This document shows, in pieces, positions 1-47,155 of a stretch of DNA of 47,155 bases. A program made the position numbers and the translations under genes. The notes beneath the pieces were generated by a model. It saw only the letters and a list, made by a program, of their open reading frames with translations. It was not told where the DNA came from and ran no database searches. Source of the DNA: Methylocucumis oryzae (GTDB taxonomy: Bacteria > Pseudomonadota > Gammaproteobacteria > Methylococcales > Methylomonadaceae). Position 1 is the stretch's first letter, and each line of letters begins with the position of its first letter. Where the stretch lies: positions 1 through 47,155 of the forward strand of contig NZ_LAJX01000059.1 of the NCBI RefSeq assembly GCF_000963695.1, read 5' to 3'.

Positions 1-10
1 GGACAATACC

Positions 11-120
11 AAGCCGGGACAGGGTGTTTAGAGCGCAGGTGTCGGCAGCAGGGATGCTGCCGCCAAGCCTACAGGGATGTATTTACGGCGTCCTGCGCTC
101 TGAATGCCCTGTCCCGGCTT
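11..120. repeat. MITE-like nested palindromic repeat
   Basis: The outer arms (11-24 and 107-120, AAGCCGGGACAGGG and its exact complement) and inner arms (31-39 and 92-100, GAGCGCAGG and complement) form a nested palindrome. The core contains a small hairpin, GGCAGCA/TGCTGCC at 44-61. The core resembles the repeats inside the polyketide synthase at 18361-18596 (shared words GGCAGCAGGGATGCTGCC and CAGGGATG), so this is one copy of a dispersed family. No coding capacity is seen. Being mobile is an inference from structure. Confidence 0.75.
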
Positions 121-172
121 AAGTGGGTAGCCCCGAAAACGCGCAACGTGTTCATAGATTGACGGCATAAGA

Positions 173-200
173 AGTGCGCCTTATTCCAGCTAGGCGCACT
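173..200 (-). terminator. Probable terminator of the chemoreceptor gene
   Basis: A perfect 9-bp stem (AGTGCGCCT at 173-181, AGGCGCACT at 192-200) with a 10-nt loop lies about 40 bp past the stop of the minus-strand chemoreceptor gene. On that strand the stem is followed by a short TTCTT tract. The position fits an intrinsic terminator; the T tract is weak. Confidence 0.55.
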
Positions 201-238
201 CTGTTGATAATTTAGCTTAACAAAAACAACTATCGAGG

Positions 239-3200
239 TTAAAAACGCTGAAATTTGCTAGCATCAGTGATTGCTTTGGCGCGTGTATTTTTACTGTCAT
301 TCAAGGCAACTGTTGTGGAGCTGTTATTTCGAAATGCCACTCTAGGGTCAGCACCTGCAATATCTGACATATCCACTTTAAAAAACTCCATCATTACTTG
401 CAATTGTTCTGACTGAGCTGTCATTTGCTCAGCGGTTGCCGCTAACTCTTCACTCGCAGCGGCATTCTGCTGTGTTACATTACTCATATGATGCATTGCC
501 GTTGCAACCTGACCAGCACCGGATGCTTGTTCCTGAGATGCTGCGGTAATCTCTTGCACTAAATCAGATGTTCTGCCAATACTGGGTACAATTTCATTCA
601 ATAAGCGCCCTGCTCGCTCAGCGGTACTCACACTGCTGCTCGCTAACTCGCTGATTTCTTGCGCTGCTATTTGGCTGCGCTCAGCTAACTTGCGCACTTC
701 TGCCGCGACTACCGCAAAGCCTTTACCGTGGTCACCGGCTCGCGCCGCTTCAATTGCAGCATTTAACGCTAACATATTAGTTTGGTAAGCAATATCATCA
801 ATAATACCTATCCTCTCCGCAATTTGCTTCATCGCCTCAACAGTCAGTTTTACTGCATCACCACCTTCAACCGCTTCATCTCTTGCCTTGGTCGCAATGC
901 GATCAGTAATTTGCGCACTCTCCGCATTTTGGTTAATGCTAGCGCTCATTTGCTCAATACTTGCACTGGTTTCTTCTACGTTGGAAGCTTGCTCACTCGC
1001 CGCCTGAGATAAAGACTGCGCAGTTACCCTAACTTGCTCAGCGGCATTAGCTAACTGACTGGCAGCGCTCATCACCTCGCCAATCGTGCTAGATAATCTA
1101 TGGGCAGTATTATTGGCCGCCTGCCGCAATTGTTCGAGCTGGCCTTGATAAACTTGAGCAATAGTCTGCGTCATATCGCCTTGCTCCATTGCCAATAAAA
1201 CCCGTTTAACTTCATTTAACGGACCAATGACGGCATCTAGCGTATTATTCACCCCTTCAACAATCTTTCTAAAGTCACCTTGATGTTGATTCACTTCAGC
1301 TCTTGTTTCCAAATGCCCTGCAACGGCTGCCTCAGCTAATCTATTAGCATCACAAACTAATAAGTTTACGGCATCAATTGCTTGATTTAAGCTAATAATT
1401 AAAGTGTTGAAATCGCCATTATATGTTTCGGTAATTTTAGCGGGGATTTGTCCGCGTGAAATTCGCTGCACATAATCAGCGGCGACGCTTAATGGGCCAA
1501 TAACGGCATCTAATGTATTATTAACGCCTTCAACAATTTTTCTAAAATCACCTTGATGACGGCTTACATCAGCGCGAGTATCTAAACGGCCTGCAACGGC
1601 AGCATCCGAAAGTCGATTTGCATCGCTGACTAACAAATTCACCGCATCAATTGCTTGATTTAAATTGATTTTTAACGTATTAAAATCACCGTTATAGTCA
1701 TCGGTAATTTTGGGCGGTATTTGCCCTTGAGCAATGCGCGCAACATAATCAGCAGCCACATTTAACGGCGCAATCACAGCATCTAGCGTCGAATTAATGC
1801 CTTCAGAAATGGTTTTCAAAAAGCCACTTTTACCCGTTAAATCAATACGTCTCGCTAATTGACCTTTCACAGCCGCATCAATGATATGGTTAATTTCCTG
1901 TTCGGCTAAAATTTGTTCGGTGACTTCCTCCCATTCCACTGCCGAGCCTATATACCTTTGCTCATTGCTAAAGACTGGGTTAATCGTCAAATGTAAGTGG
2001 TGACCTGCAATTTCTAACTCAGCTTTATGCGTGTTATGTTGACGGGACATCTCTGTCAATATACGTTTTTGATGCTCTGGATGACGATGAAATTGATCAA
2101 TCGAACTTCCGATTAAATTATCAACATTAAACGTCGGTAATTCTTTGCGTATATCTACTTCGGCATTACGCAACATAGTAGTCACGGCATGATTCATATA
2201 AATGATAGTGCGTTCGGCATCGGCAATCATAACGCCCGTTGACACATTATTCAGCGCATTAACAATACGGGTACTCTCAATACCAATACGATTGGATTCG
2301 GTCATATTAGCTAATAAATTCATCTGCATGGCATTTAGGCTATGCAATAACGTGCCAAACTCACCACCTTGATGAATATTAAAGCGATTATCGAGCTTGC
2401 CCTCAGCCATCCATTTGAACGTGGATAACGCTAAATTTAAAGACTGCAAAATATAGCGCATTAATCCCCAAAAAATGACCGCCAAAATAGCTAAAGCCAC
2501 AGCAGCAATCATCAACTGTTGTTGCATGGTTGCCTGCCGAACCTCATAAGACTGCTGATTGTTTTCATGAGTTTGCTTATCTGCCAACTGCATCGCATTG
2601 GCTAAAGACGCAGAAATCGTTTGCTTAAATACATCTAATTCATCATCAATCGCACTAATTTCAGACATCGGTGCTTTTTTATCTAATGCAGGGAATAGCT
2701 TGTTATCAACCCTATCGATAAAACCGTTCAAGGCGTCAACGCCTTGCTTAAGGCTTGCTTGTTCTTCAGCAGATGTATTTAGCGCCAATAACGCTTGAGC
2801 ATTACGCTTAGCCTCATCTCGTGATTTCGACCAGTGTTGTTTGAGCTGCTCGGTGTAGCCATTGATAATGCCATCAGCGGCAATACTGTATAACTGGTCA
2901 CCTAAATGAGCGTATTTAGAAATCGTTAGCGTATTTGCGGCGTTTATTAAAACCTGCTCTTGAATATCGCCTAAACGTTGGCCTGCTAACTGAGCGCTTG
3001 TCATCAATGCCACAACTAATAACACAACAAACGTAGATGTCGCTAATAACCGAGTCTTTAATGAAAATTGATTAATAATGCTGGCTAAACGGGCAACACC
3101 GTGAATTTTAAAAGGGTTAGCAATACGTTTAGCTTTTAAATCAGCATATAACCGTGCAGCCTCATCAACTTGATGGCGTTGTGGTTTGGTACGCACTGAT

Positions 3201-3535
3201 AAGTAACCAACAATCTGTTGGTTTTTAGTCACGGGCGTAATATTAGCTTCAACCCAATAAAAATCACCTGATTTTGCCCGATTTTTAACAATAGCACGCC
3301 AGGTTTTACCGGCTTGAATGGTCTGCCATAAATCAATATAGGCTTCCTCAGGCATATCAGGGTGTCGCACAATATTATGCGGTTGACCTATTAATTCTTG
3401 TTCTGAAAAGCCTGAGATTTTTATAAATGCCGGATTAGCGCTAGTGATAATGCCTTGTAAATCCGTCGTCGAAACTAAAATCTCGCCATCAGGAAAAGGG
3501 ATTTCATTTTGTGTGATAGGTAAATTAATTTGCAT
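239..3535 (-). CDS. PAS-containing methyl-accepting chemotaxis protein
   Basis: A membrane chemoreceptor of 1098 aa that would signal to CheA/CheW. Residues about 12-115 form an Aer-type PAS domain ([28 protein letters not shown]). Membrane segments lie at about 163-184 and 341-363 and bracket a periplasmic helical sensor region of about 155 aa. A HAMP-like region follows, then a second PAS (about 422-545), then HAMP-like repeats with two clear 91-residue copies containing [20 protein letters not shown]. The C-terminal signalling domain has the canonical hairpin tip ([18 protein letters not shown]). No NWETF-type CheR-binding pentapeptide is seen at the C-terminus. The ligand is unknown; Aer-type PAS domains often bind FAD, but this cannot be shown here. 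The start codon has no strong ribosome site. The reading frame is intact, unlike many genes in the window. Confidence 0.93.
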
Positions 3536-3677
3536 AGAAAGAAGTTCTTAATACTAAAAATGAAAACAAAAAACTGATGGCGTTCAGCTACCAAACATCA
3601 ACTATTCGGCTACGCACTTAAGACGGGACACTTTTAAGTTTAGCCAGTAGCGCTAAACCGTCATTCGAGCATGGATT

Positions 3678-4029
3678 GCCGAGATGACGTTGTTCTCACT
3701 TGACTGTCTCGTTCTAAATAGAGCCGAAAAGTCAACATAAAAATTACTATATTAGCATTTTATTAATTCGGCTAAAGTTCAGCATAACAAATAACTAACG
3801 AAAATAAAAACATATAATTTATGAGATTTTTTATTATATTCAATCTGTTAAGTTAATGTGACCTAACCATAAATACGCCCTCTTTCATACTTACATACTC
3901 AGTGATTTACTTGTCTAAACGACAAAAAACCCAAAAAGACTGATTCACTTTATGATTGATTGGCTTTTCCCCCTCCTCCGGCCACCCGCTTAAGAGGGGA
4001 CAGTCAAGTGAGAACATCGTCATCTCGGC
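3678..4029. repeat. 31-bp inverted repeat pair in a 627-bp gene-free stretch
   Basis: The non-coding stretch 3536-4162 contains a 31-bp sequence at 3678-3708 (beginning GCCGAGATGACG) whose reverse complement recurs at 3999-4029 with one mismatch. The enclosed 290 bp is AT-rich and has no convincing gene. The arrangement resembles a small non-autonomous element or two copies of a dispersed repeat. The stretch must also hold the promoters of the divergent chemoreceptor and restriction operons, but I cannot place a -10/-35 pair with confidence. Confidence 0.6.
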
Positions 4030-4162
4030 TCGGCAACCTGCTTAAAGCTTTGCACCCATGGCATCGGAAATGTCAGCCACTGTTGATACCCAGGCGTTAG
4101 CTACTGCTATAACGTAACAAAAACCGCTATAATGGCCTACACACTCTTACCAACCGTTGCCC

Positions 4163-7100
4163 ATGAACTTAAGGGAAAACCAAATCGAACAAAGCTTAAT
4201 TGCTAAGCTCACCGACCTTAAATACACTTACCGCCCCGACATCGGTAACCGCGAAACACTGGAACAAAAATTTCCGCAACAAAGTTGAGGCGCTAAACCG
4301 CGTACATCTGACTGATGCCGAATTTGCCCGTCTGCGCGACGGTTGCATCACCGCTGACGTGTTTACCGCTGCCAAAACGCTACGCGAACGTAACACGTTT
4401 ATCCGTGAAGACGGTACACCGCTACATTATGAGCTGGTTAACCTCAAAGACTGGTGCAAAAACGACTTTGAAGTCATCAACCAGCTACGCATCAACACCG
4501 ACAACAGCCACCACCGTTACGACGTGATTTTGCTTATCAACGGCGTGCCCGTGGTGCAAATCGAACTAAAAACCCTCCAGGTCAGCCCGCGCCGTGCGAT
4601 GGAGCAAATTGTCGCTTACAAAAACGACCCCGGCAACGGTTACACCCACACCCTGCTGTGTTTTATGCAGTTGTTCATTGTCAGCAATGAAAGCAATACC
4701 TGGTATTTTGCCAACAACCACAACCAGCACTTCAGCTTTAATGCCGAAGAGCGCTTTTTACCCATTTACCAACTGGCAAATGAAGACAACCACAAAATTG
4801 CCCACCTGCACGATTTTGCCGACACCTTTCTGGCTAAATGTACGCTAGGCCAAATAATTAGCCGCTACATGGTGCTGGTCGCCAGCGAGCAAAAGCTGAT
4901 GATTATGCGCCCGTACCAAATTTATGCGGTCAAGGCGATTGTCGATTGTATCCACCAAAACCGAGGCAATGGCTACATCTGGCACACCACCGGCAGCGGT
5001 AAAACGCTCACTTCGTTTAAGGCTTCTACCTTACTCAAAGACAACCCGGACATTGAAAAATGCTTGTTTGTCGTTGACCGCAAAGATCTGGACCGCCAAA
5101 CCCGCGAGGAATTTAACCGCTTTCAGGAAGGCTGCGTTGAAGAAAACACCAATACCGAAACTCTGGTGCGGCGCATGTTATCGGAAGACTACGCCGACAA
5201 AGTGATCGTCACCACCATTCAAAAGCTGGGGCTTGCGCTCGACGAAAACAGCAAGCGCAACCAAAACCACAAAGCCAAAGGCAAACAGACCTATAAAGAA
5301 CGGCTAGATCCTTTGCGCGACAAGCGCATCGTCTTTATTTTCGACGAATGCCACCGTTCACAATTTGGCGAGAATCACAAAGCCATTAAAGCCTTCTTTC
5401 CTAAAGCGCAACTGTTTGGCTTTACCGGCACGCCGATTTTTGAGGACAACGCCAGCTATCAACAAATAGAAGGCACAGTCGGCTCACTCAAAACTACCGA
5501 AGACATTTTCGAGAAAGAATTACACGCCTACACCATCACCAACGCCATTGATGATCAAAACGTGCTGGGCTTTCACATTGATTATTTCGGCAAAGACGAT
5601 AAAGCGCGGAAAAAGCCCAAAAAAGGCGAAACACCACCACCCGAAGCGGTTATCAAAGCGATTTTGCAAAAACATGACCACGCGACCGGTTCACGCCGTT
5701 TTAACGCGATTTTAGCGACCGCCTCCATTAACGACGCCATTGAATACTTTGAAAAATTCAAACTCATTCAGGCGCAAATGCAGGCCGAAGAGGACAGTTT
5801 TCAGCCCCTGAATATCGCCTGTGTGTTTTCGCCACCGGCAGAAGGCAACAAGGACGTTCAGCAAATACAAGAAGATTTGCCCACAGAAAAAGCCGACAAC
5901 CAAGAGCAGCCCGAACAGAAAAAAGCCGCGTTAATGGCGATTATTGCCGACTATAACCGCCAATACGGAACCAATCACAGCATTAACGATTTCGACCTTT
6001 ACTATCAGGATGTACAGCAGCGCATTAAAGACCACAAATATTCTAATCAGGATTACCCGCGCAAGCACAAAATCGACATTGTGATTGTGGTGGATATGTT
6101 GCTCACCGGCTTTGATTCCAAATACCTCAACACCCTGTACGTTGATAAAAATCTCAAATATCACGGCTTAATTCAGGCTTTTTCGCGCACCAATCGCGTG
6201 CTGAACGATAGCAAGCCTTGGGGCAATATCTTGGATTTTCGCTATCAGGAAGAAGCGGTTGATGAAGCGATTCGGTTGTTTTCCGGCAAAGACCAAAACC
6301 GCGCCAAAGAAATCTGGCTAGTTGACCCTGCGCCGGTCGTGGTCGATAAACTCAAAGCCGCCGTCGGCAAACTCGAAACCTTTATGAAATCGCAAGGGCT
6401 GGACTGTGCGCCGGAGCAAGTAGCAAACCTTAAAGGCGATAATGCCCGCGCCGAGTTTATCAACCACTTTAAGGAAGTGCAGCGGCTGAAAACCCAGCTC
6501 GACCAATACACCGACCTTGGCGACAGCCTGCAAACCGAAGTTGTCCAGCTTCTGCCGGAAGACACTTTACGCGCCTTTAAGGGCATGTATTTGGATACCG
6601 CGCAACGCTTGAAAGAGCAGCAAAACAAAGGCGGCGATGACGGCGGCACGGTGCAGCAATTGGATTTTGAATTTGTGCTGTTTGCTTCGGCGGTGATTGA
6701 TTACGATTACATCATGGGCTTAATTGCGAAATCGACCCAAGCCGCCGGTAAACAGAAGATGACCCGCCAGCAGTTGATTGACCTGATTAGTTCCAGCGCG
6801 AATTTGATGGACGAGCGCGACGACATTATTGCCTATATCAACAGCCTGAAAGTGGGCGAATCCTTAAACGAAAACGCCATACGCGACGGCTATCAAGCCT
6901 TTAAAGCTGCTAAATCGGCGCAGGATTTGGCGGATATTGCGCAAAAGCACGACTTGCCCGCGCAAGCCCTGCAAACCTTTGTGGATGGAATTATGAGCCG
7001 GATGATTTTTGACGGGGAGCAATTGAGTGATTTATTCGCGCCGCAGGAGTTGGGCTGGAAAGCCCGCAAGCAAGCAGAGGAAGTGTTAATGGCGGATTTG

Positions 7101-7163
7101 TTGCCGATGTTGAAAAAACTGGCGCAAGGACGCGAAATTTCTGGGTTAGCGGCGTATGAATAA
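4163..7163 (+). CDS. hsdR: Type I restriction enzyme, R subunit (one frameshift)
   Basis: The ATP-dependent translocase and endonuclease subunit of a type I restriction system, about 1000 aa. The N-terminal nuclease motif is visible (RYDVILL followed by VQIELK, a D...ExK site). The helicase motor has GSGKT (Walker A), DECHRS, TGTP and the QAFSRTNRV arginine-finger motif. The likely start is ATG 4163, reading MNLRENQIEQSLIAKL, but this frame stops after about 40 codons. Removing one A from the run at 4266-4270 joins it to the rest (LEQ-NFRNKVEALNRVHL). A start within the second frame would lose the conserved N-terminus. The stop overlaps the next gene start by 8 nt (ATGAATAA). HsdR works with HsdS and HsdM, which lie further down the same operon. 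Confidence 0.92.
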
Positions 7164-8157
7164 GCCACCTGCAAACACTGAGCAAACCTTTAACGAGTTG
7201 CTGCAACACATCCAGCAGGCGCGGCACAAGATTTTTACCCAAGCCAACACTACATTGATTGAGTTGTATTGGCTGGTGGGCAGAACCATCAGCCATAAAG
7301 TGCAAAGTGAAGCGTGGGGGAAAGGCGTTGTCAGCGAATTGGCCCGCTATATTGCGCAACATGCCCCGGACATTAAAGGCTTTAGCGATAAAAACCTGTG
7401 GCGTATGAAGCAGTTTTACGAGATTTATCAGGCGGATGAAAAACTCGCCACACTGTGGCGAGAATTGTCATGGAGTCATAACCGCCTCATCATGACACTA
7501 AAAGCCAGAGAAGCGCGGGCGTTCTATCTTAATCTGGCGGTTCAAGAAAGGCTTAGCGTGAGAGATTTGGAGCGCCAAATTAATACCGCTTATTTTGAGC
7601 GCAGCAAGATGAGCGCAAAACTCTCACCAGTGGCGAGAGAATTACACCCGACTATTGAGCAGAGCTTTAAAGACCAGTACATATTGGAATTTTTGGGTTT
7701 GCCGGAAACCCATAGCGAAAACGACCTGCAACGCGCTTTAATCCAGCACATGAAGGCGTTTATTTTGGAGCTGGGCAGCGATTTTATTTTTGTGGGTGAA
7801 CAATTCCGCCTGCAAGTGGGCAATCAGGATTTTTATATTGATTTACTGTTTTTTCATCGCGGTTTAGCGGCGTTGGTGGCGTTTGAGTTGAAGATTGGCA
7901 AATTCTCACCAGAACACATGGGGCAGTTGAGTTTTTATTTGGAGGCGCTGGACAGGGATGTGAAGAAGCCGCACGAAAACCCCAGCATTGGCGTGTTGTT
8001 GTGCCACGATAAAGATGATGAAGTGGTGGAATATGCGTTGTCGCGCCATTTATCGCCGACCTTAATTGCGCAATATCAGTTGCAATTGCCGGATAAAGCC
8101 TTGATACAAGCCAAGTTGCATGAGTTGCTGGCGCAGGAATGGGAGAGGGATAAGTGA
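7156..8157 (+). CDS. DUF1016/YhcG family PDDEXK nuclease (first copy)
   Basis: A 333-aa protein of the DUF1016 (YhcG) family. The N-terminal helical half carries the typical LYWLVGRTI and SWSHNRLIM stretches. The C-terminal half has a PD-(D/E)xK nuclease core: DFYIDLLFFHR supplies the aspartate and AFELKIG the ExK pair, followed by MGQLSFYLEALD. Members are often found inside or beside type I restriction operons; their role there is not settled. The frame is intact. The start overlaps the hsdR stop, and the stop overlaps the GTG start of hsdS by 4 nt, which indicates translational coupling. A second, diverged copy lies at 9429-10413. Confidence 0.9.
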   Translation: MNKPPANTEQTFNELLQHIQQARHKIFTQANTTLIELYWLVGRTISHKVQSEAWGKGVVSELARYIAQHAPDIKGFSDKNLWRMKQFYEIYQADEKLATLWRELSWSHNRLIMTLKAREARAFYLNLAVQERLSVRDLERQINTAYFERSKMSAKLSPVARELHPTIEQSFKDQYILEFLGLPETHSENDLQRALIQHMKAFILELGSDFIFVGEQFRLQVGNQDFYIDLLFFHRGLAALVAFELKIGKFSPEHMGQLSFYLEALDRDVKKPHENPSIGVLLCHDKDDEVVEYALSRHLSPTLIAQYQLQLPDKALIQAKLHELLAQEWERDK

Positions 8158-9038
8158 GTAAGCAAGCAAAAAAAGGCTGTGTGCCGGTGTTGCGGTTTCC
8201 TGAGTTTCGGGAGGCGGGGGAGTGGAAAGATGAATGTATTTTAAATATTGCTTCAATGAAAGCTAGAATTGGCTGGCAAAATTTAAGACAAGATGAACAC
8301 TTAAATACCGGTGAATATTTTTTGATAACAGGCACTGATTTTGTATTTGATAGAATTGATTGGCTACACGCAAAATTCGTTAGCTATGAAAGATATATAC
8401 AAGACCAAAATATCATTCTTAAGGAAGGAGATATTCTTATAACTAAAGATGGTAGTATTGGAAAGGTTGCTTATGTGGATAATATTCAAGATAAAAGAGC
8501 AACTCTAAATAACGGAATTTTTAGGATTAGGATAGAAAATGAAAATTCAAAATTTATTTTTTATACCTTTTTGAGTTCAAGATTTAAAATCTTTTTAGAT
8601 AAATTATCAGGCGGTTCTTCGATTGTTCATTTATATCAAAAAGATTTTGAAAAATATGAAATAGCATATCCAACTATTGGAGAACAACAAAAAATCGCCG
8701 CCTGCCTGTCCTCGCTGGATGAACTGATAACAGCCCAAGCCCAAAAACTCGAAGCCCTCAAAACCCACAAAAAAGGCCTGATGCAGCAGCTTTTCCCCGC
8801 AGAAGGCGAAACCGTGCCTAAACTGCGCTTTCCTGAGTTTCGGGAGGCGGGGGAGTGGGAAGTTAAAAAAGTTGGTGATGTTTGTGATTTCATCGTACCA
8901 GGAAGAAATAAGCCGATTGAATTTAATGGTGATATTCCTTGGATTACCACTCCTGATATAGAACAAAATGGAGTAGTTATTTTTTTCAAAAAAAAATCTG
9001 AATATAACAAAAGAAGAGGCAAAAAATATTGGCTCTAA
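8154..9038 (+). CDS. hsdS: Type I restriction specificity subunit, N-terminal part (frameshifted)
   Basis: The first part of the DNA-recognition subunit, starting at GTG 8154. It contains a first target-recognition domain, about residues 20-180, with the GDILITKDGSIGKV stretch typical of HsdS. A conserved helical spacer follows (EQQKIAACLSSLDELITAQ), then the beginning of a second recognition domain (GDIPWITTPDI). The frame runs out at 9038 because of a shift in the adjacent T7/A9 homopolymers at 8980-8996. The neighbouring frame then reads NLNITKEEAKNIGSKIVPK, the normal continuation. The recognition domains are conspicuously more AT-rich than the spacers, as expected for domains swapped by recombination. 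The complete gene would be 8154-9432, about 425 aa. Confidence 0.88.
   Translation: MSKQAKKGCVPVLRFPEFREAGEWKDECILNIASMKARIGWQNLRQDEHLNTGEYFLITGTDFVFDRIDWLHAKFVSYERYIQDQNIILKEGDILITKDGSIGKVAYVDNIQDKRATLNNGIFRIRIENENSKFIFYTFLSSRFKIFLDKLSGGSSIVHLYQKDFEKYEIAYPTIGEQQKIAACLSSLDELITAQAQKLEALKTHKKGLMQQLFPAEGETVPKLRFPEFREAGEWEVKKVGDVCDFIVPGRNKPIEFNGDIPWITTPDIEQNGVVIFFKKKSEYNKRRGKKYWL
8682..8796 (+). repeat. hsdS conserved-spacer repeat, copy 1
   Basis: A 115-bp segment coding the HsdS helical spacer, nearly identical to 9292-9406; the few differences are mostly silent. A separate 30-bp exact repeat (8196-8225 and 8829-8858, coding FPEFREAGEW) precedes each recognition domain. Such repeats allow recognition domains to recombine between hsdS alleles. 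Confidence 0.85.
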
Positions 9039-9081
9039 AATAGTTCCTAAGAATTCTATTATTATTTCATGTACAGGAGAA

Positions 9082-9432
9082 TTGGGATTAGTGGCTATTG
9101 CAGGTATTGATTTGATTATAAATCAACAGTTACACGCTTTTATTTCTAATGATAATATTGATTTTAGATTTCTTCTTTATTCTTTAACAATGCAAAAGCC
9201 ATATATGGAAAAAATTGCAACTAAAACAGCCGTTCCATATATGAGCAAAGATAGCTGTAATTCAATTCCAATTATTATGCCTGGAATTTTAGAACAACAA
9301 AAAATCGCCGCCTGCCTGTCTTCGCTAGATGAACTGATCACCGCCCAATCCCAAAAACTCGAAGCCCTCAAAACCCACAAAAAAGGCTTAATGCAGCAGC
9401 TTTTTCCGGCTGTGGATGAGGTGAACGCATGA
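9082..9432 (+). CDS. hsdS: Type I restriction specificity subunit, C-terminal part
   Basis: The remainder of the second target-recognition domain and the second copy of the helical spacer (EQQKIAACLSSLDELITAQ, KTHKKGLMQQLFP). It belongs to the same gene as 8154-9038. In this frame coding really resumes near 9000, since the residues before the first possible start (SIIISCTGELG) are also typical HsdS sequence. The stop overlaps the ATG of the next nuclease gene by 4 nt (ATGA). Confidence 0.85.
   Translation: MGLVAIAGIDLIINQQLHAFISNDNIDFRFLLYSLTMQKPYMEKIATKTAVPYMSKDSCNSIPIIMPGILEQQKIAACLSSLDELITAQSQKLEALKTHKKGLMQQLFPAVDEVNA
9292..9406 (+). repeat. hsdS conserved-spacer repeat, copy 2
   Basis: The second copy of the 115-bp spacer repeat described at 8682-8796. 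It closes the second recognition domain. Confidence 0.85.
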
Positions 9433-9728
9433 ACGCATTAACCTCCTTTCACAGTGACATAAAAAACATACTCGAACAGGCACGGCACAAAGCCCGTTCA
9501 GCCGTGAATGCCGCCATGGTCGAAGCCTATTGGTTGATTGGTCAGCGCATTGTCGAAGAAGAACAACGCGGACAACACAAAGCCCAATACGGCAAACGGC
9601 TCATTGAAGACCTATCGACCGCTTTAACCAGCGATTTCGGCAAAGGATTTTCCTACGCCAATCTGTATAACTGCCGCCTTTTCTACCAAAAAATTTCCCG
9701 AACAGGCGATTCTCTACACACTGTGTAG
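9429..9728 (+). CDS. DUF1016/YhcG family nuclease (second copy), N-terminal part
   Basis: The N-terminal helical region of a second DUF1016 protein (AAMVEAYWLIGQRIVEEEQ, GKGFSYANLYNCRLFYQ). The frame ends at 9728 because of an extra A in the run 9688-9693. With five A's the sequence reads YQKFPEQAILYTLCRELGWS and joins directly to the fragment at 9748-10413. The whole gene, 9429-10413, would be about 328 aa, matching the first copy. The start overlaps the hsdS stop by 4 nt. Confidence 0.85.
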   Translation: MNALTSFHSDIKNILEQARHKARSAVNAAMVEAYWLIGQRIVEEEQRGQHKAQYGKRLIEDLSTALTSDFGKGFSYANLYNCRLFYQKISRTGDSLHTV

Positions 9729-9747
9729 AGAATTAGGCTGGAGCCAT

Positions 9748-10413
9748 TTGCGCTTGATTATGCGGCTTGAATCGCCTGAAGCCATTGAATACTACTGCAA
9801 AGAAACCCGCGAACAGCAATGGACGGTGCGCCAACTGGAACGCAATATCAAAAGCCACAGCTACCAACGCTTGCTTGCCACACAAACCGAACCGTCAAAA
9901 CTGTCCGGCGATTCGCTGCATCTGGAGTTTATCAAAGACCCCTATATGTTGGAATTTCTGCAATTACCCGAAACCGGCCAGTTGAAGGAAAGCAAACTGG
10001 AACAGGCCATTATCAACGAATTACAAAAATTTCTGCTGGAACTGGGCAAAGGTTTCAGCTTTGTGGCGCGGCAGATGCGTATCAGCACCGAAACCAGCCA
10101 TTTTTATATCGACTTGGTTTTTTACAATTATCTGCTCAAGTGTTTTGTCATTATTGATCTAAAAACCAACAAGCTCAGCCATCAGGATATTGGGCAAATG
10201 GATATGTATGTGCGCATGTTTGACGATCTTAAACGCGGCGAAGACGACAATCCCACCATAGGCATTATTCTTTGCGACAGTAAGGACGAAACCATCGTCA
10301 AATATTCCGTACTGGAAGGCAGCCAGCAGCTTTTCGCTTCAAAGTATCAGCGGGTATTGCCTACTGAAGAAGAATTGATTGCCGAGCTTGCGCGGGAAAA
10401 ACGTTTTGATTAG
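9748..10413 (+). CDS. DUF1016/YhcG family nuclease (second copy), C-terminal nuclease part
   Basis: The C-terminal part of the gene that begins at 9429. It contains the PD-(D/E)xK core (HFYIDLVFYN, then VIIDLKTNKLSHQDIGQM) and the family tail (TIGIILCDSKDETIVKY). The glutamate of ELK in the first copy is aspartate here (DLK), a common variant of this nuclease motif. The two copies in one operon are clearly diverged, so this is not a recent duplication. Confidence 0.87.
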   Translation: MRLIMRLESPEAIEYYCKETREQQWTVRQLERNIKSHSYQRLLATQTEPSKLSGDSLHLEFIKDPYMLEFLQLPETGQLKESKLEQAIINELQKFLLELGKGFSFVARQMRISTETSHFYIDLVFYNYLLKCFVIIDLKTNKLSHQDIGQMDMYVRMFDDLKRGEDDNPTIGIILCDSKDETIVKYSVLEGSQQLFASKYQRVLPTEEELIAELAREKRFD

Positions 10414-10475
10414 CACGCAAAAATGAAGGCGGCATAATGACTGACACAGAAATGCGTAGCTATGGAGGACACGCC

Positions 10476-10692
10476 ATGACCGTAAACGAACTTTTATCCT
10501 CCGTGACAACTCTTTCCCACGCCGAAAAAATTCCGGCTGGTGCAAATCGTCTTACAACAACTGGCAGAGGAGGAGGGCATCGTTGCCCAGCCAGCCAATG
10601 ACTTCGACCCGCGTCAATATTTTGGTATTGCCCATCACACTCGGCAAGCTGTAGATGATTATCTGGCTTCCGCCCGTGAAAGTTGGAATTGA
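10476..10692 (+). pseudogene. Small antitoxin-like gene, frameshifted
   Basis: The ATG at 10476 has a good ribosome site (GGAGG at 10464-10468). The frame begins MTVNELLSSVTTLSHAEK and then needs one A fewer in the run 10525-10530. After that it continues FRLVQIVLQQLAEEEG and ends DDYLASARESWN, 71 aa in all. An in-frame ATG at 10437 is possible but lacks as good a site. Small proteins of this type usually sit before toxin genes and resemble antitoxins, but no toxin follows it directly. The next genes form a separate toxin-antitoxin pair. Family assignment is tentative. Confidence 0.6.
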
Positions 10693-10716
10693 TAAGCAAA
10701 CAAGAGGAATTAACCA

Positions 10717-10959
10717 ATGGAAGCGATTCGTGAAATTCAAACGATAGAAAATGGCGAAGTCCATCTTCAATTGCCTAAACAGTTCTGGGGGCAAAAAGTT
10801 GAAATTATCGTTCTTGCCCTGCCGCAACTGGACACACCTTCGCCGGTTCAAAAAAAGAGTTTACGCGGAGCCTTGAAACACTATGCCAATCCTGAACTCA
10901 TGGCGAAAGAACAAGACGCATGGCAAGAAGCAGCGAGTGAAAAACATGAGCATGGTTGA
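10717..10959 (+). CDS. Antitoxin of a VapBC-type pair
   Basis: An 80-aa protein starting at ATG 10717 after an AAGAGGAA ribosome site. The N-terminal half (IQTIENGEVHLQLPKQFWGQ, KVEIIVLA) has the short beta pattern of AbrB-like or related antitoxins, and the C-terminal half would wrap the toxin. It overlaps the PIN-domain toxin gene by 14 nt, which is the usual antitoxin-first arrangement. It would neutralise the toxin and repress the pair. A degenerate relative lies at 44604-44731. Confidence 0.75.
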   Translation: MEAIREIQTIENGEVHLQLPKQFWGQKVEIIVLALPQLDTPSPVQKKSLRGALKHYANPELMAKEQDAWQEAASEKHEHG

Positions 10960-11338
10960 TGCCAATATCATCTTGCGCTACCTCTTGGACGACCATGCGG
11001 AATTATCGCCGAAGGCAGCGGAAATCCTTGAACAACAAACCGTGACCTTACCGATAGAGGCGGCGTGTGAAGTGGTGTATGTGCTGCAAAAAGTCTATAC
11101 AGTTGACCGAAAAACCATTCAGCAACAATTGACGGATTTACTCAATGAAGCACTGGTGACGATGAATAAGCCCGACGTTTTTCTAAAAGCACTCGAATAC
11201 TACAGCACCAGCAGTCTCGATTTTGTCGATACCGTGCTCTGTGCCTACCACACCGTAGAAAAACAAGAAATTTTCACTTTCGATAACAAACTCAATCAAT
11301 TTATTCGACGCGCCGACCCATCAGCAGACACTCTATGA
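10946..11338 (+). CDS. vapC: PIN-domain ribonuclease toxin (VapC family)
   Basis: A 130-aa PIN-domain protein. The acidic active-site residues are visible: VDANIILRYLL at the N-terminus, the glutamate of IEAACEVVYVLQ, and the aspartates of SLDFVDTVLCAYH and FTFDNKL. VapC toxins cleave tRNA or rRNA when the antitoxin is lost. I chose ATG 10946 because it begins directly before the catalytic MVDAN and overlaps the antitoxin gene; a longer in-frame start at 10883 would lie inside the antitoxin. The stop overlaps the presumed hsdM start (ATGA at 11335-11338), so the pair is embedded in the restriction operon. Confidence 0.88.
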   Translation: MSMVDANIILRYLLDDHAELSPKAAEILEQQTVTLPIEAACEVVYVLQKVYTVDRKTIQQQLTDLLNEALVTMNKPDVFLKALEYYSTSSLDFVDTVLCAYHTVEKQEIFTFDNKLNQFIRRADPSADTL

Positions 11339-11942
11339 CCGATCAACAACTCAATCAACTGGGCAGCACACTTTGGAAAATCGCCGATGACCTGCGCGGC
11401 GCATGAACGCCGACGACTTCCGCGACTATATGCTGTCGTTCCTGTTTTTGCGCTACCTGTCGGACAACTACGAAACCGCCGCGCAAAAAGAATTGGGGGC
11501 GGATTACCCACAACTGGCGGACGATGACAAACGTGCGCCGCTGTCGGTCTGGTATGCAGAAAATGCCGCTGATGCGGCGGAATTTGAAAAACAAATGCGC
11601 CGCAAAGTGCATTATGTGATTGAGCCGCAGCACCTTTGGAGCAGTATCGCCGAACTGGCCAGAACCCAGCATGACAACTTACTGCGCACCTTGGAACAAG
11701 GCTTCAAATACATTGAAAACCAAAGCTTTGAAAGCACCTTTCAAGGGCTGTTTTCGGAAATTAACCTCAATTCTGAAAAACTGGGCAAAAACTACCCCGA
11801 ACGCAACGCCAAGCTGTGCACCATCATCAGCAAAATCGCCCAAGGCATTGCCGGATTCTCAACCAATACCGATACACTAGGCGATGCCTACGAATACCTG
11901 ATCGGCCAGTTTGCCGCCGGTTCCGGCAAAAAAAGCCGGTGA
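11335..11942 (+). CDS. hsdM: Type I DNA methyltransferase, N-terminal part (frameshifted)
   Basis: The N-terminal helical domain of HsdM. The natural start is ATG 11335, reading MTDQQLNQLGSTLWKIADDL; this frame stops at 11403. Inserting one base near 11401 joins it to MNADDFRDYMLSFLFLRYLS, where the second frame takes over. That frame ends at 11942 because the A run at 11928-11934 is one base too long. The correct continuation is GSGKKAGEFYTPQQIS, in the next fragment. The complete gene would be 11335-12942, about 535 aa, the usual HsdM length. Confidence 0.88.
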
Positions 11943-12942
11943 GTTCTACACGCCGCAACAAATCTCCACGATTCTGTCCTCTATCGTCAGCCTCGACAGC
12001 CAAGAACCCGCCACCGGCAAAAAGACCAAACTCGACAAAGTGCTGGATTTTGCTTGCGGTTCGGGTTCGTTGCTTTTGAATGTGCGCAAACAGCTTGGAG
12101 CGCATGGCATCGGCAAAATTTACGGCCAAGAATCCAATATCACCACTTACAACTTAGCCCGCATGAACATGCTGCTGCATGGCGTGAAAGACTCAGAGTT
12201 TGAAATTCATCACGGCGATTCATTGGCTAACGATTGGGATATTCTCAAAGAAATGAATCCGGCTAAAAAACTGCAATTTGATGCGGTAGTCGCTAATCCA
12301 CCGTTTAGTTACCGCTGGGAGCCTAGCGAAGCCTTGGCCGAAGATTTTCGTTTTAAAAGCTATGGCCTAGCACCAAAATCAGCCGCCGATTTTGCCTTTC
12401 TGTTGCACGGTTTCCATTTTTTAAGCGACCAGGGCACGATGGCGATTATTTTGCCGCACGGGGTTTTATTTCGAGGGGGGAGCGAGGAGCGTATCCGCAC
12501 AAAGCTGCTAAAAGACGGGCATATCGACACCGTGATTGGCCTGCCTGCCAATCTGTTTTTCTCGACGGGCATCCCTGTTTGTATTCTGGTGTTGAAAAAA
12601 TGCAAAAAACCCGATGACGTGCTGTTTATCAACGCCAGCGAACAGTTTGAAAAAGGTAAGCGACAAAACCGGTTACTGCCAGAGCATATAACCAAGATTG
12701 TTGAGACCTATCAATTCCGCAACGAAGAAGCCCGCTATTCCCGCCGCGTTACGATGGCTGAAATCGAACAAAACGATTTCAACCTGAATATTTCGCGTTA
12801 TGTCAGTACCGCGCAAACAGAAGTCCAAATTGATTTACCAGCGGTGAATGCGGAGTTGTTAGCACTAGAACAAATCATTGCTGACGCTACCCAGCGGCAT
12901 AATCAATTTTTAATCGAGCTAGGTTTAGCAACGTTGCCTTAA
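11911..12942 (+). CDS. hsdM: Type I DNA methyltransferase, catalytic part
   Basis: The N6-adenine methyltransferase domain of HsdM. The SAM-binding motif I (DFACGSGSLLLNV), the catalytic NPPF (VVANPPFSYRW) and the substrate-side stretch ILPHGVLFRGG are all present. In this frame coding really begins near 11935 (AGEFYTPQQIS); the residues before are out of frame. With HsdS it would methylate the recognition site and so protect host DNA from HsdR. It is the last gene of the operon, separated from hsdR and hsdS by the nuclease and toxin-antitoxin genes. Its TAA stop overlaps the stop of the convergent polyketide synthase at 12939-12942. Confidence 0.92.
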   Translation: MPPVPAKKAGEFYTPQQISTILSSIVSLDSQEPATGKKTKLDKVLDFACGSGSLLLNVRKQLGAHGIGKIYGQESNITTYNLARMNMLLHGVKDSEFEIHHGDSLANDWDILKEMNPAKKLQFDAVVANPPFSYRWEPSEALAEDFRFKSYGLAPKSAADFAFLLHGFHFLSDQGTMAIILPHGVLFRGGSEERIRTKLLKDGHIDTVIGLPANLFFSTGIPVCILVLKKCKKPDDVLFINASEQFEKGKRQNRLLPEHITKIVETYQFRNEEARYSRRVTMAEIEQNDFNLNISRYVSTAQTEVQIDLPAVNAELLALEQIIADATQRHNQFLIELGLATLP

Positions 12943-12959
12943 AACCTGCTCAATAAGGC
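12936..12959. terminator. Possible weak bidirectional terminator between hsdM and the synthase
   Basis: A 6-bp stem (GCCTTA at 12936-12941, TAAGGC at 12954-12959) spans the overlapping stop codons of the convergent genes and is followed on the plus strand by TTTATCC. It is short and weak; the position is its main support. Confidence 0.3.
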
Positions 12960-15716
12960 TTTATCCAATACCTCCCCTACCCCTAACTCTCCATTAAAAA
13001 ACCGCCGCGCCAGTTCGGTATCTGGCTCAGCAGTCGGTGTGATGCCAGGATAGGTTTTAACGATATAGTCGGTTAATTGTTCAATCGTGCTGTAATCGAA
13101 AATTATCGCCGTGTTCATGTTGAGTTTTAAGACTTGATTGACCTGCTTGATAAAACCTACGCCTAAGATGGAATCTAAGCCGTAATCAGAAAACGGGATA
13201 TGGTTTTCTAAGCTGGTTAACGGTGCTTTGAGCGCTTCGCTGAGCGCTTGTTTTATGGCGCTTTGTATAGTTTGAGCAGCATTGTCTTGAGCCTGTACCG
13301 TGTTAGGTTTTATGGTCGTTGTTGCTACCGATTCAACGCAGGTGGCAACCGACTTTTGGGGAGTGCACGTCACCAAGCCATCGCTGGTTGCCGCGATGAT
13401 TTGTTGGCCTAAACGATGTGCCGATTCAGCCGGGAAATACACAGCGCGAAAACCTAGGCTGAGCAGTTGTTGCCGCCAAGCGTTAGGTGTTAAGCCTGGA
13501 CTGCCGCTCATGCGCAGCTCAGCATCTTGATATAACCACCAACCTTTTAATAAGCCAAAGGTTAAATGCGATAACCAGTTGGTATCGCTGATTTCGTTTA
13601 GCAATAACACACCACCTTGATTTAATAACGCTTTTGCATGGCTTAATACTGAGCGAATATCACCGGTGGCATGTAAGACATTAGCCGCAATAACCACATC
13701 GTAATGCCCTAATACAAAATCTTGCGTATCGGGTGCTTGTTCTATATTGAGCAAGGCGTAGCGCATAAACGGATGTTGACCGTAATGCTGTTGACCGTGG
13801 TGTAAAAAGGCTTTGGAAATATCGGTATACGCATATTGCTCAATATTATCGTAATAAGGCGATAAACGGTTTAACACCATCGCTGTCGTGCCACCGGTTC
13901 CGGCTCCGATTTCTAAAATACGCAGAGGACGATTAGAGTTAACCGCTAGCCGTTGTTGAATAAAGGCTTCCGCGCTATCCGCTAACACAGCATTAAAATA
14001 ATCCACGCGTTGATTTTTTTGATAAATACCAGCGACTTTTTCGGTTGAACCGTTAGGAAATAATACATCCGTTGCCGGTACTTGCCCGGTTAACACGGCA
14101 GGTAAGGCGGTTAAGCAATCATCTAATAACAACGCTAAGGCCCTTGTTTCTGCGTTATTGATGAAATAGGCTTTTTCTGTCTGCCAGGTTGGCCAGGCAT
14201 TAAGGCAGGCGTGTTGGCCTAATTCCGTCAAACGATAACCAGGTTGTTCGTAATGGATTAACCCGGCCTGGTCTAACATGGTCAGGGTTTGCTGCCACCA
14301 GCGTTGGTATAACGCATCACGGTGTAAACTGGCTGAATTAAGCACTTCAATACGCGCCAGCACTGCCCGCGCTAACAGGTTTAATAGTTTGGCTTGATCG
14401 GGATTATTCAATATTGTCGCCAGCTCTGGCTTTGGCTGTTGGGCGAGTGCTTGTACCGCTTCAGCAAAGCCAGTCTTGCTTTGGGTTAATCCATCAGCTA
14501 ATCGAATTTGTTGTTGCAACGGGACAGGCATCATCGCGCGCACGGGTTCTGAAGCATTTAAGCATAACAGTTGCCTGCACACGCCTTGGCGTAATAACGC
14601 GGTAAAACGTTCTAACGCAGTAAAACCTTGCTCATCGCTAAGCGAGTTAATCGCATAATCCAACGGCCATTCTTCTAACGACGATTGCCAAAAGCCCCAG
14701 TTAATCGCACCGACCGGTGGTGTCGCTGACGTCAACTGGGCGGCGGCATGAACAAAACTATCGGCAAAGGTAATACCGGCCGCATACGCCGATAACTGCG
14801 CGGCACCTGAAAACGAGAACGCTTGTCCCGATGAAAAATACACTAAAAAGTCTGACACTAATGGCGCAAACGTTTGATAGAAGTTAACCACGCCTTGCGT
14901 TTTAACGGTTAGTATTTGGTTAAATTGTGCTTCGCTAGTGTGCGCAATAGAGTTGTCAAAATCGAAAACAATGCCGGAAAACATCGCGCCGTTAATATGG
15001 GGATATTGTTGCTGTATCGTTTGTAAGGCCGTCGATAATGACGCTAAATCATTGGCATCGGCTTGTACATAGTATGGCGGTGTCGCAAATGCGTTAAGCT
15101 GTGCTTGCAGTTTGCTATCGCTTTCAGGTCTACGTCCTAGCCATATAACCTTGGCTTGATAACGTTGTTGCAATAAACGCGTGATGACTCGACCTACCGT
15201 GCCAGCACCGCCTAAAATAACGTAGACACCCTCTGTTATTAAGCCTGTTTCTAAAACATTTGTTGTATTCACTTCCCTGTAACCTGGATACCGGCAATCC
15301 ATTAATGCCAGGGATGGCATGTAGTAGAGCAACGCAGGAGCAGTTGCCGAACCGGTATGACGACTTGTTTCAGCAATACGGGAAAATAGCATAGGCGTAA
15401 TGGTTTGCGCATAACGACCACCGCCCCACAGTTTAACCACATCGCCTCTATCGGTGCTCGGCTCAGCGATGACTCGCCGCCATAACGCAGAATCGGTTAA
15501 ATCCTCAGCGCTTAAGTCAATATTACGCACATGAAAACGATGCTCGCTTTGCGCCAATGCATAAGCTAAGCCTGTAATACCGCCCGCCGTGGGATTAACC
15601 AACGTAGGGTGCGCTTTGCGCACCGTTTCGTAAGAATTAACAACGTGCCCGTCTAAACGATAATGGTCTAAGCTGAGTACATAACACGCGATTGCTGATG
15701 GTGTTGCAATGGCTTT
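12939..15716 (-). CDS. Synthase fragment 11: KR, C-methyltransferase, terminal ACP
   Basis: The last module. The KR has VILGGAGTVGRVI, YFSSGQAFSFSG and LSAYAAGITF; the last is the variant without the usual Asn that occurs in trans-AT ketoreductases ahead of methyltransferases. The methyltransferase has the classic PKS C-MT motifs ILEIGAGTGGTTAMVL, YTDISKAFL, YDVVIAANVLHAT and GGVLLLNEI. It would place an alpha-methyl branch. The terminal ACP is FSDYGLDSILGVG (serine at 13170-13172). It ends about 40 residues later in FFNGELGVGEVLDKALL, a tail like those ending other trans-AT proteins. There is no thioesterase or other release domain. The stop overlaps that of hsdM, so nothing more of the line can follow here. 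Confidence 0.89.
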   Translation of the reverse strand, partial: KAIATPSAIACYVLSLDHYRLDGHVVNSYETVRKAHPTLVNPTAGGITGLAYALAQSEHRFHVRNIDLSAEDLTDSALWRRVIAEPSTDRGDVVKLWGGGRYAQTITPMLFSRIAETSRHTGSATAPALLYYMPSLALMDCRYPGYREVNTTNVLETGLITEGVYVILGGAGTVGRVITRLLQQRYQAKVIWLGRRPESDSKLQAQLNAFATPPYYVQADANDLASLSTALQTIQQQYPHINGAMFSGIVFDFDNSIAHTSEAQFNQILTVKTQGVVNFYQTFAPLVSDFLVYFSSGQAFSFSGAAQLSAYAAGITFADSFVHAAAQLTSATPPVGAINWGFWQSSLEEWPLDYAINSLSDEQGFTALERFTALLRQGVCRQLLCLNASEPVRAMMPVPLQQQIRLADGLTQSKTGFAEAVQALAQQPKPELATILNNPDQAKLLNLLARAVLARIEVLNSASLHRDALYQRWWQQTLTMLDQAGLIHYEQPGYRLTELGQHACLNAWPTWQTEKAYFINNAETRALALLLDDCLTALPAVLTGQVPATDVLFPNGSTEKVAGIYQKNQRVDYFNAVLADSAEAFIQQRLAVNSNRPLRILEIGAGTGGTTAMVLNRLSPYYDNIEQYAYTDISKAFLHHGQQHYGQHPFMRYALLNIEQAPDTQDFVLGHYDVVIAANVLHATGDIRSVLSHAKALLNQGGVLLLNEISDTNWLSHLTFGLLKGWWLYQDAELRMSGSPGLTPNAWRQQLLSLGFRAVYFPAESAHRLGQQIIAATSDGLVTCTPQKSVATCVESVATTTIKPNTVQAQDNAAQTIQSAIKQALSEALKAPLTSLENHIPFSDYGLDSILGVGFIKQVNQVLKLNMNTAIIFDYSTIEQLTDYIVKTYPGITPTAEPDTELARRFFNGELGVGEVLDKALLSRF

Positions 15717-18700
15717 GAAACGCCTTTAACAGCCTTAACAACTGTATTTCATAACCTTGAGTCGCTGCGGCATAACACTGAGTTAACGATACAAGCGTAG
15801 TATCTAGCGCGATAAAATACACCGTAGCAAAACCTTGGGTTTGGCTTAATGCTTGGGTAAACGCTAAAGGCTGGTCAACGTCACAATAGATTTCATCAGC
15901 GTGTAGCGCGGGTTGTTCACCAAAACCCAGCACCAACTTAACCGGTTGCACCGTCATGCCTAAGCGCTGATAGCATAAATAAAGCGCATCTGCGTAATGT
16001 CTGGCACTGGCCGGATAAACCAACAGTAATGATGACGGTATCGCGAGATTAGTTTGGTCTAGCGCGGGTAACCGTTGCCAACCGGGCAAGTAGCTCACTT
16101 TATCCCAATCTGTCTCTACGTTACTCTCGTTCCCACGCTCCGCGTGGGAATGCAGACCTAACGGCTTTATAGTTTGAGACCCAGAGCTTGGCAGCTTCCC
16201 CCAATAACGCTCTTTAGCAAACGGATAAACCGGTACACCATAGCCTAAGCTTTTAGGTTTAACAGCATAGAGGGCATCCCAATCTATGCGGTTACCCGCC
16301 ACCCACAACCCGGCTAACGAGGCCAAAACTTTGTTCGCCGTTAATCGAGCGAGATACTCTTGCCCTTCTTCGGTATCCGTCACTAATTGCGTGTGCTTAT
16401 CGACTACACCGGTCCAGACATGGCGTGAAACTTGACCCATTAAAAAATCATTGACTGCGTTAATCGCTGCACTAGGCGTATCCGCCAACACCGCTAGTCT
16501 ATGCGACATCGCTTCACGTCCGGTTTGTAAACGATAACTTAAGCGTGTTAAATCTAGGGTTGGGTTTTGTTGTAAATACGCGATTAGACTTTCTGCATAA
16601 GCCTGTAAGCGTGGCGCTTGTTTGGCTGACAACACCAGTAACACAGGCTCCACGCTATTCTGAACTGCGGTATCGTTATTAAATTCTTGCAACACCAGAT
16701 GCGCATTCGTACCACTAAAGCCAAACGAATTAATGACGGCGAATCTAGGGCTATCCGTTGGCTCAGGCCAATCTTGTAGCGTTGTGTTGATATAAAACGG
16801 CGTATCCTCTAAGGTAATATGCTCATTAAGCTGGCTAAAATGCAGCGTCGGCGGTAATTGTTTATGGGTTAAGGCAAGTACCAATTTAGTGACACCGGCA
16901 ATACCTGCCGCCAACAACGAATGACCGATATTGCTTTTCACGGTGCTTAATGCGCAATAATGCCGCTCAGCGGTTAAGTCCTTAAACGACTCGGTTAACG
17001 CTTCGATTTCAATAGGATCGCCTAGCGCAGTCCCGGTGCCATGCGCCTCAACCAGTTGTATCTGCGCTGGATTAATATGAAAACGCTGATACACCTGTTG
17101 TTGTAAACGAGTTTGCGCAATGGCATTCGGTGCAGTCATGCCATTAGAACGGCCATCATGATTCACCGCCCAACCTTTTATCACAGCATAGACCGCATCA
17201 CCATCAGCGAGCGCATCGCTTAAGCGTTTCAATAACACTGCGCCGACGCCTTCACCGGGGACAAAGCCATCGGCACGTTGGTCGAAACTAAAACAACGGC
17301 CTTGCGCGGAAAACACATTAGCCGCTGTGCCCATCGCGTAAAATCTTGGGTCTAAAATAATGCTGACACCACCGGCTAAGGCTAAATCACAGTTACCCAA
17401 TATTAAATTGTCACAAGCCGTTGCAATGGCCACTAACGACGAAGAACACGCCGTATCTAATGCCATGCTAGGGCCTTGTAAATTGAGTAAATAAGAAATA
17501 CGCGAGGCTAAAAATGCCGTTGCGCCACCGGTCAACTGCTGCACACCATTGGCATTATCCGCCGTTAATCCCGCGTAATTATTTTCGGCACACCCTACGA
17601 ACACACCGCAGCGGCTACCTGATAAGCTAGACGGCACAATGCCAGCATCTTCTAAACAATGCCAACAGGTTTGTAAAAACAAGCGTTGCTGCGGGTCCAT
17701 TAACTCAGCTTCGCGCGGCGAGATATTAAAGAAAAATGGGTCAAAACAATCTATGTCGTCTAACGCGCCCATCCACTTACAATTACTCTTGCCCGGCGTC
17801 GTCCCGCTTGGGTCGTAATAATCCGAAACATTCCAGCGATTAGCCGGTATTTCCGTCACGCAATCCAGCCCTGCGGCGATATTACGCCAGAATTGTTCTA
17901 CATTAGCCGCTTTAGGATACTGTCCGGCAATGCCTATGATGGCAATCGCATCTAGCGCATTATCAGACTGGATTTTACTGGCTGGCTTAGGCTGAGCGTG
18001 TGGTTCTGGCGCTGGCTCAACGGTATTAGCTTTTACTTGCTTGCTCTGTTGTGGCTCACATGTCCCCAAACTTTCACAAACAGCAGCCGCTGGTAGCGGC
18101 TTCAGTTTTGTGACTAACGTGCTTAAATGCTGAGCAAATAGATTAAGGCTAGGATATTTATAAATCTCGGTCGCTTTTAAGCTTAAGCCATATTCGCTAT
18201 TAATCTTAGTCACCCACATCACGCCGCTAATCGAATTTAAGCCTAAATCATTAAATTGGCTGTCATCATCCATTTGCGTAGGGCTTAATTGCAATTCATC
18301 GGCTAAGGTTTGCCGCAACCAATCGCGTATAGGTTTTAGCTGTTTTTCCACACTAGGCAAGACCTGAGTGGTGCTTGGCAGGGATGTTGGCAGCATGGAT
18401 ACTGCCATCAAGCCCTCAGGGATGAGTTCACGGCGACCCCAACAAGCATTACCCAGGTCTGCCTTTAAGTTATTTTCAACCCCAGGCAAGACCTGGGTGG
18501 TGCTTGGCGGGGATGTTGGCAGCAGGGATGCTGCCATCAAGCCCTCAGGGATGAGTTCACGGCGACCCCGACAAGCATCGCCCAGGTCTGCCTTAACCAA
18601 CGGCTTCACCGCCACAATCCCAACATGCTCAAACCCCGCCAACGGCGTGTTTTTAACCTCAGCAAAAAGCTCCGAACCTTCATAGCCCACGCGCTCTATG

Positions 18701-18981
18701 CTAAAACCCGCCGCCAAACATTCCCGGCTTAAAATCTCAGTATCTAACGGATTAACCGATTTAGGCCCTTGCCGGGCTTGTTCGGTATTTAACAAGCTGT
18801 GTACATCGGCAATAAATCCCGGCCATGCTTCGCCTTGCGCTTTGCGTTGTAGATACACTGGCGCATTCACATGCCAATAACCCACATAAGGCGTATCAGT
18901 AATGATAAACACCTTACCGCCTGGTTTTAGCCAATGATACATTTTGCTTAAAGTTAACTGTATCGCGTCAGGCGTTAAAAA
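15637..18981 (-). CDS. Synthase fragment 10: MT end, ACP, KS7, KR start
   Basis: Completes the first methyltransferase (FLTPDAIQLTLSKMYHWLKP, GYWHVNAPVYLQ). A linker follows that consists largely of two copies of a 43-residue repeat (RRELIPEGLMA, STTQVLP). The ACP has NDLGLNSISG; the conserved Asp before the serine is Asn. KS7 is complete (DTACSSSL, VEAHGTGTALGDP, NIGHSLLAAG). After VPVYPFAKERYW comes a hairpin-coded stretch (HSHAERGNES), then the start of a ketoreductase (VSYLPGWQRL, LLLVYPASARHYAD). The frame shifts near 15718; the correct continuation is LLKAF-KAIATPSAIACYV. Confidence 0.87.
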   Translation of the reverse strand, partial: FLTPDAIQLTLSKMYHWLKPGGKVFIITDTPYVGYWHVNAPVYLQRKAQGEAWPGFIADVHSLLNTEQARQGPKSVNPLDTEILSRECLAAGFSIERVGYEGSELFAEVKNTPLAGFEHVGIVAVKPLVKADLGDACRGRRELIPEGLMAASLLPTSPPSTTQVLPGVENNLKADLGNACWGRRELIPEGLMAVSMLPTSLPSTTQVLPSVEKQLKPIRDWLRQTLADELQLSPTQMDDDSQFNDLGLNSISGVMWVTKINSEYGLSLKATEIYKYPSLNLFAQHLSTLVTKLKPLPAAAVCESLGTCEPQQSKQVKANTVEPAPEPHAQPKPASKIQSDNALDAIAIIGIAGQYPKAANVEQFWRNIAAGLDCVTEIPANRWNVSDYYDPSGTTPGKSNCKWMGALDDIDCFDPFFFNISPREAELMDPQQRLFLQTCWHCLEDAGIVPSSLSGSRCGVFVGCAENNYAGLTADNANGVQQLTGGATAFLASRISYLLNLQGPSMALDTACSSSLVAIATACDNLILGNCDLALAGGVSIILDPRFYAMGTAANVFSAQGRCFSFDQRADGFVPGEGVGAVLLKRLSDALADGDAVYAVIKGWAVNHDGRSNGMTAPNAIAQTRLQQQVYQRFHINPAQIQLVEAHGTGTALGDPIEIEALTESFKDLTAERHYCALSTVKSNIGHSLLAAGIAGVTKLVLALTHKQLPPTLHFSQLNEHITLEDTPFYINTTLQDWPEPTDSPRFAVINSFGFSGTNAHLVLQEFNNDTAVQNSVEPVLLVLSAKQAPRLQAYAESLIAYLQQNPTLDLTRLSYRLQTGREAMSHRLAVLADTPSAAINAVNDFLMGQVSRHVWTGVVDKHTQLVTDTEEGQEYLARLTANKVLASLAGLWVAGNRIDWDALYAVKPKSLGYGVPVYPFAKERYWGKLPSSGSQTIKPLGLHSHAERGNESNVETDWDKVSYLPGWQRLPALDQTNLAIPSSLLLVYPASARHYADALYLCYQRLGMTVQPVKLVLGFGEQPALHADEIYCDVDQPLAFTQALSQTQGFATVYFIALDTTLVSLTQCYAAATQGYEIQLLRLLKAFQSHCNTISNRVLCTQLRPLSFRRARC
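16128..16153. repeat. Palindromic repeat inside the synthase linker
   Basis: TTCCCACGC and GCGTGGGAA form a 9-bp stem with a 3-nt loop at 16130-16150. It is translated in frame as HSHAERGNES between KS7 and the last KR. The same hairpin recurs at 28504-28524. Confidence 0.8.
18361..18596. repeat. Tandem pair of repeat elements translated in the synthase
   Basis: Two copies with a period of 129 bp (units start at 18361 and 18490), each coding 43 residues including RRELIPEGLMA. Each unit has imperfect terminal inverted repeats (AGACCTGGG ends) and a hairpin core related to the element at 11-120. They lie between the first methyltransferase and its ACP and keep the frame. Confidence 0.85.
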
Positions 18982-21900
18982 AGTGCAAGACACGGCTGGC
19001 ATGAATCGCAGTAAAACGTTCTGGCGCAAAATCCACATCGGGTAACACGCCGACTTGTGTGTTGAAACGAGCTTGCAACAGTGGATTAATGCGCTGGCTT
19101 AATAATGCTAAATGCTGAGCTTCCATATCAACGGCTAACACCGTCGCGCCTTGCTCTAGCGCGGCGATAGTCGCAATACCATAGGCGCAACCGATGTCTA
19201 AGACTTCGCCGCCGCATTGCCCAGCGTAGCTAGCAAACTCTTTGGAATACGATAATAACGTTTCCAGCATATAGCCGGTGCGGTTTAACGTTGCTACCAA
19301 ACCATGCACAGGCTCTGGCAATGCCGCTTTTAGCTTGGTGAGCACATCATCATGCTTAAGCACCGATTCTGGCTGTGTGCTTACCTCAGTTAACACGCTT
19401 AAGCGAATAGCATTGGGTTTGCTTAACGGTATGGATAACTTAGCGTCAGGTTTTGCCGTTATTAAGTCGTCTAGCCAATAACGCTCTTTAGCAAACGGAT
19501 ACGTCGTTACGCTAATGCGTTTAGGTTGACGCGGATACAGCGCGCGCCAATCGAGCTCCCCGCCCTTTACCCAATGCTGGCATAGCGCTGCAGCATCTTG
19601 ATGAGTAACACGCGTTTGGACGCCAACACCGGATTTCACACAGCCTCGAAACAGTAAATCCGTGCTTAATGAAGAGGCATTCACAAATGCCGTCAACTTG
19701 GCTAAAACGTCTGTCAGAGTGCTTGCCGTAAACGCTAAACGCTCCGCCATAGCACTTCTACCCGTTTGTAACGTAAATGCTAAATCAGCGAGCTGTACAG
19801 CCGAATCGGTCGTTATTTGTTGCTGAACCCATACCGCTAACTGCTTGGCATAGCTATGCAACGCATCAGCAGTTCGTGCGGATAAGACAATAATAGCCGG
19901 GGCAAGCACGACTGAATCGCTAGGCTGAGCGATATACTCTTCCAGCACAATATGCGCATTAACGCCACCAAAGCCAAACGAGCTAACGCCAGCCCGTCTA
20001 GGCTGGTTATCAACTGTTTGCCAAGGCTGGTTTTGATTTAATAAATAAAACGGGCTGTTGGTTAAATCCAGCATGGGATTAACCGTGGTGTTATGCAAAT
20101 TGCCGATTAAGGTTTTATGTTTAAACTGCAATAAGGTTTTAATCACCCCTGCCACACCGGCGGCCATTTCCAAATGCCCGATATGGGTTTTAACCGCGCC
20201 TAACGCACAGCCAGCGTTTTCCTGCCAATCCGTGTCGGTTTTTAACGCATTAAACGCCGCTTTCATCGCGTTAATTTCAATCGGGTCGCCTAATTCGGTA
20301 CCCGTACCGTGAGTTTCAATAAAACTTACCGTGTTAATATCAACACCGGCTTTACGGTAAGCGGTTTTTAATAACTCGGCTTGTGCTTTAGGGTTAGGCG
20401 CTGTTAATGAATTAGCGCGACCACCGTGGTTATGCGCAGTCGCTCTGATAACGCCTAACACGCCATCGCCATCAAGCTCCGCTTGGCTAAGCCGTTTTAA
20501 CACCAGAATGCCTATGCCTTCGCCCCGCACATAGCCATTGGCTTGGTTAGAAAAGGTTTTACAACGTCCATCTGGGCTTAACATACCGGCTTTGCTAAAG
20601 CTAATATGCAGCTCTGGCCCTAAAATCAAATTAACGCCACCGGCAATAGCCAAATCGCATTCGCCACTTTCTAGCGCTTGCACGGCTTTATGAATAGCGA
20701 CTAACGACGACGAACATGCCGTTTCTATCGCCTCGCTAGGGCCATGCAAATTAAGATGATAGCTAATCCGGTTAGGACCTAACGACGCAATTAACCCCGT
20801 TGAGCCGTAGCTATCGGCATGTTCTTGTCTTAGCTTATCGGCATAGGCGCTGTTCGCCGTACCGATAAATAACCCCGTGTTCGTACCGGAAAGCGAAGCC
20901 GGATCGTAACCGGCATCTTCTAACGCCTGCCAAACCGCTTGCATAAGTAAACGCTGCTGCGGGTCCATTAGCTTGGCTTCTTTCGGTGAAATACCGAAAA
21001 ACAACGCATCAAATTGCTCAACATCGTTGATAAAACCACCCCATTTAATATGGGTTTTACCTGGCTCAGTGATAGGGTCACCGTACAAGCTGCGCCAATC
21101 CCAACGCTCTGGCGGAATTTCGCTAATAGCATCGACGCCGTTGACTAAATTTTGCCAATACTGCTCAATCGTATCGGCTTTAGGAAACTTACCTGTCATG
21201 CCGATAACGGCGATAGATTGTTCGGGAAGTTGTAGGTGCGGATTTATCCGCACAGTGCGAATGAATTCGCAGCTACAATCAGAAACAAGTTGCTGTTCGG
21301 CAACAGGCTCAGCGTTTAACTGAGAAAATTGCTGTCCATGCTGAGCAAATAAATACTGGCTTAATTCAGCTACGGTGGTGTATTCAAAAAACAGCGTAGG
21401 CGTTAGCATTAAGCCATACGCCTGATTAATCGCATTAGCAAATTCGGTAAATGCAATGGAATCAAAACCGTATTGATTAAACTCGGTATAGGCGTCTAAA
21501 TCCTCTGCGTCGACTTTTAACAGTTCGGAGATTATCAATAAAAGCGCTTGTTCAAGCGACGCCGTATTTAATTGCTCACCCATACCCCCAACCTCCACCT
21601 TATCAGAGGATGGAGTTTGTCCATCTCTGATCGGCTCCTTCTCCGGGTAAGGCGAAGGCTGAGGTGGGGTTATGGCGCTGATTAAGTCAGCATCAGCATG
21701 GTTTAATACCATCGCTCTAGCCACACCTGATGCGAGTAAGCGATAAAAAGCCGTTAAACCCGCTTCGGTGGTTAAGCCTTGACGATTAAACTGACCTGCC
21801 GTCACCGTCACGTGCATACCACCGTCTTGCCATAACGGCCAATTAACACTCAAGGTTTGGCCTTGGCGTAACCCTTGACGGCAAAGCTGTTGCCGATCAT

Positions 21901-24900
21901 CGGCAAACGCATCTAAAAAGCCATTCGCCGCCGCATAACCGGCTTGGCCGATATTGCCTAGTACCGATGCGACCGATGAAAACAACACAAAGAAATCCAG
22001 CGTTAGACCTTGCGTAGCCTGGTCTAAATACTGCGTACCAGCCACTTTAGCGGCGAACACGTCGGTTAACTCGGCGGGTGTTAAATTTAGTAATAACCTA
22101 TCTTTTAACACGCCAGCGCTATGAATCACGCCGTTTAATTGACCGTAACACTGGATAATATGGCTTATTAACTGTTTTACAGCGGTAGAATTAGCCATAT
22201 CAACGCGTTGATAATCCATGACCACTGTGTTCGTGGTTACTAAATCTTGGATGCTCGCCTGTTGCTCAGCGCTTAACTCGCTTCGGCCTGCCAACACCAG
22301 TGTCACTTGCTTAACATGACGCAGGATTTCTTTGGCAAACAATTGCCCTAAACCACCGGCACCGCCGGTAATTAAATAAACGCCGCGTTCACGCCAAGGT
22401 ATAGCATAGCTTTCAGGCAATGCTAAACGCTGCCACGCAACGGTATGCGCAAGCGGTTGTTGATGCTGAATCAAACTATGTTGTGGATAACACGCACCCA
22501 CTTTAAGTTTTTCAGCGATTTGACTTAGGCTATCTTCACGCGCAACGACCAGCAATTGCGCCTGATAACGCGGATATTCCAGCGTTAAGGTTTTAAACAG
22601 TGCCGCTAAGCCGGTTAATAACGCCGTTTCGGTGCTATGGCTTAGCAACACTTGCACAAACACGGTTTGTTGTTGCGCTAGGCGAGTAAAGCGTTGCAAT
22701 TGCTGGAGTAAAACCGTTGCAACGGATTGATACGCGGTTACGCTATCCGGGTTAGTGTTTTGCCAATAATATTCCTCGGCTAACCCAAATTGGCTTAAAG
22801 CGGCTTGCTCAACCTCGTTAAAACCGTAAGCAATTAGGAGATTGGGCAGCACCGGTGTATTTAGACTTAACTCCAACGCTTGTTGATAAGGCGTAAATAA
22901 CAAGGCGTCGTCTTTAGGCTTAGCGGGTTGTGGTAATGGACGCGGCATAAAACCACGCACAGCAAGTAAAACCGCACCCTCGTTATCGCATAAGTCTATA
23001 TCGTATTGGCTTTGTTTAGCCGTGTTAGGCGTTTGGTTGGGTCGTAAGCTGGGTCTTAGCCAGGCCCAACTCTGTCCATTACAAGGCGTTGATATAATGA
23101 TTTTTTCTACTGAGAACGGTAATAACGGCGTAGCGGCTTGCTCCAGTGCGGCAAAACCGGTTAAGGCTTGCCAAGCGGAATCTAACACGCCAGGATGCAC
23201 TTTTCCGTATGTCTCAGTGATGACGGTATTAGGCAAAGCAATTTCGGCTAAGACCTGCTCATCACTAATAGCCAGTTGCACAATGCCTTGATGACTTGGC
23301 CCATACGCTAAGCCTAAAGCTTGAAACGCTCGATAACACGCTGCACCGCTACGCAGCTCGCGCACTGTTTGGCTTTTTATCGCGTTTAGCGGTATCGCTG
23401 CCAAAGCCTGCGGCTCATCGCTAATAAGTCCTTGGCAATAAACGGTTTCTGGCGCGTCAGCTTTGAAAACCATAAAACTCTGAGCATTATCAGAGCCGCG
23501 CGTTAATTTAATCACTAACTCAACCGGTTGCGTGACGATTAAAGGCCGTAACCATACGACATTGCGTAATACTGATGCGCCGGTAGCGGCGGTGACGAAC
23601 GCAATATAAGCCGCACCCGGTAGAACCGGCTGACCTAGGACATAATGGTCGCGTAAACAGGCTTCATCGCCTGATAACACAATACGATACTCGCTAGCGC
23701 TTGCGGCCGGTTTTGGCTCTGACGACGTGTTTTCTGTTACCCAATAGCGTTCCTCTGCAAACGGGTATGACGGTAAATGTAAACGTTTAGGTTTTTGTTG
23801 CTGCTGATAAAGTCCTGACCAATCGAGTTCAGCACCGTTAACCCAAGCCGTTAATAACTCGTGGATAGTATGCGTGGAATCGGCTTTAAGCTTAGGAGCA
23901 CCGCTAAGACCCACAGAGTTGGCTTGTGCGTAGTAAATCCCTGGTCCAGCGTGTTCAAAGCTGTGGGTAAACGCGGTGAGCTTAGCAACCAAGTCTGCCA
24001 TGGTTTCCGCGACAATGCCTAAGCGCTGAGCTAGCGCCACCCTACCCGTTTGCAGTGTGTAAGCCAACGCCGTTAAGTGCTGATTATCAAGCTGTTCGCG
24101 CTGAATATGCGCGATTAAGCGTTGTACTAAGACCAACAAATTAGCCTGTTTACGCGCTGATAACACGATAGCTACCGGCGTTATCGCCAGCGACGGTTTT
24201 TCTATAGCTGCGTAATGTTCTAACACCAGATGCGCATTCGCCCCGCCAACGCCAAAACCGCTGACGCCCGCCCGCAACGGTTGACCTTCGGCGGCATACC
24301 AAGCACAGGTCTCGCGCACAGGATAAAATGCACTAGCCTCTAAGCGTAAATACGGATTTAACTGCTGTAACTGCGGATTACCAGGGATAGTTTTTGCCTT
24401 CATCATCAACAACACTTTAATGACGCTGGCAATACCCGCTGCCGATTCTAAATGGCCGATATTGGCTTTCACTGAGCCTAACGCACAAGACGGCTCAGCC
24501 GGTTTAGCTAAACCTTGTTGTTGATAAAGTTGGTTAAACGCGCTGACTAACCCTTCGACTTCAATAGGGTCGCCTAAAGCTGTACCGGTACCATGCGCTT
24601 CGATATAACTCACGCTGTTAATAGGCACACCGGCACGTTGGTAGGCCGAGATTAATAACGCGTGTTGCGCTAAGGGGTTCGGGGCCGTAGGCGATGTCGC
24701 TCTACCTCCGTGGTTTTCCGCACTGCCGCGAATCACCGCATAAATTGCATCACCATCGGCTTCTGCTTGGGCCAGCCGTTTTAACACGATGGCCCCTACG
24801 CCCTCGCCTCGGCCAAAACCATCCGCTTTGGCATCAAAGGTTTTACAACACCCATCAGGGCTTAACATACCTGCTTGTTGAGCAAGTTGGGTAACTGTCG

Positions 24901-26773
24901 GTGTTAAGATTAAATTAACCCCACCTGCTATCGCCAGCTCAGCATGGCCTAGACGTAAACAATCAACGGCTCTATGAATTGCAATTAATGAGCTAGAACA
25001 GGCTGTATCTATCGCCTCGCTAGGCCCAGTAAAATTCAATAAATACGAAACCCGATTCGCCACGGCAAAATTAAACACCATATCGGGCTTATGTTTATCC
25101 TGTTGCGCCTCGGTTAATAACTCCTGATAATCGCGCGTGGTAACGCCAACGAACACACCGGTATGACTGCCTGATAAGCCTGCTACCGAGTACCCCGCAT
25201 CTTCTAACGCAGCCCACGTGCTTTGTAAAAACAATCTAAGTTGTGGGTCTAATAACGCTGCTTCGCGTGGTGATACGCCAAAGAGTAAAGGGTCAAAACA
25301 AGCCACATTGTCGATAAAACCGCCCAGTTTAATGAGGTTTTCATCGTCGCTTTGCCACCAAGCCGTGCGGTCTTTGGGTACTTCGCGAATACACACCTTT
25401 TGGTCTATTAACAATTGCCAAAACTCATTAACATCGTCAGCGCCGGGGAAACGCCCGCTCATGCCAATAATCGCAATCGCTGAATCTAATGGAGTAGCCG
25501 GTAGCTGAGGACTAGAATCGACGGTTTTAGGCGTAACAGCTTCAGGTAGCACATGAGCCGCAAATTCTGGCGCATGTTCATGAAAATAGTCGCTTAATGC
25601 GCTCAGCGTAGGATAGGCATAAAACAACGTAGGCAATACCTCTAAGCCATAACGTTGATTGAGCCGGTTAGCTAATTCAGTAAAACGAATTGAATCATAA
25701 CCGTATTGCGTTAACTCGGTATCCGCATCGATTTGATCCAGCGTTAATTTTTGTTGCTCAGCAATCATGCTGGCCAGGCGTTGTTTTAGCTCGGTTGTCT
25801 CTGGCTTTATTGGCGGCTGTTTAAGCGACTTAGTGCTATAGGCGCTAAACTGTAACGCCAACTCACCCTGCTCAGTGAACAACGCTATATCGTATACAGC
25901 TACTTCGCCCGTCATAGCTAAGCGAGGCCTCACATGCACCCAAGCGGCAACACCTGGCCGTTGAAAAATCTTAAGTTCGGCTAGGGTAAATGGTACACGT
26001 GGTGCATCACCACCACCATGTCGCATCGTCCACACTTGCGCGGCTTCAAACACGCCGTTGATTAAGCACGGATGTAAATAAAATTCAGCCGCTTGCGTTA
26101 ATAGAGCGGGTTTTAACACCAGTTTAGCTACCGCTTCGATAGGATTATCGCGGTATTCACTAATGACTTGAAAACCACTCGCTTCGCTGGTTTGCTTACC
26201 ATAAGCGCGTAACGTCAGCGCTAACACTTCATCAGCATTTAGTAACTCCGAACAGCGCGCGCGTAATGTGACTAAAGCATAGTCTAAAACAGGTTGTGGT
26301 AGCTGCTTTAACTCAAGCTTACATTGAAAATGCACTTGGCTTTGCTGCTCAGTTTGGCTAGAAATAACGCAATCATAACCGGTAGGCGTTGGCGTTAATT
26401 CTGTTAACACGGTTACTGGTTTATCGGCAACGCTTAACGGGCTAAGCCAAACGGTATTGCTGAAAACACATTGTTCGGCAACGTGGCATTCTGTCAGCGC
26501 CGCCTGCACCATTTCTAAATACGCCACGCCGGGCATGATGTTAGTTTGGTTGATTTGATGCTGAGCTAAAAAGAATTCTTCGCCCGTAAAACAACTGCTA
26601 AAACGCAAATCTTGGCCTAGGCGTTGATGTAGAAGCGGATGTATCTTTCCCTCGACCGCCATGCTTGGAGTACAAAGCTTGCTTTGTACACTGTTCGCAC
26701 CTGAGCAAGGCAAGCTTTGCACTCCCTCTGGCTTCACCCAATACGGCTCTTTGGCAAACGGATAACCTGGCAA
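18968..26773 (-). CDS. Synthase fragment 9: DH-like, ACP, KS5-DH-KR-ACP, KS6, MT start
   Basis: The longest intact piece, about 2600 aa. It opens with a dehydratase-fold domain (26644-25790) with altered motifs: HQINQTNIMP in place of HxxxGxxxxP, and HPCLING in place of HPxLLD. ACP YGYDSIRF follows (serine near 25693). KS5 has DTACSSSL and EAHGTGTALGDP. The next DH keeps HYVLGQPVLP and HPGVLDSAWQ and should be active. The KR has LITGGAGGLG, GVLKDRLLL, FSSVASVLG and GYAAAN. ACP QYGFDSIAF and KS6 (ETACSSSL, ETHGTGTELGDP, HIGHLEMAAG) follow. It ends in a SAM-methyltransferase domain with EVLDIGCAYGIATIAA. The frame breaks at 18977-18982. Two linkers carry repeat elements (21579-21675, 21230-21278), as does the entry region (26667-26725). 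Confidence 0.9.
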   Translation of the reverse strand: MPGYPFAKEPYWVKPEGVQSLPCSGANSVQSKLCTPSMAVEGKIHPLLHQRLGQDLRFSSCFTGEEFFLAQHQINQTNIMPGVAYLEMVQAALTECHVAEQCVFSNTVWLSPLSVADKPVTVLTELTPTPTGYDCVISSQTEQQSQVHFQCKLELKQLPQPVLDYALVTLRARCSELLNADEVLALTLRAYGKQTSEASGFQVISEYRDNPIEAVAKLVLKPALLTQAAEFYLHPCLINGVFEAAQVWTMRHGGGDAPRVPFTLAELKIFQRPGVAAWVHVRPRLAMTGEVAVYDIALFTEQGELALQFSAYSTKSLKQPPIKPETTELKQRLASMIAEQQKLTLDQIDADTELTQYGYDSIRFTELANRLNQRYGLEVLPTLFYAYPTLSALSDYFHEHAPEFAAHVLPEAVTPKTVDSSPQLPATPLDSAIAIIGMSGRFPGADDVNEFWQLLIDQKVCIREVPKDRTAWWQSDDENLIKLGGFIDNVACFDPLLFGVSPREAALLDPQLRLFLQSTWAALEDAGYSVAGLSGSHTGVFVGVTTRDYQELLTEAQQDKHKPDMVFNFAVANRVSYLLNFTGPSEAIDTACSSSLIAIHRAVDCLRLGHAELAIAGGVNLILTPTVTQLAQQAGMLSPDGCCKTFDAKADGFGRGEGVGAIVLKRLAQAEADGDAIYAVIRGSAENHGGRATSPTAPNPLAQHALLISAYQRAGVPINSVSYIEAHGTGTALGDPIEVEGLVSAFNQLYQQQGLAKPAEPSCALGSVKANIGHLESAAGIASVIKVLLMMKAKTIPGNPQLQQLNPYLRLEASAFYPVRETCAWYAAEGQPLRAGVSGFGVGGANAHLVLEHYAAIEKPSLAITPVAIVLSARKQANLLVLVQRLIAHIQREQLDNQHLTALAYTLQTGRVALAQRLGIVAETMADLVAKLTAFTHSFEHAGPGIYYAQANSVGLSGAPKLKADSTHTIHELLTAWVNGAELDWSGLYQQQQKPKRLHLPSYPFAEERYWVTENTSSEPKPAASASEYRIVLSGDEACLRDHYVLGQPVLPGAAYIAFVTAATGASVLRNVVWLRPLIVTQPVELVIKLTRGSDNAQSFMVFKADAPETVYCQGLISDEPQALAAIPLNAIKSQTVRELRSGAACYRAFQALGLAYGPSHQGIVQLAISDEQVLAEIALPNTVITETYGKVHPGVLDSAWQALTGFAALEQAATPLLPFSVEKIIISTPCNGQSWAWLRPSLRPNQTPNTAKQSQYDIDLCDNEGAVLLAVRGFMPRPLPQPAKPKDDALLFTPYQQALELSLNTPVLPNLLIAYGFNEVEQAALSQFGLAEEYYWQNTNPDSVTAYQSVATVLLQQLQRFTRLAQQQTVFVQVLLSHSTETALLTGLAALFKTLTLEYPRYQAQLLVVAREDSLSQIAEKLKVGACYPQHSLIQHQQPLAHTVAWQRLALPESYAIPWRERGVYLITGGAGGLGQLFAKEILRHVKQVTLVLAGRSELSAEQQASIQDLVTTNTVVMDYQRVDMANSTAVKQLISHIIQCYGQLNGVIHSAGVLKDRLLLNLTPAELTDVFAAKVAGTQYLDQATQGLTLDFFVLFSSVASVLGNIGQAGYAAANGFLDAFADDRQQLCRQGLRQGQTLSVNWPLWQDGGMHVTVTAGQFNRQGLTTEAGLTAFYRLLASGVARAMVLNHADADLISAITPPQPSPYPEKEPIRDGQTPSSDKVEVGGMGEQLNTASLEQALLLIISELLKVDAEDLDAYTEFNQYGFDSIAFTEFANAINQAYGLMLTPTLFFEYTTVAELSQYLFAQHGQQFSQLNAEPVAEQQLVSDCSCEFIRTVRINPHLQLPEQSIAVIGMTGKFPKADTIEQYWQNLVNGVDAISEIPPERWDWRSLYGDPITEPGKTHIKWGGFINDVEQFDALFFGISPKEAKLMDPQQRLLMQAVWQALEDAGYDPASLSGTNTGLFIGTANSAYADKLRQEHADSYGSTGLIASLGPNRISYHLNLHGPSEAIETACSSSLVAIHKAVQALESGECDLAIAGGVNLILGPELHISFSKAGMLSPDGRCKTFSNQANGYVRGEGIGILVLKRLSQAELDGDGVLGVIRATAHNHGGRANSLTAPNPKAQAELLKTAYRKAGVDINTVSFIETHGTGTELGDPIEINAMKAAFNALKTDTDWQENAGCALGAVKTHIGHLEMAAGVAGVIKTLLQFKHKTLIGNLHNTTVNPMLDLTNSPFYLLNQNQPWQTVDNQPRRAGVSSFGFGGVNAHIVLEEYIAQPSDSVVLAPAIIVLSARTADALHSYAKQLAVWVQQQITTDSAVQLADLAFTLQTGRSAMAERLAFTASTLTDVLAKLTAFVNASSLSTDLLFRGCVKSGVGVQTRVTHQDAAALCQHWVKGGELDWRALYPRQPKRISVTTYPFAKERYWLDDLITAKPDAKLSIPLSKPNAIRLSVLTEVSTQPESVLKHDDVLTKLKAALPEPVHGLVATLNRTGYMLETLLSYSKEFASYAGQCGGEVLDIGCAYGIATIAALEQGATVLAVDMEAQHLALLSQRINPLLQARFNTQVGVLPDVDFAPERFTAIHASRVLHFFNA
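21230..21278. repeat. Nested palindromic repeat in the linker before KS6
   Basis: Outer arms TTGTAG (21230-21235) and CTACAA (21273-21278) enclose two palindromes, TGCGGATTTATCCGCA (21237-21252) and TGCGAATGAATTCGCA (21256-21271). It is translated between the ACP and KS6 without breaking the frame. Confidence 0.8.
21579..21675. repeat. Repeat element in the KR-ACP linker
   Basis: A 97-bp segment with imperfect inverted ends (CCATACCCCC at the left, GGGGTTATGG at the right) and internal complementary words (GATGGAGTTTGTCCATC). Its translation, PPQPSPYPEKEPIRDG and following residues, is unlike any synthase linker and looks inserted. Confidence 0.65.
26667..26725. repeat. Inverted-repeat element before the DH-like domain
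   Basis: GGAGTACAAAGCTTGC at the left is matched by the complement of GCAAGCTTTGCACTCC at the right, with an inner stem TACAAAGC/GCTTTGTA at 26671-26688. It is translated as GVQSLPCSGANSVQSKLC, directly before the dehydratase-like domain. Confidence 0.7.
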
Positions 26774-26774
26774 A

Positions 26775-26993
26775 ACGCGCCCGTGTTAATGTCAACCCGT
26801 TAAATAAATGCGCGACCGAAACAACATAGCCTTGGCAAAATAGCTCGGCTAATTGCGCTAATTGGTCTAAATAAACTAAAGCCTCGCTGTCATCGGCTGA
26901 AGCCAACTGCTCAGCATAAGCTTGTAAGCCTGGTTGTGCGCTAAACCTAGGCGAGACCACGGCTTGATAAACCTGAACTAGCCTCTTATCTGA
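26775..26993 (-). CDS. Synthase fragment 8: post-KS4 linker
   Basis: About 73 codons of the flanking linker after KS4 (PGLQAYAEQLASADDSE, VVSVAHLFNGLTLTRAR). They are bounded on both sides by homopolymer shifts (26995-26998 and 26772-26775). With three A's instead of four at the second site the reading is RARLPGYPFAKEPYW, which joins fragment 9. An open frame running on to 26598 beyond the shift is not real coding. Confidence 0.72.
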
Positions 26994-29290
26994 TAAAACT
27001 GCGTTAAAACTTCCGTTAATTGCTCTACGCTAACAACCACTAACGCCAGTCTATGCGCGAAATGATGCCGTCCTACCAATAAACTGTAGCTCAACGTGGC
27101 TAGCGCATCGTTGCCCGGTTTATGTTGTACTAAATACGCAGCGACAGCCTTGACGCGTAATCGCAATGCGCTTTCGGTTTTAGCCGATAACACGAATAAA
27201 TAGCCTGGTTTTATAATGACTGGCGTAGCCGGTGCGCGGTATTCTTGTACAACGACATGGGCATTGGTACCGCTCATGCCAAACGCACTCACCGCACCTA
27301 ATCTAAGCTCGTCGGCGTTAACCTGCCAAACCTTGGTTTGTTTATTGACATAAAAGGGGCTGTTAGGCCAATCGATATGCGGATTTTCGTCTGTGCAATG
27401 TAAACTCGCGGGGATTTGTTGCTGCTGTAACGCCAACGTTAAATTAACCAGATTCACTAAACCCGAAGCGGCAAAACTATGACCGATATTGGTTTTATTC
27501 GACGTTAATGCACAATACTGAGTTTGGTCGGATTGCTGTTTAAACACTTGCGTTAATGCATTGACTTCTACTGGGTCACCTAACGGCGTGCCGGTGCCAT
27601 GCGCAACGATATAGCGAATGTCTTTCGCCTGAATACCGGCACGACGGTAAATATCATTAATGAGTTCAGCTTGGGCTAGGCCATTAGGCGCGGTAATGCC
27701 ATTGGTTTTACCATCGTAATTAAGTCCGCTAGCGCGAATCACGGCAATAACGGGGTCGCCATCCGCTTGGGCTTTGGCTAAAGGTTTTAACACCACAGCC
27801 ACAACCGCCTCACCGGGAATCATGCCATTGGCATTAGCACTAAATGCCCGACACTGGCCGTCTTTAGCCAACATTCCAGCTTGAGTTAACGCGTTAAAAC
27901 TCTCCGGCAATAGCATTAAATTAACCGCCGCTGCGACAGCCGCATCGCATTCATTGAGTTTTAAGCTCTGGCAAGCTTGATGCACCGCGACTAACCCCGA
28001 TGAACAACTGGTGTTTATCGCCATGACCGGTCCGCGTAAGTTTAAGAAATAAGCGAGTCGAGTCGCTAAAACACCTGTGTGATTGGCCGTTACACTGGCA
28101 TCATTGACTAGCCGTTGATATTCGCCTTCTTCGACGCCGACAAACATGCCAATTTTTTGCTGTGCCAGTTGTAACGGACCTATAGCCGCATCTTCTAACG
28201 CATTCCACGCCTCTTGCAATAATAAGCGTTGTCTAGGGTCTATGGTTTCGGCTTCAGCCGGTGAGAGCTCAAAAAATAACGGGTCAAATTCAGCAACACC
28301 GTTGATAAAACCTGCTTTTAATCCGGCCGTAGCTGAACCTCGTTGACTAGGCATCTCGCCTACCGTATTGACACCGTCTTTAAGATTTTGCCAAAATTCG
28401 TCTACCGTATCAGCGCCGGGAAAACGTCCGCTCATGCCGATAATTGCGATGGCATCATCGGTGTTTAACGGCATAGCCTCAACAGGCTTCATCGTGTTTA
28501 TCGTTCCCACGCTCTGCGTGGGAATGCCGCCTAAACCGCTCTGCGGTTCAGAGCGCTGCTTATAGCAATCTTCGATAGCATTACCGTGATTCTCTAACAA
28601 ATACGCGCTTAACTCGGCTATCGTCGAATAACCAAAAAACACCGACGGCGTGAGGTTAATACCAAAATACTGGCTTAACTGCCTCGCAAACGCGGTTAAG
28701 CCCATAGAATCAAAACCAAAATCGGCTAAATTCGTAGTCCTATTTAGACGGTTTTCGGCCAGATTTAAATGCTCGGCAATCATTTGCGTTAAGCGTTGTT
28801 CAACCCGTACTTGCAGCGAAACCGGCTGAAATGTTGTCGTTATTTTCGCGTCTGTCACACGCTCAGGCAGCGCCGAGACCGACTTAGCGCATGGCGTAAC
28901 ACCTAATAACCGGTTTATCTTACTCGCATCGCCCACCATAAGCAGATACGGCGTATCCGTGGGCTGGGTTAATAAATAGTCAAATACCTTTAGCCCTTGT
29001 TCAGCAGTTAATAGCGCTTGTCCTGACATCCCTAAATATAAGCGTGTGCTGTCTTCACTGCCTAACGACATACCCTCCGATTGCCATAACGGCCAGTTAA
29101 TCACTAGGGCATTATGATAACGCCCGTAAGCCAGTTGAAACCGGTTCGCTACCGCATACGCACAAGAGCCAAAATCACCTAATAGCGCCGAACTCGATGA
29201 AAAATACACGGTAAAATCTAGCACTTCGTCTGCTAAGACCTTGGCTAGCACTTGAGTACCGGTTATTTTAGGCCGTAACACTTGCTCAAA
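26978..29290 (-). CDS. Synthase fragment 7: ketoreductase end, ACP, KS4
   Basis: Completes the ketoreductase of module 3 with the Ser/Tyr/Asn active site (VYFSSSSALLG, CAYAVANRF). An ACP with DFGFDSMGL follows (serine near 28708). The linker to KS4 contains a stretch coded by two small palindromes (28504-28549). KS4 begins IAIIGMSGRFPGADTVDEF and its N-terminus is shorter than in the other KS domains, lacking the usual aromatic WxxxYYDP region. It has INTSCSSGL (Cys near 28006), VAHGTGTPLGDP and NIGHSFAASG. Like KS3 it carries PGEAVVAVVL. The frame is broken at 26995-26998 by a missing base; LSDKRLVQVYQAVV continues. Confidence 0.86.
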   Translation of the reverse strand, partial: FEQVLRPKITGTQVLAKVLADEVLDFTVYFSSSSALLGDFGSCAYAVANRFQLAYGRYHNALVINWPLWQSEGMSLGSEDSTRLYLGMSGQALLTAEQGLKVFDYLLTQPTDTPYLLMVGDASKINRLLGVTPCAKSVSALPERVTDAKITTTFQPVSLQVRVEQRLTQMIAEHLNLAENRLNRTTNLADFGFDSMGLTAFARQLSQYFGINLTPSVFFGYSTIAELSAYLLENHGNAIEDCYKQRSEPQSGLGGIPTQSVGTINTMKPVEAMPLNTDDAIAIIGMSGRFPGADTVDEFWQNLKDGVNTVGEMPSQRGSATAGLKAGFINGVAEFDPLFFELSPAEAETIDPRQRLLLQEAWNALEDAAIGPLQLAQQKIGMFVGVEEGEYQRLVNDASVTANHTGVLATRLAYFLNLRGPVMAINTSCSSGLVAVHQACQSLKLNECDAAVAAAVNLMLLPESFNALTQAGMLAKDGQCRAFSANANGMIPGEAVVAVVLKPLAKAQADGDPVIAVIRASGLNYDGKTNGITAPNGLAQAELINDIYRRAGIQAKDIRYIVAHGTGTPLGDPVEVNALTQVFKQQSDQTQYCALTSNKTNIGHSFAASGLVNLVNLTLALQQQQIPASLHCTDENPHIDWPNSPFYVNKQTKVWQVNADELRLGAVSAFGMSGTNAHVVVQEYRAPATPVIIKPGYLFVLSAKTESALRLRVKAVAAYLVQHKPGNDALATLSYSLLVGRHHFAHRLALVVVSVEQLTEVLTQFYQIRG
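28504..28549. repeat. Double hairpin repeat in the linker before KS4
   Basis: TTCCCACGC/GCGTGGGAA (28504-28524) is followed by AACCGC/GCGGTT (28534-28549). The first hairpin is the same as at 16130-16150. It is translated between an ACP and KS4. Confidence 0.75.
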
Positions 29291-32138
29291 AGCGTTTTAA
29301 CGATAACGCCGGTAAACTCGCCTCACCCGCGATACCCGCCGCATGGAATACGCCATTAATCGCACCAAAACGCTGTTTAATCGTCAGCCAAACCTTAGAA
29401 AATACCTCCGCATCGGCTATATCAACAGCATAATAGTGATGCTGACCGCCGTAAGCGCTTAACTCAGATAAAGCCTCAGTGATACGTGCCGATTGTGGTT
29501 TACGGCCTACTAACACTGTATTAGCTTGGTAAGTTTTCGCTAAATAACGGGCAAATATCAGCCCTAAACCACCGGCACCACCAGTAATCAGATAAGTACC
29601 ACCGGTTTTAAGCACGCTTAATGAAGGTCCTGGTGAAAGTGGTGTCATCGCAGGCAAAGCTTGCAGCCTACAACGATAACAGGTGTTTTGGCGATAACAC
29701 GCGCTGACCATAGTCTCTTGTTGTAATTCTTGCGCCACGACTTCCCAATGTTCAGAGCGCTCATCGACGAGTAACACCGCTAAACACATAGTTTCAGGCA
29801 ATACCAAACGCGCTGAGCGCTCAAACCCTAACCAAGCTTCTAAATAACTGCGTTCAAGCGTATCTCGATAACAACCTGCTAATAACACCTTAGCCACAGT
29901 CAGTTTGCTGGCTAATAACGCTTTTAATACCGCCGCTATCGCTAAGGTTTGTTGGTCAAAATCAGGCGCTATTGAGGTGGTTAATGACCAGGCGCAAACC
30001 ACCGCATCAATACGTTGATGGTGGGGTTTCAGTTCGGCAAATAGCTGTTGATAAATGGATTCGTCTGTTAACGGTACGATAAACTGCGTCTCGGACACGC
30101 GTTGATAAACACTGCCCGGTGCTACGATGATGATAGTTGCCCCAACTAACGCAACAGGTTTAGCAATATCATCGACAAGACACAAGACTGTTGATAAAGC
30201 TTGCGTTAGCCCTTGCTTAACGGGTTCGGCCTGCCATGTCTCGGTAAATAACAATAATTCAGCATTTTGAGTTTGCACCGGTTTAGGCATAGACTCAGGT
30301 TGTGACAGCATAACCTCTTTACCCGCCCAATACCGTTCACGCGCAAACGGATAACCGGGTAACACACATTTACGCAGCTTGGTATTAAACAATCCCTGAG
30401 CTGAAATCGAATACCCTTGGCAATAAAATTGCGCTAAACCGTGCAATACCTCGCCATAACGCGCTGGCTGGTCACGCAAACCATGACTTTGCGTCAATAA
30501 ATGCTCAATACAAGCAACCAGCGCCGGTAACACGGCAAAATCACGCGCAACAACGCCACGGCAACCGCTGTTGCTATCATCAACCAAGGCTGTTAATGCC
30601 TCGGCTACGCTAGTCACTACAACAGCATAGCGGTAATTAAAATGATGCCTACCGGTTAATAAGGTGTAACTGACGCTGGCTAAAGATGACTCGTCGGCAC
30701 CGAGTAAAAACGCATGTAATTGTTGGATTTGCAGCGTTAAAGCCGCTTCAGTTTTTGCGGATAACACCAATAAATAACCCGGCCAGGTTTCGGCAGGCGT
30801 GCTAACAGGCGTATATTCTGCTATCACCACATGCGCATTCGTCCCGCTCATGCCAAACGCACTCACCGCGCCTAAACGAGGCTTAGTTGAAGCCCAAGGT
30901 TTAAGTTGTTTATTGACATAAAACGGGCTATTCACCCAATCGATATAGGCATTTTCTTGCTCGCAATACAGACTGGCTGGAATCTGTTGTTGTCTTAACG
31001 CATGGACTAGCGCTGTGACGCTGACCAAGCCTGATGCGGCAAAACCATGACCAAAAGCCGGTTTTGTTGACATTAAGGCGCAGCTCGCCGTTTGTGCATT
31101 AGCTGCGTTAAACACCTCGGATAATGCCGTCACTTCTACTGCGTCGCCTAGCGCCGTGCCCGTACCATGTGCAATAACACAGCCCATATCGGCCGGATTA
31201 ATACCGGCTTTGCGGTACACTTTATGCAATAACGTCGCTTGTGCAGCACCGCTGGGAGCTGCCATGCCATTGGTTTTACCGTCGTGATTAACACCTATGC
31301 CCTTAATAACCGCTAAAATCGGGTCGCCATCGAGTTCTGCTTGTGCCAACGGTTTTAACACTAGCGCAACCACCGCTTCACCTGGAATCATACCTTGCGC
31401 GCGCTGATCAAAGGCATAACATCGGCCATCGGGCGAGGTCAATCCAGCTTGAGCTATCGCGACATAGCGCTTTGGCGTCAGCATCAAATTAACGCCAGCG
31501 GCAATGGCCACCTCACATTCTTGGTTATTAAGGCTTTGACAGGCCAAATGTAACGCGACTAACGATGACGAACAGGCCGTATTAACGGCTAATACCGGCC
31601 CATGTAAATTCAGACAATACGCTAAACGCGCCGCTAACACGCCATTATGCGTAGACATGACGCCTGGATGTTTGATTAAGTCCTGGTAATCACCTTCTTC
31701 GACGCCAACAAACATCCCGACTGTTTGCTGAGCTAAATGTTCTGGCCCTAACCCTGCGTGTTCTAAACTACGCCAAGCTTCTTGCAATAATAAGCGCTGC
31801 TGCGGGTCCATCTGCGCCGCTTCTTTAGGCGAGATTTCAAAAAATAACGGGTCGAATTCATCAACGCCAGGCAACAACGCACTCCATTTACAATTGGTTT
31901 TATCAACGTCTTGTAACGGGTCGCCATATACCGCTTGCCAATCAAACCGGCTACTCGGAATTTCGCTAATCGTATCGCTACCTTGTGCTAATAATTGCCA
32001 AAATTCATCACTGTCACGTGCATTCGGAAAACGCCCGCTTAAGCCAATAATGGCAATCTCTTGTTGTGTTGACTGAGTTCTAGCCGTGATTACTGGCGGG
32101 TCGTAGCTCGTAGGTTTTGTATCAACAACAGTTTTTTT
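29286..32138 (-). CDS. Synthase fragment 6: KS3 and N-terminal part of a ketoreductase
   Basis: KS3 (about 32060-30813) starts IAIIGLSGRFPNARD. It has variant motifs: NTACSSSL in place of DTACSSSL, PGEAVVALVL in place of PGEGVGAVLL, and PAFGHGFAASG in place of NIGH. The triad residues Cys (near 31574), His (VIAHGTGTALGD) and His are all present. After the linker (LPGYPFARERYW) comes a long ketoreductase: a structural subdomain, then the NADPH-binding LITGGAGGLG and GVFHAAGIAGEA. The frame fails at the A4 run 29288-29291 (plus), within LPALSLKRF; the next fragment continues EQVLRPKITGTQ. Confidence 0.86.
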   Translation of the reverse strand, partial: KKTVVDTKPTSYDPPVITARTQSTQQEIAIIGLSGRFPNARDSDEFWQLLAQGSDTISEIPSSRFDWQAVYGDPLQDVDKTNCKWSALLPGVDEFDPLFFEISPKEAAQMDPQQRLLLQEAWRSLEHAGLGPEHLAQQTVGMFVGVEEGDYQDLIKHPGVMSTHNGVLAARLAYCLNLHGPVLAVNTACSSSLVALHLACQSLNNQECEVAIAAGVNLMLTPKRYVAIAQAGLTSPDGRCYAFDQRAQGMIPGEAVVALVLKPLAQAELDGDPILAVIKGIGVNHDGKTNGMAAPSGAAQATLLHKVYRKAGINPADMGCVIAHGTGTALGDAVEVTALSEVFNAANAQTASCALMSTKPAFGHGFAASGLVSVTALVHALRQQQIPASLYCEQENAYIDWVNSPFYVNKQLKPWASTKPRLGAVSAFGMSGTNAHVVIAEYTPVSTPAETWPGYLLVLSAKTEAALTLQIQQLHAFLLGADESSLASVSYTLLTGRHHFNYRYAVVVTSVAEALTALVDDSNSGCRGVVARDFAVLPALVACIEHLLTQSHGLRDQPARYGEVLHGLAQFYCQGYSISAQGLFNTKLRKCVLPGYPFARERYWAGKEVMLSQPESMPKPVQTQNAELLLFTETWQAEPVKQGLTQALSTVLCLVDDIAKPVALVGATIIIVAPGSVYQRVSETQFIVPLTDESIYQQLFAELKPHHQRIDAVVCAWSLTTSIAPDFDQQTLAIAAVLKALLASKLTVAKVLLAGCYRDTLERSYLEAWLGFERSARLVLPETMCLAVLLVDERSEHWEVVAQELQQETMVSACYRQNTCYRCRLQALPAMTPLSPGPSLSVLKTGGTYLITGGAGGLGLIFARYLAKTYQANTVLVGRKPQSARITEALSELSAYGGQHHYYAVDIADAEVFSKVWLTIKQRFGAINGVFHAAGIAGEASLPALSLKRF

Positions 32139-33657
32139 GTAGGACTTCAGGCGGCGCCTCAATCAAAAGCTCGCTGCAATCATTGAGTAAATAACGCGTT
32201 AACGCGTTGATATTAGTTTGTGAGAAAAACACGGCGGGGCTAAAGCTAATGGCGTAATGCTTAGCAATAGCCCTAGCCAATTCAGCTAACGTAATGGAAT
32301 CAAAACCAAAATCGATAAAGTTGCTGTTAATATTGATTCGGTCTAGCGGTAGTTTTAAGACCGTGTGAACTAAATGTTTTAACTCAGACTGTACGCGTTG
32401 TTCTGGATGCAATGAGGTAGTTAATTTGGTTTCTACGGTAGCCACGGCAGCAATAACCGACGGCGCGGGTCTATTAACCGATTCTGTAATAGTATGCGCC
32501 CAACCATAACGTTGTTGTTCAAACGGGTATCCGGGTAAATTTAACCGTTGTACCGGTTGGTTATGATACAAAGCCTGCCAATCAACATCGTTACCCGCTA
32601 GCCAGGTTGCTAACAATTGGTGTTGATAACCCATGCCAACCTTATTGGTTTCGAACTCGCTTTGGGTAACACTGTTTTGGTACGCAAAGCGTACCCTACC
32701 ATGCTCTGATTCTTGGGTAATGGGTTCGTAGGGTACGCTTTGCGTACCACAAGAAGCCAAATAATCACTTAGCTGTACGGCTAATTCAGGTAGCGACGCA
32801 GAAACAAACCCTAAGCGATACGTCAATGCTTCCCGTCCTGTCTGCAAGGTATACGCTAAATTAAGCAAACTGTGTTTAGGCTGGCTTTGCCAAGTAGGTT
32901 CTTTAATCGTTTGCCATAAGCGTTGTACGACTAAACGCAAGCGCTCAGGCTGTTCAGCCGATAACACGATACATACGGGTTCACTCGCTGGTGTTGTCTC
33001 AGGTTTAGCAACAGCGTCTAAATACTCAGTAAGCACCGCATGAGCATTAGCACCACCGGCACCGAATGACGATAAACACGCCACGCGTGGCTGCTCTATA
33101 CCGTCAAGCACCGGCCTAACCCAAGGCGTTAACTGTTGCGGTAAATAAAATGGCGTCGCAGTAAAATTAATATTCGGATTGACCTCTGCGCTATGTAAAG
33201 TCGGGGCTAGTTGTCCGTGTTTTAATTGCAACAGAATTTTACTTAAGCCAGCCATACCTGCGGCCGCTTCACAATGCCCAATATTGCTTTTCACCGAACC
33301 TAACGCACATTGCTCTGGTTGCTTACCCATCGCTTGAAAGGCTTTCATCAAGCCTGTGACTTCAACCGGATCGCCTAATGCCGTCCCGGTACCATGCGCT
33401 TCGATATAACTAACCGCGCGCGCATCTATCTTGGCTTGCGTTAACGCCTCAGCAACAAGCTCAGCTTGAGCATTCGGATTCGGCACGGTAAAGCCGTGGG
33501 TTCTGCCATCGTGATTAATGGTCGTCGCCTTAATCACCGCATAAATGGCGTCACCGTCGCGTTGAGCATGGCTTAACGGTTTTAGCATCACAGCGCCTAC
33601 CCCCTCACCCGGCACAAAACCATCGCCACCCGCGCCAAAACTACGGCAACGACCATC
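32122..33657 (-). CDS. Synthase fragment 5: second half of KS2, ACP
   Basis: Continues KS2 with GFVPGEGVGAVMLKPL, IEAHGTGTALGDP and NIGHCEAAAG, so KS2 has the full Cys-His-His triad. The usual post-KS linker follows (AYTLQTGREALTYR). Next is a stretch coded by a large inverted repeat (32678-32749), then LPGYPFEQQRYGW and an ACP with DFGFDSITLAEL (serine near 32298). There is no reductive domain between KS2 and its ACP, so a beta-keto group would be left unless trans enzymes act. The end of the frame (PEVLQKNCC) is caused by a homopolymer at 32132-32138; fragment 6 continues with YKKTVVDTKPTSYD. Confidence 0.86.
   Translation of the reverse strand, partial: DGRCRSFGAGGDGFVPGEGVGAVMLKPLSHAQRDGDAIYAVIKATTINHDGRTHGFTVPNPNAQAELVAEALTQAKIDARAVSYIEAHGTGTALGDPVEVTGLMKAFQAMGKQPEQCALGSVKSNIGHCEAAAGMAGLSKILLQLKHGQLAPTLHSAEVNPNINFTATPFYLPQQLTPWVRPVLDGIEQPRVACLSSFGAGGANAHAVLTEYLDAVAKPETTPASEPVCIVLSAEQPERLRLVVQRLWQTIKEPTWQSQPKHSLLNLAYTLQTGREALTYRLGFVSASLPELAVQLSDYLASCGTQSVPYEPITQESEHGRVRFAYQNSVTQSEFETNKVGMGYQHQLLATWLAGNDVDWQALYHNQPVQRLNLPGYPFEQQRYGWAHTITESVNRPAPSVIAAVATVETKLTTSLHPEQRVQSELKHLVHTVLKLPLDRININSNFIDFGFDSITLAELARAIAKHYAISFSPAVFFSQTNINALTRYLLNDCSELLIEAPPEVLQKNCC
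32678..32749. repeat. Perfect 22-bp inverted repeat in the post-KS2 linker
   Basis: A 22-nt sequence at 32678-32699 (TGGTACGCAAAGCG...) is repeated exactly as its complement at 32728-32749, with a 28-nt loop. It is translated in frame within the linker between KS2 and its ACP. Confidence 0.88.
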
Positions 33658-36239
33658 GCTAGCGACATGGTGAGCTGAGCTAGCAAGCGATATTTATTCG
33701 GATGCAACGATAAATTCACTCCACCAACTAGGGCCGCTAAACACTCGCCCCGGCGTAAACTCTGCACCGCTTGATGCAATGCTGTTAATGATGAAGAACA
33801 CAAGGTATCAACAGCCAAACTAGGCCCGTGCAAATCTAGCGTATATGACACCCGATTAGCGATTGAACCATAAACCGACCCTAGCGATTGCTCACCGCTA
33901 AACAATTGATATTCGCCATACATGACGCCGACAAACACGCCAACTTTACCGGCAAAGACACGTTGTAAACTGGCTTTGTTATAACCGGCATCTTCTACCG
34001 TATGCCAAGCGGTTTGTAAAAACAAACGTTGTTGCGGGTCCATGCTCTCCGCTTCGCGTGGCGAAATCTTAAAAAACAGCGCATCAAAACTCTCAATATC
34101 CGATAAAAAACCACCAAAACGGCATAAATCAGCATAGCGCGAGTCATTGTTATCCCAGCGCTGTTTAGGTACTTCGGTAATACAATCAGCCCCTTGTTTA
34201 AGCTGTTGCCAAAATGCCTCTAAATCTTGCGCACCTGGATAACAACCGCTGACGCCAATAATGGCAATATCATCGGCTAAATAGAGCGCGTCTTGTGCCT
34301 GGCTTTGACCATCAGGTTGAGTCTCTAAAACGGCTTGTTGGGGTGTCGCTAAATTTAATAACTGCGCTAAACCCAAGCCATGCTGCTGGTAAAAATACTG
34401 GGCTAAGTCTTGTAAGCAGTGATATTCAAAAAACAACGTCTTAGATAACTCACCTAAATCTCGCTCTAAGCGCGTGGTTAATTGTTTAATCAACAATGAC
34501 GTTAATCCGTATTGGTCAAAGCCTGCGTTTAAGCGTAGCTGAGACAACGGTATTTCCGAAACTTCTGAGAAAACGGTTTTCAGATAGTCTTGTACTTGAT
34601 TTAAGGTTACAACATGTGTTTCAGAGACAGGAATAGCAACCGGTTCCGGCTTAGCGCTAGCCGCTTCAGGCCAATAAGCCGTCGTGTTATCGAAAGGATA
34701 ACCCGGTAACGCCACGCGTTTACGACCAGCTTCTGTAAGACCTTGCCAATCAAACTTAGCGCCCTTAACCCAAGCCTCCGCCAGTTCGGATAATGTTAAA
34801 CGCGCCGGATTTTTTAGCTCGTTAACAGTATCTAGCGCCTGTCCGATAAACAGCTCAGCATTAGAGTCACGCCGTATTAACCAAGCCGATAGTTTCTGTT
34901 GTAACTCGCTATGGCTACTAGCAATTACGGCCAAACGCTGCGTCATAGCCACCCGTCCTACCTGGAACGTATAGGCTATATCAGCTAAATTAGGCAAGCC
35001 CGTCGTCATCGCTTTGGTTAAAAATTGCTGGAATCGGGTAACAAGTTGCATAAGTTGTGGCTCCGTAGCCGCCGATAACACGATTAAGTGCGCTGCTTCA
35101 GCGCGATTAGCCAACGTTGCAGGCGTTGTGCGATATTCCTCTAATACGGCATGAGCGCTAGAACCGGTTGCACCAAAGGCATTCACTAAGGCTCGTCTAG
35201 GCTGGTCCGATGACCAAGGCATTAGCGCATCGGCCAAACGTAACCGGCTGTGTTCTAGTTGTAATAACGGATTAAGCGGTTGCTGACTTAAGCTTGGAAA
35301 AATATGACCGGAATGAAATTGCGCGAGTACTTTAGCAATTTGTGACATGGCCGAAGCCGATTCTAAATGACCGATATTGGCTTTAACACTGCCGAAATAA
35401 ACCGGCTTAACGTCTTCATCCTGTTTAAACACTTGTTTTAATGCCGCTATTTCCGCCGCATCGGCCAGGCTAGCCCCTGGCGCGGCAGCTTCGATATAAC
35501 TAATCGACGCAGCCTCTATACCCGCAGCCGCGAAGGTTTTAGCAATCGCTTGCGCTTGTTTTTCCGCATTAGGCGCACCATAGCGTAGCGAATGCCCGCC
35601 ATGACTAATACCGGTGTTTAATACCGAGGCATGTATCGTGTCACCTTGCTCTTCGGCCTTCAGCAAAGGCTTTAACACTAATACGCCTACTCCTTCACCG
35701 GCCACCCAACCATCGGCGTGTTGGCTAAACGGTAAACAGCGGTTGGAATGACTGAGTAAGTCTAACGATTGTAATAAGGTTTGATGATATGGATGGCTGA
35801 GCAAATTAACCCCAGCGACAATCGCCGCGCCACACTCACCGTTTCGCAGTGCGGTGACAGCATGATGCAACGCGGTTAACGCAGACGAACATGAGGTATC
35901 GATGCTAAGACTAGGCCCATTAAAATCAAAAAAATACGACAAGCGGTTGGCTAACGATGAGCGCACCGAGGTCGGCGGCATAGTCAAACCTTGTTGCCAT
36001 TGCCCGGTGCCATAATGCTGATAATCATCCCACATCGCCCCAATTAACACGCCTACTGTACCGGCTACTCGATTAAGCTCAGCAGCGGTATAGCCTGCAT
36101 TGTCTAAGGCCGCCCAAACCTGTTGCAATAATAGACGTTCTTGCGGGTCTAGGGTTTTCGCTTCTTTAGGTGTGATATTAAATAACGCCGCATCGAAACT
36201 CGCTATATCCGTTAAAAAACCGCCAGTGTTGCGAAAACG
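33597..36239 (-). CDS. Synthase fragment 4: KS1 (His-deficient), ACP, first half of KS2
   Basis: KS1 keeps the nucleophile (DTSCSSAL, near 35890) and the second histidine (NIGHLESAS). The usual EAHGTGT is EAAAPGA (near 35486), so the first catalytic histidine is alanine. Ketosynthases of this kind (KS0) pass chains on without elongating them in other trans-AT lines. A linker with AYTFQVGR and LPGYPFDN leads to an ACP with FDQYGLTSLL (serine near 34499). KS2 starts at IAIIGVSGCYPGA and has DTLCSSSL (Cys near 33800). The frame is lost near 33657, after LLAQLTM; the expected SDGRCRSFG continues in fragment 5 after one added base. Confidence 0.86.
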   Translation of the reverse strand, partial: RFRNTGGFLTDIASFDAALFNITPKEAKTLDPQERLLLQQVWAALDNAGYTAAELNRVAGTVGVLIGAMWDDYQHYGTGQWQQGLTMPPTSVRSSLANRLSYFFDFNGPSLSIDTSCSSALTALHHAVTALRNGECGAAIVAGVNLLSHPYHQTLLQSLDLLSHSNRCLPFSQHADGWVAGEGVGVLVLKPLLKAEEQGDTIHASVLNTGISHGGHSLRYGAPNAEKQAQAIAKTFAAAGIEAASISYIEAAAPGASLADAAEIAALKQVFKQDEDVKPVYFGSVKANIGHLESASAMSQIAKVLAQFHSGHIFPSLSQQPLNPLLQLEHSRLRLADALMPWSSDQPRRALVNAFGATGSSAHAVLEEYRTTPATLANRAEAAHLIVLSAATEPQLMQLVTRFQQFLTKAMTTGLPNLADIAYTFQVGRVAMTQRLAVIASSHSELQQKLSAWLIRRDSNAELFIGQALDTVNELKNPARLTLSELAEAWVKGAKFDWQGLTEAGRKRVALPGYPFDNTTAYWPEAASAKPEPVAIPVSETHVVTLNQVQDYLKTVFSEVSEIPLSQLRLNAGFDQYGLTSLLIKQLTTRLERDLGELSKTLFFEYHCLQDLAQYFYQQHGLGLAQLLNLATPQQAVLETQPDGQSQAQDALYLADDIAIIGVSGCYPGAQDLEAFWQQLKQGADCITEVPKQRWDNNDSRYADLCRFGGFLSDIESFDALFFKISPREAESMDPQQRLFLQTAWHTVEDAGYNKASLQRVFAGKVGVFVGVMYGEYQLFSGEQSLGSVYGSIANRVSYTLDLHGPSLAVDTLCSSSLTALHQAVQSLRRGECLAALVGGVNLSLHPNKYRLLAQLTMSLAMVVAVVLARVAMVLCRVRG

Positions 36240-38859
36240 TTTTTGTTACATCGGCTGCAATTGGTCGCCGGTAATCGCTTTCGCTATTAAATTCAATCGC
36301 CGTAAATGCCGTTTTACCGTGTTGTAATAACTGAGCAAACTCGGCTAAGTCTTCAGCACCCGGATAAACACCGCTGATGCCAATAATCCCTATTGCTTGC
36401 TGCTGTGATTTCGATAGCGCACGACGTTGTAAAAACGGCCAAAACGCTGGTAACGGCGTATTCACCGCGCCTATCACGAAACTATGCAATAACTCATCAT
36501 CAGGAGTTAACGTAAAATCGGCGCGTATTTTATCGAATAACAGACCACCGATAGGACACAAACCTAAGCCAAACTCAGCTTGCCGTTCTAGCAACAATTG
36601 TCCTATCGCACCAGCTTCTAACAACGCAGCAAATACTGGCTCACGTTTGTTGGCAAAGATAAATAACACTGCTTTCGCCTGACTGGCATGTTTACGATTA
36701 AACGGCGTGTAACAGCTTTTTATCGGCTGGGATAGCTGGGAACAAACCGGTATTAAACCATGCGCCGCTAAATCATAACGATAAAGCCCCGATGCCAGCT
36801 CGCTAACACCTTGTTCTTGCGCGTACAGATAAAACTGCAAGCTATTGGCTGCGGTAAGTTTAGTAAATAAATACGCATCAAGATTCACCGACTGCGGCCT
36901 TAGCAAACTCAGCAAACCGCTTAATGCCGATAGCGGTATAGTCTGGTCTAAATAATCCCGTTTAGCCGCGCGCGCACCATACCATTCAAGCGCTACTGGA
37001 CTATCGTCTAGCGCCAGCGCCGTACCGGTACACGGTCTTAACTGCCTATGCTGCTCATGTAACTGGTCGCGTTGTTGCTGGCTAGGAAAACTAACCGCGT
37101 GTCCAGCCGCACCAATCACTGATTCAATCCCCGCTAAACTCACTTGACCGAACGCGGTTAAACTCACATCCAGCACCGGTGCAGGCTGCGCCCAATCGGC
37201 TAAGCCACCGATTAAACAATGCATAAATTGCTGGCTAGGCTCTAATTGAAATGCCTCGGCAATGACCGCAAAGCCAGACACCGCGACTGGCAATAATGCT
37301 AGCTCTAGCTCAGCTTGGCGACTTTGTAGCATTTGTGCCAGGTAACCGGCTTCTAATACCGATAACACTTGGCCTAAGCCTTGATAAATCGGTGTAATCG
37401 CGGCCAACTCTGCGATTAAAAACAAGCCGAATTGAGCGTCTGCAGCTAAATCTACGTTAGCAAACGCATGTTCTAGCCCATGCTGAGTGCTGATTAAATG
37501 AAGCTGATGCATCACCGGATGGTAATAATAAATCCCCGCCGGTATGTCGTGTACGGCATCGTCTTTAAGCCAAACATAGACTTGCACTGGATTTAAACCA
37601 CCTGCCGACGAATACAAATACTTAGGTTTACCTTGAACGTCGCGTTGTTTTAATAACGACAATAACTGCGCGAGCTTAGCTTGAGATAACGCGGATGGTT
37701 TAGAGGCTAACGCTGGACGACGATAAAATGCGGGTTCAAACTCAAATGTCGGTAAATTAATTATGCTTGGCTTAACCATCGTCAAGCCATAAGGTGTTGT
37801 TTTTTCTTGTTGAATAGTCGTTGTTAGCGCTGCCGACAATGCCGCTACCGTAGGCGTCGCTAAAATGGCGTCAAGCGCAATCGTTACGTTAAATTGCTGA
37901 CGGATACGTTCAACTAGGCGCACCAACGTAAACGACGTCGCACCGGCATCAAATAAATCATCGTGCTCAGTCAAGCCCGGAATCGAGAACACCTCAGCCG
38001 CTAACGCTAACAGTGCTTGCTCAAGGTTTATTGCTTGTTCAACCGAGTGTTCAGCCAGATAACGACTCAGCGCGGCTAACGTAGGCTGTTGTAAAACCAC
38101 CTCAATCGGTATAGCAATCCCAGATGCCGCCCGAATCTGCTCAATTAAACGCACTAGCGTAAACGACGTCGCGCCAGCGTCGAATAAATCATCATCGGGT
38201 GATAGGCTTAGATTAAGCACGTCTTGCGCTAGGCGTAACAGCTGAGCTATCGCTAAGCTAGTGGATTTAAGCTCAGGCTTAATCGCACCTACTGGGATGG
38301 ACTGAGGTATGGGCCAAGGTAACGCGTCTCTATCGGCTTTACCATGCGCCGTCACCGGCAACGCTGCCATGAACACCACATGATTAGGCACCATGTATTC
38401 AGGTAAAACGGCTTTAACATAGTCTCTAACCGCCTTCGCCGTTAAATCAGTATCAACACACTCCAAATAAGCGACTAATTTAGCATCGTTTAATGCTTGA
38501 TCTTTAACCAGTACGACAGCGTCATTAATCTGCTCATGTTGTCTTAAACACGCCTCGATTTCGCCTAACTCGATTCTAAACCCGCGTACTTTGACTTGAA
38601 AATCTAACCGGCCTAAATACTCGATATTGCCATCGGGTAACCAACACGCTTGGTCACCGGTTTTATACAGCTTAATTTTAGACCACGGTACTTGAATAAA
38701 TTTTTCTGCCGTTAATTCAGGCCGGTTTAAATACCCTCTCGCTAAACCTACGCCGCCTATATGCAGCTCACCGGCTTGACCAGCAGCAACAGGATTTAAT
38801 TCAGCATCTAAAATCCATAGTTCAATATTGGCTATCGGCTTACCTATCGGGACTTTTTT
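36178..38859 (-). CDS. Synthase fragment 3: A-domain end, two PCPs, two oxidase domains, KS1 start
   Basis: Coding resumes just after the stop with KKVPIGKPIAN and runs through A6-A10 (GELHIGGVGLARGYL, YKTGDQACW, HGKADRDALP). Two peptidyl-carrier domains follow with the same core, DLFDAGATSFTLVRL, the phosphopantetheine serine lying in TSF. Then come two tandem SagB/nitroreductase-like flavin domains, about 37730-36460. The first has FYRRPAL, YSSAGGLNPVQVYVWL and GIYYYHP; the second has LYRYDL, LLEAGAIGQ and GLGLCPIGG. FMN oxidases of this type turn thiazolines or oxazolines into azoles in other NRPS, but no heterocyclisation domain is present here. KS1 begins at IGIIGISGVYPGAED. An extra base in the A run (plus 36240-36244) breaks the frame; the true continuation is TKRFRNTGGFLTD. 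Confidence 0.85.
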   Translation of the reverse strand, partial: KKVPIGKPIANIELWILDAELNPVAAGQAGELHIGGVGLARGYLNRPELTAEKFIQVPWSKIKLYKTGDQACWLPDGNIEYLGRLDFQVKVRGFRIELGEIEACLRQHEQINDAVVLVKDQALNDAKLVAYLECVDTDLTAKAVRDYVKAVLPEYMVPNHVVFMAALPVTAHGKADRDALPWPIPQSIPVGAIKPELKSTSLAIAQLLRLAQDVLNLSLSPDDDLFDAGATSFTLVRLIEQIRAASGIAIPIEVVLQQPTLAALSRYLAEHSVEQAINLEQALLALAAEVFSIPGLTEHDDLFDAGATSFTLVRLVERIRQQFNVTIALDAILATPTVAALSAALTTTIQQEKTTPYGLTMVKPSIINLPTFEFEPAFYRRPALASKPSALSQAKLAQLLSLLKQRDVQGKPKYLYSSAGGLNPVQVYVWLKDDAVHDIPAGIYYYHPVMHQLHLISTQHGLEHAFANVDLAADAQFGLFLIAELAAITPIYQGLGQVLSVLEAGYLAQMLQSRQAELELALLPVAVSGFAVIAEAFQLEPSQQFMHCLIGGLADWAQPAPVLDVSLTAFGQVSLAGIESVIGAAGHAVSFPSQQQRDQLHEQHRQLRPCTGTALALDDSPVALEWYGARAAKRDYLDQTIPLSALSGLLSLLRPQSVNLDAYLFTKLTAANSLQFYLYAQEQGVSELASGLYRYDLAAHGLIPVCSQLSQPIKSCYTPFNRKHASQAKAVLFIFANKREPVFAALLEAGAIGQLLLERQAEFGLGLCPIGGLLFDKIRADFTLTPDDELLHSFVIGAVNTPLPAFWPFLQRRALSKSQQQAIGIIGISGVYPGAEDLAEFAQLLQHGKTAFTAIEFNSESDYRRPIAADVTKTFSQHWRFFNGYSEFRCGVI

Positions 38860-39081
38860 TTATCGGGGCGTTTGTTGGCACGGCCAATAACTGACATCGA
38901 CCGCCGCTTCAGTCGGGCCGTATAAATTATGTAGCTCAGCGGGTAGAGTCTCTAAGCATTCACTCATTAATTCATAGCTTAACGCCTCACCACTGACAAA
39001 AATCCGCGTTAAACTCGTACAACCGGATACACCGTCTTGCTTAAGAAAAAATCTAAGCATAGACGGCACAAAATGACACAC
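38860..39081 (-). CDS. Synthase fragment 2: adenylation domain, middle
   Basis: The middle of the adenylation domain with the specificity pocket (VCHFVPSML, IFVSGEAL) and motif A5 (NLYGPTEAAVDVSYW). Reading the ten pocket positions by analogy with GrsA and EntF across fragments 1-3 gives D, V, W, H, F, S, L, V, D, K. This is the EntF serine code, so L-serine is the predicted substrate. The fragment ends at TAA 38860-38862, which is in the same frame as fragment 3. The stop sits between a C run and an A run of eight, so compensating homopolymer errors would remove it (expected TPDKK...VPIGKPIAN). Confidence 0.82.
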   Translation of the reverse strand: MCHFVPSMLRFFLKQDGVSGCTSLTRIFVSGEALSYELMSECLETLPAELHNLYGPTEAAVDVSYWPCQQTPR

Positions 39082-39892
39082 CGTTACTTTTTTGTGTCTG
39101 AATTAATTCAACTAAATAAGCGTTATCCTTATGCCCTTCCGGCTTAGCAACCAGCAAACACGCGCCAGACAACCACGGTAAAAAAAATTCCCAAACCGAG
39201 ACATCAAAGGTATACGGCGTTTTTTGCAAAATAGTATCGTCAGCATTAATCCGATATTGCTCGCGCATCCACAACAACCGGTTAACAATCGCTTGATGCG
39301 AAATCATGCAGCCTTTAGGCAAGCCAGTAGAGCCTGACGTGTAAATCACATAAGCCAAATGCTCTGGATTAAGCTTAATAGCAGGGTTAGTCTCTGGTTC
39401 TTGTTCAAGATAAAACCTTTCGCTATCTAAACAAAACAATGTCTTACCTTCGGCAAGTTGAGCTACACCCGGTAATAACGCTTGCTGCGTTAAAATAACC
39501 TCAACACCGGCATCGGCCAGTAACAATGCCATACGCTGCTCTGGATAATCGACAGACAACGGCAAATAAGCGCCGCCTGCTTTTAAAATCGCCAATAACG
39601 CCACCGGCAATTCCAGCGAGCGCTGCATGACGACTCCCACCAACGTATCCGGCTTAACCCCTAAACCGATTAAATAATGCGCACATTGATTAGCTTTACG
39701 ATTTAACTCAGCATAACTCAGCGTTTGTCCGTTATAGCTCAACGCCACCGCATCAGGCGTTAACAACGCTTGATGCTCAATTAACTCATGCAAACAATGG
39801 CTTATCTGAGTTGGCTTTGTTTGATAAAGACTTTCCGCTGAATCCGGGTTAGCAAAAAACGAATGCGCACGCTGTTGGCTTAATACGTTCAT
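39053..39892 (-). CDS. Synthase fragment 1: adenylation domain, N-terminal half
   Basis: The loading end of the assembly line. Adenylation core motifs are clear: LSYAELNRKANQ (A1), LKAGGAYLPLSVDYP (A2), YTSGSTGLPKG (A3) and FDVSVWEFFLPWLSG (A4). I prefer ATG 39892 (MNVLSQQ) to the TTG at 39982, since the extra residues match nothing familiar; neither has a strong ribosome site. The frame is lost where a run of six A's (minus strand) codes TQK; with five A's it reads QKVTVCHFVPSML and joins the next fragment. No condensation domain precedes it, so this is a starter module. The A4 residues D, V, W open the specificity code discussed under the next fragment. Confidence 0.88.
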   Translation of the reverse strand: MNVLSQQRAHSFFANPDSAESLYQTKPTQISHCLHELIEHQALLTPDAVALSYNGQTLSYAELNRKANQCAHYLIGLGVKPDTLVGVVMQRSLELPVALLAILKAGGAYLPLSVDYPEQRMALLLADAGVEVILTQQALLPGVAQLAEGKTLFCLDSERFYLEQEPETNPAIKLNPEHLAYVIYTSGSTGLPKGCMISHQAIVNRLLWMREQYRINADDTILQKTPYTFDVSVWEFFLPWLSGACLLVAKPEGHKDNAYLVELIQTQKSNGVSFCAVYA

Positions 39893-40197
39893 AATCTCAC
39901 ATCGCTGAAGTAACGGCTGGTAACTACCAGAGCTGGCTTTAGGCTGGGTATAGTAACCACAAAGCCGCTTGCCTTCAATCAAGTTAAGAGAGATTCATTT
40001 AAAGTTAATATTGGCTGTATAAAAATAATTTTAGAACTATAATTTTTGTAAAAAAATTGATATGTAACACAGTTAATAAATCATCCTTTGTAATCAACTT
40101 ATTTTTTATGCTACATTTTTTACATGTTTTTTTACAGCATCAATCAGCTGCGACCTAAAATTTATTACGATATTTTTAGCAACTTAAGGAAATCATT
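39893..40197. promoter_or_regulatory. AT-rich divergent intergenic region
   Basis: Lies between the presumed synthase start (39892) and the divergent small gene (40198), so it should contain both promoters. It is very AT-rich. At 40108-40140 an imperfect palindrome (ATGCT...AGCAT) encloses two TACAT-plus-T-run repeats, which could be a regulator site; this is only a pattern. No clear -10/-35 pair could be chosen. The part 39893-39982 is open in the synthase frame from a TTG. Confidence 0.4.
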
Positions 40198-40419
40198 ATG
40201 GCTATAACCAACGAAGACTTAGCTACATTAATAACAGAAATGAAACAAGACCAAGACAAAAAATTCAAGGAAATAAATGAAAAACTTGAAGATTTTGATA
40301 AACGCTTAAAAGCCAAAGAAACATTTCCAACTCCACTTTACGGATGTCCTAATCGGTCTAGTTCAATTAATGAGCATTCAGTTTCTCAGCCTACACGCTC
40401 AAAACGTAGCATTTTCTGA
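40198..40419 (+). CDS. Small hypothetical coiled-coil protein
   Basis: A 73-aa protein with a good ribosome site (AAGGAAATCATT before the ATG). The first 38 residues are charged and helical (EMKQDQDKKFKEINEKLEDF), consistent with a short coiled coil. The tail (TPLYGCPNRSSSINEHSV) is low in structure. I do not recognise the family. The gene could be a truncated N-terminus of a longer coiled-coil protein. It stands alone, divergent from the synthase and convergent with the metallopeptidase gene, with a hairpin after its stop. Confidence 0.55.
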   Translation: MAITNEDLATLITEMKQDQDKKFKEINEKLEDFDKRLKAKETFPTPLYGCPNRSSSINEHSVSQPTRSKRSIF

Positions 40420-40429
40420 TAAGTTTTTA

Positions 40430-40459
40430 GAAGCGCTTAGTTTTATTATTAAGCGCTTC
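40430..40459. terminator. Possible bidirectional terminator hairpin
   Basis: A perfect 10-bp stem (GAAGCGCTTA at 40430-40439, TAAGCGCTTC at 40450-40459) lies between the convergent ends of the small gene and the metallopeptidase gene. Neither side has a proper T tract, so its terminator role rests on position and stem strength. Confidence 0.5.
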
Positions 40460-40475
40460 AAGCTAACTAAACAAA

Positions 40476-42629
40476 TTAGTTCTTAATTTCAGGGAACGAA
40501 TTAGTCGTAATTTCACTAAAAAACACAGGTTTTCCACTGTCCATTCTCAGTCTTAGCGTCGTGTTAATATGTGTAACACTCCCCCAAAACTCTTCTGGTA
40601 GAAGTATCATCTTCTCTACTAACTCCCTAGGTGTTGATGCGCACCATTCATAAATGTAATCAAAACGACCTAATGTTTTAAAATGATTTGTAAAGTCATT
40701 ATTGGTTTTGATAAAACTTCCAAGATCCATTTCAAAAGGATACTGTTCTGACTTATCACAAATACACATTCCAGTAACAGATTGAAGATCTATTACTTGC
40801 CCGCTTTTATCAACTTTAAACAATAACACACAAGTTATACTATCCATAGTTTTTAGCTTCAAAAAACCTTCTTCCCAAAACTTATCTGGCGCATCATGCC
40901 AAGTTACAAAAATTGCATCTTCCCAACCTGAGCTGAGCATCAACCTGAACCTGAAGTTTTTTGTTTTTAACTGCTCTGCTAACCAATAGACTTCCCATCG
41001 ATACCGAAACTTAATGATTGATACCTTACCCCATACATCACGATTAGCCTTATCATTAACACATAAGTCTAGCACTGTCCGCGTATTAGTTAATGCGGTC
41101 AGCTTTTTAGTCTGTCTTGCCGTACATTCACCAGCTGTAATCCCTTTTTGAAAATGAATAAAGTCAAAATGACCAGTAACAAAATACAAGCCATTTTTTT
41201 GTGGAGTATTTCCTCGTTCTTCATTAATTTGGTTACCGTAAGAAAATTTCTCTTCACCAGATTTACCATACCTTTTAGGCATTTCGATTTTTTCCCCGAA
41301 TAATTTTGGATTATTTAATGAATTAAGAGCTTCTTGATAATAGTCATACACTTCCTTTGAAGCGTTTTTTAATGTTTTAGATTGCTGCTTAGTGAGCGAA
41401 CCAAAAGTAAACATACCAATACTCGCACCATCATCCTGAGTATGCATCTCGACAAGTAATTTGTTTACTCTTTGTCCCATAAAGCTGTCCGTTAAATTCA
41501 TGAGCTCATTATAAAAATCGTACTCCACTGCTATTTTCTTTTCAAAATCCGAATTATAGAATTTTTGATAACGAATCTGTGTTATGAAATCCTGCAACTT
41601 ACCGATTTTTTTAAGTTCTATTTTTATTTTATCTAGTTTGCAAGAATAGGTGTTATTGCGATCAAATCTTTCGTCAAATAATGGCTTAATTATTTTCCCT
41701 TGATCCTCCTCAAGGTAATCTGCATACGCAATATTTAGTTCATTTCGAGCAAGTATCCATTCCAATGCCAGTCTAAACGCAGCGCTGCCGTCATTACGAA
41801 TATAATTAGCGTAAGCAAAAGTAAATGTCCTTATATCTTGTTCTTTTAGCGCTAGTTCCATGATAATTCGTTTCGACAAATACCATTTGATATGAAAAGG
41901 CAAATATTCAATACGAAGCATGCTTTTATCACTAGCATCATAATCTTTACCGTATTCGCATTGGCCACTATTTGTAAAAAACCTTTTGTCAAAATTCTTG
42001 ACTACAGGTGTAATTACCTTCGTCATAAACTCCGAGCTAATAGAATATTTTGTTGATAAAAATTTATATTTTTTTACTATATTTCTACTATCTCCTTGAT
42101 ATTTAACAATAGTTTTGTAAACCCAATCGTTCAATTCCTCACGATATTCCCAAAGTTGCTCATGCCGTTGTGTTGTTCGCTTCGTCGTGAAAACTAATTT
42201 ACCGCCATGTTGATACCAATTTATTCCTTTTTTAATGGCCTCTAGCCACTGTTTATTCATTTCTTTTTTACAACTTTCTTCGTGTATGTTTTCCAAGCTG
42301 TCTATAACGAGCTTAAGCCTAGCCTGCCAGAAATAACGATCTTGCTCTGGTGATTCTAAATCGTATATTGGCTGCTTAGCCCACTCCTGTAGAGAAATAG
42401 AAGGGTCCGAGTAAAAAAACTGCCCTGAACCTTGCCCTAAAATTTGCATTGTCAGTGCTGTTAGGTACGGAACTCCGGCTAGTGTTATCGCTATCGAATC
42501 GGCCCAGATTTCCTCAGTAAATTCATTCCAAAAACCAGAACGATTCCAACCTAAACTCTCTGCCGATTCTTCCAAGCTATTTACTGCTTTTTTTGCGATT
42601 CTTAAAAAACAAGCCTTGGTCATTGGCAA
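40476..42629 (-). CDS. HExxH metallopeptidase-like protein, C-terminal part
   Basis: The major part (717 aa) of a protein of about 1000 aa whose N-terminal pieces are at 42620-43467. Shortly after the joint it has EFTEEIWADSIAI, which supplies the downstream Glu (and Asp) expected of a gluzincin-type zinc site whose HECAH is in the preceding fragment. The middle is helical and charged with no recognised domain. The C-terminal 220 residues contain three similar stretches, VTGHFDFIHF, SSGWEDAIFVTW and LGRFDYIYEW. The last is followed by a helix and THINTTLRLR, resembling the Lrp/AsnC ligand-binding (RAM) fold. I do not recognise the whole protein. Composition is more AT-rich than the synthase. 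Confidence 0.72.
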   Translation of the reverse strand: MPMTKACFLRIAKKAVNSLEESAESLGWNRSGFWNEFTEEIWADSIAITLAGVPYLTALTMQILGQGSGQFFYSDPSISLQEWAKQPIYDLESPEQDRYFWQARLKLVIDSLENIHEESCKKEMNKQWLEAIKKGINWYQHGGKLVFTTKRTTQRHEQLWEYREELNDWVYKTIVKYQGDSRNIVKKYKFLSTKYSISSEFMTKVITPVVKNFDKRFFTNSGQCEYGKDYDASDKSMLRIEYLPFHIKWYLSKRIIMELALKEQDIRTFTFAYANYIRNDGSAAFRLALEWILARNELNIAYADYLEEDQGKIIKPLFDERFDRNNTYSCKLDKIKIELKKIGKLQDFITQIRYQKFYNSDFEKKIAVEYDFYNELMNLTDSFMGQRVNKLLVEMHTQDDGASIGMFTFGSLTKQQSKTLKNASKEVYDYYQEALNSLNNPKLFGEKIEMPKRYGKSGEEKFSYGNQINEERGNTPQKNGLYFVTGHFDFIHFQKGITAGECTARQTKKLTALTNTRTVLDLCVNDKANRDVWGKVSIIKFRYRWEVYWLAEQLKTKNFRFRLMLSSGWEDAIFVTWHDAPDKFWEEGFLKLKTMDSITCVLLFKVDKSGQVIDLQSVTGMCICDKSEQYPFEMDLGSFIKTNNDFTNHFKTLGRFDYIYEWCASTPRELVEKMILLPEEFWGSVTHINTTLRLRMDSGKPVFFSEITTNSFPEIKN

Positions 42630-43294
42630 GTTTCATTATCCCAAGCAAACTGCAAATGAGCGCATTCATGATAAAGCAAGGGATAAAGCTGGGGCATTTC
42701 TAAATAGAAAAACGCACTTCTTACGCTACCAAAATGATAAACATCTTCTGATTTAACGCCATTACGAACTTTAAAATAAGTAAGCATACTAGTCGGTGTA
42801 TGAGCCCATGAATGAATAAATGAGCTTAAGTGACGTGTTTCCCTAAGCTTATCTGCATCTAAAGGATTTTCTTTTAACTGATTAACTAAGATATTGGTTT
42901 CCCAATCAATATGACGACTATATTCAGACAAAAATCGCCCGTGTAAAGACGAATTCCAACGACGCAATAATGTGGGCTGAGGTGGAACAGCAGGCTTAGT
43001 TTCTAAAATTTGTATCAATTTTTCATGGGCATGTTCTAAGCTAACAATATATTTTCCTAGAACGTCATGAATCAAATGTCCGCGCAATGCAACAAACCAA
43101 AACCATGTTTCTTTTTGACTATTTCCTTCCCTTGAGTCATCTAAGTCCTCATAATAAAATTTAAGAAAACACTCAAAACGCTCTCTAACCTCATTCCTAT
43201 GTTCTAACAAGCCATTGACTAACCCACCTAAATAATCATAAAGCGCCATCATAGAACGCATAGATGGTGTTTTACTTAAATATCTTCCGAGCAA
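42620..43294 (-). CDS. HExxH metallopeptidase-like protein, middle part
   Basis: A helical region followed by the zinc-binding motif LLYHECAHLQFA near the end of the fragment. The frame stops seven residues after HLQFA. Adding one base near 42635 joins it to LPMTKACFLRIAKK in the next fragment, which restores the distance of about 50 residues from HECAH to the downstream EEIWAD. Other visible features are RGHLIHDVLGKYIVSLEHAH and a Trp-rich stretch. With the other two fragments it forms a single gene, 40476-43467. Confidence 0.7.
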   Translation of the reverse strand: MLGRYLSKTPSMRSMMALYDYLGGLVNGLLEHRNEVRERFECFLKFYYEDLDDSREGNSQKETWFWFVALRGHLIHDVLGKYIVSLEHAHEKLIQILETKPAVPPQPTLLRRWNSSLHGRFLSEYSRHIDWETNILVNQLKENPLDADKLRETRHLSSFIHSWAHTPTSMLTYFKVRNGVKSEDVYHFGSVRSAFFYLEMPQLYPLLYHECAHLQFAWDNETCQ

Positions 43295-43467
43295 TATTTC
43301 TTAAATCCCGCCACATTACCATCAGCGCGAGACTTATCGATTTTAAAACCGCCTTCATATTGGACAACTTGTTGCAAATGCAAGCACTCTTCTATCAATA
43401 TACTTAATCGGCGATTAATATCATCAAAAAGCATCCAGCCAAAACGCGCTAACAAATGTTCACTCAT
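43276..43467 (-). CDS. HExxH metallopeptidase-like protein, N-terminal part
   Basis: Starts MSEHLLARFGWMLFDDINRR at ATG 43467, which overlaps the stop of the upstream membrane-protein gene by 4 nt (ATGA), so the two genes are translationally coupled. The frame ends after NVAGFKKYCSEDI. With one base added near 43284 it continues as LGRYLSKTPSMRSMMALY in the next fragment. The region is predicted helical. Confidence 0.65.
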   Translation of the reverse strand: MSEHLLARFGWMLFDDINRRLSILIEECLHLQQVVQYEGGFKIDKSRADGNVAGFKKYCSEDI

Positions 43468-44183
43468 AAAATTCCAAACGAAGTAAGATAAATTGCAAGT
43501 AAGGTCGTGTTAATAAGCACTAATAACTTCTCAGTTTCAACGCCATAGCTTCCGATAAACGGTTGTTTTAATTCTTTAAGTGTTATTTCGTGCCAAGATT
43601 CAGTTTTAAAATCCCAAACAAAAATGGGTAAGTGGATGCTAAGATACTGGTCACGACTTTTATCCAACCAATACGCAAGTTTTTGAATTTGTTTGGAATG
43701 AAGCCAAATAGACCAACCCCACCATAAGATCGCTAAAAATCGAAAAACGACTTTTATTTGTTTAGGTATATCATCGGCAGGAATACTTTTAATGGGATAG
43801 TATTGAACAAGAATCGCTAATAAGAGTAATAAGAGCGCATACACCAACAACTGGGTCTTATGCAAAGCAAAACTCACTTTCAACTTAGTCGAATAGTCTG
43901 CATCGCCTAGGTAATTTAACAAAACCGCTCGAATGATGTTAATCTTAAGCCCGACTAATTCATCTTTATTTAGCCATGTGTCCAACGTCACCCGGTCATT
44001 TTTTATATATCGTGGATGTAATAATCTGGTTGCTAAATAGATTGTTTTATTACCCTGCTTAATAATTTTAGGTAGCTCAGAATTGTCTTTTATAATCAAT
44101 AAATTGAATTCAGTTAGTACACTAGTATCTGTTATTAATAAAAATGAAGGAATTGACAAGAAAAAATGGAATAAATAAATCAA
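43464..44183 (-). CDS. Multi-pass membrane protein, C-terminal part
   Basis: The larger part of a membrane protein of about 320 aa. Visible hydrophobic segments are IPSFLLITD with preceding residues, LLVYALLLLLLAILVQYY, FRFLAILWWGWSIWL and, at the very C-terminus, LLVLINTTLLAIYLTSFGIL. Between them are soluble stretches (IYLATRLLHPRYIKNDRVTL, WDFKTESWHEITLKELK). No family is recognised. In this frame real coding begins near 44161, where an A6 run breaks the gene. Its stop overlaps the start of the metallopeptidase-like gene, which suggests that the two work together at the membrane. Confidence 0.68.
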   Translation of the reverse strand: MIYLFHFFLSIPSFLLITDTSVLTEFNLLIIKDNSELPKIIKQGNKTIYLATRLLHPRYIKNDRVTLDTWLNKDELVGLKINIIRAVLLNYLGDADYSTKLKVSFALHKTQLLVYALLLLLLAILVQYYPIKSIPADDIPKQIKVVFRFLAILWWGWSIWLHSKQIQKLAYWLDKSRDQYLSIHLPIFVWDFKTESWHEITLKELKQPFIGSYGVETEKLLVLINTTLLAIYLTSFGIL

Positions 44184-44427
44184 AATTATCTAAAATCCAC
44201 TCAGAAATTAAACAAAATCCTTTGATATTCAACAGAAAATATAAATAAAAAAAATAAGCATAAACGCAAAGGAAAACTAAAAAAGTCAACACAACTAATA
44301 TGTAGTAACTGACAGGACGATTAATATAAAGAGAAAGGATATGTTGTTTGTAACTTGAGAGCTGCGGGGTAGTGCCGATACTAGTAATATTTTCTTCTCT
44401 TGGTTCAATAAAAAACTGGTCTTCCAT
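44122..44427 (-). CDS. Multi-pass membrane protein, N-terminal part
   Basis: Begins MEDQFFIEPREENITSIG at ATG 44427; a GTG at 44442 is an alternative, and neither has a strong ribosome site. A hydrophobic stretch of about 26 residues (YYILVVLTFLVFLCVYAYFF and beyond) is the first membrane segment, and WILDNFDLFIPFFL begins the second. With one base fewer in the A run at 44161-44166 the reading continues as PFFLSIPSFLLITDTS in the next fragment. The residues after that run in this frame are not real. Confidence 0.62.
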   Translation of the reverse strand: MEDQFFIEPREENITSIGTTPQLSSYKQHILSLYINRPVSYYILVVLTFLVFLCVYAYFFYLYFLLNIKGFCLISEWILDNFDLFIPFFLVNSFIFINNRY

Positions 44428-44603
44428 AATAGAAATCAGCACAATAAGTGAATAAAAATGTTAAATATTTCCATTATAGATGGAAAACTCAGTTTTTCAA
44501 TAATCATAAACAACTCAAAACATCATAACCCTAACTGCATTTTACCCAGGTATTTTGACTTTAGCCTCGCATTGCTTGATTGTTTTATGACATGAGTAAA
44601 GGA

Positions 44604-44731
44604 GTATGCCTATAAAGAAATACTTACCCTAGACAACCCGCAGCAGCTTAACCTAAGCCAACCTTTTACCTTTTATGAAAGGCAAAAAAGTCGAAGTATT
44701 AGTGATTGCTAATACAATCCATCGTGTTTGA
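44604..44731 (+). pseudogene. Decayed antitoxin gene
   Basis: Within the 354-bp gap 44443-44796, two frames together code an antitoxin-like sequence: YKEILTLDNPQQLNLSQPF, then after a shift MKGKKVEVLVIAN, ending at TGA 44729-44731. The pattern matches the N-terminal half of the antitoxin at 10717 (KVEIIVLA against KVEVLVIA). A ribosome-like GGAG precedes it. No toxin gene follows. The rest of the gap holds only the hairpin at 44743-44774. Confidence 0.5.
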
Positions 44732-44742
44732 AGCCCAAGTAT

Positions 44743-44774
44743 CACTGCCATTACGTTAACAAATAATGACAGTG
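44743..44774 (-). terminator. Hairpin after the DUF2138 gene
   Basis: CACTGCCATTA (44743-44753) pairs with TAATGACAGTG (44764-44774) with one mismatch, about 20 bp beyond the minus-strand stop at 44797. There is no clear T tract. A terminator role is inferred from position. Confidence 0.4.
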
Positions 44775-44796
44775 AAGCAAAACCTGGGCAGCGTAA

Positions 44797-46473
44797 TCAC
44801 TGAGCAACAAACTGCCCAATCAAATCCACTTCACCGCCGTCTGCTCTGCCCGCGTAGCTTAAAATAGGCAGTGCGGTAAATAACTTATCGCCATCCGCCC
44901 GCATCGCCGCTTTAGCTTGTTCATACTGCTGTTGCCAACGCGGGGCAAAATCGCCTATTTCACCTTTGCTGCCCGCGCCTCCGCTAAGCATTAAGGCTTT
45001 TAACGCGCTACCCGGATTGATAAAACTGACTAATTGCGCCGATAAATAGCGTTGTTTTTCTTGCCCTTTTTGCCAATCCAACGGGCTTAAGGATTGTTTA
45101 GCGCACGCATCTTTTAAGCGGGTCAACAAATTGGCAGATGTGGCGGCTAAAAATACACTACCTCCGGCACATTCTTCGGCTAAATCAGGATGTTGTAAAT
45201 ATTGTCGATAGCCTGGTGCTGCCTGTGGTTTATCAGGGTTTGCGATAATAATCCCAATATCGCCATCTGAATTCTGACCATCAAAATCCCAAACCAACGC
45301 AATACCGCCCGCTTGTGCAGGCTGTTGAGGTTTTGCCAAACTCGTAGCACTTAGGTTGCGCCAATCATTCGCGGTTAAGGTTGGCGGCACTTGATAACTG
45401 GCCGCCACCGCAGCAAAAGCATCGTGGGGAATACTGGCTAATACACCGGCAAAAAGTTGGTCGTGCAAAGGCTTTTGCCATGCACCAGCGGGTAACGTTA
45501 ACCGACCTAATTCGTCATCGAGACTAAAGCCCAGTCGTATAGGCGCTTGTTCAGAACCAGTAAACACTGGAATTAAATTCTGAACTAACGCCTCAGCCCG
45601 CAACGTGATGCTTAGCGGCTCTGATAACGGCTGTTGCGGCTTCTCTAAACTCGCTAACACGTTTAACAGCGCTTCTAAACTTTGCGCCCAATACAATCTG
45701 CGTTCGTATTCTGTTAAAAACAAATTTTGAGTACCAATACGCATCGCCACGACAGGCTGGTTTAATTTTTCTGGTTGAAAACCTTTATTAGCCAACACGC
45801 CCAATAAAACCGGCAAAGCTTGTTCGGTAAATTCAGCTTTACGCCGTTGATAACTCAATACCCAACCTTTCCTACCATGCGCTAAATCATAATGTAGCTC
45901 AGCATCGGCTGCTAACGCATCACGTAATATCAGCGTCAATAACTCGCCTTGTAACCCTGTTAACTGCAATTGCTCGGCTTTAATTTTCATACTATTAATC
46001 CAACCAGCCAATAAACCTTGCACAAAACGGCTATCGCGTAAGGTCTTCACGTTTGCGTTGCTATCCCACCATTGCAACACTTTGTCACCATCATTAAAGC
46101 TAAGTGTCGCTAAAATAGGCGCTTTACGCACATACCACACCGCATGTCTAGGACAGGTATCCGGGTATTTATCCCAAGCGCTGACTTCTGTTGCAGCGCT
46201 GTTATCACCACCGATTAAACGGGTACAGGTATCGTCTTTTCCAGGTGGAGCGGGTTCGTCACTGCCAAATAAGGTATTAGCCCCCGCAATGACATGATTA
46301 TCCGCATCGCGGAAAACTATCGTCAACGGTAACACCGGCATACCGACTCTAAGCATTTGTGTTAACGGTGTTTTGGCGTAATCGCGATACAACCAAATCC
46401 CCGCTGTTGCGGTTAATGCGCTTAACACAACAGCAATAATGACTATACGGACTGTGGGCGTAACCGTTTCCAT
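44797..46473 (-). CDS. DUF2138 family protein (YfaA-like)
   Basis: A 558-aa protein with an N-terminal membrane anchor ([21 protein letters not shown], about residues 8-28) and a large extracytoplasmic part. Its length and its position directly after a DUF1175 gene match the DUF2138 protein (YfaA) of the E. coli yfa cluster, where it accompanies a bacterial alpha-2-macroglobulin. Recognisable stretches are [36 protein letters not shown] and the C-terminal [17 protein letters not shown]. The biochemical function is not known; a role with the macroglobulin in envelope protection is inference. The start overlaps the end of the DUF1175 gene by 31 bp. The frame is intact. Confidence 0.78.
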
Positions 46474-47155
46474 TCATACACTCCTAGAAAAAAAGGATTA
46501 TTGTCGCTGGGCATCCAAATCGGATCCGGCGAGTTCATTAAATCGGTTACAGTCACAACCCGTACCTGGCCGTCTTCACCTAACGCGCCATTATGGTATA
46601 CCGCGAGTTCTTGCCGTGGCGTGTTAACAAACAACATAAGATGATACGGTTGCTCAACATCAAACGGTTTTTGATAAACCAATAAATCGCCGCTATTAGC
46701 ATCTGCTAAGCGTTTAGATTTAAAACGGAAGTTATAGCCTAGCAACGTTTCCGCATCAGCAAAAAAACCATAACGCGGTTGATTATCGGTAGTACCGACT
46801 TGCCAGATTTTAGGAAAACTGGGGAATAGTTGCCGGGCTTTAGGCGATAAACTGGCTAAATGCAATCGAGTCGGCAAACCTAGCTTGCTTAACCGCACAC
46901 TGTCGCGCGGTTCTAATGCTGTACGATAAGCAAAACGAATCAACCCGGCACAATCGCGTTGCTTAGGCTCCCACAACGGGCTTAACCCCTTGGCTTGTGC
47001 TAACGCAATATTCGTCACCACCTCTCGCAACGCTAAACCATCCGTATCCGGTAAATACGCTTCTTGCTCCTGCTCCTCGCCTTCGCGCGCAGGCTCATGC
47101 TGAATATAATCGCGAATTTCAGTCGGCATATCGCGCTCATTATCTTGGCTAGGCA
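46443..47155 (-). CDS. DUF1175 family protein (YfaT-like), partial at window edge
   Basis: At least 228 aa, open to the window edge. The ATG at 47129 is possible, but the frame continues upstream (PSQDNERD), so the real start, and any signal peptide, probably lies outside. Family hallmarks are [17 protein letters not shown], with the conserved Asp-Cys-Ala-Gly, and a later [20 protein letters not shown]. The Cys and the HLM histidine could form an NlpC/P60-like catalytic pair, which is an inference. In E. coli the equivalent gene (yfaT) lies beside the alpha-2-macroglobulin gene yfaS, so that gene is expected just upstream of this window. Confidence 0.82.

What the first reader, a model, noticed from the sequence alone, without database searches (positions are those of the whole stretch)
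12939..39892. A roughly 9000-residue NRPS / trans-AT PKS line hidden by frame breaks
Eleven adjacent minus-strand frames join into one synthase with seven ketosynthases. Each joint falls inside a domain or linker, and the next frame picks up the same domain at the expected residue. The domain order, with a serine-type A domain, paired carriers, paired oxidases and seven KS modules, matches no pathway I recognise. Annotated gene by gene it would look like unrelated fragments and would probably be missed or misassigned.
Basis: partly seen in the sequence, partly recalled or inferred. Interest (0 to 1): 0.85.

Follow-up and report, generated by a model that had tools for sequence, protein, structure and literature searches.

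The report
Giant methanotroph polyketide synthase, error-broken
A methane-eating bacterium carries one very large enzyme gene of the trans-AT polyketide synthase kind, which looks chopped into eleven pieces almost certainly because this genome's sequence is full of small errors, so it is a sound but fairly ordinary example of a known enzyme class whose product is unknown.

Summary
In detail: eleven minus-strand frames (39994-12939), parted by nine frame changes and one in-frame stop, encode A-PCP-PCP-Ox and seven KS modules without any AT. The breaks are best read as sequence errors: rpoB and rpoC of the same genome are split too, core genes show 13 breaks in about 30 kb against 10 in 27 kb here, break intervals are enriched in homopolymers, and in congeneric methanotrophs single open frames cross 8 of the 10 joints. 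It is a trans-AT NRPS/PKS protein with a serine-type loading module, a two-lobed nitroreductase-type Ox, a conserved non-elongating KS1 (catalytic His lost), six KS with intact motifs and no thioesterase. Elsewhere the genome encodes a free-standing AT beside an ECH, and an HMG-CoA synthase-like protein. The closest relatives found (41-70% identity by segment) are in two congeners, one titled Methylovulum sp.; no product could be assigned. "Paired oxidases" is more likely one two-lobed Ox, "seven KS" means at most six extensions, and the line continues in another gene. New member of a known kind. Most novel open point: oxidation of a seryl starter without a heterocyclisation domain. Frames were not mended or joined.

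The parts
39089..39778 (-). A domain, N-terminal part (frame 39056-39994); first Met at 39892
   Evidence: PF00501 2-256/384, 3.1e-60; core FDVSVWE
38887..39096 (-). A domain, middle part (frame 38863-39102)
   Evidence: PF00501 254-330, 1.8e-11; HFVPSML, IFVSGEA, LYGPTEAAVDVS
38860..38862 (-). in-frame stop inside the A domain; an 8-base homopolymer touches it
   Evidence: open in G010 and G015 relatives
38338..38853 (-). A domain, C-terminal part
   Evidence: PF00501 341-384 and PF13193, 4.1e-10
38056..38244 (-). PCP1 (DAGATSF)
   Evidence: PF00550, two stretches in this frame; motif at residue 227
37825..38022 (-). PCP2 (DAGATSF), limits approximate
   Evidence: PF00550 second stretch; motif at residue 304
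36469..37635 (-). Ox: SagB-type lobe 37231-37635 and nitroreductase lobe 36469-36972
   Evidence: TIGR03605 87.4 bits, cut-off 78.4; PF00881 8e-16, 2 stretches; BmdC oxidase 5.9e-19 for the first lobe only
34878..36396 (-). KS1, non-elongating by motif (first catalytic His replaced: IEAAAPGA); frame change inside
   Evidence: same residues in G010 L056 and G015 L066
34395..34589 (-). ACP1
   Evidence: PF00550 1.8e-10
32755..34274 (-). KS2 with linker; frame change inside
   Evidence: Cys/His/His present
32188..32385 (-). ACP2
   Evidence: PF00550 8.9e-16
30585..32063 (-). KS3 with RhiE-like linker
   Evidence: motifs
29081..29600 (-). KR3, split over two frames
   Evidence: PF08659 1-99 and 104-179
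28598..28798 (-). ACP3
   Evidence: PF00550 9e-17
26990..28456 (-). KS4 with RhiE-like linker
   Evidence: motifs
26601..27029 (-). 143-aa linker frame between KS4 and DH4
   Evidence: position only; no Pfam or tblastn match; by reading it resembles the post-KS linker of module 3
25801..26641 (-). DH4, degenerate (Gly of HxxxGxxxxP is Gln; catalytic Asp position is Asn by reading), end approximate
   Evidence: PF21089; residues read
25586..25792 (-). ACP4, limits approximate
   Evidence: PF00550, one of two stretches; DSI motif read
24011..25483 (-). KS5 with linker, end approximate
   Evidence: PF00109; motifs
22919..23689 (-). DH5, motifs intact, start approximate
   Evidence: PF21089/PF14765; HYVLGQPVLP
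21824..22384 (-). KR5
   Evidence: PF08659 2.4e-49
21350..21547 (-). ACP5
   Evidence: PF00550
19679..21220 (-). KS6 with linker
18974..19204 (-). MT6, first part; continues in frame 15640-19098 by homology
   Evidence: PF13649 1.3e-07; runs through in one frame in G015 L130
18344..18594 (-). two tandem in-frame copies (offset 129 bases) of a dispersed repeat, in the MT6-ACP6 linker
18124..18324 (-). ACP6 with Trp six residues after Ser (NSISGVMW)
   Evidence: PF00550 9.8e-14; same Trp in G015
16435..17949 (-). KS7 with linker
14685..15230 (-). KR7
   Evidence: PF08659 1.8e-26
13605..13916 (-). MT7
   Evidence: PF08242 9.4e-19
13062..13259 (-). ACP7
   Evidence: PF00550 1.2e-12
12939..13061 (-). 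C-terminal tail and stop; end of the protein, no thioesterase
   Evidence: G015 homologue ends near the matching residue, then a KS gene follows

Best explanation
A single giant gene (about 27 kb, about 9000 codons) of a gammaproteobacterial methanotroph encodes the first protein of a trans-AT NRPS/PKS assembly line. The eleven frames are an artefact of small sequence errors in a low-accuracy assembly. Likely working: the A domain loads serine on tandem PCPs (inferred from the specificity residues); a two-lobed flavin Ox dehydrogenates the bound starter (inferred); KS1, without its first catalytic His, only passes it on (motif shown, role inferred); KS2 extends and leaves a beta-keto group; module 3 extends and reduces; module 4 has a degenerate DH and may act with module 3 as a bimodule or be silent; module 5 makes a double bond; module 6 methylates and its ACP carries the Trp thought to flag beta-branching (rule recalled); module 7 reduces and C-methylates. 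Malonyl units would come from a free-standing AT. The chain is then handed by a C-terminal docking tail to another PKS protein, possibly the one on contig C348 (inferred). Product unknown.
For: Domains. No AT on the line or contig; a free AT on C146 (360 aa, TIGR00128 329 bits, cut-off 260.9) followed by an ECH (NF005498 352 bits, cut-off 250). HMG-CoA synthase-like protein on C65. Breaks as errors: rpoB split in two frames here but in one frame in G019 (1368 aa) and G016 (1401 aa); rpoC in three frames; 13 breaks in 22 core proteins (10,080 residues by my sum, about 30 kb; EF-Tu counted twice) against nine shifts and one stop in 27 kb. Homopolymers: runs of 6 or more in 4 of 9 shift intervals (0.56 expected, P 0.001), of 5 or more in 5 of 9 (1.55, P 0.008); in core-gene intervals 5 of 12 (1.6, P 0.013) and 10 of 12 (3.7, P 0.0004). 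Joints crossed by one open frame in congeners: 8 of 10 (26 for part of MT6). KS1 His loss identical in G010 and G015. PMC8692599 (passages seen) reports the same fragmentation of PKS/NRPS genes by indels in a nanopore metagenome.
Against: Joints 26981-27029 and 26601-26785 are not bridged by any relative held, and the 143-aa frame there has no homologue. Four of nine shift intervals hold no run of 5 or more. The in-frame stop is not a simple single indel. No reads were available and the sequencing platform is unknown. The rpoB comparison was made on four congeners: whole in two, an 1105-aa frame holding the full domain in G010, no match in G015. The substrate residues, Ox chemistry, beta-branching and handover rest on motif reading and recall.
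Confidence: 0.9

Rival explanations
1. The gene is a decayed pseudogene and the breaks are real mutations.
For: Nine shifts and a stop in one gene; four of nine intervals lack a homopolymer of 5 or more; the continuing PKS gene is not next to it.
Against: Essential rpoB and rpoC are broken too, and core genes at a like rate; catalytic motifs other than those of KS1 and DH4 are kept where I looked; the KS1 loss is shared by two congeners with open frames, so it is not decay.
Confidence: 0.05
2. Several separate proteins (a split assembly line) whose genes end and begin at the joints.
For: Trans-AT lines are often made of several proteins (recalled). One joint (32125-32162) lies between ACP2 and KS3, where proteins can be split, and two joints at 26.6-27.0 kb are untested.
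Against: Six of ten joints fall inside domains: A twice, KS1, KS2, KR3, MT6. Relatives are open across 8 of 10, the ACP2-KS3 joint included.
Confidence: 0.03
3. The contig is chimeric at about 12939-12942, so the restriction-modification genes beside the PKS end are not its true neighbours.
For: The PKS stop (12939-12941) and the convergent hsdM stop (12940-12942) overlap; in G015 the homologue is followed at once by another PKS gene.
Against: hsdM and the PKS both reach about their expected ends; convergent overlapping stops occur; the C348 candidate partner has a fic-like stretch upstream by reading.
Confidence: 0.2

Closest known systems
Homologous synthases in congeners G010 (its contig C400 agrees in length and match with SCST01000783.1, Methylovulum sp. 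FW215_bin.51) and G015
   Same: Ser-type A, PCP, Ox, non-elongating KS1, KS2 in the same order, G010 also KS3-KR; G015 also KS5-DH-KR, KS6-MT, KS7 and, on another contig, KR-MT-ACP and the end of the protein
   Different: 41-70% identity over the best segments; G015 shows one PCP motif, not two; their contigs are short, so the whole order is inferred from pieces; G015 has a PfaD-type ER and another PKS gene just upstream, the window does not
Trans-AT PKS lines in general (swinholide: PMC5772238; lasonolide: PMC9600693; passages seen)
   Same: no cis AT, non-elongating KS and tandem carriers (swinholide), aberrant or inactive DH domains (both)
   Different: this line starts with Ser-type A-PCP-PCP-Ox; no product assigned
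Large PKS genes of Methylobacter methanoversatilis, 18.5 and 26 kbp (PMC12810054, passages seen)
   Same: a methanotroph of the same broad group (recalled) and similar gene size
   Different: sequences not compared here
Solanimycin synthetase SolG (PMC10204066, passages seen)
   Same: the NCBIfam SolG model is the best match of one A piece and the second best of another (the middle piece was not scanned there); SolG is reported to activate serine
   Different: SolG is a C-containing peptide module; both scores lie far below that model's cut-off
BmdC oxidase of bacillamide synthesis
   Same: only solved relative found by sequence, for the first Ox lobe
   Different: BmdC acts on a heterocyclised substrate (recalled); no Cy/C domain was found in this line

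Membership tests
trans-AT PKS | modular KS-ACP line without AT in any module | tested here: met
   no PF00698 match in the pieces; the genome's three matches lie on other contigs
trans-AT PKS | free-standing AT in the genome | tested here: met
   C146 360-aa AT next to an ECH; it matches the fabD model, and that it serves this line is inferred
trans-AT PKS | RhiE-like linker after the KS | tested here: met
   PF22336 above its cut-off after 7 of 7 KS
trans-AT PKS | KS falls in trans-AT substrate clades (transATor) | not testable with these tools
   no reference KS set on hand
NRPS loading module | A-PCP without an upstream C domain | tested here: met
   the A match begins about 38 residues after the first Met; no PF00668 in the pieces at E 1e-5 / 1e-4
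thiazole/oxazole-forming NRPS (Cy-A-PCP-Ox) | heterocyclisation (Cy) domain | tested here: not met
   no condensation/Cy match on the line at E 1e-5 / 1e-4
HCS beta-branching | flagged ACP plus HCS and ECH in the genome | tested here: inconclusive
   Trp at Ser+6 in ACP6 and in G015 (rule recalled, paper search found none); HCS-like protein (225 bits, cut-off 360) and ECH present but on other contigs
pyran synthase | aberrant HxxxGxxxxP and catalytic Asp in a DH-like domain | tested here: inconclusive
   DH4 has Gln for Gly and Asn for Asp; PMC5772238 (passages) links loss of the Gly to ring formation as a possibility; no phylogeny made
pseudogene | breaks in excess of the genome's background | tested here: not met
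   rates alike (0.43 per kb in 22 core proteins, 0.33-0.37 here)

The most novel reading that the evidence does not exclude
The line starts with a conserved Ser-A-PCP-(PCP)-Ox-KS0 cassette with no heterocyclisation domain, seen (in pieces) in three methanotroph species, so the Ox would oxidise a free seryl (or already modified) thioester and give a starter unit not known from trans-AT lines.
Probability: 0.3. Interest if true: 0.5.

Novelty: new member of a known kind. Interest (0 to 1): 0.32.

Why it matters
It adds an uncharacterised trans-AT line with an unusual loading cassette to the methanotrophs, a group whose polyketides are little explored (PMC12810054, passages, notes abundant unexplored clusters in Methylobacter). 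It also shows, with a control on essential genes, that a broken megasynthase in this genome is best read as sequence error, so gene-by-gene counts of polyketide genes in such assemblies need care.

Tried and rejected
Pseudogene decay and split genes were tested and set aside (see rivals). AlphaFold of the Ox region alone gave mean pLDDT 34.9 and was not used. The line was not compared with MIBiG or transATor (not on hand). Nine paper searches were made. 'trans-AT, polyketide, methanotroph' (7 papers), 'Methylovulum, biosynthetic gene cluster' (10), at least three of 'trans-AT, oxidase domain, serine, nonelongating' (4) and 'Methylobacter, trans-AT' (9) listed no paper whose title or start of abstract describes this line. 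The others were for solanimycin, pyran synthase motifs, repeats in PKS linkers, the beta-branch Trp rule (none found) and long-read indels. Of six papers I saw passages only: PMC12810054, PMC9600693, PMC5772238, PMC12338139, PMC10204066, PMC8692599; PMC12338139 held nothing on this line. PMC6127864 is not held. No Rfam family over its gathering score and no tRNA in the window.

Full report
What is there. The window is the whole contig C345 (47,155 bases) of a 4.58 Mb, 389-contig genome that is 88.6% complete. On its minus strand eleven stop-to-stop frames follow each other from 39994 to 12939, with nine overlaps in different frames and one in-frame stop at 38860-38862. Pfam places domains on 10 of the 11 pieces. 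In order: A (three frames), PCP, PCP, Ox, KS1, ACP, KS2, ACP, KS3, KR, ACP, KS4, degenerate DH, ACP, KS5, DH, KR, ACP, KS6, MT, ACP, KS7, KR, MT, ACP, end. No AT, condensation or thioesterase domain was matched.

Whose genome. The genome holds a methane/ammonia monooxygenase A gene (PF02461, 428 bits). The congener G010 has a 4243-base contig C400 that agrees in length and match with SCST01000783.1, titled Methylovulum sp. FW215_bin.51. So it is most likely a gammaproteobacterial methanotroph; no tool gave its genus name.

Why the frames are broken. The test is whether other genes of this genome are broken too. rpoB is split into frames of 1182 and 211 aa. Of four congeners asked, it lies in one frame in G019 (1368 aa) and G016 (1401 aa); G010 has the full domain in a frame of 1105 aa, and G015 had no match. 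rpoC lies in three frames here. I compared the 54 ORFs of at least 200 aa from an 80-kb stretch of G019 with 12 contigs of this genome (C179 whole; the others whole or their first 20 kb). Twenty-four had matches above 50% identity. I dropped two with coverage under 0.4. The other 22 (10,080 residues by my sum, EF-Tu counted twice) show 13 frame changes in 9 proteins, about 0.43 per kb, against nine in 27 kb (0.33 per kb, 0.37 with the stop) in the synthase. The window's hsdM is also broken (11403-11939 / 11902-12942). Homopolymers of six or more lie in 4 of 9 synthase intervals (0.56 expected, P 0.001) and of five or more in 5 of 9 (1.55 expected, P 0.008); in the 12 localised core-gene intervals the figures are 5 (1.6 expected, P 0.013) and 10 (3.7 expected, P 0.0004). 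One of the 13 core breaks was not localised. Four of nine synthase intervals hold no run of five or more, so homopolymers do not explain each break. PMC8692599 (passages seen) describes indel fragmentation of whole megasynthase genes in a nanopore metagenome. The platform behind this genome is not known to me.

Relatives at the joints. Single open frames of congeners run across the A-domain break and the stop (G010 L057, G015 L063), across KS1 and KS2 (G010 L056, G015 L066), across 32125-32162 and KR3 (G010 L056), across MT6 (G015 L130) and across 15640-15725 (G015 L133): 8 of 10 joints (for part of MT6). The two joints at 26981-27029 and 26601-26785 are not covered, and the 143-aa frame between them has no match at 1e-4 in the contigs compared; by reading, it resembles the post-KS linker of module 3. 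Identity of the best segments is 41-70% (lowest for the G015 Ox). Core proteins against another congener, G019, show 55-96%; this is not the same pair of genomes, so I only note that the synthases are related lines and need not make the same product.

What the domains say. The A-domain residues read from two separate pieces are D-V-W and H-F-S-L-V-D, the serine code as I recall it; G010 and G015 show the same letters at the same motifs. In NCBIfam the SolG model is the best match for one A piece and the second best for another, far below its cut-off; the middle piece was not scanned there. SolG is reported to take serine (PMC10204066, passages). The Ox has a SagB-type lobe over its cut-off and a second nitroreductase lobe; I read this as one pseudo-dimeric Ox (inference; the AlphaFold model was too poor to help). 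KS1 has IEAAAPGA in place of the HGTGT motif, identical in G010 and G015, so it is most likely non-elongating and this is not decay. KS2-KS7 keep Cys, His, His. DH4 has Gln for Gly and Asn for Asp. PMC5772238 suggests that DH domains lacking this Gly may act in ring formation (passages); I did not test that. ACP6 has a Trp six residues after the Ser, shared with G015; that this flags beta-branching is recalled. The genome has an HMG-CoA synthase-like protein (TIGR01835 225 bits, under the cut-off of 360), an ECH over its cut-off next to a free AT, and the G015 cluster has a PfaD-family ER whose 71-72% homologue lies, itself broken, on C35 here.

Where the line goes on. G015's homologue ends at about the matching residue and its stop overlaps the start of a KS gene. 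In this window the next gene is hsdM on the other strand. In the 630 kb of this genome pooled, one place on C348 encodes an N-terminal stretch like that of the G015 follow-on gene (61% over 31 residues, E 3e-5; the next best has E 0.026). I take C348 as a likely next protein, as an inference; about six sevenths of the genome was not in that pool.

Verdict. A real, large, uncharacterised trans-AT NRPS/PKS, broken by sequence errors; a new member of a known kind. PMC12810054 already reports PKS genes of 18.5 and 26 kbp in a Methylobacter (passages). The interesting open point is the Ser-A-PCP-PCP-Ox-KS0 start without a heterocyclisation domain. In G010 and G015 this start is spread over two contigs each, so its linkage there is inferred. 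Of the 60 relatives searched with this piece, only G010 and G015 have listed matches that reach deep into the Ox; at most 15 candidates per genome were scored and the list was cut.

Noticed in passing
18344-18594, 15303-15351, 16126-16162, 28501-28527: Dispersed repeats sit inside frames of the synthase, among them two tandem copies 129 bases apart in the MT6-ACP6 linker that are absent from the G015 homologue. In the 630 kb of this genome pooled (rich in PKS contigs by choice) three repeat families have 15-30, 10 and 17 places; the copies found inside frames of 300 aa or more all lie on PKS-bearing contigs.
   Followed up: partly
1-133: The contig begins in a dispersed repeat of about 130 bases with copies of about 88-98% identity on many contigs, which may explain the contig end.
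   Followed up: partly
4200-12942 (+): A type I restriction-modification island: hsdR, two YhcG/DUF1016 nucleases, a specificity subunit, a PIN protein and an hsdM split by a frame change. Its hsdM stop overlaps the synthase stop.
   Followed up: partly
40476-46473 (-): Low-GC (0.33-0.40) stretch with four frames of 717, 224, 239 and 558 aa without a Pfam match at E 0.1, next to a DUF1175 gene at 46443-47129.
   Followed up: no
G000 contigs C366, C212, C79, C44, C35, C382, C348, C115, C129 (loci L083-L087, L093-L102): 53 KS match segments genome-wide, several KS split over more than one segment: more PKS lines in one methanotroph, one with an AT in the same frame (C129).
   Followed up: no
L102 (C35) 124-12814: A PKS with a KS 65% identical over 391 residues to part of the window's KS2, condensation domains at its end and a homologue of the PfaD-type ER beside it, with a PD-(D/E)XK transposase gene between; possibly part of the same pathway.
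   Followed up: partly
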